Counted from the first letter of the stretch, positions 1-64,000 are shown. The stretch is DNA of 64,000 nucleotides from Stramonita haemastoma (GCA_030674155.1 CM060342.1:22446974-22510973); one strand, 5' to 3'. The notes: generated by a model from the letters alone, not told the origin. Program-made: numbers and translations.

Positions 1-178
1 CACCTCCACTCAAAGCCTCTCAACCTGCACTCCAACTTCTTGTTCACTCTCCACGTTTCTGCACCATATAGAAGAGTTGAGCGGACGTTTGAACGGTATA
101 CATCGAGTCTTGTCCTAGTGCTGAGGGTTGCAGGGCTCCAGACCTTCTTCAGTTTCTTGAATGCCTGAGTGAAGGAAG
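1..178 (-). mobile_element. LINE reverse transcriptase fragment, cut by window edge
   Basis: On the minus strand one frame reads continuously from about 178 to base 1. It contains AFKKLKKVWSPATLSTRTRL, then STLLYGAETWRVNKKLE and RLRGFE. This is the typical region just after the catalytic core of non-LTR retrotransposon reverse transcriptases, where LLYGAETW is a recurrent motif. The remaining RT would lie to the right on this strand, but the frame runs straight into the 20-bp tandem array. The fragment is therefore truncated at its N-terminal side. It is a different element from the RT at 37-38 kb, whose equivalent motif is LLYGCESWTL. Whether the element continues left of the window cannot be seen. 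Confidence 0.8.
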
Positions 179-184
179 CCCGTG

Positions 185-430
185 CAGTGAAGAAAAGGTC
201 CTAGTTGCAATGAAAAAGCTCCCACAGTGATGAAGAAGTCCTTGCAGTGATGAAGAAGTCCTTGCAGTGATGAAGAAGTCCTTGCAGTGATGAAGAAGTC
301 CTTGCAGTGATGAAGAAGTCCTTGCAGTGATGAAGAAGTCCTTGCAGTGATGAAAAAGTCCTTCCAGCAGTGATGAAAAAGTCCTTCCAGCAGTGAACAA
401 TTCCTTGCAGAGACAAACAAATCTTTGCAG
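185..430 (-). repeat. 20-bp minisatellite tract, first copy
   Basis: About ten copies of a 20-bp monomer, CTTGCAGTGATGAAGAAGTC on the plus strand, are near identical between 240 and 350. They degrade into 23-bp variants near 360-400. The minus strand is open in all three frames because 20 is not a multiple of three and the monomer has no stop there. The peptide cycle runs through DFFITARTSSSLQGLLHHCK. The plus strand contains TGA in every monomer. The tract abuts a LINE fragment on its left, which looks like a breakpoint. Confidence 0.9.
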
Positions 431-654
431 CAATACAGAGTTAGATTTCCCAGAAAATATATAATCTGTTAAATGCTACATCAATACACAGATTATTAGT
501 CACAAAACACAAACTATACTGCCATAAGTTCATGATTTTTTTTCAGTGGACAATTGGAAAGATTTCATGAGTTGAAATATGAATTTCAAAATGGATACAA
601 AGTGTATAATGGTGACAGAAACACACACAGAGTCAGACTTTTTTGTGAGCCTCC
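431..654. other. Array unit boundary segment
   Basis: This non-tandem stretch resembles the short segment that separates the 20-mer block from the pyrimidine block in every array unit, for example 7997-8150 and 22984-23140. It shares the words around CACAGATTATTA and ACTATACTGCCAT but is more diverged here. No gene is visible. Confidence 0.6.
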
Positions 655-897
655 AACTTTCTATTTTTTCCCATCTTTTTTTCTTTCTTTTTTTTCCTTT
701 TCTTTTTTCTGTTTGTTTTTGTGGGGCCCCCAACCACCTTTTCTTTTCCCCTTTCTTATTTTGTGGGGCCTCCAACCACCTTTTCTTTTCCCCTTTTCTT
801 TTTTTTCTTTTTTTTGTGGGGCCCCCAACCACCTTTTCTTTTCCCCTTTCTTTTTTTGTGGGGCTTCCAACCACCCCTTTTCTCCACATTCCGATTT
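655..897. repeat. Pyrimidine block repeat (copy S0)
   Basis: Three to four copies of a unit whose core is GTGGGGCCYCCAACCACC, followed by CTTTTCTTTTCCCC and a variable T-rich spacer. The plus strand is almost wholly pyrimidine between cores, so the minus strand is purine rich. It would read as lysine-rich peptides such as GEKKRWLEAPQKK. That reading is probably incidental. The same block opens every higher-order unit of the array. Confidence 0.9.
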
Positions 898-1202
898 CCT
901 GAGGTACAATATTCATGTCAAATACTTTTAACACTCATTCAAAAACCAAAACTCAAACCCATCAAACAAAGTGATGTACCAAACAACAGATAACACAAGT
1001 ATGAACGTACACAAACTGAAGTACCATCATTAAGACAGGAGCAGTCTGTCTTGAAGATGCATGAACATTACTAATGCAGCTGTGGTGCTGGTTTTACAAC
1101 AGAACCAAGAGTGTTGCTCCCAATATGTCAGGGCTACTAATCTATGATAATCCCTAATAACATGCACAGATTTTCTTGCACCACAACCTATTCCCTATGT
1201 AT

Positions 1203-1204
<2 letters not shown>
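898..1204. other. C-type unit flank before the (CA)n tract
   Basis: Non-tandem sequence paralogous to 12898-13299, 18400-18556, 41323-41683 and 46926-47269. Shared landmarks are the phrase around GCTGGTTTTACAACAGAACC and an A-rich stretch. This copy is the most diverged of the set. No exon or gene is recognisable. Confidence 0.65.

Positions 1205-1266
<62 letters not shown>
1205..1266. repeat. (CA)n microsatellite
   Basis: About 31 uninterrupted CA dinucleotides. It holds the same position in C-type units as the CA tracts at 13300, 18556, 41684 and 47270. It therefore predates the unit duplication and has varied in length afterwards. Histidine/threonine and cysteine/valine reading frames across it are artefacts of the repeat. 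Confidence 0.97.
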
Positions 1267-1268
<2 letters not shown>

Positions 1269-1539
1269 TGTTTGCCACATTCCCACTGACCTGAATATGC
1301 ATAACCTACGTTTCCCTGAGCAGCCCTTTCCCTCAACTTTCCCCTTCTCTAATCATTGCACACATGCTTGGTCATTCCTCTGGCTGTCTCCCCATGCTTA
1401 ATCGATGCAAATATCTATCCACATCTATTTTATCTGAACATCAATTTTTTTATATAAAATTCCCTCTGTCTCTCTACTTTAAACAAACAAAAAACTTACT
1501 TCCCCCATCCCCCAAATAGACACAAATCCTTTGGATGAG
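1267..1539. other. Intergenic, nothing recognised
   Basis: AT-rich sequence between the CA tract and the SINE. I see no open frame with splice sites, no RNA gene and no repeat beyond simple T and A runs. Confidence 0.5.
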
Positions 1540-1760
1540 ACAAAACCAAGGTCCCATCTGTGACCACACACTAAATATCTTGTGGACATGTTAAAACCTG
1601 TTCCACCTTTTGGAAGAGTAGGTAATTGTGTGCTGGTGGGAACGGATGACTAAATTGACAAAATTGCAGGCACACAGGGACTAGCTGAAATAAAAACACA
1701 CAAATGCTTGTTCAATATTATCCTTGAAATAAAAGAATTTCTTTGCTTTCTTTTTTTTTT
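1540..1760 (+). mobile_element. SINE body fragment (tRNA head missing)
   Basis: The stretch matches the internal body of the dominant SINE family in this window. It has GGATGAGAC..., then a CCTTTTGGAAGAGTAGG motif, TTGTGTGCTGGTGGGAACGG and ATGAC, and ends in AT-rich sequence after TATCCTTGAAAT. The 5' tRNA-like part is absent. Full-length relatives in plus orientation occur at 48345 and 61665. Confidence 0.75.
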
Positions 1761-2186
1761 TTAAATAAAGTCTTCTTTGCCATGAACCTGAATAAACATC
1801 CAATTCCTTTTTTGTAAATATCCAATTTTCTCAATTTTCACCCCTCCCCAAACCACTTTCTTGGTTTCAGGACAGAAAAGTGACCACTGTGTCCATGTAC
1901 CATTGCATCCATCTGTCAGTGTGTTCACATGCAGGGTAAGGGTCAGGGTAAGTGTAAACAGTTAGCTCAGGTTATGGTTAGGATTAGTAGCTGGAACTGG
2001 GCTTGTCAGTCTGAATGTCAGCATGAATGTGGACACAATGGTATGTGGACACAACTGGGTTTGTTTGTTTTTCACACAAATTACTAACCCCACCAAAAGC
2101 AGACGGAATTTCTACAACTTTTAAATTTTGACTCAAATTTAAACCCAAACAACTAAAAAGGCTTCAGGGCTTAAATATTTTCATAA
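1761..2186. other. Segment duplicated at 47.75-48.12 kb
   Basis: The sequence from about 1800 to 2060 is closely repeated at 47750-48000. Shared words include GTGACCACTGTGTCCATGTA, CATGCAGGGTAAGGGTCAGG and GGTTATGGTTAGGATTAGTA. Together with the SINE that follows both copies, this shows that units S0 and S3 are duplicates. No coding sequence is apparent. Confidence 0.75.
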
Positions 2187-2375
2187 GGAAGGTAGCAGGA
2201 TGGTTTAGATGTTCACCTGTCTAACAAGTAAACTGTGAGGTTCTGGGTTTGATTCCCAGCCTTGCCCTTATTTCCCAGTTTGAGTGGAAAATTTAAAATG
2301 AATGTCTTCTCCAACAAGTCAGACCCTTGTGTACACCGACTTGTGTACATCAAAAGAACCCACGACAGTTAAAAA
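2187..2375 (+). mobile_element. tRNA-headed SINE
   Basis: The head reads GGTAGCAGGATGGTTTAGAT, an A-box-like element. About 45 bases later comes GGTTCTGGGTTTGATTCCC, a clear B-box. This is the split polymerase III promoter of a tRNA-derived SINE. The body continues through TTTCCCAGTTTGAGTGG and breaks off near 2375. A relative sits at the equivalent place in unit S3 (48345). Confidence 0.8.
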
Positions 2376-2439
2376 TCAAACAGATGGTGATAATTAAGTC
2401 TAAACGATAATAAGGTGTTGGCGTTGTCAACCTCTTAAT

Positions 2440-2987
2440 AACGATGAAATCTTTGCGTCAAAAAGTCCCAGCGATGACAAAGTCCCAGCGATGATGAAGT
2501 CTTGGCGTTGGTGAAGTCTCTTGTGTTGAAAAAGTGTGTATGTTGAAAAAGTCTCTTGTGTTGAAGTTGAAGAAATCTTTGTGTTGAAAAAGTCTTGGAG
2601 AAGATGAAGTCTGGTGTAGATGAAGTCCTGGCTTTGATGAAATCTTAGGGATGATGAAGTCTTGGTGTTGAGATAAAATCTAAGTGATGATGACGTCTTG
2701 ACTTTGTAAAAGTCTCGGCGATGATTAAGTCTTTGTGTTGAGGTCTTGGCACTGATAAAATCTTGGCGTAAGTCTCAGTGATGAAGTCTTCGCTCTCAAG
2801 AGTCTCAGTGTCAATGATGTCTTGGTGATGATGAAGTCCTGGTGATGATGAAGTCCTGGTGTTGATGAAGTCCTGGTGTTGATGAAGTCCTGGTGTTGAT
2901 GAAGTCCTGGCGACGATGCAGATATTGAAGACTTGGCAAAGATGACGTCTTGGCGATGGTAAAGTTTTGAAGTCCAGGTGGCAAGTC
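2440..2987 (-). repeat. 17-bp tract, variant B, exon-like block
   Basis: Loosely ordered monomers of about 17 bp with the theme GATGAAGTCTTGG, mixed with GTTGATGAAGTCCTG units between 2860 and 2910. On the minus strand the block begins after a strong acceptor-like sequence ending CATCTTCAG at 2988. It is paralogous to blocks ending at 14297, 43870 and 51478, all of which keep the AG. Monomers are more degenerate here than in other units. Confidence 0.75.
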
Positions 2988-3204
2988 CTGAAGATGACAA
3001 AAATCATAAATATTTTATCTCATAACAGGAAAGAAAATATGTGCATTTATCCTAAAACAAAGAATAACTTTAAAAAAATATTTTAGAAATCACCACAAAA
3101 AATGGTGCAATACAGCATTAATCTATCACGACTTCTATGCAGAAAATACCCACTCTATTTTTATATAAAAAATGTTTACAGATAAAAATGTATATGCATA
3201 ATAC
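2988..3204. other. Intron-like flank of the B block
   Basis: AT-rich non-tandem sequence upstream of the B block in minus-strand order. It shares the words TAACATTAATGCATCATGAC, in weakened form, with the intervals of other units. No gene is seen. Confidence 0.5.
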
Positions 3205-3540
3205 CATGGGGTGGGACAGCCTTTGCACTCCTGATCTGATAGTCTGGGATTGAGCCACCATGGAGACGCCCGCTTCAGGGGATTTTACCCTCAACTTGAG
3301 TTAGTGCTGACTCCTCTCCCTCCAAAGTCCTTCAGATGAGACTGTAAACCAAGGCCCCATATGCAAAAACATGCAGAATATCTTGCTTTACAGAAACATA
3401 GTCCATTTGTGTGTTGTTAGAAATGGATGACAAAATTTGTTTTAATGCATGTACACAGATGTTGTCAGAATGTGGAAAAATTAATGGTGGGCAAAACAGT
3501 AGCATGTCCAACATTAGAGTTCTTGCTGAGGTATGAAAAA
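3205..3540 (+). mobile_element. SINE copy, diverged head
   Basis: From GGGTGGGACAGCCTTTG the sequence follows the main SINE family: GGGGATTTTACCCTCAACTT, a CCTTCAGATGAGACTGTAAA motif and ATGCAGAATATCTTG. The B-box region is decayed to GGGATTGAGCCACC. The 3' half is partly rearranged after 3390. Confidence 0.7.
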
Positions 3541-3544
3541 GATT

Positions 3545-3950
3545 TATTTATATATGGGGGTAATTCTAGTGGTTAGAATGTTGAGCTTACAATCTGACAA
3601 TGCAGGTTGGAGCCACAACCAAGATGCCCTGTCAACAAACTTTTTCCCCAGGAGTTAACACATGTACCGGCTCCACCCCCCCCCCCCCCCCCCCAGAATT
3701 TTTTTCAGACTAGACTATAAGCTCAAGTCCCTTGTATGTACACACACATAACAATTTGCACACATATGTAAGCTTGTTCCACCTTTTGGAAGAGTAGGCC
3801 ATTGCTTGCCGGTTGAAACGAATAACAAATTTTTGAAAATGCACGCACACTGGTGTGTTTATACGCCATCCTTGAGGCATGAAAGCAGCTACCTTAGTGG
3901 TGAGCAAACAGCTGCATACGCATAATCTCAACACTGGTGAACCTTGGAGC
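3545..3950 (+). mobile_element. SINE copy interrupted by poly(C)
   Basis: The head region GGGGGTAATTCTAGTGGTTA has an A-box-like form. The body includes CTATAAGCTCAAGTCC, CCTTTTGGAAGAGTAGGCCA and GCACGCACACTGGTGTG, and ends with GCATACGCATAATCTCA plus CACTGGTGAACC. A run of about 20 cytosines lies at 3676-3695. The 3' domain GAAAGCAGCTACC also occurs in SINEs at 48650, 53700 and 63000. Confidence 0.75.
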
Positions 3951-4089
3951 TTTACATACAGTATAAAAGAAAAGAGAGAAAAAATCCTGTACAGTAATAA
4001 TCATCTGTACAAAGATTTATACCTGTACTTGTCTTTCCTCACTACTTTTTCCTCAATAATACAAAGATTTATAGGTGACAGAACTATAC
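3951..4089 (-). other. Flank with donor-like site at array unit A1
   Basis: AT-rich sequence whose right edge contains, on the minus strand, CCCTGCAAG followed by GTATAG. This is the same 5' splice-site-like junction that ends almost every minisatellite block in the array, with one change from GTATGG. Confidence 0.6.
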
Positions 4090-4860
4090 CTTGCAGGGAA
4101 CCAGTGAATGACTTTTTTTAAGTTCTGGCAATGACAGTGACCGTGCAGCAATAAAGAAGACCTTGCAGTGATGGAGAAGTCCCTGTGGTGATGGAAAAGT
4201 CCTTGCAGTGATGGAGAAGTCCCTGTGGTGATGGAAAAGTCCCTGTGGTGATGGAGAAGTCCCTGTGGTGATGGAAAAGTCCTTGTGGTGATGGAGAAGT
4301 CCCTGTGGTGATGGAGAAGTCCCTGTGGTGATGGAAAAGTCCTTGCAGTGATGGAGAAGTCCCTGTGGTGATGGAAAAGTCCTTGCAGTGATGGAGAAGT
4401 CCCTGTGGTGATGGAAAAGTCCCTGTGGTGATGGAGAAGTCCTTGCAGTGATGGAGGAGTCCCTGTGGTGATGGAAAAGTCCTTGCAGTGATGGAGAAGT
4501 CCCTGTGGTGATGGAAAAGTCCTTGCAGTGATGGAGAAGTCCCTGTGGTGATGGAGAAGTCCCTGTGGTGATGGAAAAGTCCCTGTGGTGATGGAAAAGT
4601 CCCTGTGGTGATGGAAAAGTCCCTGTGGTGATGGAAAAGTCCCTGTGGTGATGGAGAAGTCCCTGTGGTGATGGAGAAGTCCCTGTGGTGATGGAGAAGT
4701 CCCGGTGGTGATGGAAAAGTCCCTGTGGTGATGGAAAAGTCCTTGCGGTGATGGAGAAGTCCCTGTGGTGATGGAGAGGTCCCTGTGGTGATGGAGAAGT
4801 CCCTGTGGTGATGGAGGAGTCCTTGCAGTGATGGAGGAGTCCTTGCAGCGAAGTCCTTTT
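4090..4860 (-). repeat. 20-bp minisatellite, CCCTGTGGTGATGGAAAAGT type
   Basis: More than 35 copies in perfect 20-bp register. The monomers alternate between TGTGGTGATGGARAAGT and TTGCAGTGATGGAGAAGT, and blocks of the same order recur, suggesting unequal exchange of multi-monomer segments. The minus peptide cycle is FSITTGTSPSPQGLLHHHRD. The tract is continuous with the 17-mer tract on its right through a short flank containing GAAGTCCTGATGGTAATGAA. Confidence 0.92.
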
Positions 4861-5272
4861 GAAGTCCTGATGGTAATGAACTCCTGGTGATGAAAAAATC
4901 CAGGTGATGACGAACCAAGAAGTCCCTGTGATGATGAAGAAGACCAGGTGATGATGAAGATTCGGTGATGATGAAGACCTGGTGATGATGAAGTCCTGGT
5001 GATGATGAAGATCTGGTGATGATGAAGTGAATACCTGGTGATGATGAAGATCTGGTGATGATGAATACCTGGTGATGATGAATACCTGGTGATGATGAAT
5101 ATCTGGTGATGGTGAAGACCAGGTGATGGTGAATACCTGGTGATGATGAATACCTGGTGATGATGAAGACCAGGTGATGATGAAGACCAGGTGATGATGA
5201 ATACCTGGTGATGATGAATACCTGGTGATGATGAAGACCAGGTGATGATGAAGTCCTGGTGATGATGAAGAC
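4861..5272 (-). repeat. 17-bp minisatellite, CTGGTGATGATGAAGAC type
   Basis: About 22 monomers of 17 bp. Some are extended by GTGAA to 22 bp. The minus peptide cycle is HHHQDFIITRTSSSPGL. The minus-strand start of the block lies next to TTAGTATTTTCTCCAG, a good acceptor-like sequence also present at 9515, 20265, 24211, 28585, 32018 and, in slightly altered form, 35875. Confidence 0.92.
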
Positions 5273-5621
5273 CTGGAGAAAATACTAACAGGAATAGGTT
5301 ATCATCCCAAACCAGTGTGTTTTGAGCAAGGCATTCAAAGTAAAATAATAAAAAAAGCATCAAACCAGAAGAAACAAATACTCACAGAACATTGTACAGT
5401 ACTACATTAATGCATCATGACTTTATGCATCCTGCATACCTACCACACATTTTTACAATTTTATTAAAAGTACATTTCTGTTTATTAAAAAAATTCAACT
5501 TTTTTTTTTATAGAATATACAGAATCAGAATGTGAATTTCACTAATCTTTAAGAGCAGTGTCATAGGATACTTTATTAACAGGTTGTATTTATTTTTCAT
5601 TTATTTATCTATTTATTATTT

Positions 5622-5935
5622 CATATCAAGGATAATGGAATAAGCACTCATGTGCTTTGTTTATATCCAGTCCCTGTGTGAAGTTTTGTTAATCTTGTCA
5701 TCTGTTCCAACTGGCACACAATGGCCTACTCTTACAATAACTGAAACAGAATTTAACGTGTGCGCAAGATTTCTGCGTTCATTCACACACAGGGCCTCGG
5801 TTTATAGTCTCATCCGAAGGACTTGACTTGGCACTGATGTTCACTCCTAGGGTAAAATCCCCTCGAACGGGAATTGAACCTGGGTCGTCAAATTGCAAGC
5901 GCAATGTTCTGACTACTAGGCTATCCCGGTGATGT
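5622..5935 (-). mobile_element. tRNA-headed SINE shared by alpha units
   Basis: Read on the minus strand it starts near GGGATAGCCTAGTAGTCAGA (A-box) and has GGTTCAATTCCCG (B-box) about 50 bases on. It continues through CCTTCGGATGAGACTATAAA and GTAGGCCATTGTGTGCC, and ends in ATCCTTGATATGAAATAATA. Nearly identical copies sit at the same place in units A3, A4 and A6. Units A2, A5 and A7 lack it at the matching position. Confidence 0.9.
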
Positions 5936-5999
5936 ATCAGATCCTGTACACTAAAGTTCTTTGTATAAAGAATGAACAGGAAAGGTGTCAGAACCATAC

Positions 6000-6174
6000 C
6001 TTGAAGGGAAGCAGTGACAGTTGGCTTTTCAAGTCCTGATGATGAAGATGTTGTCGAGATAAGCAAGTCCTTGTGACAGTGAAGAAGTCCTTGTGGCAGT
6101 GAAGAAGTGAAGAAGTCCTTGTGGCAGTGAAGAAGTGAAGAAGTCCTTGCGATCAAAAAATTCTGGCGAAGATC
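6000..6174 (-). repeat. Short 20-mer block, exon-like (A1 block 3)
   Basis: A 175-bp block bounded on the minus strand by an acceptor-like TTTATGTGATTGCCAG and a donor-like TTCAAG/GTATGG. It contains a few monomers of AGTCCTTGTGGCAGTGAAGA. Homologous blocks in A4 and A6 are also 175 bp, and A3 is 195 bp, exactly one monomer longer. Confidence 0.8.
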
Positions 6175-6592
6175 CTGGCAATCACATAAACAGGAATATA
6201 TTATTATCTCCAAAGGCCGATCTGTGTAGGTGATGAGCAAGCTATTTAAACATAAATTGTCGCATGATGATCAATGGTGATGGGGATAATGTAATGATGC
6301 TGCTGTGGAAGTGCATCCGCTTTGAGACTACTTGACTGGGTTGTACCTAAGAAATCACAGATCATAACAAAGTTGTACACTACTGTATCATGACTTTCAC
6401 TCTGTCCATTATCTTGCTACTTTTAAAAAAAATTTAAGCTCTACATTTTTATGTACTACAATATAGAGAATATAAATCTAAAAAATCTTCCAGAGCTGTA
6501 TCATCAAAGACCTTCATCACACAGTGCTATCAGATACAGTACAGTCTTACCTGTTTACGTAAAAATGAATACAATGGGAGACAGAACCATAC

Positions 6593-6806
6593 CTTGCAGG
6601 GAACAAGTAAAAGTTGACTTCTGAAGTCCTGGTGTTGATGAAGTCCTGGTGTTGATGAAGTCCTGGTGTTGATGAAGTCCTGGTGTTGATGAAGTCCTGG
6701 TGTTGATGAAGTCCTGGTGTTGATGAAGTCCTGAGAGTGATAAAGTTCAGGTGATGATTATAACTGAAATCCGAGAGATGATGAAATATCTTGCAGTGAT
6801 GAGATT
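6593..6806 (-). repeat. 17-mer block TCCTGGTGTTGATGAAG, exon-like (A1 block 4)
   Basis: Seven monomers of 17 bp with the minus peptide cycle HQHQDFINTRTSSTPGL. The minus-strand boundaries are TTTTTTTCTTTGACAG before and CCCTGCAAG/GTATGG after. The first 60 bases inside the acceptor are non-tandem, and only one of three frames is open there (SHHCKIFHHLSDFS...). The length is 214 bp, the same as in A3. Confidence 0.8.
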
Positions 6807-7169
6807 CTGTCAAAGAAAAAAATAAGAATACATTGGCTGGAAAGAGAAAGTTGGACCAGCTTATAAACAAGGAAATTAAAAGAATGAAATCAATAACACC
6901 AAGAAAAACCAAATCACAGACCATTATAACATTAATGCATCCTGACTTCATCCAGTCTCCTTTCTTGTGTCACATTGACAGAATTCTATTCAGTACATTT
7001 CTATTTATTGAAAACTCATTTAGAATACACACAGCATCAATTTTATCAACTTCCAAGAGCAGTGTCACCAATGTACTTTATCAACAGTGTCTTACCATAT
7101 CCAGTTCATTTAAAATTGTTAAAAAAACAAAAAACAAAAAAATGAAGAGGACAGGCAACAGAACTACAC

Positions 7170-7996
7170 CTTGAAGGAACTAGTAAAAGATGATTTCTGA
7201 AGTCCTGGCAATGAAGGCATCTTTGCAGTGATGAAGAAGATCTTGAAGTGATGAAGAAGTCCTTATAGTGATGACAAAGTCCTTATAGTGATGAAGAAGT
7301 CCTTGTAGTGATAAAGACCTTGTGGAAATGATGAATTCCTTGTATTGATGAAGAAGTCCTTGTGGTGATGAAGAAGTCCTTGTGGTGATGAAGAAGTCCT
7401 TGTGGTGATGAAGAAGTCCTTGTAGTGATGAAGAAGTCCTTGTGGTGATGAAGAAGTCCTTGTGGTGATGAAGAAGTCCTTGTGATGATGAAGAAGTCCT
7501 TGTGGTGATGAAGAAGTCCTTGTGGCGATGAAGAAGTCCTTGTGGCGATGAAGAAGTCCTTGTGGCGATGAAGAAGTACTTGTGGTGATGGAGAAGACCG
7601 TGTGGCAGTGAAGAAGTCCTTGTGGTGATGAAGAAGACCGTGTGGCAGTGAAGAAGTCCTGGCAATGAAAAAGCCCTTGCAGTGAAGACGTCCTTTCAGC
7701 ACTAAAAATCCCTGACAAAGAAGATGTCCTGGCAATGAAGAAGTCCTTGCAGTGATGTGATTCTTGTGGTAATGAAAACATCTTTGCAATGAAAAAGCCC
7801 TCGCAATGAAGACATTCTTGCAATAAAGAAGTCCTTGCTCTGATGAAGTAGTCCTTGCAGCATTAAGATTGAGGCACTGAAGAATCCCTTGCACCAAAGA
7901 AGTCCTTGCCGCAACAAAAAAGTCCTTGCTGAAATGAAGAGGTCCTTGCAGTGATGAAGAAGTCCTTGCGCCAATGAAGACCCAACAGATCCAGAA
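7170..7996 (-). repeat. Long 20-mer block (A1 block 5)
   Basis: About 17 tight monomers of GTCCTTGTGGTGATGAAGAA, followed by looser relatives with GAAGTCCTGGCAATGAAGAA and CAATGAAGACATTCTTGCAA. Donor-like sequence on the minus strand is TTCAAG/GTGTAG. The far boundary near 7996 (CTGATAG/ATTCTG) is a weak acceptor candidate without a pyrimidine tract. Confidence 0.85.
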
Positions 7997-8149
7997 TCTA
8001 TCAGTAACTGATCAATACATAGATTATTACTTATCCAGGACAGATCAATACTCAAGATTATCAGGCAGTAACACAAACCATACTGCCATCTTAAGACCAT
8101 CTTATGGTGACTTCCACACACATACAGTCAGATGTATACTCCAACCTAT

Positions 8150-8735
8150 TTTTTCACATTCTTTTTTTCTTTTTTTTTTCTTTTTTTTTGTGGGGCCCCC
8201 AACCACCTTTTCTTTTCCCCTTTCTTTTTTTTTCTTTTTTTTTCTTTTTTGTGGGGCCTCCAACCACCTTTTCTTTTCCCCTCTTTTTTTGTGGGCCTCC
8301 AACCATCTTTTCTTTTCCCCTTTCTTTTTTTTATGGGGCCTCCAACCACCTTTTCTTTTCCCCTTTCTTTTTTTTTTCTTTTTTTGTCTTTTTTATGGGG
8401 CCTCCAACCACCTTTTCTTTTCCCCTTTTTTTTTATGGGGCCTCCAACCACCTTTTCTTTTCCCCTTTTTTTTTTTATGGGGCCTCCAACCACCTTTTCT
8501 TTTCCCCTCTTTTTTGTGGGGCCCCCAGCCACCTTTTCTTTTCCCCCTTCTTTTTTTTCATCTTTTTTTTTTCCTTTTTTTGTGGGGCCCCCAGCCACCT
8601 TTTCTTTTCCCCCTTCTTTTTTTCAACTTTTTTTTTTCTTCTTTTTTGTGGGGCCCCCAACCACCTTTTCTTTTCCCCCTTCTTTTTTTTCATCTTTTTT
8701 TTTTCCTTTTTTTGTGGGGCCTCCAACCACCTCAA
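8150..8735. repeat. Pyrimidine block repeat (A2)
   Basis: About eleven cores of GTGGGGCCYCCAACCACC, or ATGGGGCCTCCAACCACC, each followed by TTTTCTTTTCCCC and T-runs of variable length. Core sequences are nearly invariant while spacers vary, so the core may be the element kept by gene conversion. Purine/pyrimidine strand asymmetry is extreme. Confidence 0.92.
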
Positions 8736-8819
8736 TGATGGAGTCCTTGCAGTGATGGAGTCTTTTTGAAGTCCTGATGGTGATGAACCTCTGGCGATGA
8801 AGAAATCCAGGTGATGAAG

Positions 8820-9514
8820 AACCAAGAAGTCCCTGGTGATGATGATGAAGTCCTGGTGATAATGAAGTCCTGGTGATGATGAAGTGAAGACCTGGTGATG
8901 ATGAAGTCCTGGTGATGATGAAGTCCTGGTGATGATGAAGACCTGGTGATGATGAAGTCCTGGTGATGATGAAGTGAAGTCCTGGTGATGATGAAGTCCT
9001 GGTGATGATGAAGTGAAGATCTGGTGATTATGAAGTGAAGACCTGGTGATGAAGTCCTGGTGATGATGAAGATCTGGTGATGATGAAGTGAAGACCTGGA
9101 GATGATGAAGTGAAGACCAGGTGATGATAAAGTGAAGTCCTGGTGATGATGAAGACCAGGTGATGATGAAGACCTGGTGATGATGAAGACTTGGTGATGA
9201 TGAAGTGAAGACCAGGTGATGATGAAGTGAAGACCAGGTGATGATAAAGTGAAGTCCTGGTGATGATGAAGTGAAGACCTGGTGATGATGAAGTGAAGAC
9301 CAGGTGATGATGAAGTGAAGACCAGGTGATGATGAAGACCTGGTGATGATGAAGACCTGGTGATGATGAAGTCCTGGTGATGATGAAGACCTGGTGATGA
9401 TGAAGACCTGGTGATGATGAAAATCTGGTGATGATGAAGTGAAGACCTGGTGATGATGAAGACCTGGTGATAATGAAGTCCTGGTGATGATGAAGTCCTG
9501 GTGATGATGAAGTC
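8820..9514 (-). repeat. 17/22-bp minisatellite block (A2 block 2)
   Basis: Some 37 monomers of CTGGTGATGATGAAGAC, about a third extended by GTGAA. The minus-strand boundary at 9515 is TATTTTGTCCAG. The minus frames stay open through HHHQDFIITRTSSSPGL cycles. Confidence 0.9.
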
Positions 9515-9788
9515 CTGGACAAAATACTAACAGGAATAGGTTATAATCCCAAACCAGTGTGTTTTGAGCAATGCATTCAAATGAAAAATAATAAAATAGC
9601 ATCAAGAAAGAAGACACAAATACTCACAGAACATAGCACACTCAAACTTCTATAGGATATATAGAATGTGAGTACCACTTATCTTTCAGAGCAGTGTCAT
9701 AGAATACTTAATTAACAGGGCAGTATCAGATCCTGTACACTAAAGTTCTTTGTGTAAAGAATGAACAGGAAAGGTGACAGAACCATAC

Positions 9789-9895
9789 CTTGAAGGGAAG
9801 CAATAACAGTTGGCTTTTCATGTCCTGGTGATGAAGATGTTGTGGCGATGAAGAAGTGAAGAAGTCCTTGCGATCCAAAAATTCTGGCAAAGATC
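9789..9895 (-). repeat. Short block with decayed acceptor (A2 block 3)
   Basis: The shortest version of block 3, with almost no tandem monomers left. The donor-like side TTCAAG/GTATGG is intact. The acceptor side has lost the AG (GATTGCCGGGATC). Confidence 0.7.
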
Positions 9896-10252
9896 CCGGC
9901 AATCACACAAACAGGAAGACATTATTATCTCCAAAGGCCAATCTGTGCAGGTGATGAGCAAGCCATTTAAACATAAATGAAGCAAGAAAAAATCTAAAAA
10001 GAAATCCAAGATGATAGTAGTACTACACTAATGTATCATGACCTTCACTCTGTCTATTATCTTGCTACATTTTTTTTTTTTACAATTTTAATGTCTACAT
10101 TTTTATTTACTACAATATACAAAATATAAATCTAATAAATCTCCAAGAGCTGTATCATCAAAGAAATTTATCACACAGCGCTATCATATACAGTAAAGTC
10201 TTACCTGTTTACGTAAAAAAAAAAAAAAAATGCGATGAGTGACAGAGCCATG

Positions 10253-10535
10253 CCTTGCAAGGAACAAGTAAAAGTTGACTACTGAAGTGCTGGTGTTGAT
10301 GAAGTCCTGGTGTTGATGAAGTCCTGGTGTTGATGAACTGCTGGTGTTGTTGAAGTCCTGGTGTTGATGAAGTCCTGGTGTTGATGATGTCCTGGTGTTG
10401 ATGAAGTGCTGGTGTTGATGGAGTGCTGGTGTTGATGAAGTCCTGGTGTTGATGAAGTCCTGAGAGTGGTACAGTTCAGGCGATGGTAATGACTGAAGTC
10501 TGAGAGATGATGGAATATCTTGCAATGATGAAATT
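10253..10535 (-). repeat. 17-mer block GTTGATGAAGTSCTG (A2 block 4)
   Basis: About eleven monomers, several with TGCTGG in place of TCCTGG. The acceptor-like sequence is a T-run followed by GACAG. The donor is changed to GC (TTGCAAG/GCATGG). Confidence 0.8.
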
Positions 10536-10924
10536 CTGTCAAAAAAAAAAGAATACTAGCTAAAAAGAAGAAATTGTACCAGATTATAAGCAAAGCAATT
10601 AAAACAAAATGAATGAAATGATATCAAGAAGAACCAAATCATCACAGACTACAATACAGTTTAACATGAATGCATCATGACTTCATGCAGTCTTCTTCCT
10701 TGTGACTTTTTTTTTTTTTTTTACAATTCTATTCAGTACATTTCTATTTATAGAAAACTCAACTTATTTAGAATATACACACAGCATCAATTTCATTAAC
10801 TTCCAAGAGTAGTGTCATCAATGTACTTTATGAACATCGTGTCACCAAATCCAGTCCAATTTCAGTTGTTAAAAAAAAAAAAAAAAAAAAAAAAGAATGA
10901 AGAGGACAGGTGACGGAACCATAC

Positions 10925-11824
10925 CTTGAAGGGAACCAGTAAAAGATGATTTCTGAAGTTCTGGCAATGAAGACATCCTTGCAGTGATGAAGTAGTCTGA
11001 ATGTTGACATTGGAAGTCCTGGTGATGAAAAAGTCTTTGCAGTGATGAAGTAGTCCTTTCAGCAATAAGATTCTTACAGCAAGAAGCCCATGTAGTGAAG
11101 AAGTCCTGGCAATAAAGAAGTCCAAGCAATGAAGAAGTGCTGGTAATGAAGAAGTGCTGGCAATGAAGAAGTGCTGGCAATGAAGAAGTCTATGCAATGA
11201 TGAAGTGCTGGTAATGAAGAAGTGCTGGCAATAAAGAAGTCCAAGCAATGAAGAAGTGCTGGTAATGAAGAAGTGCTGGCAATCAAGAAGTGCTGGCAAT
11301 CAAGAAGTCCTGGCAATGATGAAGTGCTGGCAATGTTGAAGTCCTGGCAGTGGTGAAGAAGACGTCCTTGCAGTGATGAAGTTGTCCTTTCAGCGATAAG
11401 ATTCTTACAGCAATAAAGAATCCCTGGCAATAAAGAATCCCTGGCAAAGAAGAAGTCCTTGCAGTGAAGAAGTCCTGGCAATGAAGAAGTCCTTGCAGCG
11501 ATGCAATTCTTGTGGTAATGAAAACATCTTTGCAATGAAGAAGCCCTCGCAATGAAGACATTCGTGCAATAAAGAAGTCCTTGTACTCATGAAGTAATCC
11601 TTGCAGCAATAAGATTGAGGCACTGAAGTATCCCTTGCACCAAAGAAGTCCTTGCAGAGATGAAGTCCTTGCAGTGAAGAAGTCCTTGCAGCAATTAAGA
11701 AGTCCTTGCCACAACAAAAAAGTCCTTGCTGAGATGAAAAGTCCTTGCAGTGATGAGGAAGTCCTTGCAGAGATGAAGTTGTCCTTGCTGAGATTAAAAG
11801 TCCTTGCAGTGATGAAGAAGTCCA
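10925..11824 (-). repeat. Long 20-mer block, left part (A2 block 5)
   Basis: Diverse monomers including AATGAAGAAGTGCTGGC (17 bp) and GTCCTTGCAGTGAAGAA. The 17-bp GTGCTGGCAATGAAGAA subfamily dominates 11120-11330. The donor-like junction on the minus strand is CCCTTCAAG/GTATGG. The block is split by a GATA microsatellite and resumes at 12033. Confidence 0.8.
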
Positions 11825-11826
11825 AT

Positions 11827-11895
<69 letters not shown>

Positions 11896-11906
11896 GAGAT
11901 AGAGAG

Positions 11907-11957
<51 letters not shown>

Positions 11958-12032
11958 GATAGATATAAAGATATATAGAGAGAGATATAGAGAGATATAT
12001 ATATCTATATCTATAAATATATATATATATAA
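11825..12032. repeat. (GATA)n and related AT-rich microsatellite
   Basis: About 35 GATA units with GAGA interruptions, passing into ATATAG and pure AT. It interrupts the 20-mer block: flanking monomers continue on both sides in the same orientation. No other array unit carries it, so it arose or inserted after duplication. Confidence 0.95.
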
Positions 12033-12175
12033 GTCTGTTGCAGTGGTGAAGAAGTCCTTGCAGAGATGAAAAGTCCTTGCAGTGGTGAAGAAGTCCTTGC
12101 AGAGATGAAAAGTCCTTGCAGTGGTGAAGAAGTCCTTGTGCCAATGAAGACCTTAATCTCCCAGCAGATGTAAAA
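12033..12175 (-). repeat. 20-mer block, right part (A2 block 5)
   Basis: A homogeneous run alternating GTGGTGAAGAAGTCCTTGCA with AGATGAAAAGTCCTTGCA. It is a composite period of about 38 bp repeated three times, then the usual CCAATGAAGACC end. Confidence 0.8.
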
Positions 12176-12344
12176 TCTATCAGTAATAGATCAATACACA
12201 GATTATTACTCATCCAGGACAGATCAATACTCAAGATTATCAGGCATCAGCATAGACTATACTGCCATCTTAAGACCATCTTATGGTGATTTCCACACAC
12301 ATACAGTCAGACGTATACTCCAACCTATTTTTTCATACATTCTT

Positions 12345-12897
12345 TTTTTCTTTTCCCTTTTCTTTTTTTTTTGTGGGGCCTCCAACCACCTTCTCTTTTC
12401 CCCTTTCTTTTTTGTGGGGCCTCCAACCACCTTTTCTTTTCCCCTTTCTTTTTTTCCATCTTTTTTTTTCTTTTTTTTTGTGGGGCCTCCAACCACCTTT
12501 TCTTTTCCCCTTTTTTGTGGGGCCTCCAACCACCTTTTCTTTTCCCCTTTTTTGTGGGGCCTCCAACCACCTTTTCTTTTCCCCTTTTTTTTCATTTTTT
12601 TTATGGGGCCTCCAACCACCTTTTCTTTTCCCCTTTTTTGTGGGGCCTCCAACCACCTTTTCTTTTCCCCTTTTTTTTCATTTTTTTTGTGGGGCCTCCA
12701 ACCACCTTTTCTTTTTTTTGTGGGGCCTCCAACCACCTTTTCTTTTCCCCTTTTTTTTCATTTTTTTTGTGGGGCCTCCAACCACCTTTTCTTTTCCCCT
12801 TTTATGTGGGGCCTCCTACCACCTTTTCTTTTCCCCTTTCTTTTTTTTTTTCTTTTTTTGTGGGGCCCCCAACCACCTTTTCTTTTCCCCTTTTTTC
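12345..12897. repeat. Pyrimidine block repeat (S1)
   Basis: Thirteen or so cores. Several are at minimal spacing, giving a regular period of about 37 bp, GTGGGGCCTCCAACCACC plus TTTTCTTTTCCCC plus six T. This is the shortest and most regular form seen. Confidence 0.92.
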
Positions 12898-13296
12898 CAT
12901 CTATTTTCATTTTCTGACATCCAAAATTCATGTCATGTACATACAGACTCATCAAAAAAAGCAAATAGAAAAAAAGATCAAACAAAGTCATGTACGACTA
13001 CTAGTACTACTAAACAACAGGATTTAAAAAAATTTAAAAAAACATACAATGAAACATCCATCCAAACTGAAGTTCTATTAAGACATGAGCATTTTGTTTT
13101 GAAGGAGCACATACTATCAGTAATGCAGAAAAAGGAAATACAAAAATAAAATTTTAAAATAGGCAATTTAAAAAAAAAATCAGCAATGCAAATGTGGAGC
13201 TGATTTTTACAACAGAACCAAGAGTCTTGCTTCAAATAATTATGTCATGGCAACACCTCGGTGATAATCCACAACAACTCCAGTGCACAAACTATC

Positions 13297-13299
<3 letters not shown>

Positions 13300-13374
<75 letters not shown>
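13300..13374. repeat. (CA)n microsatellite
   Basis: About 37 CA units with a single CATA interruption. It occupies the conserved position in the C-type unit. Confidence 0.97.
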
Positions 13375-13377
<3 letters not shown>

Positions 13378-13486
13378 TATGGTCAGAGCATTGTGCTTGC
13401 GCTCTTTTTTCATTCCTTGGCTAAAGCTCCAATGCTCATTAAGTATTGATGTAGAAGCCTTTGTGATGATGAAGTTCAGAAATCAT

Positions 13487-13571
13487 GGCAATGAGGTATA
13501 TTCCAGTTCTGTGGATATACTTTGGTATGGCAATGAGGTATATTCCAGTTCTGTGGATATACTTTGGTGAT
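13487..13571. repeat. 42-bp repeat, two copies
   Basis: Two copies of the 42-mer that starts ATGGCAATGAGGTATATTCC and contains CTGTGGAKATACTTTGGT. It is the short-array counterpart of the 12-copy tract at 42295-42800. Confidence 0.9.
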
Positions 13572-14297
13572 GATGATGTTGATAAACTCTTAATGATGAT
13601 GAAGTCTTGGCACTGATGAGGTCTTGGCATTGATAAAGATTTGAAATTTGATGAAGTCTTGGTGATGATGAAGTCTTGGTGGTAGCATTAGCAGTATATA
13701 TATATTCTAGCGACAATTAAAGTCCTGTGGAGATGTTTAGATGATGACAAAGTCTCAGTAATGACGAAGTCTTCATGTTTATGAACTTTTGATATTGACA
13801 AAGACTTGCCACTTGGCAATGACAAAGCCTTTGCGTTAATGAAGTCTTAGTGTCTTGGTGATGATAAAAATCTTGGTGACGATGAAGTCTTGGTGATGAT
13901 AAAAATCTTGGTGACGATGAAGTCTTGGTGATGATAAAAATCTTGGTGCTGATGAAGTCTTGGTGATGATGAAGTCTTGGTGCTGATGAAGTCTTGGTGA
14001 TGATGAAGTCTTGGTAATGATGAAGTCTTGGTGTTGATGAAGTCTTGGTGATGATGAAGTCTTGGTGTTGATGAAGTCTTGGTGATGATGAAGTCTTGGT
14101 GTTGATGAAGTCTTGGCGTGATATATGAAGTCTCGATGATGACGAAGTTTTGGCGATGACAAAGTTGCAGCGATGATGAAGTTTTCATAATGATGAAGTC
14201 TTGGAGATGATGAAGTCTTGGCGACAATGCAGATGTTGATGTCTCAACTAAGATGAAGTCCTGACAATGGTGAAGTTTTCAGTCCTGGTGATAAGTC
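13572..14297 (-). repeat. 17-bp tract, variant B (TCTTGGTGATGATGAAG), exon-like
   Basis: Monomers use CTTGG rather than CCTGG, and alternate GATGATGAAG with GTTGATGAAG between 14000 and 14120. Near 13860-13940 a 34-bp composite with ATAAAAATCTTGGTGACGATG repeats. The minus-strand boundary is TTCTTATTGTCCTTAG at 14298. The peptide cycle is DFIITKTSSSPRLHHHQ-like. Confidence 0.85.
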
Positions 14298-14811
14298 CTA
14301 AGGACAATAAGAACATAAATACATTATCATCTCAAAACAAAACATTTGGGGGGGGGGGCTATTTCAAAAACGTTTTACCTCATAACTACCATAACAATGA
14401 CAAAAGATCTCTGTGAAAAATCTCCCTCTCATCTAGATTTGATGCTATTTCCTTTTTCTCTCTTTCCCTCCCCCTCCTTTCCCACACAGTGGAGTTTGTA
14501 ACGAACAAGGCATTCAAAACATAATGATTAATAACATCAAGAAAGAAGAAACAAACACTCAAAGATAATAGCACAGTATAATGTTAATGCATGACTTTAT
14601 GTATCCTACATACCTATCACACATTTTTTCAATTTTATTATGTACGTTTCTGTCTATAAAAACCTCAACTTTTTTGGAATACACAAAATATGAATGTCCC
14701 TAATCTTCAAGACCTGTATTATCAGGCACTTTATCAACAGGGTGATATCAGATCAAGTACATACAACGCTATTTATACAAAGAATGAAGAAGAGAGGTGA
14801 CAGAACCATAC

Positions 14812-15326
14812 CTTGAAGGGAACAGGTGAAACCTGACTTTTGAAGTCCTGACAATGAAGGTGTCCTTGCGAAGTAGAAGTCCTTGCAGTGATGAAGAAGT
14901 CCTTGTGGTGGTGAAGAAGTCCTTGTGGTGATGAAGAAGTCCTTGTGGTGATGAGGAAGTCCTTGTGGCAGTGAAGAAGTCCTTGTGGTGATGAGGAAGT
15001 CCTTGTGGCAGTGAAGAAGTCCTTGTGGTGATGAAGAAGTCCTTGTGGTGATGAGGAAGTCCTTGTGGCAGTGAAGAAGTCCTTGTGGTGATGAAGAAGT
15101 CCTTGTGGTGATGAGGAAGTCCTTGTGGCAGTGAAGAAGTCCTTGTGGTGATGAAGATCTTGCGACAAAGAAGTCCTTATGGTGATGAAGATCTTGCGAT
15201 AATGAAGTCCTTGCAGTAATGAAGAAGTCCTTGTGGCAGTGAAGAAGTCCTTGTGGTGAAGTGATCCTGCCAAAGACAAAGTCCTTGCAGTGATGAACAA
15301 GTCCCTGAGAAGTTCTGGTGATGATC
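14812..15326 (-). repeat. 20-mer block GTCCTTGTGGTGATGAAGAA (S1 block 3)
   Basis: About 20 monomers forming a 60-bp higher period (GTGATGAAGAA, GTGATGAGGAA, GGCAGTGAAGAA) repeated four times. The acceptor-like GATTGCCAG at 15327 and donor-like TTCAAG/GTATGG at 14811 are both intact. Confidence 0.85.
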
Positions 15327-15720
15327 CTGGCAATCACACATAAAGGAATAGGTTGCTATCTAAAAATAAAACAACAACAAATCTGTGTAGGTGATGAGCA
15401 AACCATTTAAAATTAAAGGAAGAAAATATCAAGGAGGAAATTAGAGCAGATTGTAGTACAGTAGTTATGTATCATCACCTTCTTTCTGCCCATTATCTTG
15501 CCCATCACCTACATTCTTCCCAATACCTTATCATCTTTTTCTTTTTTTTTACAATTTTAATCCCTACATTTTTATTTACAACTCCCCCCCCCCAACATTA
15601 CAATATACAGAATGTAAATCTAAAAAATCTCCAAAAGCAGTATCATCTGAGAACTTGATCACACAGTGCCATCAGATCCACTACACTCTTAACTGTTTGT
15701 ATATAAAAAGGAATACTTAC

Positions 15721-16055
15721 AGGAAACAAGTAAAAGTTAACTACTTCTGAAGTGCTGGTGTTGATGAAGTCCTGATGTTGATGAAGTCCTGGTGTTGATA
15801 AAGTGAAGTCCTGGTGTTGACAAAGTCCTGGTGTTGATGAAGTCCTGGTGTTGATGAAATTCTGGTGTTGATGAAATTCCGGTGTTGATGAAGTCCTGGT
15901 GTTGATGAAGTCCTGGTGTTGATGAAATTCTGGTGTTGATGAAATTCTGGTGTTGATGAAATTCTGGTGTTGATGAAGTCTGGTGTTGATGAAATTCTGG
16001 TGTTGGTGAAGACAAAAGTCCAAGAGGTGATGAAATATCTTGCGATGATGAATTT
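15721..16055 (-). repeat. 17-mer block with alternative donor (S1 block 4)
   Basis: About 15 monomers of GTTGATGAAGTCCTG or GTTGATGAAATTCTG. The acceptor-like sequence is TTTTTTGGACAG. The usual CAAG/GTATGG junction is missing. In its place the minus strand reads TTTCCT/GTAAGTATTC, a near-perfect metazoan donor. Confidence 0.8.
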
Positions 16056-16427
16056 CTGTCCAAAAAATAAACAAGAATACAGAATAAGCGCTATATAAAT
16101 TCCATGTATTATTAATTTTATCATCACCTGGAAAGAGAAAATTGGAGCCACTTATAAACAAGGCAATTAAAACGAAACGAAAGAAATGACACCAAGAAGA
16201 ACCAAATCATCACAAACTATAGTACCATATGATATGAATGCATCTACACTTCATACAGTCTCCTTTCTTGTAACATTTTTTTACAATTCTATTCAGCACA
16301 TTTCTATTTGTAGAAAACTCAACTTATTTAGAATACACACAGCATTAATTTCATTAACTTCCAAGAGCAGTGTCATCAATGCACTTTATCAACAATGTGG
16401 TACCAGATCCAGTTCAATTAAAATTGT

Positions 16428-16435
<8 letters not shown>

Positions 16436-16509
<74 letters not shown>
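16436..16509. repeat. Poly(A)/(AT)n microsatellite
   Basis: A short A-run followed by about 33 AT dinucleotides, next to the donor side of the S1 20-mer block. It is absent at the same place in other units. Confidence 0.95.
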
Positions 16510-16512
<3 letters not shown>

Positions 16513-16539
16513 AGAAGAGGACATGTAGCAGAAACATAC

Positions 16540-16990
16540 CTTGAGGGAAACCCATAAAAAATGATTTCTGAAATCCTGACAATGAAGACATCCTTGCAAC
16601 CATAAAGAAGATCTTGTAGTGATTAAAGAAATCCTTGTGATGATGAAGATGTCTTTGCAGTGATGATGAAGTATTTGTATTGATGAAGTCCTTGTGGTGA
16701 TGAAGTACTTGCATTGAAGTCATTTTGACAAAGAAGAAGTCTTTGTATTGATGAAGTCCTTGTGCTGGTGAACAAGTCCTTGTGGTGATGGAGAAGTCCT
16801 TGTGGTGATGAAGAAGTCCTTGTAGTAATAAAAAAGTTCTTGTATATGTACTGATGAAGTCCTTGTAGTGGTAAAGAAGTCCTTGTATTGATGAAGAAGT
16901 CCTTGTAGTAATGAAGAAGTCCTTGTAGTAATAAAGAAGTCCTTGTGGCAATGAATAGATCCTTGCAATGTAGACAGACATGAATATGAA
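16540..16990 (-). repeat. 20-mer block with TTGTATTGATGAAG monomers (S1 block 5)
   Basis: Mixed 20-mers, with GTATTGATGAAGTCCTTGTG as a frequent type. The minus-strand acceptor-like sequence at 16991 is CTTTTTTTTTAG, the best in the array. The same boundary in A7 at 40170 reads CTTTTTTTCAG. Confidence 0.8.
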
Positions 16991-17151
16991 CTAAAAAAAA
17001 AGTATACAGTACCTACTGGTTAGCTACTAATTTTACACACATAAAACCATACCCAAAAATTCATGTTGCTTTGACCTCCGTGTTCCAGTCAAACTGCCAT
17101 TGGATTATCAGTCCTAAGGCCACAGCATAGAGTTGCCCACAGCATATATAC
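16991..17151. other. Interval paralogous to 40170-40330
   Basis: Sequence with TACAGTACCTACTG, TTTTACACACATAAAACC and CCTAAGGCCACAGCATAG. It recurs after the A7 block at 40 kb. No gene is visible. Confidence 0.6.

Positions 17152-17191
<40 letters not shown>
17152..17191. repeat. (AT)n microsatellite
   Basis: Nearly pure AT dinucleotides leading directly into a pyrimidine block. The C-type unit at 40929 has the same arrangement. Confidence 0.93.
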
Positions 17192-17192
<1 letters not shown>

Positions 17193-17560
17193 CTAACTTC
17201 CTATTTTTCCCTTTTCCTCCTTTTTTTGTGTGGGGCCTCCAACAATCTTTTTTTTCCCCTTTCATATTTTTCATCTTTTTCTCTCTCTTTTTTTGTGGGG
17301 CCTCCAACCACCTTTTCTTTTCCCCTTTTTTCTTTCTGTGGGGCCCCCAACTACCTTTTCTTTTCCCCTTTTATTTTTATCTTCTTTTTTTTTCTTTTTT
17401 TGTGGGCCTCCAACCACCTTTTCTTTTCCCCTTTCTTTTTTTTAGGGGCCTCCAACCACCTTTTCTTTTCCCCCTTCTTTTTTTGTGGGGCCTCCAACCA
17501 CCTTTTCTTTTCCCCCTTTTTGTGGGGCCTCCAACCACCTTTTCTTTTCCCCATCTATTT
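17192..17560. repeat. Pyrimidine block repeat (S2)
   Basis: Seven to eight cores. The first two are decayed (CCAACAATC, and CCAACTACC in the third). The block then passes into the flank phrase TTCATTTTATGACATCCAAA shared with S1. Confidence 0.9.
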
Positions 17561-17729
17561 TCATTTTATGACATCCAAAATTCATGTCACATAGACAAAG
17601 ACTCATTAAAAAAGCAAACAGAAAAAAGATCAAACAAGGTCATGTACTACTACTACTACTAAACAGGATTTAAAAAAAACAAAAAAACATACAACGAAAC
17701 ATTAATCCAAACTGATATTCTATTATTAG

Positions 17730-18395
17730 CTCACTCCATACTGGGCCCTTTGTATTTATGTGTTCCTCTGGGTACTGGCCATTTGTATAGGTTATTTAAA
17801 AAATTGCCAAAAATAAATAACATGACTTGAAATTTTGAGACATTTATTTAAAAATGGAATAAGCATTGTACCAAGTTTTATAGCCCTTACTTTTATGGTT
17901 CATTTTTTTTGTTGCTGTAGTGAAAAAACATGGATTTTTTACAACTACAAAATTTTGGGTAGTTGCAAATGCATGAAAGGAAAATTTTCAGCATTATTGA
18001 AAAAACATTTTCCTCATAAATCACAATGAGAAATCCTGTAGAATGTAAAAAAGACTATTTGAGTGTGTATGCATTATACAACTTGGAATATATTAGTAAA
18101 ATACAATTGACGAATTTGTAATTTATAATTTTTCATTGTTGTTCGTTTGAACAGGAGGGAGGGACCTATGCTAAGAAAAATCCCTTAGCACAGCAAATAG
18201 ATGCTAACCAGTGACTCCACTGGTCTAAGGTTGAAATATGCTAATTAGACTGTACCAATGGAGGGCTCTGTCTGTGACGCTGGGTGATTACGTCACTTAG
18301 GGAAGTTTTTGAAAGTCGGAAGGGCTATAGCCGTTGTTCGTATACAAGGGGATGGAAATGGACGACGGCTATAGCCGTCGTTAGTATGGAGTGAG
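17730..18395. mobile_element. 666-bp TIR element flanked by TTAG/TTAA
   Basis: The ends are inverted repeats: CTCACTCCATACT on the left and AGTATGGAGTGAG on the right. The left flank is TTAG and the right flank TTAA. The paralogous empty site at 13078 is a single TTAA (CTATTAAGACATGAG). TTAA targets are typical of piggyBac-type elements, but the termini do not start with CCC, so superfamily is open. No transposase frame is present, so it is non-autonomous. Near the right end are two motifs with GGCTATAGCC; the second is the perfect palindrome ACGGCTATAGCCGT. Confidence 0.8.
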
Positions 18396-18555
18396 TTAAG
18401 ACATGAGCATTCTGTTTTGAAGAAGCACGTATTATCAATAATGCCAATGTGGAGCTGGTTTTACAACAGAACCAAGAGTGTTGCTTCAAACAATTATGTC
18501 ATGGCAACACATCTGTGATAATCCAGAACAACTCCAGTGCACAAATTATCCCTCT

Positions 18556-18577
18556 CACTCACACACACACACACAAT
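18556..18577. repeat. Short (CA)n tract fused to 20-mer block
   Basis: About nine CA units, contracted relative to other C-type units. It is followed at once by AATGAAGAAGTCCTGGC monomers. Confidence 0.9.
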
Positions 18578-19222
18578 GAAGAAGTCCTGGCAATGAAGAA
18601 GTCCTGGCAATGAAGAAGTCCTGGCAATGAAGAAGTCCTGGCAATGAAGAAGTCCTTACAGTGATGAAGCCCTGGCAATGAAGAAGCCTTTGCAGTGATG
18701 AAGAAGAGAGTCCTTGCAGTGATGAAGAAGAGAGTCCTTGCAGTGATGAAGAAGTCCTGGAAGTGATAAATTCCTGGCAATGAACAAGCCCTGGCAATGA
18801 ACAAGCCCTGGCCCTGGCCTGGCAATGAAGAAGTGCTGGGAGTGATGAAGTCCTGGCAATGAAGAAGTCCTTGCAGTGATGAAGAAGTCCTTTCAGTGAT
18901 AAGATTCTTACGGCAATAAAGAATCCCATGCAATGAAGAAGTCCTGACAAAGAAAATGTCCTGGCAATGATGAAGTCCTTGCAGAGGTGCAATTCTTGTG
19001 GTAATGAAAACATCTTTGCAAATAAGAAGCCCTCGCAATGAAGACATTCATGCAATAAAGAAGTCTTTGTACTCATAAAATAGTCCTTGCAGCAATAAGA
19101 TTGAGGCACTGAAGAATCCCTTGCACCAAAGAAGTCCTTGCCGCAACAAAAAAAGTCCTTTCTGAAATGAAGAGGTACTTGCTGTGATGAAGAAGTCCTT
19201 GTGCCAATGAAGACCCAACAGA
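18578..19222 (-). repeat. 20-mer block (S2 block 5)
   Basis: Monomers mostly of the GAAGTCCTGGCAAT and GTCCTTGCAGTGATGAAGAA types, ending at the usual CCAATGAAGACCCAACAGAT segment. The minus peptide runs through LPGLLHCQDFFIARTSS. No donor-like junction remains at its left end. Confidence 0.8.
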
Positions 19223-19384
19223 TGCAGAATCTATCAGTAATTGATCAATACATAGATTATTACTTATCCAGGACAGATCAATACTCAAGATTATCAGGCA
19301 GTAACACAAACTATACTGCCATCTTAAGACCATCTTATGGTGACTTCCACACACATACAGTCAGATGTATACTCCAACCTATTT

Positions 19385-19780
19385 TTTCACATTGTTTTTT
19401 TCTTTTTCTTTTTTCTTTTTTTTTCTTTTTTGTGGGGCCCCCAACCACCTTTTCTTTCCCCTTTCCTTTTTTTCCTTTTTTTTTTGTGGGGCCTCCAACC
19501 ACCTTTTCTTTTCCCCTGTATTTTTTTTGTGGGGCCTCCAACCACCTTTTCTTTTCCCCTTTATTTTTTTTTTATGGGGCCTCCAACCACCTTTTCTTTT
19601 CCCCTGTATTTTTTTTGTGGGGCCTCCAACCACCTTTTCTTTTCCCCTTTCTTTTTTTTATGGGGCCTCCAACCACCTTTTCTTTTCCCCTTTTTTGTGG
19701 GGCCCCCAACCACCTTTCCTTTTCCCCCATCTTTTTTTCATCTTTTTTCTTTTTTTTTTGTGGGGCCTCCGACCACCTCA
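19385..19780. repeat. Pyrimidine block repeat (A3)
   Basis: Eight cores; TTTATTTTTTTT and TGTATTTTTTTT spacers alternate. The right edge has CTCCGACCACC and passes into the flank CTCAATGATGGAGTCC. Confidence 0.9.
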
Positions 19781-19859
19781 ATGATGGAGTCCTTGCAGTG
19801 ATGGAGTCTTTTTGAAGTCCTGATGGTGATGAACCTCTGGCGATGAAGAAATCCAGGTG

Positions 19860-20264
19860 ATGAAAAACCAAGAAGTTCCTGTGATGATGATGAAGTCCTG
19901 GTGATGATGAAGATCCGGTGATGATGAAGTGAAGACCTGGTGATGATGAAGACCTGGTGATGATGAAGACCAGGTGATGATGATGAAGACCATGTGATGA
20001 TGATGAAGACCTGGTGATGATGAAGTGAAGACCTGGTGATGATGAAGTGAAGACCTGGTGATGATGAAGACCTGGTGATGATGAAGACCTGGTGATGATG
20101 AAGACCTGGTGATGATGAAGACCTGGTGATGATGAAGACCTGGTGATAAAGTGAAGTCCTGGTGATGATGAAGTGAAGTCCTGGTGATGAAGATCTGGTG
20201 ATGATGATGTCCTGGTGATGATGAAGTGAAGTCTTGGTGATGATGTCCTGGTGATGATGAAGAT
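19860..20264 (-). repeat. 17/22-bp block (A3 block 2)
   Basis: About 22 monomers of CTGGTGATGATGAAGAC, with the acceptor-like TTAGTATTTTCTCCAG at 20265. The duplicate word GATGATGATGAAG marks three-base slippage. Confidence 0.9.
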
Positions 20265-20601
20265 CTGGAGAAAATACTAACAGGAATAGGTTATCATCCC
20301 AAACCAGTGTGTTTTGAGCAAGCCATTCAAAGTAAAATAATAAAAAAAAAGCATCAAACCAGAAGAAACAAATACTCACAGAACATTGTACAGTACTACA
20401 TTAATGCATCATGACTTTATGCATCCTGCCTACCTACCACACATTTTTACAATTTTATTAAAAGTACATTTCTGTTTATTAAAAAAATTCAACTTTTTTT
20501 TTATAGAATATACAGAATCAGAATGTGAAATTCACTAATCTTTAAGAGCAGTGTCATAGGATACTTTATTAACAGGTTGTATTTATTTTTCATTTATTTA
20601 T

Positions 20602-20935
20602 CTATTTATTATTTCATATCAAGGATAATGGAATAAGCACTCATGTGCTTTGTTTACATCCAGTCCCTGTGTGAAGTTTTGTCAATCTTGTCATCTGTTC
20701 CAACTGGCACACAATGGCCTACTCTTACAAAAACTGAAACAGGATTTAACGTGTGCGCAAGATTTCTGCGTTCATTCACACACAGGGCCTCGGTTTATAG
20801 TCTCATCCGAAGGACTTGAGTTGGCACTGATGTTCACTCCTAGGGAAAAGTCCCCTCGAACGGGAATTGAACCTGGGTCATCAAATTGCAAGCGCAATGT
20901 TCTGACTACTAGGCTATCCCGGTGATGTATCAGAT
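20602..20935 (-). mobile_element. tRNA-headed SINE, copy in A3
   Basis: Same element and insertion point as 5622-5935. Head, B-box and body are intact. One difference is GGGTCATCAAATTG for GGGTCGTCAAATTG. Confidence 0.9.
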
Positions 20936-20992
20936 CCTGTACACTAAAGTTCTTTGTATAAAGAATGAACAGGAAAGGTGTCAGAACCATAC

Positions 20993-21187
20993 CTTGAAGG
21001 GAAGCAGTAACAGTTGGCTTTTCAAGTCCTGGTGATGAAGATGTTGTCGAGATAAGTAAGTCCTTGTGACAGTGAAGAAGTCCTTGTGACAGTGAAGAAG
21101 TCCTTGTGGCAGTGAAGAAGTGAAGAAGTCCTTGTGGCAGTGAAGAAGTGAAGAAGTCCTTGCGATCAAAAAATTCTGGCCAAGATC
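20993..21187 (-). repeat. Short 20-mer block (A3 block 3)
   Basis: A 195-bp block with one extra 20-mer (GTCCTTGTGACAGTGAAGAA) compared with A1. Both splice-like boundaries are intact. Confidence 0.8.
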
Positions 21188-21605
21188 CTGGCAATCACAT
21201 AAACAGGAATACATTATTATCTCCAAAGGCTGATCTGTGTAGGTGATGAGCAAGCTATTTAAACATAAAATGTTGCATGATGATCAATGGTGATGGGGAT
21301 AATGTAATGATGCTGCTGTGGAAGTGAATCCGCTTTGAGACTACTTGACAGGGTTGTACCTAAGAAATCACAGATCATAACAAACTTGTACACTACTGTA
21401 TCATGACTTTCACTCTGTCCATTATCTTACTACTTTATTAAAAAAATTAATCTCTACATTTTTATGTACTACAATATAGAGATTATAAATCTAAAAAATC
21501 TTCCAGAGCTGTATCATCAAAGAACTTCATCACACAGTACCATTAGATACAGTACAGTCTTACCTGTTTACGTAAAAATGAATACAATGGGTGACAGAAC
21601 CATAC

Positions 21606-21819
21606 CTTGCAGGGAACAAGTAAAAGTTGACTTCTAAAGTCCTGGTGTTGATGAAGTCCTGGTGTTGATGAAGTCCTGGTGTTGATGAAGTCCTGGTGTT
21701 GATGAAGTCCTGGTGTTGATGAAGTCCTGGTGTTGATGAAGTCCTGAGAGTGATAAAGTTCAGGTGATGATTATGACTGAAGTCCGAGAGATGATGAAAT
21801 ATCTTGCAGTGATGAGATT
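21606..21819 (-). repeat. 17-mer block (A3 block 4)
   Basis: 214 bp, seven monomers of TCCTGGTGTTGATGAAG. Boundaries are TTTTTTGACAG and CCTGCAAG/GTATGG. Confidence 0.8.
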
Positions 21820-22181
21820 CTGTCAAAAAATAAATAAGAATACATTGGCTGGAAAGAGAAAGTTGGACCAGCTTATAAACAAGGAAATTAAAAGAATGAA
21901 ATAAATAGCACCAAGAAGAACGAAATCACAGACCATTATAACATTAATGCATCCTGACTTCATCCAGTCTTCTTTCTTGTGTCACATTGACAGAATTCTA
22001 TTCAGTACATTTCTATTTATTGAAAACTCATTTAGAATACACACAGCATCAATTTTATCAACTTCCAAGAGCAGTGTTACCAATGTACTTTATCAACAAC
22101 ATCTTACCATATCCAGTTCATTTAAAATTGTTCAAAAAACAAAAAACAAAAAAATGAAGAGGACAGGCAACAGAACTATAC

Positions 22182-22983
22182 CTTGAAGGGAACTAGTAAA
22201 AGATGATTTCTGAAGTCCTGGCAATGAAGGCATCTTTGCAGTGATGAAGAAGATCTTGAAGTGATGAAGAAGTCCTTATAGTGATGACAAAGTCCTTATA
22301 GTGATGAAGAAGTCCTTGTAGTGATAAAGACCTTGTGGAAATGATGAATTCCTTGTATTGATGAAGACGTATTTATGGTGATGAAGAAGTCCTTGTGGCG
22401 ATGAAGAAGTCCTTGTGGCGATGAAGAAGTCCTTGTGGCGATGAAGAGGTCCTTGTGGTGATGAAGAAGACCGTGTGGCAGTGAAGAAGTCCTTGGGGTG
22501 ATGAAGAAGTCCTTGTGGTAGTGAAGAAGTCCTTGTAGCGATGAAGAAGTCCTTGTGGTGATGAGGAGGTCCTTGTGGTGATGAAGAAGACCGTGTGGCA
22601 GTGAAGAAGTCCTTGCAGTGATGAAGCCCTGGCAAAGAAGAATTCCTGGCAATGAAAAAGCCCTTGCAGTGAAGATGTCCTTTCAGCAATAAGAATCCCT
22701 GACAAAGAAGATGTCCTGGCAATGAAAAAGTCCTTGCAGTGATGTGATTCTTGTGGTAATGAAAACATCTTTGCAATGAAGAACCCCTCATAATGAAGAC
22801 ATTCTTGCAATAAAGAAGTCCTTGCTCTGATGAAGTAGTCCTTGCAGCAATAGACTGAGGCACTGAAGAATCCCTTGCACCAAAGAAGTCCTTGCCGCAA
22901 CAAAAAAGTCCTTGCTGAAATGAAGAGGTCCTTGCAGTGATGAAGAAGTCCTTGTGCCAATGAAGACCCAACAGATGCAGAAT
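22182..22983 (-). repeat. Long 20-mer block (A3 block 5)
   Basis: Contains a 20-mer array with GTCCTTGTGGCGATGAAGAA and the variant GACCGTGTGGCAGTGAAGAA, which recurs at regular intervals. It then grades into looser monomers. The donor-like junction is TTCAAG/GTATAG. Confidence 0.85.
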
Positions 22984-23144
22984 CTATCAGTAATTGATCA
23001 ATACATAGATTATTACTTATCCAGGACAGATCAATACTCAAGATTATCAGGCAGTAACACAAACTATACTGCCATCTTAAGACCATCTTATGGTGACTTC
23101 CACACAAATACAGTCAGATGTATACTCCAACCTATTTTTTCACA

Positions 23145-23417
23145 TTCTTTTTTTCTTTTTTCTTTTTTTTGCGGGGCCCCCAACCACCTTTTCTTTTCCC
23201 CTTTCTTTTTTTTTGTGGGGCCTCCAACCACCTTTTCTTTTCCCCTTTTTTTATGGGGCCTCCAACCACCTTTTCTTTTCCCCTTTCTTTTTTTTGTGGG
23301 GCCTCCAACCACCTTTTCTTTTCCCCTTTTTTGTGGGGCCCCCAACCACCTTTTCTTTTCCCCCTTCTTTTTTTCATCTTTTTTTTTTCTTTTTTTTGTG
23401 GGGCCTCTAACCACCTC
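23145..23417. repeat. Pyrimidine block repeat (A4)
   Basis: Only six cores, the shortest such block in the A series. It starts with GCGGGGCCCCC and ends GTGGGGCCTCTAACCACC. Confidence 0.9.
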
Positions 23418-23504
23418 AATGATGGAGTCCTTGCAGTGATGGAGTCTTTTTGAAGTCCTGATGGTGATGAACCTCTGGCGATGAAGAAATCCAGGTGATG
23501 AAGA

Positions 23505-24210
23505 ACCAAGTCCCTATGATGATGATGAAGTCCTGGTGATGATGAAGTGAAGACCTGGTGATGATGAAGTGAAGTCTTGGTGATGATGAAGACCAGGTGA
23601 TGATGATGAAGTCCTGGTGATGATGAAGACCAGGTGATGATGAAGTCCAGGTGATGATGAAGACCTGGTGATGATGAAGTGAAGTCTTGGTGATGATGAA
23701 GACCAGGTGATGATGATGAAGTCCTGGTGATGATGAAGTCCTGGTGATGATGAAGACCAGGTGATGATGAAGACCTGGTGATGATGAAGACCTGGTGATG
23801 ATGAAGACCTGGTGATGATGAAGTGAAGTCTTGGTGATGATGAAGACCAGGTGATGATGAAGTACTAGTGATGATGAAGTGAAGTCTTGGTGATGATGAA
23901 GACCAGGTGATGATGAAGTACTGGTGATGATGAAGTGAAGTCTTGGTGATGATGAAGACCTGGTGATGATGAATACCTGGTGATGATGAAGTGAAGTCCT
24001 GGTGATGATGAAGACCTGGTGATGATGAAGACCTGGTGATGATGAAGACCTGGTGATGATGAAGTGAAGACCTGGTGATGATGAAGACCTGGTGATGATG
24101 AAGTGAAGTCCTGGTGATGATGAAGTGAAGTCCTGGTGATGATGAAGTGAAGACCTGGTGATGATGAAGTGAAGTCCTGGTGATGATGAAGCCCTGGTGA
24201 TGATGAAGAC
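23505..24210 (-). repeat. 17/22-bp block (A4 block 2)
   Basis: About 38 monomers. A composite of roughly 80 bp ending GTGAAGTCTTGGTGATGATG repeats in 23570-23900, showing segmental duplication inside the tract. The acceptor-like boundary is intact. Confidence 0.9.
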
Positions 24211-24559
24211 CTGGAGAAAATACTAACAGGAATAGGTTATCATCCCAAACCAGTGTGTTTTGAGCAAGGCATTCAAAGTAAAATAATATAAAAGCATCAA
24301 ACCAGAAGAAACAAATACTCACAGAACATTGTACAGTACTACATTAATGCATCATGACTTTATGCATCCTGCATACCTACCACACATTTTTACAATTTTA
24401 TTAAAAGTACACTTCTGTTTATAAAAAAATTCAACTTTTTTTTTTTTATAGAATATACAGAATCAGAATGTGAAATTCACTAATCTTTAAGAGCAGTGTC
24501 ATAGGATACTTTATTAACAGGTTGTATTTATTTTTCATTTATTTATCTATTTATTATTT

Positions 24560-24870
24560 CATATCAAGGATAATGGAATAAGCACTCATGTGCTTTGTTT
24601 ACATCCAGTCCCTGTGTGAAGTTTTGTCAATCTTGTCATCTGTTCCAACTGGCACACAATGGCCTACTCTTACAAAAGCTGAAACAGGATTTAACGTGTG
24701 CGCAAGATTTCTGCGTTCATTCAAACACAGGGCCTCGGTTTATAGTCTCATCCGAAGGACTTGACTTGGCACTGATGTTCACTCCTAGGGAAAAGTCCCC
24801 TCGAACGTGAACTGAACCTGGGTCATCAAATTGCAAGCGCAATGTTCTGACTACTAGGCTATCCCAGTGA
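24560..24870 (-). mobile_element. tRNA-headed SINE, copy in A4
   Basis: Same insertion as in A1, A3 and A6. It has a few private substitutions in the head, including CCCAGTGATG and GAACTGAACCTGGG at the B-box. Confidence 0.9.
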
Positions 24871-24937
24871 TGTATCAGATCCTGAACATTAAAGTTCTTT
24901 GTATAAACAATGAACAGGAAAGGTGTCAGAACCATAC

Positions 24938-25112
24938 CTTGAAGGGAAGCAGTAACAGTTGGCTTTTCAAGTCCTGGTGATGAAGATGTTGTCGAGATAA
25001 GCAAGTCCTTGTGACAGTGAAGAAGTCCTTGTGGCAGTGAAGAAGTGAAGAAGTCCTTGTGGCAGTGAAGAAGTGAAGAAGTCCTTGCGATCAAAAAATT
25101 CTGGCGAAGATC
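24938..25112 (-). repeat. Short 20-mer block (A4 block 3)
   Basis: 175 bp with boundaries GATTGCCAG and TTCAAG/GTATGG intact, identical in length to A1 and A6. Confidence 0.8.
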
Positions 25113-25530
25113 CTGGCAATCACATAAACAGGAATATATTATTATCTCCAAAGGCTGATCTGTGTAAGTGATGAGCAAGCTATTTAAACATAAATTGTTG
25201 TATGATGATCAATGGTGATGGGGATAATGTAATGATGCTGCTGTGGAAGTGCATCCGCTTTGAGACTCCTTGACAAGGTTGTACGTAAGAAATCACAGAT
25301 CATAACAAAGTTGTACACTACTGTATCATGACTTTCACTCTGTCCATGATCTTGCTACTTTTTAAAAAATTTTAATCTCTACATTTTTATGTACTACAAT
25401 ATAGAGAATATAAATCTAAAAAATCTTCCAGAGCTGTATCATCAAAGAACTTCATCACACAGTACCATTAGATACAGTACAGTCTTACCTGTTTACATAA
25501 AAATGAATACAATGGGTGACAGAACCATAC

Positions 25531-25710
25531 CTTGCATGGAACAAGTAAAAGTTGACTTCTAAAGTCCTGGTGGTGATGAAGTCCTGGTGTTGATGAAGTC
25601 CTGGTGTTGATGAAGTCCTGGTGTTGATGAAGTCCTGAGAGTGATAAAGTTCAGGTGATGATTGTGACTGAAGTCCGAGAGATGATAAAATATCTTGCAG
25701 TGATGAGATT
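25531..25710 (-). repeat. 17-mer block (A4 block 4)
   Basis: 180 bp, exactly two 17-mers shorter than A1 and A3. Boundaries are conserved although the donor side reads CATGCAAG/GTATGG. Confidence 0.8.
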
Positions 25711-26073
25711 CTGTCAATAAATAAATAAGAATACATTGGCTGGAAAGAGAAAGTTGGACCAGCTTATAAACAAGGAAATTAAAAGAAATGAAATAAAAAA
25801 CACCAAGAAGAACGAAATCACAGACCATTATAACATTAATGCATCCTGACTTCATCCAGTCTCCTTTCTTGTGTCACATTGACAGAATTCTATTCAGTAC
25901 ATTTCTATTTATTGAAAACTCATTTAGAATACACACAGCATCAATTTTATCAACTTCCAAGAGCAGTGTTACCAATGTACTTTATCAACAGTGTCTTACC
26001 ATATCCAGTTCATTTAAAATTGTTAAAAAAAGAAAAAACAAAAAAATGAAGAGGACAGGCAACAGAACTATAC

Positions 26074-26768
26074 CTTGAAGGGAACTAGTAAAAGATGATT
26101 TCTGAAGTCCTGGCAATGAAGGCATCTTTGCAGTGATGAAGAAGATCTTGAAGGGATGAAGAAGTCCTTATAGTGATGTCAAAGTCCTTATAGTGATGAA
26201 GAAGTCCTTGTAGTGATAAAGACCTTGTGGAAATGATGAATTCTTTGTATTGATGAAGACGTATTTATGGTGATGAAGAAGTCCTTGTGGTGATGAAGAA
26301 GTCCTTGTGGTGATGAAGAAGTCCTTGTGGTGATGAGGAAGTCCTTGTGGTGATGAGGAAGTCCTTGTGGTGATGAGGAAGTCCTTGTGGTGATGAAGAA
26401 GTCCTTGTGGTGATGAAGAAGTCCTTGTGGTGATGAAGAAGACCGTGTGGCAGTGAAGAAGTCCTTGCAGTGATGAAGCCCTGGCAATGAAGATGTCCTG
26501 GCAATGAAGAAGAAGTCCTTGCAGTGATGTGATTCTTGTGGTAATGAAAACATCTTTGCAATGAAAAAGCCCTCGCAATGAAGACATTCTTGCAATAAAG
26601 AAGTCCTTGCTCTGATGAAGTAGTCCTTGCAGCAATAGATTGAGGCACTGAAGAATCCCTTGCACCAAAAAAGTCCTTGCCGCAACAAAAAAGTCCTTGC
26701 TGAAATGAAGAGGTCCTTGCAGTGATGAAGAAGTCCCTGTGCCAATGAAGACCCAACAGATGCAGAAT
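26074..26768 (-). repeat. Long 20-mer block (A4 block 5)
   Basis: About ten tight GTCCTTGTGGTGATGARGAA monomers, then looser ones. It ends at CCAATGAAGACCCAACAGAT. Confidence 0.85.
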
Positions 26769-26929
26769 CTATCAGTAATTGATCAATACATAGATTATTA
26801 CTTACCCAGGACAGATCAATACTCAAGATTATCAGGCAGTAACACAAACTATACTGCCATCTTAAGACCATCTTATGGTGACTTCCACACACATACAGTC
26901 AGATGTATACTCCAACCTATTTTTTCACA

Positions 26930-27812
26930 TTCTTTTTTCTTCTTTTTTTGTGGGGCCTCCAACCACCTTTTCTTTTCCCCTTTCTTTTTTTATCTTTTTT
27001 TTTTCTTTTTTTGTGGGGCCTCCAACCACCTTTTCTTTTCCCCTTTCTTTTTTTTATCTTTTTTGTGGGGCCCCCAACCACCTTTTCTTTTCCCCATTTA
27101 TTTTTATCTTTTTTTTTTCTTTTTTGTGGGGCCCCCAACCACCTTTTCTTTTCCCCATTTATTTTTATCTTCTTTTTTTTCTTTCTTGTGGGGCCCCCAA
27201 CCACCTTTTCTTTTCCCCTTTCTTTTTTTATCTTTTTTTTTCCTTTTTTGTGGGGCCCCCAACCACCTTTTCTTTTCCCCTTTCTTTTTTTTTCTTTTTT
27301 GTGGGGCCTCCAACCACCTTTTCTTTTCCCCATTTATTTTTATCTTTTTTTTTTCTTTTTTGTGGGGCCCCCAACCACCTTTTCTTTTCCCCATTTATTT
27401 TTATCTTCTTCTTTTTCTTTCTTGTGGGGCCTCCAACCACCTTTTCTTTTCCCCTTTCTTTTTTTTGTGGGGCCTCCAACCACCTTTTCTTTTCCCCTTT
27501 CTTTTTTTTGTGGGGCCTCCAACCACCTTTTCTTTTCCCCTTTTTTGTGGGGCCCCCAACCACCTTTTCTTTTCCCCTTTCTTTTTTTTTATGGGGCCTC
27601 CAACCACCTTTTCTTTTCCCCTTTTTTATGGGGCCTCCAACCACCTTTTCTTTTCCCCTTTCTTTTTTTTCATCTTTTTTTTTTCCTTTTTTGTGGGGCC
27701 CCCAACCACCTTTTCTTTTCCCCTTTTTTGTGGGGCCCCCAACCACCTTTTCTTTTCCCCTTTCTTTTTTTTCATCTTCTTTTTTTCCTTTTTTGGGGGG
27801 CCTCCAACCACC
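26930..27812. repeat. Pyrimidine block repeat (A5), longest
   Basis: About eighteen cores across 880 bp. A composite of two cores with spacers ATTTATTTTTATC and TTTCTTTTTTTATC is repeated, so this block grew by duplication of multi-core segments. The minus strand is more than 80% purine by eye. Confidence 0.93.
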
Positions 27813-27904
27813 TCAATGATGGAGTCCTTGCAGTGATGGAGTCTTTTTGAAGTCCTGATGGTGATGAACCTCTGGTGATGAAGAAATCCAGGTGATGAAG
27901 AACC

Positions 27905-28584
27905 AAGAAGTCCCTGGTGATGACGAAGGCCTGGTGATGATGAAGTTCTGGTGTTGATGAAGTCCTGGTGATGATGACCTGGTGATGATGAAGTGAAGAT
28001 CTGGTGATGATGAAGTCCTGGTGATAATGAAGTGAAGACCTGGTGATGATGAAGTGAAGACCTGGTGATGATGAAGTCCTGGTGATGATGACCTGGTGAT
28101 GATGAAGTGAAGATCTGGTGATGATGAAGTCCTGGTGATGATGAAGTGAAGACCTGGTGATGATGAAGTCCTGGTGATGATGACCTGGTGATGATGAAGT
28201 GAAGATCTGGTGATGATGAAGTCCTGGTGATGATGAAGTACCTGGTGATGATGATGAAGTCCTGGTGATGATGAAGTGAAGACCTGGTGATGATGATGAA
28301 GTCCTGGTGATGATGAAGTGAAGACCTGGTGATGATGAAGTGAAGACCTGGAGATGATGATGAAGTCCTGGAGATGATGAAGTGAAGACCTGGAGATGAT
28401 GATGATGTCCTGGTGATGATGAAGACCTGGTGATGATGAAGTGAAGTCCTGATGATGAAGATCTGGTGATGATGAAGTGAAGTCCTGGTGATAATGAAGT
28501 CCTGGTGATGATGAAGTGAAGTCCTGGTGATGATGAAGTGAAGTCCTGGTGATGATGAAGTGAAGTCCTGGTGATGATGAAGAC
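27905..28584 (-). repeat. 17/22-bp block (A5 block 2)
   Basis: About 36 monomers. A composite ending CTGGTGATGATGACCTGGTG recurs three times between 27960 and 28190 at about 110-bp spacing. The acceptor-like TTAGTATTTTCTCCAG is intact. Confidence 0.9.
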
Positions 28585-28952
28585 CTGGAGAAAATACTAA
28601 CAGGAATAGGTTATCATCCCAAACCAGTGTGTTTTGAGCAAGGCATTCAAAGTAAAATAATAAAATAGCATCAAGAAAGAAGAAACAAATACTCACAGAA
28701 CATAGCACAGTATAACATCAATGCATCATGACTTTACTCTTTAGGCATCCTACTTACCTACCACACACTTCTACAATTTTATTAAGTACATTTCTATTTA
28801 TACAAAAAACTCCTTTTTTAGAACAGACAGAATGTGAAGGTCTCTAATCTTTAAGAGCAGTGTCATAGGATACTTTATTAACAGGGCAGTATCTGATCCT
28901 GAACAATTAAAACAATTTATACAAAGAATAAAGATACAAAACAGAACCATAC

Positions 28953-29114
28953 CTTGAAGGGAAGAAATAAAGATGGCTTCTGAAGTTCTGGTGATGAAGA
29001 TGTTGGGATGATGAAGTCCTTGCAGCAATGAAGAAGTCTTGTGATGAAATTATCTTGGTGAAGTCAAAGTCCTTGCAGAGATGAACAAGTCCCTGAGAAG
29101 TTCTGGCGAAGATC
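28953..29114 (-). repeat. Short block (A5 block 3)
   Basis: Few tandem monomers. Boundaries GATTGCCAG and TTCAAG/GTATGG are intact. It differs from alpha block 3 in having AGATGGCTTCTGAAGTTCTG. Confidence 0.75.
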
Positions 29115-29495
29115 CTGGCAATCACACATAAAGGAACAGATTATTATCTAAAAATAAAACAACAAAAAATCTGTGTAGGTGATGAGCAAGCCATTTAAAA
29201 TTAAAGGAATAAAATATCAAGAAGGAAATTATAGCAGATTGTAGTACAGTAGTAATGTATCATGACCTTCATTCTGCCCATTTTCTTCCCAATACTTTAT
29301 TATTTTTTTTACAATTTTAATCTCTATACTTTTATCTACAACTCCCTCCCCCAACTTTACAATATACAGAATGTAAATCTAAAAAATCTCCAAGAGCAGT
29401 TTTATCTGAGAACTAGATCACACAGTGCCATCAGATCTAGAACAGTCTGAACTGTTTGCATATAAAAATGAATACAATGGGGGACAGAACCATAC

Positions 29496-29780
29496 TTTGT
29501 AGGGAACAAGTAAAAGTTGACTTCTTAAGTCCTGGTCTTGATGAAATTCTAGTGTTGGTGAAGTCCTGGTTTTGATGGTGAAGTCCTGGTGTTGATGAAG
29601 TCCTGGTGTTGATGAAATTCTGGTGTTGGTGAAGTCCTGGTGTTGATGAAGTGCTGGTGTTGATGAAGTCCTGGTGTTGATGATGTCCTGGTGTTGATGA
29701 AATTCTGGTGTTGATGAAATTCTGGTGTTGGTGAAGACTCAAGTCCAAGAGATGATGAAATATCTTGCAATGATGAATTT
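29496..29780 (-). repeat. 17-mer block (A5 block 4)
   Basis: About 12 monomers of GTTGATGAAGTCCTG with GTTGATGAAATTCTG variants. The acceptor-like sequence is TTTTTTTGACAG. The donor is changed to CTACAAA/GTATGG. Confidence 0.8.
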
Positions 29781-29830
29781 CTGTCAAAAAAATAAATAAG
29801 AATACAGACGAAGCACTATATAAATTCCAT

Positions 29831-29832
<2 letters not shown>

Positions 29833-29894
<62 letters not shown>
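29833..29894. repeat. (TAG)n trinucleotide tract
   Basis: About 21 TAG units following GCACTATATAAATTCCATG. The same phrase precedes a (TTA)n tract at 39080 and a short ATTATTA at 16110. This resembles the 3' end of SINEs that finish in CTATATAAA plus a simple repeat. Confidence 0.95.
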
Positions 29895-30236
29895 CTGGAA
29901 AGACAAAATTGGAGCAGCTTATAAACAAGGCAATTCAAAAGAAATGACAGAATTGACACCAAGAAGAGCCAAATCATCACAAACTATAATACCGCATGAA
30001 ATGAATGCATCTACACTTCATGCAGTCTCCTTTCTTGTGACAGTTTTTTTACAATTCTATTCAGTACATTTCTATTCATAAAAACTCAATTTATTTAGAA
30101 TACACACAGCATCAATTTCATTTACTTCCAAGAGCAGTGTCATCAATGTACTTTATCAACAATGTGTTACCAGATCCAGTTCAATTAAAATTGTGATTTT
30201 TTTTTTTAATGAAGAGGACAGGTAACAGAACCATAC

Positions 30237-30688
30237 CTTGAAGGGAGCCAATAAAAAATGATTTCTGAAATCCTGTCAGTGAAGACATCCTTGCAACGAT
30301 AAAGAAGATCTTGTAGTGATTGAAGAAATCCTTGCGATGATGAAGAAGTCCTTGCAGTGATAATGAAGTCTTTGTATTGATGAAGTCCTTGTGGTGATGA
30401 AGTACTTGAATTGAAGTCCTTTTGACGAAGAAGAAGTCTTTGTATTGATGAAGTCCTTGTGCTGGTGAAGAAGTCTTTGTATTGATGAAGTCCTTGTGCT
30501 GGTGAAGAAGTCCTAGTTTTGATAAAGAAGTCCTTGTGATGATGAAGTCCTTGTGGTGATGAAGAAGTCCTTGTAGTGATGAAGAAGTCATTGCAGTTAT
30601 GAAGCCTTTGCAGTAATGAAGAAGTCCTTGCAGTGATGAAGAAGTCCTTGTGCCAATGAAGACCATAATCTCCCAGCAGATGTAAAAT
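30237..30688 (-). repeat. 20-mer block (A5 block 5)
   Basis: Short version with GTATTGATGAAGTCCTTGTG monomers like S1 and A7. The composite TTTGTATTGATGAAGTCCTT plus GTGCTGGTGAAGAAG is duplicated at 30440-30510. Confidence 0.8.
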
Positions 30689-30854
30689 CTATCACTTATT
30701 CAGTAATAGATCAATATACAGATTATTACTTTTCCAGGACAGATCAATACTCAAGATTATCAGGCAGTAACACAACCTATACTGCCATCTTAAGACAATC
30801 TTATGGTGACTTCCACACACATACAGTCAGATGTATACTCCAACCTATTTTTTA

Positions 30855-31394
30855 ACTTTCTTTTTTTCTTTTTCTTTTTTTTTCTTTTTTTTTGTGGGGC
30901 CCCCAACCACCTTTTCTTTTCCCCTTTCTTTTTTTATCTTTTTTTTTCTTTTTTGTGGGGCCTCCAACCACCTTTTCTTTTCCCCTCTTTTTTTGTGGGG
31001 CCTCCAACCACCTTTTCTTTTCCCCTTTCTTTTTTTATGGGGCCTCCAACCACCTTCTCTTTTCCCCTTTTTTATGGGGCCTCCAACCACCTTCTCTTTT
31101 CCCCTTTTTTATGGGGCCTCCAACCACCTTTTCTTTTCCCCTTTCTTTTTTTTATGGGGCCTCCAACCACCATTTCTTTTCCCCTCTTTTTTGTGGGGCC
31201 TCCAACCACCTTTTCTTTTCCCCTTTCTTTTTTTTATGGGGCCTCCAACCACCTTTTCTTTTCCCCTTTTTTGTGGGGCCTCCAACCACCTTTTCTTTTC
31301 CCCTTTTTTGTGGGGCCTCCAACCACCTTTTCTTTTCCCCCTTCTTTTTTTTCCATCTTCTTTTTTTCCTTTTTTTGTGGGGCCTCCAACCACC
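30855..31394. repeat. Pyrimidine block repeat (A6)
   Basis: Thirteen cores, mostly ATGGGGCCTCCAACCACC and GTGGGGCCTCCAACCACC at short spacing. Two cores carry CCACCTTCTCTTTTCCCC. Confidence 0.92.
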
Positions 31395-31489
31395 CCAATG
31401 ATGAAGTCCTTGCAGTGATGGAGTCTTTTTGAAGTCCTGATGGTGATGAACCTCTGGCGATGAAGAAATCCAGGTGATGAAGAACCAAG

Positions 31490-32017
31490 AAGTTCTTGTG
31501 ATGATGCTGAAGTCCTGGTGATGCTGAAGTCCTGGTGATGAAGTCCTGGTGATGATGAAGTGAAGACCTGGTGATGAAGATCTGGTGATAATGAAGTGAA
31601 GTCCTGGTGATGATGAAGTGAAGACCAGGTGATGATGAAGTGAAGACCTGGTGATGATGAAGATCTGGTGATGATGAGATGAAGACCAGGTGATGATGAA
31701 GACCAGGTGATGATGAAGACCTGGTGATGATGAAGATCTGGTGATGGTGAGATGAAGACCAGGTGATGATGAAGTGAAGACCTGGTGATGATGAAGTGAA
31801 GACCTGGTGATGATGACGACCAGGTGATGATGAAGATCTGGTGATGATGAAGTCAAGTCCTGGTGATGATGAAGACCAGGTGATGATGAATACCTGGTGA
31901 TGATGAATACCTGGTGATGATGAATACCTGGTGATGATGAAGACCAGGTGATGATGAAGTACTGGTGATGAGGAAGTGAAGTCCTGGTGATGATGATGTC
32001 CTGGTGATGATGAAGAC
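31490..32017 (-). repeat. 17/22-bp block (A6 block 2)
   Basis: About 28 monomers. GATCTGGTGATG variants are frequent, and CAGGTGATGATGAAGAC occurs in the middle. The acceptor-like boundary is intact. Confidence 0.9.
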
Positions 32018-32361
32018 CTGGAGAAAATACTAACAGGAATAGGTTATCATCCCAAACCAGTGTGTTTTGAGCAAGGCATTCAAAGGAAAATAATAAAATA
32101 GCATCAAACCAGAAGAAACAAATACTCACAGAACATTGTACAGTACTACATTAATGCATCATGACTTTATGCATCCTGCATACCTACCACACATTTTTAC
32201 AATTTTATTAAAAGTACATTTCTGTTTATTAAAAAAATTCAACTTTTTTTTTTTATAGAATATACAGAATCAGAAGTGAATTTCACTAATCTTTAAGAGC
32301 AGTGTCATAGGATACTTTATTAACAAGTTGTATTTATTTTTCATTTATTTATCTATTTATT

Positions 32362-32690
32362 ATTTCATATCAAGGATAATGGAATAAGCACCCATGTGCT
32401 TTGTTTACATCCAGTCCCTGTGTGAAGTTTTGTCAATCTTGTCATCTGTTCCAACTGGCACACAATGGCCTACTCTTACAAAAACTGAAACAGAATTTAA
32501 CGTGCGCGCAAGATTTCTGCGTTCATTCACACACAGGGCCTCGGTTTATAGTCTCATCTGAAGGACTTGACTTGGCACTGATGTTCACTCCTAGGGAAAA
32601 ATCCCCTCGAACGGGAATTGAACCTGGGTCGTCAAATTGCAAGCGCAATGTTCTGACTACTAGGCTATCCCGGTGATGTATCAGATCCTG
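32362..32690 (-). mobile_element. tRNA-headed SINE, copy in A6
   Basis: Same insertion as in A1, A3 and A4, with A-box and B-box intact. Confidence 0.9.
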
Positions 32691-32743
32691 TACACTAAAG
32701 TTCTTTGTATAAACAATGAACAGGAAAGGTGTCAGAACCATAC

Positions 32744-32918
32744 CTTGAAGGGAAGCAGTAACAGTTGGCTTTTCAAGTCCTGGTGATGAAGATGTTGTCG
32801 AGATAAGCAAGTCCTTGTGACAGTGAAGAAGTCCTTGTGGCAGTGAAGAAGTGAAGAAGTCCTTGTGGCAGTGAAGAAGTGAAGAAGTCCTAGCGATCAA
32901 AAAATTCTGGCGAAGATC
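32744..32918 (-). repeat. Short 20-mer block (A6 block 3)
   Basis: 175 bp, both splice-like boundaries intact. Confidence 0.8.
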
Positions 32919-33341
32919 CTGGCAATCACATAAACAGGAATACTGTACATTATTATCTCCAAAGGCCAATCTGTGTAGGTGATGAGCAAGCTATTTAAAC
33001 ATAAATTGTTGCATGATGATCAATGGTGATGGGGATAATGTAATGATGCTGCTGTGGAAGTGCGTCCGCTTTGAGACTACTTGACAGGGTTGTACCTAAG
33101 AAATCACAGATCATAACAAAGTTGTACACTACTGTATCATGACTTTCACTCTGTCCATTATCTTGCTACTTTTTAAAAAATTTTAATCTCTACATTTTTA
33201 TGTACTACAATATAGAGAATATAAATCTAAAAAATCTTCCAGAGCTGTATCATCAAAGAACTTCATCACACAGTACCATTAGATACAGTACAGTCTTACC
33301 TGTTTACGTAAAAATGAATACAATGGGTGACAGAACCATAC

Positions 33342-33504
33342 CTTGCAGGGAACAAGTAAAAGTTGACTTCTAAAGTCCTGGTGTTGATGAAGTCCTGGTG
33401 GTGATGAAGTCCTGGTGTTGATGAAGTCCTGAGAGTGATAAAGTTCAGGTGATGATCATGACTGAAGTCCGAGAGATGATGAAATATCTTGCAGTGATGA
33501 GATT
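33342..33504 (-). repeat. 17-mer block (A6 block 4)
   Basis: 163 bp, one monomer shorter than A4 and three shorter than A1/A3. Boundaries are intact. Confidence 0.8.
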
Positions 33505-33868
33505 CTGTCAAAAAATAAATAAGAATACATTGGCTGGAAAGAGAAAGTTGGACCAGCTTATAAACAAGGCAATTAAAAGAAATGAAATAAACAACACCAA
33601 GAAGAACGAAATCACAGACCATTATAACATTAATGCATCCTGACTTCATCCAGTCTCCTTTCTTGTGTCACATTGACAGAATTCTATTCAGTACATTTCT
33701 ATTTATTGAAAACTCATTTAGAATACACACAGCATCAATTTTATCAACTTCCAAGAGCAGTGTTACCAATGTACTTTATCAACAGTGTCTTACCATATCC
33801 AGTTCATTTAAAATTGTTAAAAAAACAAAAAACAAAAAAAATGAAGAGGACAGGCAACAGAACCATAC

Positions 33869-34669
33869 CTTGAAGGGAACTAGTAAAAGATGATTTCTGA
33901 AGTCCTGGCGATGAAGGCATCTTTGCAGTGATGAAGAAGATCTTGAAGTGATGAAGAAGTCTTTATAGTGATGACAAAGTCCTTATAGTGATGAAGAAGT
34001 CCTTGTAGTGATAAAGACCTTATGGAAATGATGAATTCCTTGTATTGATGAAGAGATGTATTTATGGAGATGAAGAAGTCCTTGTGGTGATGAAGAAGTC
34101 CTTGTGGTGATGAAGAAGTCCTTGTGGTGATGAAGAAGTCCTTGTGGTAGTGAAGAAGTCCTTGTGGTGATGAAGAAGTCCTTGTGGTAGTGAAGAAGTC
34201 CTTGTGGTGATGAAGAAGACCGTGTGGCAGTGAAGAAGTCCTTGGGGTGATGAAGAAGTCCTTGGGGTGATGAAGAAGACTGTGTGGCAGTGAAGAAGTC
34301 CTTGTGGCAGTGAAGAAGTCCTTGCAGTGATGAAGCCCTGGCAATGAAGAAGTCCTGGCAATGAAAAAGCCCTTGCAGTGAAGACGTCCTTTCAGCAATA
34401 AGAATCCCTGACAAAGATGTCCTGGCAATGAAGAAGTCCTTGCAGTGATGTGATTCTTGTGGTAATGAAAACATCTTTGCAATGAAAAAGCCCTCGCAAT
34501 GAAGACATTCTTGCAATAAAGAAGTCCTTGCTCTGATGAAGTAGTCCTTGCAGCAATAGATTGAGGCACTGAAGAATCCCTTGCACCAAAGAAGTCCTTG
34601 CCGCAACAAAAAAGTCCTTGCAGTGATGAAGAAGTCCTTGCGCCAATGAAGACCCAACAGATGCAGAAT
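33869..34669 (-). repeat. Long 20-mer block (A6 block 5)
   Basis: About 13 tight monomers, including GTCCTTGTGGTAGTGAAGAA and GTCCTTGGGGTGATGAAGAA, then looser relatives. The donor-like junction is TTCAAG/GTATGG. Confidence 0.85.
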
Positions 34670-34814
34670 CTATCAGTAATTGATCAATACATAGATTATT
34701 ACTTATCCAGGACAGATCAATACTCAAGATTATCGGGCAGTAACACAAACTATACTGCCATCTTAAGACCATCTTATGGTGACTTCCACACACATACAGT
34801 CAGATGTATACTCC

Positions 34815-35185
34815 AACCTATTTTTTCACATTCTTTTTTTCTTTTTCTTTTTTCTTTTTTTTTGTGGGGCCCCCAACCACCTTTTCTTTTCCCCTTTCTT
34901 TTTTTATCTTTTTTTTTCTTTTTTGTGGGGCCCCCAACCACCTTTTCTTTTCCCCTTTCTTTTTTTTTCTTTTTTTGTGGGGCCTCCAACCACCTTTTCT
35001 TTCCCCCTTTCTTTTTTTTATGGGGCCTCCAACCACCTTTTCTTTTCCCCTTTCTTTTTTTATGGGGCCTCCAACCACCTTTTCTTTTCCCCTTTTTTGT
35101 GGGGCCTCCAACCACCTTTTCTTTTCCCCCTTCTTTTTTTTCATCATTTTTTTCTCCTTTTTTTGTGGGGCCTCTAACCACTTCA
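34815..35185. repeat. Pyrimidine block repeat (A7)
   Basis: Eight cores; the right edge reads GTGGGGCCTCTAACCACTTC, as in A4. Confidence 0.9.
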
Positions 35186-35274
35186 ATGATGGAGTCCTTG
35201 CAGTGATAGAGTCTTTTTGAAGTCCTGATGGTGATGAACCTCTGGCGATGAAGAAATCCAGGTGATGAAGAACC

Positions 35275-35874
35275 AAGAAGTCCCTGTGATGATGAAGACA
35301 TGGTGATGATGAAGACTTGGTGATGATGAAGATATGGTGATGATGAGGATCTGGTGATGATGAAGTGAAGACCTGGTGATGATGAAGACTTGGTGATGAT
35401 GAAGACCAGGTGATGATGAAGTGAAGACCTGGTGATGATGAAGTGAAGACCTGGTGATGATGAAGTGAAGACCTGGTGATGATGAAGTGAAGACCTGGTG
35501 ATGATGAAGTGAAGACCTGGTGACGATGAAGTGAAGTCCTGGTGATGAAGTGAAGACCTGGTGATGATGAAGTCCTGGTGATGATGAAGTGAAGACCAGG
35601 TGATGATGAAGTGAAGTCCTGGTGATGATGAAGTGAAGACCTGGTGATGATGAAGTGAAGACCTGGTGATGATGAAGTGAAGACCTGGTGGTGATGAAGT
35701 GAAGACCTGGTGATGATGAAGTGAAGTCCTGGTGATGATGAAGTGAAGACCTGGTGATGATGAAGTCCTGGTGATGATGAAGACCTGGTGATGATGAAGA
35801 CCAGGCTATGATGAAGTCCTGGTGATGATGAAGTGAAGTCTTGGTGATGATGAAGTCCTGGCAAAGAAGAAATC
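35275..35874 (-). repeat. 17/22-bp block (A7 block 2)
   Basis: About 30 monomers, mostly the 22-bp form CCTGGTGATGATGAAGTGAAGA. The final monomer next to the acceptor is changed to GGCAAAGAAGAAATCCTGG. Confidence 0.9.
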
Positions 35875-36066
35875 CTGGAGAAAATACTAACAGGAATAGG
35901 TTATCATCCCAAACCAGTGTTTTGAGCAAGGCACCCAAAGTAAAATAATAAGATAGCATAAAGAAAGAAGAAACAAATGTTCACAGAACATAGCACAGTA
36001 TAACACTAATGCATCATGACTTTGCTCTTTAGGCATCCTACTTACCTACCACACACTTCTACAATT

Positions 36067-36489
36067 GTGACGCTCCGCCACGAAATGAGTCGCTTAGCAC
36101 ATTACCCAATTTTGCTCTAGGAGCCATTAAAGGCAGGTAGGGGTCAAGTTGTCAATTTTGAGATTTTGATTAATTATTAAACTATATCCGTTTATCTACC
36201 TTATAATGAAATATCAAGGCATAAGTTTTATCCCTTTTGCTTTTAAATGTGTTTTGAAAATACCCAAGCCCTCATTCTGACAACGTGTTACGAAAATAAA
36301 CTTGTCCGTTTCTCATTTTGCCACTTCCTGTGGTCTATCATTTTAACTTGTAATAACTTTGCACAGAATTGTCCGATTTTTAATCTGTTTTTTTGTATTT
36401 GATAGCCACTTTATTGTACATTAATAACATGTCAATAACTAAAAATTGACCTCATGTGCACTCCGTCTCATTATGTGGTGGAGCGTCAC
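36067..36489. mobile_element. 423-bp TIR element with AATT duplication
   Basis: Begins GTGACGCTCCGCCAC and ends GTGGTGGAGCGTCAC, a 15-bp inverted repeat with one mismatch. It is flanked on both sides by AATT. The paralogous site in A5 near 28770 is uninterrupted (TTCTACAATTTTATTAAG), so this is a true insertion with a 4-bp target duplication. There is no open frame. A second copy in opposite orientation lies at 53111-53532 with an AAAT duplication. The superfamily is undetermined. Confidence 0.93.
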
Positions 36490-36669
36490 AATTTTACTAA
36501 GTACATTTATGTTTACAAAAAAACCTCACCTTTTTTAGAACAGACAAAATGTGAATGTCTCTAATCTTCCAGAGCAGTGTTATAGGATACTTTATTAACA
36601 GGGCAGTATCCGATCCTGAACAATTAAAATAATTTATACAAAGAGTAAAGATATGTGACAGAACCATAC

Positions 36670-36831
36670 CTTGAAGGGAAGAAATAGAGATGGCTTCTGA
36701 AGTTCTGGTGATGAAGATGTTGGGATGATGAAGTCCTTGCAGCAATGAAGTCGTCTTCAGATGAAGTTATCCTGGTGAAGACGAAGTCCTTGCAGTGATG
36801 AACAAGTCCCTGAGAAGTTCTGGCAATGATC
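36670..36831 (-). repeat. Short block (A7 block 3)
   Basis: Like A5 block 3. Boundaries GATTGCCAG and TTCAAG/GTATGG are intact. Confidence 0.75.
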
Positions 36832-37105
36832 CTGGCAATCACACATAAAGGAATAGCTTGTTATCTAAAAATAAAACAACAACAAATCTGTGTAGGTGAT
36901 GAGCAAACCATTTAAAATTAAAGGAATAAAATATCAAGAAGGAAATCATCGCAGATTGTAGTACAGTAGTCATGTATCATGACCTTCCTTCTGCCCATTA
37001 TCTTGCCCTTTACCTACATTCTTCCAATACCTTACCATTTTTTTTTTTTTACAATTTTAATCTCTAGTTTTTTATTTACAACTCCCTTCCCTAACTTTAC
37101 AATAT

Positions 37106-38464
37106 CACTCACTCACTCACTCACTCAGTCCCATGTCCCAAAGGACGTAGGGGGGACATGAGAGAAGACGCAACGGAGATCTTTTTCCATGCTTCACGAT
37201 CCTGTGTGGCTAGTAGGAGGCGTTGCAGGGGTTGGGCAGTCCAGTCTTTGATGTTGTCAACCCATGATTTCTTTTGGCGGCCTCTTCTTCTTTTGCCCTC
37301 GACTGTTCCTTGCAAGATGGTTTTTGCTAGGGTGTTGTGTCTTGTGGTGTGACCAAACCACATCAGCTTTCTCCTCTTTATGGTGGAGAGCAAAGGCTCT
37401 TGGGGGCCCACACGCTTTTTGATTTCCTCTTTCACATAGTTATTGGTCTTGTGTTCTTTGTATGATATTTTGAGGAGTCTTCTGTGGCACTTGTTCTCGA
37501 ATGCTTGGATTCTTCTCTCTAACTCTGCTGTCAGAGTCCATGATTCACAGCCATATAGGAGGATAGATATTACGAGGGATTTGTAGAGGTGGTATTTGGT
37601 GCAGAAGCTGATGTTGTTGCTTCTGATGATCCTCTGGAGTCTGACTAGAGCAGATGTTGCTGTTGCAATGCGAGCTTTCACCTCATTGTTTGATGTGCCA
37701 TCTTTTGTTAGGATGGAGCCTAAGTATTTGAATTGGCTCACCTCTTCCAATATTTCTCCATTCATCTTTATTTCCGTGCTGTCATTACTCGCGCTGTTGA
37801 CCATGATCTTCGATTTCTCTGTACTGACCTCCATGCCGTATGCGCTCGCTCGGTCTGATAGACTGTCTGTGAGGATTTGCAGTTCTTGTTTGCTGCTGCC
37901 CATGAGGTCAATGTCATCTGCAAATCTGAGGTTGCAAAGGGGTCTTCCACCAATGGAGATGGAAGTGTGGTGGTTTTGCAGTGTCTCTGTCATGATGTTT
38001 TCGAGGAAGAGGTTGAAGAGTACAGGTGAGAGAAGGCAGCCCTGGCGGACTCCAACCGTGGTCTTGAAGAACTCGCCCACGTGGTTGTTCATGAAAACTG
38101 CACTTCTTGCATTCTCGTACAGAGCCTTGATGACTTCAATTAGGCAGTTGTCAATGTTGAAGTGCCTGAGTACTTGCCAGAGGCCGTCATGCCATACCCT
38201 GTCAAAGGCCTTTTTGAAGTCTATAAAATTGTGGTACAAGTCTTTTTGGTGTTGGAGATGCTTCTCTATCAGAATTCTCAGGTTGAAAATTTGTTCCATT
38301 GTGCTGCGTTTTGGTCTAAAGCCCGCTTGTTCTTCTGCCAGGAGTTTTTCTGCTTGGTTTTTCAGTCTGTTGAGGACTACCTGCAGCATGATCTTGCTAG
38401 GATGGCTTATGAGACTGATGGTTCTGTAGTTCTGACATTGCTTGAGGTTTCCTTTCTTTGGCAG
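37106..38464 (-). mobile_element. 5'-truncated LINE with TGAG-repeat tail
   Basis: On the minus strand the insert enters within the RT domain (38464) and ends in about five TGAG units at 37106-37126. The empty site is visible at 29355-29370 (TTTACAATATACAGAATG). Here TAT is present on both sides, at 37103-37105 and 38465-38467, giving a minimal 3-bp duplication. The coding frame runs almost to the tail, so there is essentially no 3' UTR. A microsatellite tail and missing 3' UTR fit RTE-like LINEs; the clade is not certain. Confidence 0.9.
37121..38464 (-). CDS. Reverse transcriptase, partial, uninterrupted frame
   Basis: About 447 codons are open from the truncation point (LPKKGNLKQCQNYRTISLIS) to a TGA that falls in the TGAG tail. 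Visible RT landmarks in order are EEQAGFRPKRST; FIDFKKAFDRVWHDGLW (motif A with its aspartate); GVRQGCLLSPVLFNLFLE (motif B); FADDIDLMG (motif C, the catalytic DD pair); and FKYLGSILTKDG. A C-terminal region follows with LLYGCESWTL and RRKLMWFGH. The endonuclease domain and start codon are missing. The first methionine, at 38389, is internal and not a true start. It lacks stops or frameshifts, so the insertion is probably young. Host retrotransposon origin, not a cellular gene. Confidence 0.92.
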   Translation of the reverse strand: MPKKGNLKQCQNYRTISLISHPSKIMLQVVLNRLKNQAEKLLAEEQAGFRPKRSTMEQIFNLRILIEKHLQHQKDLYHNFIDFKKAFDRVWHDGLWQVLRHFNIDNCLIEVIKALYENARSAVFMNNHVGEFFKTTVGVRQGCLLSPVLFNLFLENIMTETLQNHHTSISIGGRPLCNLRFADDIDLMGSSKQELQILTDSLSDRASAYGMEVSTEKSKIMVNSASNDSTEIKMNGEILEEVSQFKYLGSILTKDGTSNNEVKARIATATSALVRLQRIIRSNNISFCTKYHLYKSLVISILLYGCESWTLTAELERRIQAFENKCHRRLLKISYKEHKTNNYVKEEIKKRVGPQEPLLSTIKRRKLMWFGHTTRHNTLAKTILQGTVEGKRRRGRQKKSWVDNIKDWTAQPLQRLLLATQDREAWKKISVASSLMSPLRPLGHGTE

Positions 38465-38597
38465 TATACAGAATGTAAATCTAAAAAATCTCCAAGAGCA
38501 GTTTTATCTGAGAACTTGATCACACAGTACCATCAGATCTAGAACAGTCTAAACTGTTTGCATATAAAAATGAATACAATGGGGGACAGAACCATAC

Positions 38598-39027
38598 CTT
38601 ACAGTGAACAAGTAAAAGTTGACTTCTGAAGTCCTGGTGTGGATGAAGTCCCGGTGTTGAAGTCAAGTCCTGGTGTTGATGAAGTCCCGGTGTTGAAGTC
38701 AAGTCCTGGTGTTGATGAAGTCCTGGTGTTGAAGTCAAGTCCTGGTGTTGATGAAGTCCCGGTGTTGAAGTCAAGTCCTGGTGTTGATGAAGTCCTGGTG
38801 TTGAAGTCAAGTCCTGGTGTTGATGAAGTCCTGGTGTTGATGAAATTCTGGTGTTGATGAAGTCCTGGTGTTGATGAAATTCTGGTGTTGATGAAGTCCT
38901 GGTGTTGAAGTCAACCTGGTGTTGATGAAGTCCTGGTGTTGAAGTCAAGTCCTGGTGTTGATGAAGTCCTGGTGTTGGTGAAGACTGAAGTCCAAGAGAT
39001 GATGAAATATCTTGCCATGATGAATTT
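38598..39027 (-). repeat. 17-mer block (A7 block 4)
   Basis: About 20 monomers, many with the 22-bp extension GTTGAAGTCAAGTCCTGGT, giving a 39-bp composite repeated six times. The acceptor-like sequence is TTTTTTTGACAG; the donor-like end is CTGTAAG/GTATGG. Confidence 0.85.
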
Positions 39028-39079
39028 CTGTCAAAAAAAGAAATAAGAATGCAGAATAAGCACTATATAAATTCCACGT

Positions 39080-39088
39080 GTTATTATT

Positions 39089-39158
<70 letters not shown>

Positions 39159-39166
39159 TATTATTA

Positions 39167-39217
<51 letters not shown>

Positions 39218-39218
39218 G
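39080..39218. repeat. (TTA)n trinucleotide tract
   Basis: About 45 TTA/ATT units with few interruptions, after CACTATATAAATTCCACGTG. It is at the homologous position to the (TAG)n tract of A5, but with a different trinucleotide. Confidence 0.97.
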
Positions 39219-39571
39219 CTGGAAAGAGAAAATTGGAGCAGCTTATAAACAAGGAAATTAAAACGAAATGAAAGAAATGACACCAAGAAGAGCCAAATCA
39301 TCACAAACTATAGTACCATATGATATAAATGCATCTACACTTCATGCAGTCTCCTTTCTTGTGACATTTTTTTTTACAATTCTATTCCGTACATTTCCAT
39401 TTGTAGAAAACTCAACTTATTTAGAATATACACAGCATTAATTTCATTAACTTCCAAGAGCAGTGTCATCAATGCACTTTATCAACAATATGTTACCAGA
39501 TCCAGTTCAATAAGAAATGTAAAAAAATAATATATATAAAAAAAAGAAGAGGACATGCAGCAGAAGCATAC

Positions 39572-40169
39572 CTTGAGGGGAACCCATAAAAAATGATTTC
39601 TGAAATCCTGTCAATGAAAATATCCTTGCAACGATAAAGAAGATCTTGTAGTGATTGAAGAAATCCTTGTGGTGATGAAGAAATCCTTGCAGTGATGATG
39701 AAGTCATTGTATTGATGAAGTCCTTGCGGTTATGAAGTCCTTTTGATGAAGAATTTTTTTGTATTGATAAGTCCTTGTGCTAGTGATGAAGTCATAGTTT
39801 TGATGAAGAAGTCCTTGTGGTAATGAAGAAGTCCTTGTGGTGATGAAGAAGTCCTTGTGGTGATGAAGAAGTCCTTGTAATGATAAAGAAGTCATTCAGG
39901 CAATGAAGAAGTCTTTGTAGTGATAAAGAAGTCCTTGTGGTGATGAAAAAGTCCTTGTAATAATGAAAAAGTCCTTGTATTGAAGTCCTTGTATTGAAGT
40001 CCTTGTGATGAAGAAGTCCTTGTAGTGATAAAGAAGTCCTTGTAGTGATAAAGAAGTCCTTGTAGTGATAAAGAAGTCCTTGTAGTGATAAAGAAGTCCT
40101 TGTAGTGATAAAGAAGTCCTTGTGGCGATGAACAGGTCCTTGCAATGTAGACAGACTTATGAATACAAA
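39572..40169 (-). repeat. 20-mer block (A7 block 5)
   Basis: Contains five perfect copies of GTCCTTGTAGTGATAAAGAA at 40014-40118 and mixed others. The acceptor-like sequence at 40170 is CTTTTTTTCAG. Confidence 0.85.
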
Positions 40170-40928
40170 CTGAAAAAAAGCATACAGTACCTACTGTTTA
40201 GCTATCCATTAATTTTGCACACATAAAACCATACCTTCCAAAAGTCATGCTGCTTTGACCTCTGTGTTCCAGTCAAACCTGCCATGGCATTATCAGTCCT
40301 AAGGCCACAGCATGGATTTGCCCACAACACAATTCATTCTCTTCCTGCCCACATCAATCATCACTTCAGGACCACAATCTTTTATCAACTGATCACAACA
40401 AACATCATGTATGGACTATAATATCAAAGACACAAGTTCAGTCTGATAAAAAAAAAAAAAGACAAAAAAGCGCTAGCTACCTAGGGTAACTGCTTTTCCA
40501 CATAAAACACACACACAACTGATGGTAATAGTAAGGCTACATTACAAAGTTATACAAACAAATGCCACAACTTTTGTGTTGCTTTCAAGAAATTACAAAC
40601 TTCTTGCCCATTCTATCCACCACAAAGGCTGTTTTAAACTGCAACAGTTTTCAAACAAATTATATTTATAAGCAAATTGTTATCTACCCTGCTCCCTCAG
40701 TAAAAACAAATCAACAACAAAAACCATATATACGCACAAATTCCCTGTGCACAAAGCAAGCATCTGTTACAATAAATACATCATTTTCTCCAATTCACCA
40801 CATATAAACCTCCCAGTAGATGTAACATTTATCCAGGATAGATCAATACTCAACTTATCAAGCAGCAAAACAAACTATACTGCCATCTTAAGACCATCTT
40901 ATGGTGACTTCCACACACACACAGGATC
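40170..40928. other. Non-tandem interval between A7 and the next C-type unit
   Basis: The first 160 bases match 16991-17151. About 40330-40800 appears single copy in the window, AT-rich, with no convincing exon. From 40810 the unit boundary segment begins. Confidence 0.55.

Positions 40929-40986
<58 letters not shown>
40929..40986. repeat. (AT)n microsatellite
   Basis: About 28 AT units joined directly to a pyrimidine block. The boundary segment is truncated at GGATCAGAT. Confidence 0.95.
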
Positions 40987-40989
<3 letters not shown>

Positions 40990-41322
40990 GCGGCCTCCAA
41001 CCACCTTTTCTTTTCCCCTTTCTTTTTTTCATCTTTTTTTTCTCTCTTTTTTTTGTGGGGCCCCCAACCACCTTTTCTTTTCCCCTTTATTTTTATCTTT
41101 TCTTTTCCCCTTTTTTTTGGCCTCCAACCACCTTTTCTTTTCCCCTTTATTTTTATCTTTTCTTTTTTTCTTTTTTTGTGGGGCCTCCAACCACCTTTTC
41201 TTTTCCCCTTGTTTATGGGGCCTCCAACCACCTTTTCTTTTCCCCTTTTTTATGGGGCCTCCAACCACCTTTTCTTTTCCCCTTTTTTATGGGGCCTCCA
41301 ACCACCTTTTCTTTTCCCCTTT
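40987..41322. repeat. Pyrimidine block repeat (41 kb)
   Basis: Eight cores. The first reads GTGCGGCCTCC and one is cut to TTGGCCTCCAACC. It passes into the flank TTCATTTTCTGACATCGAAC. Confidence 0.9.
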
Positions 41323-41681
41323 TTTCCTCTATTTTCATTTTCTGACATCGAACATTTGTCAGGTACATAAAGACATTAAAAAAGCAAACAGAACAAAAAT
41401 TAAACAAAATCATGTACTACTACTACTAAACAACAGGATTTAAAAAAAAAAAAAAAAAAAAAAAAACATACAACTTATATCCATCCAAACTGAAGTTCTA
41501 TTATCATTAAGACATGATGAGCATTCTGTTTTGAAGAAGCACATATTATCAGTAATGCCAATGTGGAGCTGGTTTTACAACAGAACCAAGAGTGCTGCTT
41601 CAAACATTTATGTCATGGCAACACATCTGTAATAATAGAGAACAACTCCAGTGCACATACTACCCCTCTCTGTCTCTGTCT

Positions 41682-41683
<2 letters not shown>

Positions 41684-41744
<61 letters not shown>
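41684..41744. repeat. (CA)n microsatellite
   Basis: About 30 CA units at the conserved C-type position, after CTGTCTCTGTCTCT. Confidence 0.97.
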
Positions 41745-41746
<2 letters not shown>

Positions 41747-41799
41747 CTGTTTATCATGGGAACATTGCGCTTGCACTTTGTTTTTCCCTCAATTCTTTG

Positions 41800-42125
41800 G
41801 TTAAAGCTCCAACGCTCACCAAAGGTGAAACTCTGTGCATGTTGACTGTTTTTGTCCACCCTGAAGGTAGCAGCATTCCAACTTCAGGGATGTATGCTGG
41901 GTATGTTTGGGTTTTCCTAACCCATGGAACGCTGACCTGAGTTACAGGATCTTTAACCTGCATCACTGATCTTCCCCATGTGTATATAAACAAAAGGAAT
42001 TAAGGCATTGGCAGGTCTGCACTTAAGTTGACCTGGAAGATGGTAAAAATCCCCACACTTGATTGTAAAAACTCCCATCCTTAATTGGCCAGATACCACA
42101 AAGATTCAAACCCAGAACTAAGTTG
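41800..42125 (-). mobile_element. SINE of a second family, diverged
   Basis: Read on the minus strand, a B-box-like GGGTTTGAATC lies near 42110. The body contains AGGTCAACTTAAGTGCAGAC, CTGCCAATGCC, and ends with AAAGATCCTGTAAC and GGTTAGG. The plus phrase CAGGATCTTTAACCTGC recurs at 47575. A partial copy lies at 47430-47650. Confidence 0.65.
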
Positions 42126-42294
42126 ACCCATCAAAGTAAAAAATACACATATATAAAACAAAGAAAAGAAAAAAGAAATAAGAGAGCCTGAACCAATTGG
42201 GTACACTGTCCATAGGATCTTTCTTTTCCTAGAAAAAATGAAAAAGTGGCGAAGACATTGATGTTGAAGCCTTTGTGATAATAAAGTCCAGAAA

Positions 42295-42800
42295 TCATGG
42301 CAATGAGGTATATTCCAGTTCTGTGAAGATACTTTGGTATGGCAATGAGATATGTTCCAGTTCTGTGGAGATACTTTGGTAGGGCAATGAGGTATATTCC
42401 AGTCCTGTGAAGATACTTTGGTATGGCAATGAGGTATATTCCAGTCCTGTGGAGATACTTTGGTATGGCAATGAGGTATATTCCAGTCCTGTGGAGATAT
42501 TTTAGTATGGCAATGAGGTATATTCCAGTCCTGTGGAGATACTTTGGTATGGCAATGAGGTATATTCCAGTTCTGTGGAGATACTTTGGTATGGCAATGA
42601 GGTATATTCCAGTCCTGTGGAGATACTTTGGTATGGCAATGAGGTATGTTCCAGTCCTGTGGAGATACTTTGGTATGGCAATGAGGTATATTCCAGTCCT
42701 GTGGAGATACTTTGGTATGGCAATGAGGTATATTCCAGTTCTGTGGAGATACTTTGGTATGGCAGAAAGGTATATTCCAGTTCTGTGGAGATACTTTGGT
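42295..42800. repeat. 42-bp repeat array, about 12 copies
   Basis: Period 42 bp, a multiple of three. The unit begins ATGGCAATGAGGTATATTCC and ends ACTTTGGT. Variation is concentrated at TTCTGTGG/TCCTGTGG/TCCTGTGAAG. Plus frames give MAMRYIPVLWRYFG and minus frames give IPKYLHRTGIYLIA. Because both strands are open in more than one frame, openness is not evidence of coding. Confidence 0.95.
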
Positions 42801-43870
42801 GATGTTGATGTTGATAAACTCTTAATGATGATGAAGTCTTGGCACTGATAAAGTCTTGGCGTTGATAAAGATTTGGATTTGATGAAGTCTTGGTGATGAT
42901 GAAATTCTGGTGGTAGCATTGACAGGTTTATATATTCTGGTGATGATTAAAATCCCGTGGAGATGTTTAGGTGATGACAAAGTCTCAGCAATGATGAAGT
43001 CTTCATGATAATGAACTTTTGATAATGACAAAGACTTGCCACTTGACAATGACGAAGTCTTTGCGTTAATGTAATGAAGTCCTGGTGTTGATGAAGTCTT
43101 GGTGATGATAAAAATCTTGGTGCTGATGAAGTCTTAAAAGTTAAAGTTAAAGTCTGTCCCGAGCCATAAGGCTCATCAGGCCGGTGCTTATCCCGGTTTC
43201 TGTGGCGTTAAGCGACTGAGAGTCATAGACTCCCCCCTGGATAGGACGCCAGTCTATCGCAGGGTTAACCCCCAACACAAGGTTGGTACCCCTTTTACAC
43301 CTGGGTGGGGTGAGTGATGAAGTCTTGGTGATGATAAAAATGTTGATGATAAAAATCTTGGTGTTGATGAAGTCCTGGTGTTGATGAAGTCTTGGTGATG
43401 ATGAAGTCCTGGTAATGATAAAATCTTGGTGCTGATGAAGTCTTGGTGATGATAAAAATGTTGGTAATGATAAAAATCTTGGTGTTGATGAAGTCCTGGT
43501 GCTGACGAATCTTGGTGATGATAAAAATGTTCGTAATGATAAAAATATTGGTGTTGATGAAGTCTTGGTGATGATGAAGTCTTGGTGATGATGAAATCTT
43601 GGTGATGATAAAAATCTTGGTGCTGATGAAGTCCTGGTGATGATTAAGTCCTGGTGTTCATGAAGTCTTGGTGATGATGAAGTCTTGGTGTTGATACATG
43701 AAGTCTCGACCATGACGAAGTTTTGGCATTGACAAAGCTTTGGCAATGATGAAGTTTTCAAAATGATGAAGTCCTGGAGATGATGAAGTCTTGGCAACAA
43801 TGCAGATGGTGATGTCTCAGCAAAGATGAAGTCCTGACAATGGTGAAGTTTTCAGTCCTGGTGATAAGTC
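42801..43870 (-). repeat. 17-bp tract, variant B, with nested SINE fragment
   Basis: Monomers of TCTTGGTGATGATGAAG and TCTTGGTGATGATAAAAA. The tract is interrupted at 43137-43318 by an unrelated element. The acceptor-like TTCTTATTGTCCTCAG sits at 43871. Confidence 0.85.
43137..43318. mobile_element. Dispersed repeat fragment within the B tract
   Basis: GC-richer than its surroundings. It contains GTCTGTCCCGAGCC, GGTGCTTATCCCGGTTTCTG, CTGGATAGGACGCCAGTC and ACACCTGGGTGGGGTGAGTG. This matches, from general knowledge, a repeat family widespread in marine invertebrate genomes. It is absent from the homologous tract of S1, so it inserted after duplication. Confidence 0.7.
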
Positions 43871-44404
43871 CTGAGGACAATAAGAACATAAATACATTAT
43901 CATCTCAAAACAAAACTTTTAGTGTGTGGATATTTTTAAAACATTTTACCTTATAGCTATCATCACATTGATAAAAAATCTCTTTGAAAAATCTCCCTCT
44001 CATCTACATTTGATGCAATTTCCTTTTTCTCTTTTTCCAGCACCTTCCTCCCCCTCCTTTCCCACACAGTGGAGTTTGTAACGAACAAAACAAAATTATA
44101 TACTGACATCAAGAAAGAAGATGCACATACACACAAAACATAGCACAGTATAACATCAATGCATCATAACTTTATGTATCCTACATACCTGTCATACTTT
44201 TTTTTTCAGTTTTATTAGATACATTTCTGTCTCTAAAAAAAAAAACAAAAAAAAAAACTCTACTCTTTAGAATACACATTATGTGAATGTCACTAATCTT
44301 CAAGAGCTGTGTTATCAGGCACTTTATCCACAGGGTGATATCAGATCAAGTACATACAACGCTATTTATACAAAGAATGAAGAGGATAGGTGACACAACC
44401 ATAC

Positions 44405-44537
44405 CTTGAAGGAAACTGGTAAAACTTGACTTTTGAAGTCCTGGCAATGAAGATCTTGCAGCAATGAAGAAGTCCTTGCAGTGATGAAGAAGTCCTTGCA
44501 GTGATGAACAAGTCCCTGAGAAGTTCTGGCAATGATC
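44405..44537 (-). repeat. Short 20-mer block (41-46 kb unit, block 3)
   Basis: Boundaries GATTGCCAG and TTCAAG/GTATGG are intact. It contains two to three GTCCTTGCAGTGATGAAGAA monomers. Confidence 0.75.
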
Positions 44538-44914
44538 CTGGCAATCACACATAAAGGAATAGCTTGTTATCTAAAAATAAAACAACAACAAATCTGTGTA
44601 GGTGATGAGCAAACCATTTAAAATTAAAGGAATAAAATATCAAGAAGGAAATTATCGCATATTGCAGTACAGTAGTAATGTATTATGGCCTTCATTCTGC
44701 TCTTTATCTTCATACATTTTTTTTTCTTTTTACAATTTTAATCTCTGTATTTTTATTTACAACTCCCTCCCCCAACTTCAGAATATACAGAATGTAAATC
44801 GTAAACAATTTCAAGAGCAGTATCATCAGAGAACTTGATCACACAGTGCCATCTGATCTAGAGCAGTCTAAACTGTTTGCATATAAAAATGAATGCAACG
44901 AGTGACAGAACCTT

Positions 44915-45178
44915 CTAAAGTCCCGATGTTGATGAAGTCCTGGTGTTGATGAAGTCCTGGTGTTGATGAAGTCCTGGTGTTGATGAAGTGAAGTCCTGGT
45001 GTTGATGAAATCCTGGTGTTGATGAAGTCCTGGTGTTGATGAAGTCCTGGTGTTGATGAAATGAAGTCCTGGTGTTAGTGAAGTCCTGGTGTTGATGAAG
45101 TCCTGGTGTTGATGAAGTACTGAGGGTGATGATGACTGAAGTCAGAGAGATGATGAAATATCTTGCGATGATGAGATT
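44915..45178 (-). repeat. 17-mer block with lost donor (41-46 kb unit, block 4)
   Basis: About 12 monomers of TCCTGGTGTTGATGAAG. The acceptor-like CTTTGACAG is present. A deletion has removed the donor-like junction: GACAGAACC is followed directly by TTCTAAAGTCC. Confidence 0.8.
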
Positions 45179-45564
45179 CTGTCAAAGAAATATATAAGAA
45201 TACATTATTACCTGGAAATAGAACATTGGAGCAGTTTATGAACAAGGCAATTAAAAGAAATGAAATAAACAACACCAAGAAGAACCAAATCATCACTGAC
45301 CACAATACAGTATAACATTAATGCATTCTGACTTCATGCAGTCTCATTTCTTGTAACATTTTTTTTTACAATTCTATTCAGTACATTTCTATTTACAGAA
45401 ATCTCAACTTATTTATAATACACACAGTGTTAATGTCATTAACTTCTAAGAGCAGTGTCACCAATGCACTTATCAACAATGTCTTACCATATCCAGTTCA
45501 TTTAAGATTTTTTTAAAAAAAAGAAAAAAGAAAAGAATAAAAAGGACAGGCAACAGAAACATAC

Positions 45565-46300
45565 CTTGAGGGGAACCAGTAAAAGGTGATTTCTGAAGTC
45601 CTGGCAATGAAGGCATCCTTGCAGTGATGAAGAAGATCTTGAAATGATGAAGACGTCCTTGTGGTGAAGATGTCCTTGATGTGATGAAGTCCTTGTAGTG
45701 ATGAAGAAGTCCTTATAGTGATGACAAAGTCCTTGTATTTATGAAGATGTGTTTGTGGTGATGAAGAAGTCCTTGTGGCAATGAAGAAGTCCTTGTGGCA
45801 ATAAAGAAGTCCTTGCAGTGATGAAGTCCTGGCAATGAAGAAGTGCTGGCAATGAAGCATTATTTGCAATGAAGAAGTCCTTGCAATGAAGTCCTGGTAA
45901 CGAAGAAGTGCTGGCAATGATGAAGTCCTGGCAATGAAGAAGTCCTGGCAATCAAGAAGTCCTGGCAAAGAAGAAGTTCTTGCAGCGATGCGATTCTTGT
46001 GGTAATGAAAACATCTTTGCAATGAAGAAGCCCTCGCAATGAAGACATTCGTGCAATAAAGAAGTCCTTGCTCTCATGAAGTAGTCCTTGCAGCAATAAG
46101 ATTGAGGAACTGAAGAAACTCTTGCACCAAAGAAGTCCTTGCAGAGATTACGTCCTTGCAGTGAGGAAGTCCTTGCAGCAATTAGGTAGTCCTTGCCGCG
46201 ACAAAAATGTCCTTGCCGAGATGAAAAGTCCTTGCAGTGATGATGAAGTCCTTGCAGTGAGGAAGAAGTCCTTGTACCAATGAAGACCCAACAGATGGAA
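45565..46300 (-). repeat. 20-mer block (41-46 kb unit, block 5)
   Basis: Heterogeneous monomers, including AATGAAGAAGTGCTGGC types as in A2. The donor-like junction is CCTCAAG/GTATGT. Confidence 0.8.
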
Positions 46301-46454
46301 AATTTATCAGTAATAGATACATAGATTATTGCTTATCCAGGACAGATCAATACTCAAGATTATCAGGCAGCAACACAAACTATACTGCCATCTTAAGACC
46401 ATCTTATGGTGATTTTCACACACATACAGTGAGATGTATACTCCAACCTACTTT

Positions 46455-46925
46455 TTCACATATTCTTTTTTTTTCCCTTTTTTTTGTGGGGCCCCCAACC
46501 ACCTTTTCTTTTCCCCTTGATTTTTATCTTTTTTTTCTTTCTTTTTTTGTGGGGCCTCCAACCACCTTTTCTTTTCCCCTTTATTTTTTTCTTTTCTTTT
46601 CTTTTCTTTTTTTGTGGGGCCTCCAACCACCTTTTCTTTTCCCCTTTATTTTTTTCTTTTCTTTTCTTTTCTTTTTTTGTGGGGCCTCCAACCACCTTTT
46701 CTTTTCCCCTTTATTTTTTTCTTTTCTTTTCTTTTCTTTTTTTGTGGGGTCTCCAACCACCTTTTCTTTTCCCCTTCTTTGTGGGGCCCCCAACCACCTT
46801 TTCTTTTCCCCTTTATTTTTTTCTTTTCTTTTCTTTCTTTTTTTGTGGGGCCCCCAACCACCTTTTCTTTTCCCCTTTTTTGTGGGGCCTCCAACCACCT
46901 TTTCTTTTCCCCATTTTTTTAAAAA
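46455..46925. repeat. Pyrimidine block repeat (S3)
   Basis: Ten cores. A composite of core plus CTTTATTTTTTTC plus a TTTTC pentamer run is repeated several times, making a period near 66 bp. Confidence 0.92.
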
Positions 46926-47269
46926 TCTATTTTCATTTTCTAACATCCAACATTCACATCACGTACATAAAGACTCATTAAAAAAGTAAACAGAAAAAAG
47001 ATCAAACAAAATCATGTACTACTACTACTAAACAACAGGATAAAAAAAATAAATAAATAAAAACATACAACAAACTATCCATCCAAACTGAAGTTCTGTT
47101 ATCATTAAGACATAATGAGCATTCTGTTTTGAAGAAGCACGTATTACAGTAATGCCAATGTGGAGCTGGTTTTACAACAGAACCAAGAGTGCTGCTTCAA
47201 ACAATTATGTCATGGCAACACATCTGTGATAATCCAAAACAACTCCAGTGCACAAACTATCCCTCACAG

Positions 47270-47305
47270 CACACACACACACACACACACACGCGCGCAT
47301 CCACA

Positions 47306-47363
<58 letters not shown>

Positions 47364-47377
47364 GCACCACACACATA
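47270..47377. repeat. (CA)n with CGCGCG interruptions
   Basis: Over 40 CA units interrupted by ACGCGCGCATCC and ACGCACGCACC. It holds the conserved C-type position. Confidence 0.95.
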
Positions 47378-47429
47378 CAATCTTGTTTACAGTCACAGCA
47401 TTGCGCTTGCGCTTTTCTCCATTCTTTGG

Positions 47430-47700
47430 TTAAAGCTCCAACGCTCACCAAAGGTGAAACTCTGTGCATGTTGACTGTTTTTGCCCACCCTGAAGGTAGC
47501 AGCATTCCAACTTCAGGGATGTATGCTGGGTATGTTTGGGTTTCCCTAACCCATGGAACGCTGACCTAAAGTACAGGATCTTTAACCTGCATCACTGATC
47601 ATCTGTATGTGTATAGAAATGAAGGGAACTAAGGCACTGGCAGGTCTGCCTTTTGGAAGAGTTGGCTATTGTGTCTCATTAGGAACAGATGACACAGAGA
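47430..47700 (-). mobile_element. SINE pieces after the (CA)n tract
   Basis: 47430-47620 matches 41790-41980 closely (TGAAGGTAGCAGCATTCCAA, GGGATGTATGCTGGGTATG). It then changes abruptly to the body of the main SINE (GCCTTTTGGAAGAGTTGGC, AACAGATGACA) at about 47650. That second piece is in plus orientation. Confidence 0.6.
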
Positions 47701-47749
47701 GATACACAACCTCTAATCTTCATTCAAATATACCTGAATACCCCCCTAC

Positions 47750-48344
47750 TTTCTCCAAAATGTCCATTTTTCTCAAATTTCATCCCTCCCCATACCTCTT
47801 TACTGGTTTCAGAACAGAATAGTGACCACTGTGTCCATGTACCATTGCATCCTCATGTCAGTGTAATCACATGCAGGGTAAGGGTCAGGTAAGTGTAACG
47901 AGTTAGTACCAGGTTATGGTTAGGATTAGTAGTTGGGTCTAGACAGGTCAATTTGTGTATGCATGTATGTATGAATTAATGCATGTGGACATACTGGCAT
48001 CTGGACACCATGGTACTCAATTTTTTCACAAACTACAATTCCCATCAAAATCAGGGGGTAGTTCTGATCTTTTTTTTTTTTACCCAAAAACCAAAATATT
48101 AAAATGGTTCCAAGGCTTTTTTTTTAACCCAACATCCCAAAATGGCTACAAGGCTTATTCTTTTTTTTTATCCTTACACCAAAGAAAAGGCTCCATGGCT
48201 GAATATTTTTTTAATTCATCAAAAATACTAATCTAAAATTTTGTTTATGCTACTTGGCTCTAACTTTGCCTTAATTACTGATGAGCACGTGCCGCCTAAA
48301 CCCTCATCAAAAGTAACCTTTTAAACTTGACACAAGGAGGAGGG
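47750..48344. other. Non-tandem segment, partly duplicated from S0
   Basis: 47750-48000 matches 1800-2060. 48050-48180 has two approximate copies of a phrase with AAAATGGCTNCAAGGCTT. No exon or gene is recognised. Confidence 0.55.
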
Positions 48345-48735
48345 TAGCAGGACGGTTAAGATGTTTGCCTGCCAACAAGTAAACCGAGGTTCTTGGTTTG
48401 ATCCCCAGCCTTGTCCTTTCTTCCCAGTTTGACAAAAAAAATTGAACTAAATGTCAAAGTCCTTTGGATGAGACTATAAACGAAGGCCCTGTATGCAAAT
48501 GCATGCAGAACATTTTTGCCCATATTAAAAAGCCTGTTTCACCTTTTGGAAGTGTAGGCCATTGTGTGCTGGTGGGAACGGATGACAGAAAAACAAAACC
48601 AGCATACATACAGATGTTGTGTCTAGACACCATTCCCGAAATTAGAACGCGGCTATCTAAATGGTGGGGGGAAAAAAAGTCGCAAATGCATAAATCTCAT
48701 CACTGGTGAACCTCACAGCTGTAACCAAGGAATGG
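48345..48735 (+). mobile_element. Full-length tRNA-headed SINE
   Basis: The head is GGTAGCAGGACGGTTAAGAT (A-box) and the B-box TTCTTGGTTTGATCCCC. The body continues through TCCTTTGGATGAGACTATAA, CCTTTTGGAAGTGTAGGCCA and GGGAACGGATGACA. The 3' domain has AACGCGGCTATCTAAATGG and CACTGGTGAACC. It is the most complete plus-strand copy in the left part of the window. Confidence 0.85.
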
Positions 48736-49254
48736 GGGAAAAAGGAAAAAACTGCACACAAAATCTCACTGGAAATTTCATATACTCATGTTTGATTACT
48801 GTAAACTTCCCTTCCTCTCGTGCAAGTATATATACATACACACATTATATACATACACATACATACAAAATATATACATAATATATATTGGTTTTTCCTG
48901 TGTAACATATGTGATCAGATTATATTTTCATTATGATCTTAACACCCCCCCAAAAAAAAAAAATCAAAGTACAGTAAGTACACAGGCTAACAACATTCAG
49001 ACTATTTTCCCTGAGGTATCAAACATTGTTTCAGGGGGCCAGGGGGAGAAGGACCAAGTTTTTTGTTCACTTTTCTTTCCTTTTGTGAGGCCTCCCACCT
49101 ATTTCTTTTCTCCATATTCTTTGTTGTTTATTTGGGAAGAAAGGGAAGTGAGGTGGGGGGGGGGGGGGGGGAGAGAAGAGGTGCTAGGATACTATTTCTT
49201 TCTTTTCCTAGAAAAAAATGAAAAAGTCGTGAAGACAAAGTATTGATGTTGCAA
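48736..49254. other. Low-complexity interval before the last B tract
   Basis: Contains ATACAT-rich sequence (48825-48890), a degenerate pyrimidine core at 49085 (GTGAGGCCTCCCACC) and a run of about 16 G at 49157-49172. No gene is seen. Confidence 0.55.
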
Positions 49255-50650
49255 GTCTTTGATATAATGAAGTCTTGGTGATGATGAAGTCTTGGTGATG
49301 ATGAAGTCTTGGTGATTATGAAGTGAAGTCTTGGTGATGATGAAGTCTTGGTGATGATGAAGTGAAGTCTTGGTGATGATGAAGTCTTGGTGATGATGTG
49401 ATGATGAAGTCTTGGTGATGATGAAGTCTTGGTGATGATGAAGTGAAGTCTTGGTGATGATGAAGTCTTGGTGATGATGAAGTGAAGTCTTGGTGATGAT
49501 GAAGTCTTGGTGATGATGTATATGTAAGTCTTGTGTGATGATGAAGTCTTGGTGATGATGTGATGATGAAGTCTTGGGATGATGTGATGATAGTTTTAGT
49601 GATGATGAAGTCTTGGTGATGATGATGTGAAGTCTTGGATGATGTGATGATGAAGTCTTGGTGATGATGTGATGATGAGTCTTGTGATGTGATGATGAAG
49701 TCTTGGTGATGTTGATGGAAGTCTTGGTAAATGATGATCTTGTGATGATGAAGTCTTGGTGATGCTGTGATGATGAAGTCTTGGTGATGTGTGATGATGA
49801 AGTCTTGGTGATGATGAATGAAGTCTTGGTGATTGTGATGATGAAGTCTTGGTGATGATGTGATGATGAAGTCTTGGTGATGATGTGATGAAGATCTTGG
49901 TGATGATGAAGTCATTGGTGTAATGCTGTGATGATGAAGTCTTGGCTGATGATGTGATAATGAAGTCTTGGCGATGATGTGATAATGAAGTCTTGGTGTG
50001 ATGAGTTGTGATGATGATATGAAGTCTTGGTGATGATGTGATGATGAAGTCTTGGTGATGTGATGATGAAGTCTTGGTGATGATGTGATGATGAGGTCAT
50101 TAATGATGAAGTCTTGGTGATGCTGTGATGATGAAGTCTTGGTGATGATGTGATGATGAAGTCATCATAATGATGAGTCATGGTGATGCTTGTGATGATG
50201 AAGTCTTGGTGATGATGTGATGATGAAGTCTTCATAATGATGAAGTCTTGGAGATGATGATGTCTTGGCGATGATGTAATGTGAAGTCTTCATAATGATA
50301 GTCTTGGTGATGATAAAGTCTTGGTGATGATGTGATGATGAAGTCTTGGTGTTGATGAAGTAGTCTTGTATGATGAAGTCGTGATGATGAAGTCTTGGTG
50401 ATGATGAAGACTTGGTGATGATGTAGTCTTGGTGATGATGTGATGATGAAGTCTGGTGATGATGAAGTGAAGTCTTGGTGATGAAGTCTTGGTGATGAAG
50501 TCTTGGTGATAAAGTCTTGGTGAAAAAGTCTTGCATTAAATAAGTTTTGGATTTGATGAAGTCTTGGTGATGAAGTCTTGGTGATGAAAGTCTTGGTGAT
50601 GAAGTCTTGGTGATAAGTCTTGGTAAAGTCTTGGTGATGAAGTCTTAGCA
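49255..50650 (-). repeat. 17-bp tract, variant B, degraded register
   Basis: About 80 monomers of TCTTGGTGATGATGAAG, but unlike the tracts of A1-A7 the register is broken every few units by GTGATGATGTGATGATG fusions and single-base losses (AGTCTTGTGATG, GGGATGATG). Minus frames are interrupted by shifts. This could be natural decay at the array edge or consensus error in a long simple tract. Confidence 0.85.
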
Positions 50651-50850
50651 TTGATAAGTTTAGGATTTGATGAAGTCTTGTGATGATGAAGTTTTGGTGT
50701 AGCATTGACAGGTTTATATATATTCTGGTGATGATTAAAGTCCCGTGGAGATGTTTAGGTGACAATAAAGTCTCAGCAATGATGAAGTCTTCATGTTAAA
50801 GAACTGTTGATAATGACAAAGGACTTGCATTGATAAAGTTATTGACAAGG
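50651..50850. other. Flank shared by the B tracts
   Basis: Non-tandem sequence with GTAGCATTGACAGGTTTATA and AGTCCCGTGGAGATGTTTAG, repeated at 13680-13760 and 42910-42980. Confidence 0.7.
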
Positions 50851-51250
50851 AGGAAGTCCTGGTGGTGATGAAGTCCTGGTGTTGGTTAAGTCCTGGTGTT
50901 GGTGAAGTCCTGGTGTTGGTGAAGTCTGATGAAGTCCTGTGTTGATGAAGTCCTGGTGTTGCTGAAATCCTGATAAAGTCCTGGTGTTGATGAAGTCCTG
51001 GTGTTGATGAAGTCCTTGGTGTTGGTGAAATCTGATAAAGTCCTGGTGTTGATGAAGTCCTGGTGTTGATGAAGTCCTGGTGTTGGTGAAATCCTGATTA
51101 AAGTCCTGGTGTTGATGAAGTCCTGGTGTTGATGAAGTCTGGTGTTGGTGAAATCTGATTAAGTCCTGGTGTTGATGAAGTCTAGTGTTGATGAAGTCCT
51201 GGTGTTGATAAAGTCCTGGTGTTGATGAAGAGCTGGTGTTGATAAGTCTT
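50851..51250 (-). repeat. 17-mer block GTTGATGAAGTCCTG, degraded
   Basis: About 22 monomers with recurrent GAAATCCTGATTAAAGTCC junctions every fourth to fifth unit and several single-base deletions. The minus peptide is of the HQHQDFINTRTSSTPGL type but shifts frame. Confidence 0.85.
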
Positions 51251-51478
51251 GGCATTGAGGAAGTCTTGGTTGATGATGAAGTTTTGGCCTTGACAAAGTT
51301 GTGGCGACAATGTAGTCTTCATAATGATGAAGTCTTGGAGGTGATGAGTCTTGGCATTGAGGAAGTCTTGGAGAGATGAAGTCTTGGTGTTGACAAAATC
51401 TGGCAACAATGCAGATGGAGATGTCTCAGCTAAGATGAAGTCCTGACAATGGTGAAGTTTTAAGGCCTGGTGATAACC
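51251..51478 (-). repeat. Terminal diverged exon-like segment of the array
   Basis: In minus order this is the first array block. After a TGTTCTTATTGTCCCTCAG acceptor-like sequence, one frame reads GYHQALKLHHCQDFILAETS and onward with only loosely repeated HxQDFI motifs. It may be close to the ancestral non-tandem version of the B block. Homologous first segments at 14297 and 43870 are similarly loose. Confidence 0.6.
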
Positions 51479-52180
51479 CTGAGGGACAATAAGAACATGA
51501 AATACATTATTCTCAAACATACCTTTTTTTTTAATTTCAAAAATATTCAACCCCATAACCATCATCACATTGATAAAAAAAATCCTTTTAAAATTCTCCT
51601 TCTCATATAGTTTCATGCAATTTCCTTTTTTCTCTTCCCCTCACCTTCCTCCCCTTCCTTTCCCACCCCCTCTCCCTCCCTTCTGCCTGCATTATCAGGA
51701 ATTAATTTTTTTATTTAAAAGCTGAAATGATTTTAGAATAACACTGCTGCTGCTTTGAATCTTTTGCTGTTTTTTTTGTTTGTTTGTTCCTTGGCTGTAA
51801 CACCAATGTTCACCAATGGTGAGATTTTCCATACAGCGAAAATCAGTTTCATCGTTCGCCTATTTTTTTTCAATCTTCCTTTCACAGAATATTCTTACTT
51901 ATACATTCAAATTCTTTTGCATGCAGCCCACAATCAGAAGGTTGACAGGCAGTTTAGACAATCACCTACCTAACTTGAAGAGATTAAATAGTGAAACAAT
52001 GCAATGACAATGTTGGGTGGACTATTAAAAAAAAAAAAATTAAGAAAACAAATTTGACCAGACATATGTACCTTTAAAGAATAGCCAGGGATTTTCTTAT
52101 GGGTATGCATCAATTTATTCAGTGATATAAATGGAACGCTTTAGATTATGGGATTTCAGTAGGCAACAGGACAGGTTGAT
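51479..52180. other. Single-copy flank, nothing recognised
   Basis: AT-rich sequence right of the array. Short open frames exist, but none with good start context and splice sites. No repeat family is recognised. Confidence 0.5.
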
Positions 52181-52182
52181 AT

Positions 52183-52204
52183 CCCCCCCCCCCCCCCCCC
52201 CCCC
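52183..52204. repeat. Poly(C) run
   Basis: Twenty-two cytosines. Similar runs occur at 3676 and, as G, at 49157 and 56903. Length should be treated with caution. Confidence 0.9.
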
Positions 52205-52525
52205 AGTACTCTGCTTCTCACACAAACGGTACCACCAAGGAAAACGATTCTCTATCAGTAGGGAAATATTGATTAATGTCAGGTAGGCCTAAGGATTCTG
52301 CACTGGGACTTGGGGACTTGGGGGGCAGGCTCCACACTGGCCATTTTCAAAATGTGTCTGGTGTTCATGCAGCGTGGCTGGGCAAGTTCAGCATAAAATG
52401 CGTGTAAAACTCAAAATATAAAAAAAAACGAAGAAAAAACGTTTATATACAGATTGTAGCTTTGAAGCAACATTCATTATTTGCAACTTTGCACGCTTAC
52501 CAATGTTTGAGCTATCCCAGCACCA

Positions 52526-52540
52526 TCGCAAAATGGCGGC
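52526..52540 (+). promoter_or_regulatory. YY1-like motif
   Basis: GCAAAATGGCGGCTTTT matches the AAnATGGCGGC consensus of YY1, which often sits just downstream of start sites. The surrounding 300 bases are richer in CG than the array, with a CCAAT box near 52770. The ATG in the motif opens a short frame ending at TAG. No gene is tied to it. Confidence 0.35.
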
Positions 52541-52829
52541 TTTTCACACCCCTAGATCTCGCTAGGCCCCACGGCAGAGTAATTCTATATCTGTTAAACA
52601 TGGTCAAATATGTGCATGATTCTTTTTCCAGAAGAGCGAGTGCATAGAAAAATTACGTAAATCTAAGAATCTACATCTTTTAGAAACGCTGAATACGTTT
52701 ATTCATGGGTAAAATAACAAGTCTCGTTCTGAGAGTTCTGACGAAGTTTTCTGATTCACGCAGTGCGTGACCAATCAGAAACGAGTTTTCAAAATTGTTC
52801 CAGGCTACTTTCGGATCGTGGAGTATTGT

Positions 52830-53605
52830 TTATTTATTTATTTATTTTTATTTATTCTTTTATATCGAGGATAATGGAATAAAACACTCATGTGCTTTTT
52901 TACATCCAGTCCCCGTGTGAATGCAGTTTTGTAAATGTCATCTGTTCCCACCAGCACACAATGGCCTACTCTTATGAAAAGCCGAACAGGGTTTAACGGG
53001 CGCGCAAGATGTTCTGCGTGCGCTCGCACACGGGGTCTCGGTTTATAGTCTCACCCGAAGGACTTTGGGAGTCAGCACTGGTGTTAACTGATATTAACTA
53101 CAGGAGAAATGTGACGCTCCACCACATATTGAGACGGAGTGCACATGAGCTCAATTTTCAGTTATTGACATGTTATTAATGTGCAATAAAGTGGCTATCA
53201 AATACAAAAAACAGATTGAAAATCGGACAATTCTGTGCAACATTATTACAAATTGAAATGATAGACTGCAGGATGTGACAAAATGAGAAATGGGCAAGTT
53301 TACTTTAGTAACAGGTTGTCAGAATGAGTGCTTTGGTATTTTCAAAACACATTTAAAAGCAAAAGGAATGAAACTGATACCTTGATATTTCATTATAAGA
53401 TAAATAAACAGATCTAATTTAATAATCAATCAAAATCACAAAATTGACAACTTGACCCCCACCTACCTTTAAAGGCTCCTAGCGCAAAATTGGGTAATGT
53501 GCTAAGCGACTCATTTCGTGGTGGAGCGCCACAAATTGGGAATCGAACCCGGGTCGTCAAATTGCGAGCGCAATCTTCTTACCACTAGGCTATCCCCGCC
53601 CCCAT
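52830..53605 (-). mobile_element. tRNA-headed SINE split by a TIR element
   Basis: On the minus strand the head lies at 53537-53605 (GGGATAGCCTAGTGG-like A-box and GGTTCGATTCCC B-box). The body resumes at 53106 and runs to about 52840 through CCTTCGGGTGAGACTATAAA, CACACGGGGACTGGATGTAA and ATTCCATTATCC. The 422-bp element at 53111 sits between them, so the SINE is older than that insertion. Confidence 0.9.
53111..53532. mobile_element. 422-bp TIR element, second copy (AAAT duplication)
   Basis: Homologous to 36067-36489 but inverted: it begins GTGACGCTCCACCAC and ends GTGGTGGAGCGCCAC. It is flanked by AAAT on both sides (53107-53110 and 53533-53536). It is nested in a SINE. The two copies differ by scattered substitutions, so they are not from one recent event. 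Confidence 0.93.
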
Positions 53606-53609
53606 AAGC

Positions 53610-53815
53610 TCTCATCATGCTGGGCAAATTAGCTAGATAATTTATATGAATTTTGAAGTGTTTGATCCTTTAACTGGTTTCTATCAATATCTGCCCATAT
53701 CCCAAAGTCGGAATGCGGCTACATTAATCATGTTGGGTAAAAACGCTCATAGGCCTATACGCAAAATATTTCCATTGGTGAACCTCATAAGTTGTAGCAA
53801 AGGAACGACAAAAAT
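53610..53815 (+). mobile_element. SINE 3' domain fragment
   Basis: Contains CCAAAGTCGGAATGCGGCTA, GGGTAAAAACGCTCATAGGC and CATTGGTGAACCTCATAAGT. It matches the 3' part of the SINEs at 3545 and 48345. Confidence 0.65.
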
Positions 53816-53920
53816 AATATCTGTTTCTTTTCTAGTTCTCAAATAAATTGTTGATCAGACATTTGGGGGCTATAAGACTGCTAGTGACCCCACGGCCACC
53901 CCCACCCCCCACCCCCAACA

Positions 53921-53981
<61 letters not shown>
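53921..53981. repeat. (CT)n microsatellite
   Basis: About 30 CT units preceded by a short C-rich minisatellite of CCACCCC. Confidence 0.97.
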
Positions 53982-53987
<6 letters not shown>

Positions 53988-55038
53988 AAAAATCGGTTGT
54001 TTGTTATTTTTCAATTAGAATCTGTTATGGTTAGCAAAGATTTCTACTTCCAGCCTCTCCTCTTCTGAAACATACTGTGTTGGTTTACTGCCTGTCCTAC
54101 TGTATAAAATAACAGTTTAGTTTTCAGGGTGGGAGACTCATGCCGAGGTAAGGCAGAAATCGCTACACGACGCCTTTGGAAGTACATGCACGGAATTTTT
54201 AGCCTACATACTGAATGTAACGAAGTCAAGCTGGGATAGGAGTTAAGTCCGGAAGAAAGAAATATGTAGCTGTGGTTTTCAACTAGCAATAACCACGCCT
54301 TGGTTAAACCTCATCGCTATGGTACCAGTGACTGTAGCTTATACAGTCTCTGGTGGTACCGCCACTGCGCATAGCTATGTAGCTGTGGCTAGGTGATAGC
54401 AGACAGAAAAGCACTTTTTCTTTTTTAGCTTTATGTTGAAATATAAGCCTATGAAAAGCATGTACGTAAAACCACTAATCAAGCAGACTTTGTGATTTTG
54501 TTTCCACATGACCTACCTTAAAACTTAAAGCAGCATTTTATTTTTCCACAACACTGCCTAGAATAAAAAGTAAGAGAGAGAGATAGAAAGAAGGAGGTCA
54601 AGGTTCAATACTCAGTACTGACAGTGACAATGTACGTTGACCTCAGTGTTAAATATAGATCTGTTCCTTGATGATGGCTATAAGTTATCCAAAAAACAAA
54701 AAAAAAAGCTTTGGTCACCTGACTCTTTAACTCTCTCTGATTGGTCAGCTGCCACACTGGTAGAAGAAGATTTAAAAAAATAAAATTAAAAAAAAGCCAT
54801 TGTGTGCTTTCTTAGAGAAAGTGGTAAAGGAAGTCGGAAGGGGGGAAGAGACGGAGAAATCAGAAAGGAAATGTCAAAATAAATAGCTGATGGAGAAAGA
54901 TGGCACAAAAAACATTACACTTTGTGAAAAAGCAGAGAGTAACCAGAAACACACAAACACACATTATGCACACTCAGATATAATTATGGGTGTATGCATG
55001 CACACACAAACAGAAAGACACGATTAAAAGACAGACAA
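53982..55038. other. Single-copy interval, no gene supported
   Basis: A minus frame over 54044-54289 is open for 81 codons but shows no recognised motif. A fold-back of about 17 bp per arm lies at 54319-54361 (GGTACC at both ends). Other sequence is AT-rich. I see no convincing exon pair. Confidence 0.45.
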
Positions 55039-55044
55039 GGGGAG

Positions 55045-55132
<88 letters not shown>
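55039..55132. repeat. (GA)n microsatellite
   Basis: About 45 GA units with two interrupting AAGAG/GGAGA phrases. It is a mirror-symmetric purine tract. Confidence 0.97.
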
Positions 55133-55135
<3 letters not shown>

Positions 55136-55208
55136 CATGCACTGTATGCACAAGTATGTAAATTGTAATATGGATACATGAAACAAAAACAAGTATCATC
55201 ATAATCTG

Positions 55209-55230
55209 AATGCGTGTGTCTGTGTGTGCG

Positions 55231-55289
<59 letters not shown>

Positions 55290-55415
55290 TGTGTGTACAC
55301 ATTGTGGTATGCATGCGTGCGTGTGTGCATGTGTGTGTACACACGTGTGGTGTGCGCGCGCGCGTGCGTGCGTGTGTGCATGTGTGTGCGCGCGCGCGCG
55401 CGCGCGTGTGTGTGA
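55209..55415. repeat. (TG)n tract with a (CG)9 core
   Basis: Alternating purine-pyrimidine sequence for about 200 bp. It includes a perfect TG run at 55233-55281 and a CG run at 55389-55406. Such tracts favour Z-form DNA. Confidence 0.95.
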
Positions 55416-55644
55416 TGTAGCCTATACGTGCATTACTAAGTCAAACAGTTTAAATTACAAGGCATTAGACACAAGTTTACCCTTACCAATAAAAAGAATG
55501 AACACTGCATTTGCAAAATGTCCACATGTTGAAAGCGAAAGTACAATGATTAAGTACTCGTCTTGCCCGCGCTGTTTTTCATAAACGAAATTGTTACGTA
55601 ATTTCGTTTAGACCCAAGCGATAAACACTAGTTGCATCTCTTAC

Positions 55645-55679
55645 CTTGTAAATGTTTCACAGCCACTTGAGGCAATCAT
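55645..55679 (-). CDS. Candidate first coding exon, minus strand
   Basis: On the minus strand an ATG at 55679 reads MIASSGCETFT and then AG before a strong donor, ACAAG/GTAAGA. The upstream sequence is CG-containing, unlike the AT-rich surroundings, as expected for a promoter. The exon would splice towards the repeat array. The phase (two bases left over) does not give an open join to the array block ending at 51478, so the next exon is unknown. Not recognised. Confidence 0.4.
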
Positions 55680-55689
55680 AGTGCCAACG

Positions 55690-56150
55690 TTAGGTCAGAC
55701 CACGACGCCGACTCTTGGAAGCTTAGAGCACTTGATCACCTTTGCTTGCAAGCTAGCCTAAAGCGATTTAGGCCTAGCCTATCACAGTCGCAGCGAAAAC
55801 TTTCTTTTGTTTGTCTCTTCCTCGTCAATCTAACGTATGAGCTCCGCTTTCGCCAGTAACATGCGATTCGATGCATAGTATTTTGCATTGCTCTGACAGA
55901 CGAAAACAAAATAAAACAACAAACACACACACACACACACACACCATCAACTTTGGCGCTAGGTTGTGTTTAGCCTACTGCGCATGCGCCAAATCAATAG
56001 GGCCTGGCCCCTAATTAGGCCTAGGGCCTATTAGGCACTATAAATTAGGCCCTAGGGGCCTATTGTGTTTTTAGGTCTAGGTCTGATTCTGTTTAAACCT
56101 TCTTTGTCAAACGAGCAAACAACAACTAGGACTATTGTTGTCTGTTAAAT
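55690..56150. promoter_or_regulatory. Probable divergent promoter region
   Basis: A CG-rich stretch between a minus-strand candidate first exon and a plus-strand candidate first exon. No TATA box is near either start. It includes the NRF-1 type palindrome at 55979-55989, a short CA tract at 55923-55943 and several CTAGGCCTA inverted repeats around 56015-56060. Confidence 0.45.
55979..55989. promoter_or_regulatory. NRF-1 type binding site
   Basis: TGCGCATGCGC is a perfect palindromic match to the NRF-1 consensus, common in TATA-less metazoan promoters of housekeeping genes. It lies midway between two divergent candidate first exons. Confidence 0.65.
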
Positions 56151-56216
56151 GAGTGAAAATGCGTCGCCCTTCAGTGCCTGACAAGTCAGGCCCAGCACAT
56201 CGACTTCGGCATGGAG
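56149..56216 (+). CDS. Candidate first exon, plus strand
   Basis: An ATG at 56159 reads MRRPSVPDKSGPAHRLRHG before GGAG/GTTAGG at 56217. Its leftover phase is one base, which does not fit the phase-0 exon at 59789. Another frame is open across the last 19 codons and ends ATG GAG in phase 0; joined to 59789 it would make only a short peptide. Whether this exon is coding is unresolved. Confidence 0.3.
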
Positions 56217-56354
56217 GTTAGGCTAGGCCTAGCCTAGGCCTAAACCAAAACCTTGAAAACAAGGCGCAGGGGGATGCGCAGGACCAAGTGAAAATCTTGC
56301 GCCTGTCATGACATGGATTGCCAATTTTGTCTTTAGACCCTAAATAATTAATAT

Positions 56355-56582
56355 ATAATATAATAATAATGATGATGATAATAATGATGATAATAATAAT
56401 AATAATAATAATGGTGATGATGATGGTGATAATAATAACAATAATAACAATAGTATGATAAAAATAGCAATGATATAATTAAATAGCAATGATATAATAA
56501 TAATATTAATAATGATAATATAATAATATTAATAATGATGATGGTAACGGTAATAATAATAATGATGATAATAATAATAATT
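56355..56582. repeat. (AAT/GAT)n compound microsatellite
   Basis: Trinucleotide-like AAT, GAT and GGT units with ATAATATTAAT stretches over about 220 bp. Confidence 0.9.
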
Positions 56583-56729
56583 TGCACAAACATTTTGGGG
56601 GCCAAAAAAATCAAAATGATCATTGACACACACACCTGTGAATGAAATAGGCCCAAGACGAGCAAACTGCACCGCAAGCATCAGTGCCTGAAAAAAACAA
56701 AGGCAAACACTGGAGGTCTTTTTCTGTGT

Positions 56730-56731
56730 GT

Positions 56732-56795
<64 letters not shown>

Positions 56796-56925
56796 CATTT
56801 GTTTGTGTGGGGGGGGGGGGAGGGTTTTTTTGTTGTTGTTTGGTTTGTTTTTTTGTTTGTGTGTGTGGCTTTTTTTTTTTTTTACAAGTTTAAAACACTG
56901 AGAGGGGGGGGGGGGGGGGGGGGCA
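56730..56925. repeat. (TG)n plus two G-runs
   Basis: About 30 TG units, then G-runs of 12 or more at 56811-56820 and about 20 at 56904-56923, separated by T-rich sequence. G-quadruplex formation on the plus strand is plausible. Confidence 0.9.
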
Positions 56926-57219
56926 TAAAGATGCTGTCTGGCTGTACTGAATTTTTCAAAGGATGTTGTGTTTGGACACTAGACATAGGCTAGCGTACCA
57001 GATAGCCTAGAGCTTGTCTTTCTTTGAGAGGGAGAGGCACAGAGTAGGGGAGGGTAGAGATGCATGGATATTTTACCCATCAATGAGATTCTTTAGCAAA
57101 CTTTTGTTTTATTTTCTTTTTGTTGTTTTGGAGTGGGGTTTTTTGTTTTGTTTGTTTGTATTGTTTGTTGTTTTGTGTGTTTTTGTGTGTGGTCATTTTT
57201 GGGTTTGTTGTGTGTTGTT

Positions 57220-57322
<103 letters not shown>

Positions 57323-57394
57323 GGGGGGAGGGGGTCTTCGGCTAGAGCTCCGAGGCTTAACAATGGTGAGACTGTTGTATACACGACTTTTTCG

Positions 57395-57665
57395 CCCATG
57401 ATTTAGGTAGCCGCATCCTGACATCTGGGATATTGTTTAAACATGACACCAGTATGCACGTGGGTTTACAACAACAACAACAACAACAAAGTCATCTGTG
57501 CTTACAGGCACCAGAGGCCTACTCTTCGAAATGGGTTTGGGGGAAGTGGAATCAGTACTAATATTAACCCCAGAGGAAAAATCTCATCGAACAGAGTGCT
57601 GGTAGTGGTTTGAAGCCGGGTTCAATTCTGGGTAAACAAACTGCAAGCGCAATGCCCTAACCAAG
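57395..57665 (-). mobile_element. SINE copy, diverged
   Basis: On the minus strand a B-box-like GAATTGAACCCGG lies near 57630. The body includes AGTAGGCCTCTGGTGCC (57510) and GGCTACC at the 3' end near 57410. A short CAA repeat lies at 57465-57489. Confidence 0.65.
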
Positions 57666-57694
57666 GAAAGACTTAAACCCACCCCAAAAGTGCT

Positions 57695-58110
57695 GGTGGA
57701 TCGGTGGTCTAGAGGTAACACCCCTGCCTAGAAAGCAAAAAGTCTGGGTCGGAGTGTGCGGTGGTTTGAATCCCGTTTGAGCGCAAAACTTTTCCCTTAT
57801 CCATTTGACCATCAGTGGTAGTTTTTCTGCTATTCTTTTGGGTGAGATGATAAACCGAGGTCCTGTGTGTTAAACATCATTATTTAGCACAAGTAAAAGA
57901 ACTCATGGCAACAAGAGGGTTGTCTTTGGCAAAATTCTGTAGAAAAAAAGCCACTCTGATAGGGAAACATAAATTTGCAGACAGGAAAAAGAAAAAAATA
58001 AAGGATGGTGCCGAACTTGTGGCGACGCGCTCTTCCCGGGGAGAGCGGCCCAAATTTCACACAGAAAATCTGCTGTGACTTAAAGTGGTATAAAAAGAAA
58101 AGTGCCATTA
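57695..58110 (+). mobile_element. tRNA-headed SINE with conserved 3' domain
   Basis: The A-box is TGGTCTAGAGGTAAC and the B-box GGTTTGAATCCCG. The 3' part reads ACTTGTGGCGACGCGCTC, GGGGAGAGCGGCCC, CACACAGAAAATCTGCTGTG and AAAGTGGTATAAAA. The same 3' domain ends SINEs at 59030 and 62010. Confidence 0.85.
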
Positions 58111-58324
58111 CATTACAAGTTAAATGCTCCAACCACTAACGTGTAGGCTACACTGCCACTTATTCTTCCCCCGAACATGATATGATTTATTCATTTACTT
58201 TTGTTTTATTTATTCGTCCATAACACAACATTCTATACTTTTTTTCAACTGCAAGTTCACATTTAACAAAAAAAGGAAGATATACTGATTCGTCACAAAT
58301 AGAGTAACACAATAACATTAGGTA

Positions 58325-58620
58325 AAAAAGGTAAAGGTGTCCCATAACCTGTGTGGTCATAGGGGAGCGAGGCGTCAGAGACCTCGGCTTCTCTAGGGCC
58401 CAGCATAATGAGGGCGGCGCCCATCTCCTCTCCCTCGCTGCTTTACCTTATTTGACCCTAAAGAGGGCAGGTACTCATTTACAGCTGGGTGAACTGGGGG
58501 GACTGTACTGTAGCCAAGGCGCGCAAACGGTCACCCATCCAACTGGTCACCACGCTCGACGCTGCTTAACTTGACTTGGGGGAAAGCGAGTGCTCTGACC
58601 ACCTAGATATTCCGTCCCTT
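58325..58620 (-). mobile_element. tRNA/5S-like chimeric SINE, copy 1
   Basis: On the minus strand a tRNA-type A-box (CTAGGTGGTCAGAGC) starts the element. Next, at 58572-58528, comes a segment aligning with the 5S rRNA internal promoter: AAGTTAAGCAGCGTCG and GTTGGATGGGTGACCG, against the 5S words AAGCTAAGCAGGGTCG and CTTGGATGGGAGACCG at the same spacing. A 200-bp body ends near TATGGGACACCTTTACC. Copies are at 60383 and 63399. Confidence 0.75.
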
Positions 58621-59026
58621 ACAATAACATAATAACATGAATCAGCAACTGGATAACAATTAGAAATCTGAATTGTATGCATTGTATTGTCTTTATTGCA
58701 TTGTATTGTATTGTATACTACATTCGGCCACAGCAGATTTCTATAATAATAGCATAATATTCTGTCGTTAGAATAACATAAAACAATAACATAAAACAGC
58801 AACTGGACAACAACAATAGTTACCTACCGAGACATCAGGTTTGAGTTCAGAGAAAGGTGAATGGTGAATGCATGAATTCTTGTCTATTTACACTGAACGT
58901 TAATCCCAGTTGGATGTCCATTTGAATGAGAAGAGCTCACAAAAATGTTAATCTTTTCCAGCATTTTGACCAACAATCACTTTTCAGGCGTTGAGTTTAA
59001 CGCTTTCTCCTCTCCTTTCTCTCTGT
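58621..59026. other. AT-rich interval with (TTGTA)-like repeats
   Basis: Contains ATTGTATTGTATTGTATAC near 58700, possibly a SINE tail remnant. No exon is supported. Confidence 0.5.
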
Positions 59027-59395
59027 TTTTATTGCATTGCATTGCATTGCATTGCATTGATATAGTACTGTATTGTTTTGTATTGCATTGTATTGTGTTG
59101 TACTGTATTGTATACTGCATACAGTCATGGCAGATTTCTTTGTGTGAAATTCTGCTTGCTCTCCCTGGGGTGCACGGGTTGCCAGAAAAGCAGTGGTGCC
59201 GATTTTTCTTCATGCCATGGGTTCTTTTATGTGTGCTCAACGCATTTTGCATAGTGGCATCAGTTTGGTTTTTTTGGTCTCATCCGAAAGATAAATACCA
59301 GAAAACCACTCAATGTCTAAAGGATGGGAAAAAGTTTGGGATTCAAACCCATACCTCTCGCATTCTAGGCATGTATGTTTCCTCTAGACCACCCT
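59027..59395 (-). mobile_element. tRNA-headed SINE with pentamer tail
   Basis: On the minus strand the head is GGTGGTCTAGAGGAAACATA and the B-box GGGTTTGAATCCC. The 3' domain has AGCAAGCAGAATTTCACACA and AAATCTGCCATGACTG. It ends in (ACAAT)n and (GCAAT)n pentamers at 59035-59115. It is complete from head to tail. Confidence 0.85.
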
Positions 59396-59788
59396 ATCAT
59401 TAAGTGAAAATAAATATTTGATCATAGTATTTGTTATGGATGTATGTACTTGAGATATATACCTGCATAAGTAGGCCATTAACTGCATTTCAGATATTTT
59501 ACTTTAATTCGATTTTAATGATGACAACGACGATGATGATGATGATCATCTCTCTTTCTTCTTCCGATATAAGTGTAAGAATAGTTTTCTATAGTCTTTG
59601 TTGCTTTTTATATTCTTTTCTTGAAATCATTTTATTATGCCATGATTCAATATCATACTTGTATTTTGTTACTTATTCAGCATATTTTTGAAGAAGTGTG
59701 CTTTGTCACGGTCATCAACTTATGTTTGACCAAGAACAGGTGCATAATTGCACTGACTTCTGCATCATGTTTTATTGTGTTTCTGTAG

Positions 59789-59851
59789 CTTACAACCCCT
59801 GGCGCCACAGCTGAAATTAAAAACAGTTTCAAAGTGAAAGTGACCTCAAAG
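59789..59851 (+). CDS. Probable internal coding exon, plus strand
   Basis: A 63-bp exon between TTTATTGTGTTTCTGTAG and AAAG/GTAAAG. Of three frames only one is open: LTTPGATAEIKNSFKVKVTS and K, phase 0 at both ends. It joins in phase to a terminal exon at 60800. The body is too short to assign to a family. The product is not recognised. Upstream exons could lie between 56.2 and 59.7 kb, but I could not fix any with confidence. Confidence 0.5.
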
Positions 59852-60098
59852 GTAAAGTTTTCAAGGTTTGAATATGATGCACTTTCTCATTATTGTTTTG
59901 ACTGCTATTTGATGAAAGAATTTTTTTTTGTTCTGATAGCAGAATTAAAAAAAAAACTATTGGGAGTTAAAATCCTGACTGCAGAATTTCACTGAACAGC
60001 AGAAAATCCTAGCTGAGAAACAATTAAAAAAGAAAATCACCCAGGCTTTGGGGAGACACACACACAAATGAAACTAGAAACTCTGAAAGTTCTTTTAA

Positions 60099-60354
60099 CC
60101 CTTTACCTGCCATGCGTGCCGTTCCAGAGCAGTGGTCACCTGTTGCAACCTCGTGAAAATGCTTTTTTTGTGTGTGTGGGTTGTGTTTATAAAACAAAAT
60201 AGAAAGAGAATAAAACGTCTTTATATGCATTTTTCATTTCCTCTCCTTTTCACCAAATGTACAACATTACCTCTATGATTTTAATCCGGTCATTTTCTTG
60301 TTTGCTCTCTCAACATTTACCTGTTCATTGGAAAATTTCCTGGCAGGTGAAGGG
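60099..60354. mobile_element. 256-bp TIR element flanked by TTAA
   Basis: Left end TTAA-CCCTTTACCTGCCA, right end TGGCAGGTGAAGGG-TTAA, a 14-bp inverted repeat with one mismatch. The CCC start and TTAA target on both sides fit piggyBac-type non-autonomous elements. There is no coding capacity. It lies in the predicted intron between the two plus-strand exons. Confidence 0.88.
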
Positions 60355-60382
60355 TTAAACTATGCTCTTAGCAGACTGTAAA

Positions 60383-60672
60383 AAGGTAAGGGGTAAAGGT
60401 GTCCTATAACCTAGGGTGTCGTAGGGGAGTGAGGCATCTAGAGACCTCAGCTTCTCTAGGGGCAGCATACTGAGGGCAGCGCCCATCTCCTCTCCCTCGC
60501 TGCTTTACCTGCCCTGACCCTAAAGAGGGCAGAACCCATTTACAGCTGGGTGAACTGGGGGGACTGTACTGAAGCCAAGGCAGGCAAACGGTCACCCATC
60601 CAACTGGTAACCACAGTGCTTAACTTGACTGGGGGAAAGCAAGCGCTCTGACCACTTAGCTATCCCATCCCC
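60383..60672 (-). mobile_element. tRNA/5S-like chimeric SINE, copy 2
   Basis: Best-preserved A-box of the three (TAGCTAAGTGGTCAGAGCGC). The 5S-like segment has lost a few bases (AAGTTAAGCACTGTGGTTAC) but keeps GTTGGATGGGTGACCG. Same strand as copies 1 and 3. Confidence 0.75.
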
Positions 60673-60799
60673 TCATAAATAGTGTCCTTCATAAATTGTT
60701 TATTCAATAAACAGAATATTTTACATTTTGACAAATATGATGTATAACTTGTACAAACAAACAGTTTAAAACCGACTTTCTTTCTCTCTCTTTCTCCAG

Positions 60800-60817
60800 C
60801 AAGAACACAACAACTGA
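60800..60817 (+). CDS. Probable terminal coding exon, plus strand
   Basis: Preceded by a long pyrimidine tract, CTTTCTTTCTCTCTCTTTCTCCAG, here split as CTTTCTTTCTCTCTC and TTTCTCCAG. It reads QEHNN and stops with TGA, in phase 0 with the exon at 59789. The 3' UTR would run towards the minus-strand gene, making the two genes convergent. The exon is tiny, so the call rests on the acceptor and the phase match. Confidence 0.45.
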   Translation, partial: QEHNN

Positions 60818-60837
60818 TCTGAGTTAGCATTTTCAAT

Positions 60838-60850
60838 TGAATTTATTTCT
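60838..60850 (-). terminator. Candidate polyadenylation signal, minus strand
   Basis: The minus strand reads GAGAAATAAATTCAAT, containing AATAAA, about 290 bases past the stop codon at 61139. Another AATAAA on this strand lies near 60700. Confidence 0.4.
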
Positions 60851-60930
60851 CATTGACACTGCAAGCCTTTCAATACAGATTCAATCTTGACCACATCCTC
60901 ACAGTGCAATTTTTACCACCTAACATCAAC

Positions 60931-60997
60931 ACACACACACACGCATGCACACACACACACAATCACACACACAAAAAAAATCACACACACACATGCA

Positions 60998-61042
<45 letters not shown>

Positions 61043-61077
61043 ACACACCACACACACGCACACACATACACACAAAA
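60931..61077. repeat. Imperfect (CA)n tract
   Basis: CA repeats interrupted by GCATG, AAAAAAAATC and CCACACCA. It would lie in the 3' UTR or overlap of the two convergent genes. Confidence 0.93.
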
Positions 61078-61138
61078 TCACATTACTATACATGCAATAC
61101 ACAAAAATGCAATATCCGACGACTATCTCTGTCGTTCA

Positions 61139-61300
61139 TCATGACAGCTTGGGATTTCTGTCATTGGCGTTGTCTACCTTGAAATCATCGTCATCAGCCT
61201 TTGCCCTTTTCATGGTGTCCTCGCCAAAGATGCTTGCTACAGACAGTCTGGGCTCGAGGGCTGAGGGGCTAGTCCTTGTTGTCGGTCTTTCTGGGCTTGC
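61139..61300 (-). CDS. Probable last coding exon of a host gene
   Basis: A 162-bp exon after the acceptor TCATTATGTTTGCAG. Its phase-0 frame is open for 53 residues to TGA: ASPERPTTRTSPSALEPRLS, then a segment with SIFGEDTMKRAKADDDDFK, ending in NPKLS. Composition is serine/threonine/proline rich, then acidic and lysine rich, typical of a disordered protein tail. KRAKADDDD could be a weak nuclear localisation signal. The other frames contain stops. It pairs in phase with 63224-63355. The product is not recognised. Confidence 0.65.
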   Translation of the reverse strand, partial: ASPERPTTRTSPSALEPRLSVASIFGEDTMKRAKADDDDFKVDNANDRNPKLS

Positions 61301-61664
61301 CTGCAAACATAATGATCACAGCTGTCAGTTTCCCCCACTTTCAGCTCCTCTCGGTTGCTGATTAATTAATCCATCCCATCCCAGCCCAGATCGGGGCCAG
61401 CTGGTGCCAATTATAGCAGGAACTGACCATACTTGGACTAAGTGAAAGGAAGGAACAAGCTAATTTAGCGCTCTTGACTGAGTGATGTTGGATTTGTGTG
61501 CTGTGTGATGATTTTAGATAAGAATAACAATGAATAACGTTTTATATAATGTGCTTTTATTTGATTTTACACAATACAGACCTACATAAAATCAATAGTT
61601 TAATACTGTTATTATCATTATTTTTATAATGCACTTCTTACGGGATACCCTGGTGGTTAGAGGA
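61301..61664. other. Intron of the minus-strand gene, 3' part
   Basis: Non-repetitive sequence within the predicted 1.9-kb intron. Nothing else is recognised. A short GGTGCCAATTATAGCAGGA phrase near 61400 may be an old repeat remnant. Confidence 0.5.
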
Positions 61665-62095
61665 AGAGGTGGCAGGATGGTTAAGACTTTCGCCTGCCAA
61701 CAAGTAGACCGTGAGTTTCTGGGTTCGCACCCAGCCTCGCCCGTCCTTCCCAGTTTGACGAAAAAATCGAACTGAATGTCAAAGTCATTCAGATTACACA
61801 ATAAACTGAGGCCCCGTGTGCGAACGCACACAAAACATCTTGCGCACACGTTAAATCCCCGTTCCGCCTTTCGGAAGAGCAGGCCATTGTGTGCCGGTAG
61901 GAGCGGATGACAAAATTAAAAAAAACAAAACAGCATGCACACAGGTGTCGTGTTTAGTCACTATCCCTGAGGAAAACAATTAAAAAAAAATAATGGGTAG
62001 GCGCTGCACTTGTGGCGATGCGCTCTCCTTGGGGACAGCAGCCCGAATTTCATGCAGAGAAATCTGCTGTGACATAAAGTGGTATAAAATTTTTT
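61665..62095 (+). mobile_element. Full-length tRNA-headed SINE
   Basis: The A-box is GGTGGCAGGATGGTTAAGAC and the B-box TTCTGGGTTCGCACCC. The body has GAGGCCCCGTGTGCGAACGC, CCTTTCGGAAGAGCAGGCCA and GGTAGGAGCGGATGACA. The 3' domain has ACTTGTGGCGATGCGCTCTC and AAATCTGCTGTGACATAAAG. It is the best complete copy in the window for building a consensus. Confidence 0.9.
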
Positions 62096-62099
62096 TAAA

Positions 62100-62440
62100 A
62101 AATGTGCCTAACACTCGGGATCTGCTGACCCGGGTTTGAATATCGTTTAAGAGGATTTTTTCTCTAGAGTTGACATCAATGCCAACTCCATTTCCGCCAA
62201 AAGTCCTTTGGATGAGACTATAAACTGAGGTCCCATAAGTGAACGCATGCAGAACACCTTGCACACATGTTAAAACCCATTCCGCTTTTTGGAAGAGTAG
62301 GCCATTGTGTGTTGGTGGGAATGGATGACAACACTGACAAAACTGCATACACTCAGGGGTTGGGTGTAAAAAAGCACATAAATGCTGATTCCATTATCCT
62401 CAACGTAACAGATTTAAAAAAAAAAAAAAAAAAAAAAAAC
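62100..62440 (+). mobile_element. SINE with degraded head and poly(A)
   Basis: Starts with a B-box-like GGGTTTGAATATCG. The body has CCTTTGGATGAGACTATAAA, TTTTTGGAAGAGTAGGCCAT and GGTGGGAATGGATGACA. It ends in about 27 A at 62413-62439. Confidence 0.8.
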
Positions 62441-62514
62441 ATATAACGTAAACCATTCATGAAAAAATATGAGCTTAACCTAGCAAGTGTAACAACTGGT
62501 TTCTTAGAAGATCT

Positions 62515-62732
62515 TTAAAGAAAAAAATGTAAAAGAAAAAGAATTCTGAAGAAGGAGGAGAAGAATTCTGAAGAGGGAGAAGAATTCTGAAGAAGAAAAA
62601 TTGTGAAGAATTCTGAAGAGGAAGAATTCTGAAGAAGAAGAATTCTGAAGAGGAAGAAGAATTCTGAAGAAGAAAAAGAAGAAGAAAAAAAAAAGAAGAA
62701 AAAAAAGAAGAAGAAGAAAAAAAAAGATGGCA
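62515..62732. repeat. GAAGAATTCTGAAG minisatellite
   Basis: About ten units of GAAGAATTCTGAAG with AGGA or AAAA spacers, periods of 13-22 bp. Each unit contains GAATTC. It passes into GAA/AAA repeats. The minus strand is TTC-rich. Confidence 0.92.
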
Positions 62733-63060
62733 GGAGGGTTTAAACATTCACCTTCCAAACAAGTATAACATGAGGTTCCGGACTCACGATTCCCGGCTTT
62801 GCTCTTTCTTCTTAGTTTGACAGGGAAAATCAAACTGAATATCAAGTCTCTCGGAGCAGACTCTAAACCATTTGAACCAGTGTGCTTACAGACTTGTGCA
62901 TTTCAACAGAACCCAGGAGAGCTGAAAATCAGAAACAGCAGGGAGGTACCTCCTGACTGTACTAGGAAAAGAGGTAGCTTCAATTCACAACTGTATCCCA
63001 AAGATGGAATGCAGCTACCACAATGGTGGTTGGAAAAAAAAAAGAAAAAAAAAGAAAAAA
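62733..63060 (+). mobile_element. tRNA-headed SINE, diverged
   Basis: The head is ATGGCAGGAGGGTTTAAAC and the B-box GGACTCACGATTCCC. The body shows TTAGTTTGACAGGGAAAAT. The 3' domain has ATCCCAAAGATGGAATGCAG and CTACCACAATGGTGG. Confidence 0.7.
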
Positions 63061-63223
63061 AGAATGGTGGTTTGGGAGGGGGGGGGGGGGGAGGAGGGGA
63101 GGAGGTCTCATACACAAAAAACTTGCTTGAATCTGGGAGCTCTAGCTGAGAATTGAAAAAAAATAAAAACAAAAAAAGAATGTGGACATTATGGAGTAAA
63201 AAGGAACAAGACTATAGACTCAC
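63061..63223. other. G-run and intron edge
   Basis: A run of about 13 G at 63079-63091, followed by A-rich sequence and the donor of the minus-strand exon (GTGAGT at 63218-63223). Confidence 0.6.
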
Positions 63224-63355
63224 AGAAGAGTCGTCTTGCATTTCAGCCACGGAGCGAAGACGCAGGCCTTGCTCTCTCAGAGCACGGGTCGTGGCCTCAA
63301 ACACATCGTCAGCTGCTGGGTTAGTCTGTAGAAGCTCCAAGTACTTGTCACAAAC
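63224..63355 (-). CDS. Probable penultimate coding exon of a host gene
   Basis: A 132-bp exon bounded on the minus strand by GTGTGTGGTTGCAG and TCTTCT/GTGAGT, both strong. The single open frame reads VCDKYLELLQTNPAADDVFE, then ATTRALREQGLRLRSVAEMQ and DDSS, phase 0 at both ends. The first half looks helical, with leucines at regular spacing. It joins in phase to 61139-61300. I do not recognise the family. Upstream exons lie beyond the window. Confidence 0.7.
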
Positions 63356-63398
63356 CTGCAACCACACACAGTGAGTGACGTACACACACACACATTAA

Positions 63399-63664
63399 GG
63401 TAAAGGTGTCCCATAACCTGTGCGGTTGTAGGGGAGCGAGACGTCAGAGACCTCAGCTTCTCTAGGGGCCAGCATACTGAGGGCAGCGCCCATCTCCTCT
63501 CCCTTGCTGCTTTACCTTCCCTGATCCTAAAGAGGGCAGGTACCCATTTACAGCTGGAACTGGGGGAACTGCACTGAAGCCAAGGCGTGCAAACGGTCAC
63601 CCATCCAACTGGTAACCACGCTTGACGCTGTTTAACTTGACTTGGGGAAAGTGAGCGCTCTGAT
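63399..63664 (-). mobile_element. tRNA/5S-like chimeric SINE, copy 3
   Basis: The head is truncated at TCAGAGCGCTCACTTTCC. The 5S-like segment reads AAGTTAAACAGCGTCAAGC and GTTGGATGGGTGACCG, with the same spacing as copy 1. The body and 3' end (GGTTATGGGACACC) match the other two copies. Confidence 0.75.
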
Positions 63665-63679
63665 ACACACACATACATT

Positions 63680-63815
63680 ATTATTCTTTTATATCAAGGA
63701 TGATGGAATAAGTTCTAATGTGCTTTTTTACATCCAATCCCCGTGTGTATGCAGTTTTGTCAATTTTGTCATCTGCTCACGGCGGCACACAATGGCCTAC
63801 TCTTTCAATATAATG
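63680..63815 (-). mobile_element. Truncated SINE, 3' half
   Basis: On the minus strand, AGAGTAGGCCATTGTGTGCC, CAAAACTGCATACACACGGG and ATTCCATCATCCTTGATAT. The tRNA-like head is missing. Confidence 0.8.
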
Positions 63816-64000
63816 CAATGAAATACACAACACTTACTGAGGAAAAAGTAGTGGAGGAAAAACAAGTGCAGGTGACCACTTACAACTTCTCAATATTTTG
63901 AAAATGACTTTTCAAAGACCCACTTAAAAAAAAAAAGAAAAATAAATTCTAGGGAATAATGTCTTTCAATGGCAGTATTTAGGCGTTTTTGGATAAGAAT
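63816..64000. other. Right edge, nothing recognised
   Basis: AT-rich sequence; no exon with splice sites and no repeat family identified. Confidence 0.5.

What the first reader, a model, noticed from the sequence alone, without database searches (positions are those of the whole stretch)
1..51478. Fifty-kilobase minisatellite array organised as repeated exon-intron-like modules
On the minus strand nearly every tandem block is bounded by a pyrimidine-rich AG and by CAAG/GTATGG. The acceptor-like TTTGACAG precedes all nine second 17-mer blocks except one with TTTGGACAG. TATTTTCTCCAG or a close form precedes seven 17/22-bp blocks. TTATTGTCCYYAG-type ends precede the B blocks. Internal copy number varies while the borders stay. 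This could be a giant gene of repeat-coding exons, a long non-coding RNA gene, or duplication of one ancestral exon-bearing module with no present function.
Basis: partly seen in the sequence, partly recalled or inferred. Interest (0 to 1): 0.9.

Follow-up and report, generated by a model that had tools for sequence, protein, structure and literature searches.

The report
Tandem noncoding gene with minisatellite exons
A 50-kilobase repeat array in an animal genome, probably a mollusc's, looks like a noncoding, spliced gene made of about ten copies of one module whose exons are stretchy repeats with fixed splice borders, resembling the mouse Dxz4 locus; no RNA has yet been checked.

Summary
The array is real and organised as described, with corrections. 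On the minus strand about ten modules repeat, each with minisatellite blocks (d or e, then c, a, b) and three short spacers. A profile of spacer interiors recovers the 27 known spacers and no others. Of these 27, 24 begin GT, one GC, two have donor deletions; 26 end AG, one GG. None of 589 matched repeat-unit cores lies truly inside a spacer.

Across the four spacer classes the only invariant run of 10 or more columns is the donor. Donor columns are 9/9 invariant against 27/47 in flanks, P = 0.012; acceptor CAG 3/3 against 17/40, P = 0.09, and its AG was chosen by me. Within classes, GT/AG constraint is not significant.

Coding is not supported. CpG depletion (0.17-0.18 against 0.53 in the flank) fits a methylated gene body.

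Best reading: a spliced noncoding transcription unit built by module duplication, working like mouse Dxz4. The rival, an inherited relic with no present splicing, is almost as likely. RNA would decide.

The parts
55501..56000 (-). candidate promoter region: one of several local CpG peaks (25 CpG, o/e 1.10); first-exon donor candidate TACAAG|GTAAGA at 55644
   Evidence: top-scoring donor of the minus strand between 51.6 and 58 kb; that it is a promoter is inference
49230..51478 (-). module 1 e block (17-mers); acceptor TTATTGTCCCTCAG at 51478; low end approximate
45565..46289 (-). module 1 c block; donor CAAG|GTATGT at 45564
45179..45564 (-). module 1 spacer c-a (intron-like)
44912..45178 (-). 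module 1 a block; usual donor deleted, AAG|GTTCTG remains at 44911
44538..44911 (-). module 1 spacer a-b
44405..44537 (-). module 1 b block
43871..44404 (-). module 1 spacer b-e
42230..43870 (-). module 2 e block, with a 42-bp tandem repeat and a SINE-like insert at about 43130-43300; low end approximate
39572..40140 (-). module 2 c block (high end approximate); donor at 39571
39028..39571 (-). module 2 spacer c-a
38598..39027 (-). module 2 a block
36832..38597 (-). module 2 spacer a-b, enlarged by a LINE with an open reverse-transcriptase frame
36670..36831 (-). module 2 b block
35875..36669 (-). module 2 spacer b-d
35190..35874 (-). module 3 d block (low end approximate)
33869..34655 (-). 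module 3 c block; conserved pre-c sequence at 34656-34807
33505..33868 (-). module 3 spacer c-a
33342..33504 (-). module 3 a block (163 nt)
32919..33341 (-). module 3 spacer a-b
32744..32918 (-). module 3 b block
32018..32743 (-). module 3 spacer b-d
31400..32017 (-). module 4 d block (low end approximate)
30237..30680 (-). module 4 c block (high end approximate)
29781..30236 (-). module 4 spacer c-a
29496..29780 (-). module 4 a block (donor CAAA|GTATGG)
29115..29495 (-). module 4 spacer a-b
28953..29114 (-). module 4 b block
28585..28952 (-). module 4 spacer b-d
27820..28584 (-). module 5 d block (low end approximate)
26074..26754 (-). module 5 c block
25711..26073 (-). module 5 spacer c-a (ends ATTGACAG)
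25531..25710 (-). module 5 a block
25113..25530 (-). module 5 spacer a-b
24938..25112 (-). module 5 b block
24211..24937 (-). module 5 spacer b-d
23420..24210 (-). module 6 d block (low end approximate)
22182..22969 (-). module 6 c block
21820..22181 (-). module 6 spacer c-a
21606..21819 (-). module 6 a block
21188..21605 (-). module 6 spacer a-b
20993..21187 (-). module 6 b block
20265..20992 (-). module 6 spacer b-d
19780..20264 (-). module 7 d block (low end approximate)
16540..19216 (-). module 7 c region, enlarged by internal G-rich arrays and pieces of e-type unique sequence; donor at 16539
16056..16539 (-). module 7 spacer c-a (ends TTTGGACAG)
15716..16055 (-). module 7 a block; usual donor deleted, a GTAAGT lies at 15720
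15327..15715 (-). module 7 spacer a-b
14812..15326 (-). module 7 b block (515 nt)
14298..14811 (-). module 7 spacer b-e
13440..14297 (-). module 8 e block (low end approximate)
10925..12150 (-). module 8 c block (high end approximate), interrupted by an (ATAG)n stretch at 11827-12001
10536..10924 (-). module 8 spacer c-a
10254..10535 (-). module 8 a block; donor is GC (CAAG|GCATGG)
9896..10253 (-). module 8 spacer a-b, altered at both ends (GC ... GG)
9789..9895 (-). module 8 b block; a further CAG lies 12 nt inside
9515..9788 (-). module 8 spacer b-d
8720..9514 (-). module 9 d block (low end approximate)
8150..8735 (-). module 9 G-rich array (GGTGGTTGGAGGCCCCAC and A-rich units), the example; similar arrays precede most c blocks
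7984..8135 (-). module 9 pre-c sequence, the least diverged of the non-repeat regions compared between distant modules
7170..7983 (-). module 9 c block
6807..7169 (-). module 9 spacer c-a
6175..6592 (-). module 9 spacer a-b
6000..6174 (-). module 9 b block
5273..5999 (-). module 9 spacer b-d with a SINE-like insert at about 5580-5936
4090..5272 (-). module 10 fused d-c block, the one d block with both an acceptor and a donor (donor 4089); the spacer after 4089 is not recognised by the interior profile
2410..2987 (-). fourth, divergent e block with acceptor ATCTTCAG (low end approximate)
170..430 (-). c-like 20-mer block at the window's left edge

Best explanation
The region is a tandem array of about ten diverged copies of one exon-intron module on the minus strand, belonging to a noncoding, spliced transcription unit. 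An ancestral unit (short intron plus a repeat-bearing exon) was duplicated to give a three-intron module with a pitch of 3.8-7.7 kb; modules then duplicated further, some recently (spacers 95-99% identical) and some long ago (61-91%). Exons grow and shrink by minisatellite slippage in 17-, 20- and 22-nt units whose ends read AG|G, in phase with the splice sites, while introns stay free of units. Proposed mechanism: transcription from a promoter outside the array (candidate near 55.5-56.0 kb), splicing at CAAG|GTATGG and YAG borders, and a long repeat-rich RNA of variable exon content, as in mouse Dxz4. Shown here: module structure, donor conservation between classes, no continuous coding frame, CpG depletion. 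Inferred: transcription, splicing, promoter, order of duplications. What the RNA or its transcription does (nuclear retention or chromatin organisation, by analogy with Firre and Dxz4) is conjecture.
For: The interior profile (built from 26 of the 27 introns) finds 27 introns, all flanked by repeat blocks, and no solo copy in the window. Across four diverged intron classes the donor is the only invariant run of 10 or more columns; donor nonamer 9/9 against 27/47 flanking columns, P = 0.012, or P = 0.036 without the two-member b-e class. Acceptor CAG 3/3 against 17/40, P = 0.09; pooled 12/12 against 44/87, P = 6e-4. 0 of 589 repeat-unit cores (at most one substitution) truly inside introns, which cover 27% of the array. 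Pyrimidines 73% just upstream of the acceptors against 52% in intron interiors. The 25 border donors scored rank at the 91st-100th percentile of 2424 minus-strand GTs, and 26 acceptors at the 83rd-100th of 3043 AGs (approximate recalled matrix). CpG o/e 0.17 in the array and 0.18 in introns shorter than 560 nt against 0.53 in the flank. Pre-c divergence 0.087 against 0.165 and 0.210 in introns of the same four distant modules. Exon lengths mixed modulo 3 and stops in all frames of five c blocks argue that an RNA, if made, is noncoding.
Against: No RNA evidence at all. The acceptor AG of each class was picked because it is an AG, so its invariance is partly built in; column tests treat columns as independent. 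Within-class comparison gives only weak constraint: GT 1 change in 6 columns, AG 1 in 6, donor nonamer 7 in 27 against 11.5 expected, P = 0.11; an earlier version that dropped gapped columns gave P = 0.04 for donor plus AG. On the all-class tree the GT pair and the AG pair are each unremarkable (73 of 440 windows as low) and the donor nonamer is in the lowest 15 of 433. The b and d acceptors are weak: 15 of 27 acceptors scored 1.4-2.8, no better than the best repeat-unit AGs at the starts of c blocks, 1.8-4.6. Five of 25 border donors scored only 1.1-1.6. Three of nine a-b introns carry lesions, one at both ends. Most c blocks lack an acceptor and most d/e blocks a donor, so the exon chain is unresolved. 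SINE-bearing b-d introns have CpG o/e 0.43, and other CpG peaks nearly as high as the candidate promoter's lie at 52.5-53.0, 55.0-55.5 and 61.5-62.0 kb. CpG depletion could also come from methylation of repeats.
Confidence: 0.45

Rival explanations
1. Relic array: an exon-bearing module of a once-spliced gene was duplicated as a complex satellite (macrosatellite). The splice-like borders are inherited and nothing is spliced today.
For: All borders are homologous by descent; recent modules share them trivially. Within-class constraint at GT/AG is not significant. Lesions have accumulated in a-b spacers, at both ends of one of them. b and d acceptors are weak. A LINE, SINE-like inserts, an (ATAG)n expansion and a d-c fusion suggest free rearrangement.
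Against: The donor bases stayed invariant through the older divergence of four classes more than their flanks, P = 0.012. Low CpG and the low divergence of pre-c would need other causes.
Confidence: 0.37
2. Separate short noncoding transcription units in tandem (an alternative architecture within the noncoding reading): each starts just upstream of c (pre-c acting as promoter and 5' end), splices c-a-b-d/e and ends in or after d/e. This explains why c has only a donor and d/e only an acceptor.
For: c blocks without a convincing acceptor and d/e blocks without a conserved donor; pre-c diverges about half as much as introns between four distant modules.
Against: No AATAAA or ATTAAA in six of ten d/e-to-c segments. 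In module 10, d and c form one uninterrupted block with both splice borders, which suggests they are two ends of one exon. Pre-c may be homogenised by gene conversion: module 7 pre-c is 99% like modules 3, 5 and 6 while its spacers are 61-84%.
Confidence: 0.27
3. A giant protein-coding gene with repeat-coding exons (readable in long stretches because the main repeat units lack stops on the minus strand).
For: Long open stretches on the minus strand. 16 of 17 a and b blocks tested have at least one open frame. In the joined putative exons of eight modules the longest ATG frames are 163-504 codons, the longest in module 8 running from c through a and b into d; a frame with a hydrophobic start runs from pre-c into c in modules 3, 5, 6, 7 and 9.
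Against: Exon lengths are 0, 1 or 2 modulo 3 without pattern. All three frames of all five c blocks tested hold stops, the c start being assumed. The pre-c frame stops after 31 and 10 codons in modules 1 and 8, was not found in module 4, and ends at different lengths (86-237) elsewhere. No relatives: 0 hits among 840 candidates for the 237-codon frame of module 6, and 0 among 5598 for the 394-codon d-c frame.
Confidence: 0.05

Closest known systems
Mouse Dxz4 macrosatellite RNA (PMC3491370; passages read)
   Same: About seven diverged (>5%) monomers of some 3.8 kb, each with a VNTR; a transcript from a promoter outside the array splices to the same 163-nt exon within each monomer, with some exons skipped.
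   Different: Here each module has three introns, not one exon, and the exons themselves are the minisatellites. CTCF binding, X linkage and transcription were not tested. No sequence relation is claimed.
Firre lncRNA (PMC4820808; abstract and passages read)
   Same: Locus-specific repeats that make up exons (RRD: 7 of 13 human, 11 of 23 mouse exons) of a noncoding RNA, with other repeats intronic.
   Different: Firre's RRD is, from recall, a longer repeat shared between exons, not tandem 17-22-nt units inside each exon, and Firre is, from recall, not a regular tandem array of modules.
[quoted passage not shown] abstract read)
   Same: Splice signals duplicated together with exon sequence; AG|G unit ends here recall the AGGT model.
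   Different: That work concerns a single new intron in a coding plant gene. Here whole exon-intron modules are multiplied, and how the first intron arose is unknown.
Complex satellites / macrosatellites without known transcripts (review literature seen only as search listings)
   Same: Tandem higher-order modules with internal short tandem repeats.
   Different: From general knowledge, satellites are not expected to carry splice-like borders kept between diverged classes; not tested here on other satellites.

Membership tests
Dxz4-like spliced macrosatellite lncRNA (by analogy) | tandem array of kilobase-scale diverged modules with internal VNTR | tested here: met
   about ten modules, spacers 61-99% identical between eight modules compared, repeat blocks of variable length
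Dxz4-like spliced macrosatellite lncRNA (by analogy) | same exon with splice-site sequences in every module | tested here: met
   27 introns; GT 24/27 plus one GC, AG 26/27; splicing itself not observed
Dxz4-like spliced macrosatellite lncRNA (by analogy) | promoter outside the array | tested here: inconclusive
   CpG peak 55.5-56.0 kb, not the only one, and a strong donor at 55644; no start-site data
Dxz4-like spliced macrosatellite lncRNA (by analogy) | noncoding spliced transcript present | not testable with these tools
   no RNA data in reach; noncoding character supported
Dxz4-like spliced macrosatellite lncRNA (by analogy) | CTCF binding | not tested
   no motif scan or ChIP was done
Giant protein-coding repeat gene | continuous reading frame through spliced exons | tested here: not met
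   mixed exon lengths modulo 3; stops in all frames of five c blocks; no frame kept between eight joined modules
Giant protein-coding repeat gene | relatives among predicted proteins | tested here: not met
   0 hits for two translated frames in a 5.8-billion-protein collection that does hold gastropod records
Known structured RNA family | match in Rfam at gathering score | tested here: not met
   0 matches in the 64-kb window
Splice-site constraint (functional introns) | donor bases more conserved than neighbours between diverged classes | tested here: met
   9/9 against 27/47, P = 0.012; P = 0.036 with three classes
Splice-site constraint (functional introns) | acceptor bases more conserved than neighbours between diverged classes | tested here: inconclusive
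   CAG 3/3 against 17/40, P = 0.09, with the AG chosen in advance
Splice-site constraint (functional introns) | the same among copies within a class | tested here: inconclusive
   rates lower than interior but P = 0.11-0.28 for GT, AG and donor nonamer; only exon ends reach P = 0.02

The most novel reading that the evidence does not exclude
An invertebrate noncoding gene whose roughly thirty exons are themselves expandable minisatellites held between fixed splice borders: RNA length and repeat content evolve by slippage inside exons and by module duplication, while splicing is kept. Because each unit ends in CAG or CAAG followed by G, every unit may also act as a spare splice site, giving a family of length-variant RNAs. 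It would be a non-mammalian, independent counterpart of Dxz4 and Firre.
Probability: 0.3. Interest if true: 0.75.

Novelty: new variant of a known kind. Interest (0 to 1): 0.5.

Why it matters
If transcribed, it shows that the Dxz4/Firre design, a tandem-repeat locus giving a spliced repeat RNA, arose outside mammals, and with a twist: the repeats are the exons. It would give a natural test of how splice borders survive minisatellite slippage, and of whether repeat-exon RNAs do the same jobs in unrelated animals. If it is a relic, it is a clear case of how splice-like structure can persist in satellite DNA and mislead gene finders.

Tried and rejected
Protein-coding gene: rejected. Rfam and tRNA scans: 0 matches. 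Functional intron between d/e and c: no conserved donor/acceptor pair found. Tandem transcription units each ending at a polyadenylation signal: AATAAA/ATTAAA absent in six of ten segments. A 19-nt donor-region pattern in viral contigs gave one locus, L001, whose similarity to the window is at most 25 nt: judged chance. Whole-genome search of the window's own assembly: not answered four times, so copy number elsewhere in the genome is unknown. Literature searches for minisatellite-exon noncoding genes in molluscs and elsewhere: among the rows listed (15 of 16, 15 of 369, 12 of 113, 12 of 19, 12 of 105, 6 of 28, 3 of 3) I saw no such locus outside mammals by title and abstract start; only open-licence papers were searched.

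A mollusc is inferred from recalled SINE and repeat resemblance and from named gastropod records among the 120 of 3583 reverse-transcriptase hits listed (Elysia, Plakobranchus; a fish and a lancelet name also occur).

Slips of mine: the acceptor of the module 5 a block was taken one base off (25711) and corrected to 25710 (the alignment is also used); the module 1 a-block donor was taken as 44914 or 44908 instead of 44911; the fourth e block was taken as 3004, and as 2987. Splice matrices are recalled, approximate metazoan frequencies; one donor (44914) and one acceptor (25711) dropped out for lack of GT or AG. Rows dropped before counts: the class-consensus and all-class tests use 26 of the 27 introns (module 2 a-b, LINE-bearing, left out); the within-class tests also leave out the two b-e introns (24 of 27 used); one search left out the module 5 a block. 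The table for d acceptors was cut in the output.

Full report
What the sequence is. The window is eukaryotic in character (long microsatellites, SINE- and LINE-like pieces, exon-like flanking sequence). Its left 51.5 kb is a patchwork of minisatellite blocks separated by non-repeat spacers. A self-comparison shows long alignments between distant parts: 92-95% identity for recent copies and 76-86% for many others. Read on the minus strand, the order repeats about ten times: a d or e block (17- and 22-mers), usually a G-rich array and a conserved pre-c sequence, a c block (20-mers), spacer, a block (17-mers), spacer, b block (20-/28-mers), spacer, then the next d or e block. The pitch between b-block donors is 3.8-7.7 kb.

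Check of the observation. With the GT masked, a profile of the donor side (17 seeds) finds 26 full-length sites: +1 is G in 26/26, +2 is T in 25/26, and -3 to -1 is AAG in all but one. AG-masked profiles of the acceptor classes find full-length members with AG intact for a 9/9, b 8/9 and e 4/4, counting the divergent e block at 2987; the d table was cut, so the d class, 7/7, rests on a pattern search that requires AG. Corrections: two of nine a acceptors depart from TTTGACAG, not one; c blocks lack a convincing acceptor and most d/e blocks a donor.

Is it more than homology? The 27 spacers are one family: a profile of their interiors (borders left out, built from 26 of them) finds the 27 and no copy elsewhere in the window at E <= 1e-3. 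The spacers after donor 4089 and before the acceptors at 51478 and 2987 are not recognised by it. So repeated borders are expected by descent, and the question is whether border bases changed less than their neighbours. Between the four class consensuses (26 of 27 spacers; the b-e class has two members), 193 of 380 shared columns are invariant. The donor lies in the only invariant run of 10 or more columns (-4 to +7); one other 9-column run starts 40 columns upstream. At the acceptor exactly CAG is invariant. Pooled, 12/12 border columns against 44/87 flanking ones, P = 6e-4. Apart, the donor nonamer gives P = 0.012 (0.036 with three classes) and CAG P = 0.09; since I chose an AG in each class, the acceptor result is partly built in. 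Within classes (24 of 27 spacers), changes per column are: GT and AG 0.17, donor nonamer 0.26, exon ends 0.29, pyrimidine tract 0.32, exon starts 0.35, spacer interior 0.43. This is the order expected for introns, but only exon ends reach P = 0.02. An earlier run that left out gapped columns gave P = 0.04 for donor plus AG. On the all-class tree GT alone and AG alone are unremarkable. Constraint is therefore supported for donors over the older divergence and unproven for the rest.

Strength of the sites. With an approximate recalled matrix, 25 border donors rank at the 91st-100th percentile of all minus-strand GTs of the array and 26 acceptors at the 83rd-100th of all AGs. Strong sites are somewhat commoner on the minus than the plus strand (donors 9 against 3, acceptors 11 against 6). 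Against this, the b and d acceptors score 1.4-2.8, no better than the best repeat-unit AGs near the starts of c blocks, and five donors score only 1.1-1.6.

Lesions. Of 27 donors, 24 are GT, one is GC, and two lie in deletions that happen to leave AAG|GTTCTG (44911) and CCT|GTAAGT (15720). One acceptor is GG. These four lesions lie in three introns, all of the a-b class (chance 0.029 if the three were placed at random), and one intron carries two. This could mean relaxed splicing of the a-b intron, or decay.

Repeats and borders. Of 589 repeat-unit cores matched with at most one substitution, seven overlap spacers, and all seven are the first unit of a d exon reaching two bases over the acceptor AG; none lies truly inside the spacers, which are 27% of the array. 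More degenerate units were not counted. Exon starts and units are thus in phase in the d class: each unit ends in CAG or CAAG and begins with G. Block lengths vary widely (a 163-430 nt, b 107-515 nt).

Coding or not. Lengths modulo 3 are mixed in both a and b blocks (the module 1 and 7 a blocks are counted to about the homologous border). All five c blocks tested have at least one stop in each frame, the c start being assumed. Joining the putative exons in silico gives longest ATG frames of 163-504 codons in eight modules, at different places, with no frame kept between them. A frame from an ATG in the pre-c sequence runs 126, 227, 237, 86 and 132 codons in modules 3, 5, 6, 7 and 9 but stops after 31 and 10 in modules 1 and 8 and was not found in module 4. 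Protein searches with the 394-codon d-c frame and the 237-codon pre-c frame gave no match at E <= 0.001 among 5598 and 840 candidates, in a collection that does return gastropod records for the LINE reverse transcriptase.

Signs of transcription. CpG observed/expected is 0.17 in the array and 0.18 in introns shorter than 560 nt, against 0.53 in the 12.5-kb flank; the SINE-bearing b-d introns have 0.43. In an oyster most methylated sites are intragenic and methylated genes go with high transcript abundance (PMC3840415, abstract); [quoted passage not shown] So the depletion fits a methylated gene body, though methylation of repeats would do the same. Upstream on the minus strand, 55.5-56.0 kb has 25 CpGs (o/e 1.10), and 55644 holds the best-scoring donor between 51.6 and 58 kb; three other flank windows reach o/e 0.98-1.04. 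The pre-c sequence diverges 0.087 between four distant modules against 0.165 and 0.210 for the c-a and a-b introns, with one of the pairs the other way round (modules 1 and 4: pre-c 86%, a-b 89%). Gene conversion is a possible cause, since module 7's pre-c is 99% like modules 3, 5 and 6.

Architecture. Two chains are possible. In one, d/e, G-rich array, pre-c and c form one long exon, as the fused module 10 block (5272-4090, both borders intact) suggests, and a single long transcript runs from outside the array. In the other, each module is its own unit, with c first and d/e last. The first makes the G-rich arrays and inserted elements exonic; the second lacks AATAAA/ATTAAA in six of ten segments. 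I lean to the first, which is also how mouse Dxz4 is transcribed.

Comparison. Mouse Dxz4 (PMC3491370, passages) has about seven diverged 3.8-kb monomers with an internal VNTR; RNA from an external promoter splices to the same 163-nt exon in each. Firre (PMC4820808, abstract and passages) shows that exonic local repeats can act as a nuclear retention signal. The present locus works, if it works, like these; no sequence relation to either is claimed, and its exons being the minisatellites is the new point.

Verdict. Observation partly confirmed, with corrections; interpretation partly supported: noncoding spliced array 0.45, relic 0.37, coding 0.05, the rest something not thought of. The separate-units model (0.27) is an alternative architecture that overlaps the noncoding reading and is not added to these.

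Noticed in passing
window 37121-38503 (-): A 460-codon open stretch with a LINE reverse-transcriptase frame sits in the module 2 a-b intron, same strand; listed hits include named gastropod records (Elysia, Plakobranchus).
   Followed up: partly
window 61138-61303 and 63224-63352 (-): Two exon-like open stretches, one ending in a stop, that look like the C-terminal end of a protein gene lie upstream of the array on the same strand; gene not identified.
   Followed up: partly
window 42290-42800 and 13485-13568: A 42-bp tandem repeat inside two e blocks, about a dozen copies in one and two in the other.
   Followed up: no
window 5580-5936 and, by length, the b-d introns at 20992, 24937 and 32743: A SINE-like insert in the b-d intron of module 9; three other b-d introns of 726-728 nt align with it and probably share it, marking those modules as duplicated after its insertion.
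   Followed up: partly
window 8150-8735 and similar arrays: G-rich arrays with the unit GGTGGTTGGAGGCCCCAC plus A-rich spacer precede most c blocks; their role is unknown.
   Followed up: no
window 11827-12001: An (ATAG)n microsatellite of 175 bp has expanded inside the module 8 c block.
   Followed up: no
window 8000-8135 (-) and homologues: The pre-c sequence carries two AAGATGG motifs (like the YY1 core, recalled) and an ATG with a hydrophobic short frame, broken in some modules.
   Followed up: partly
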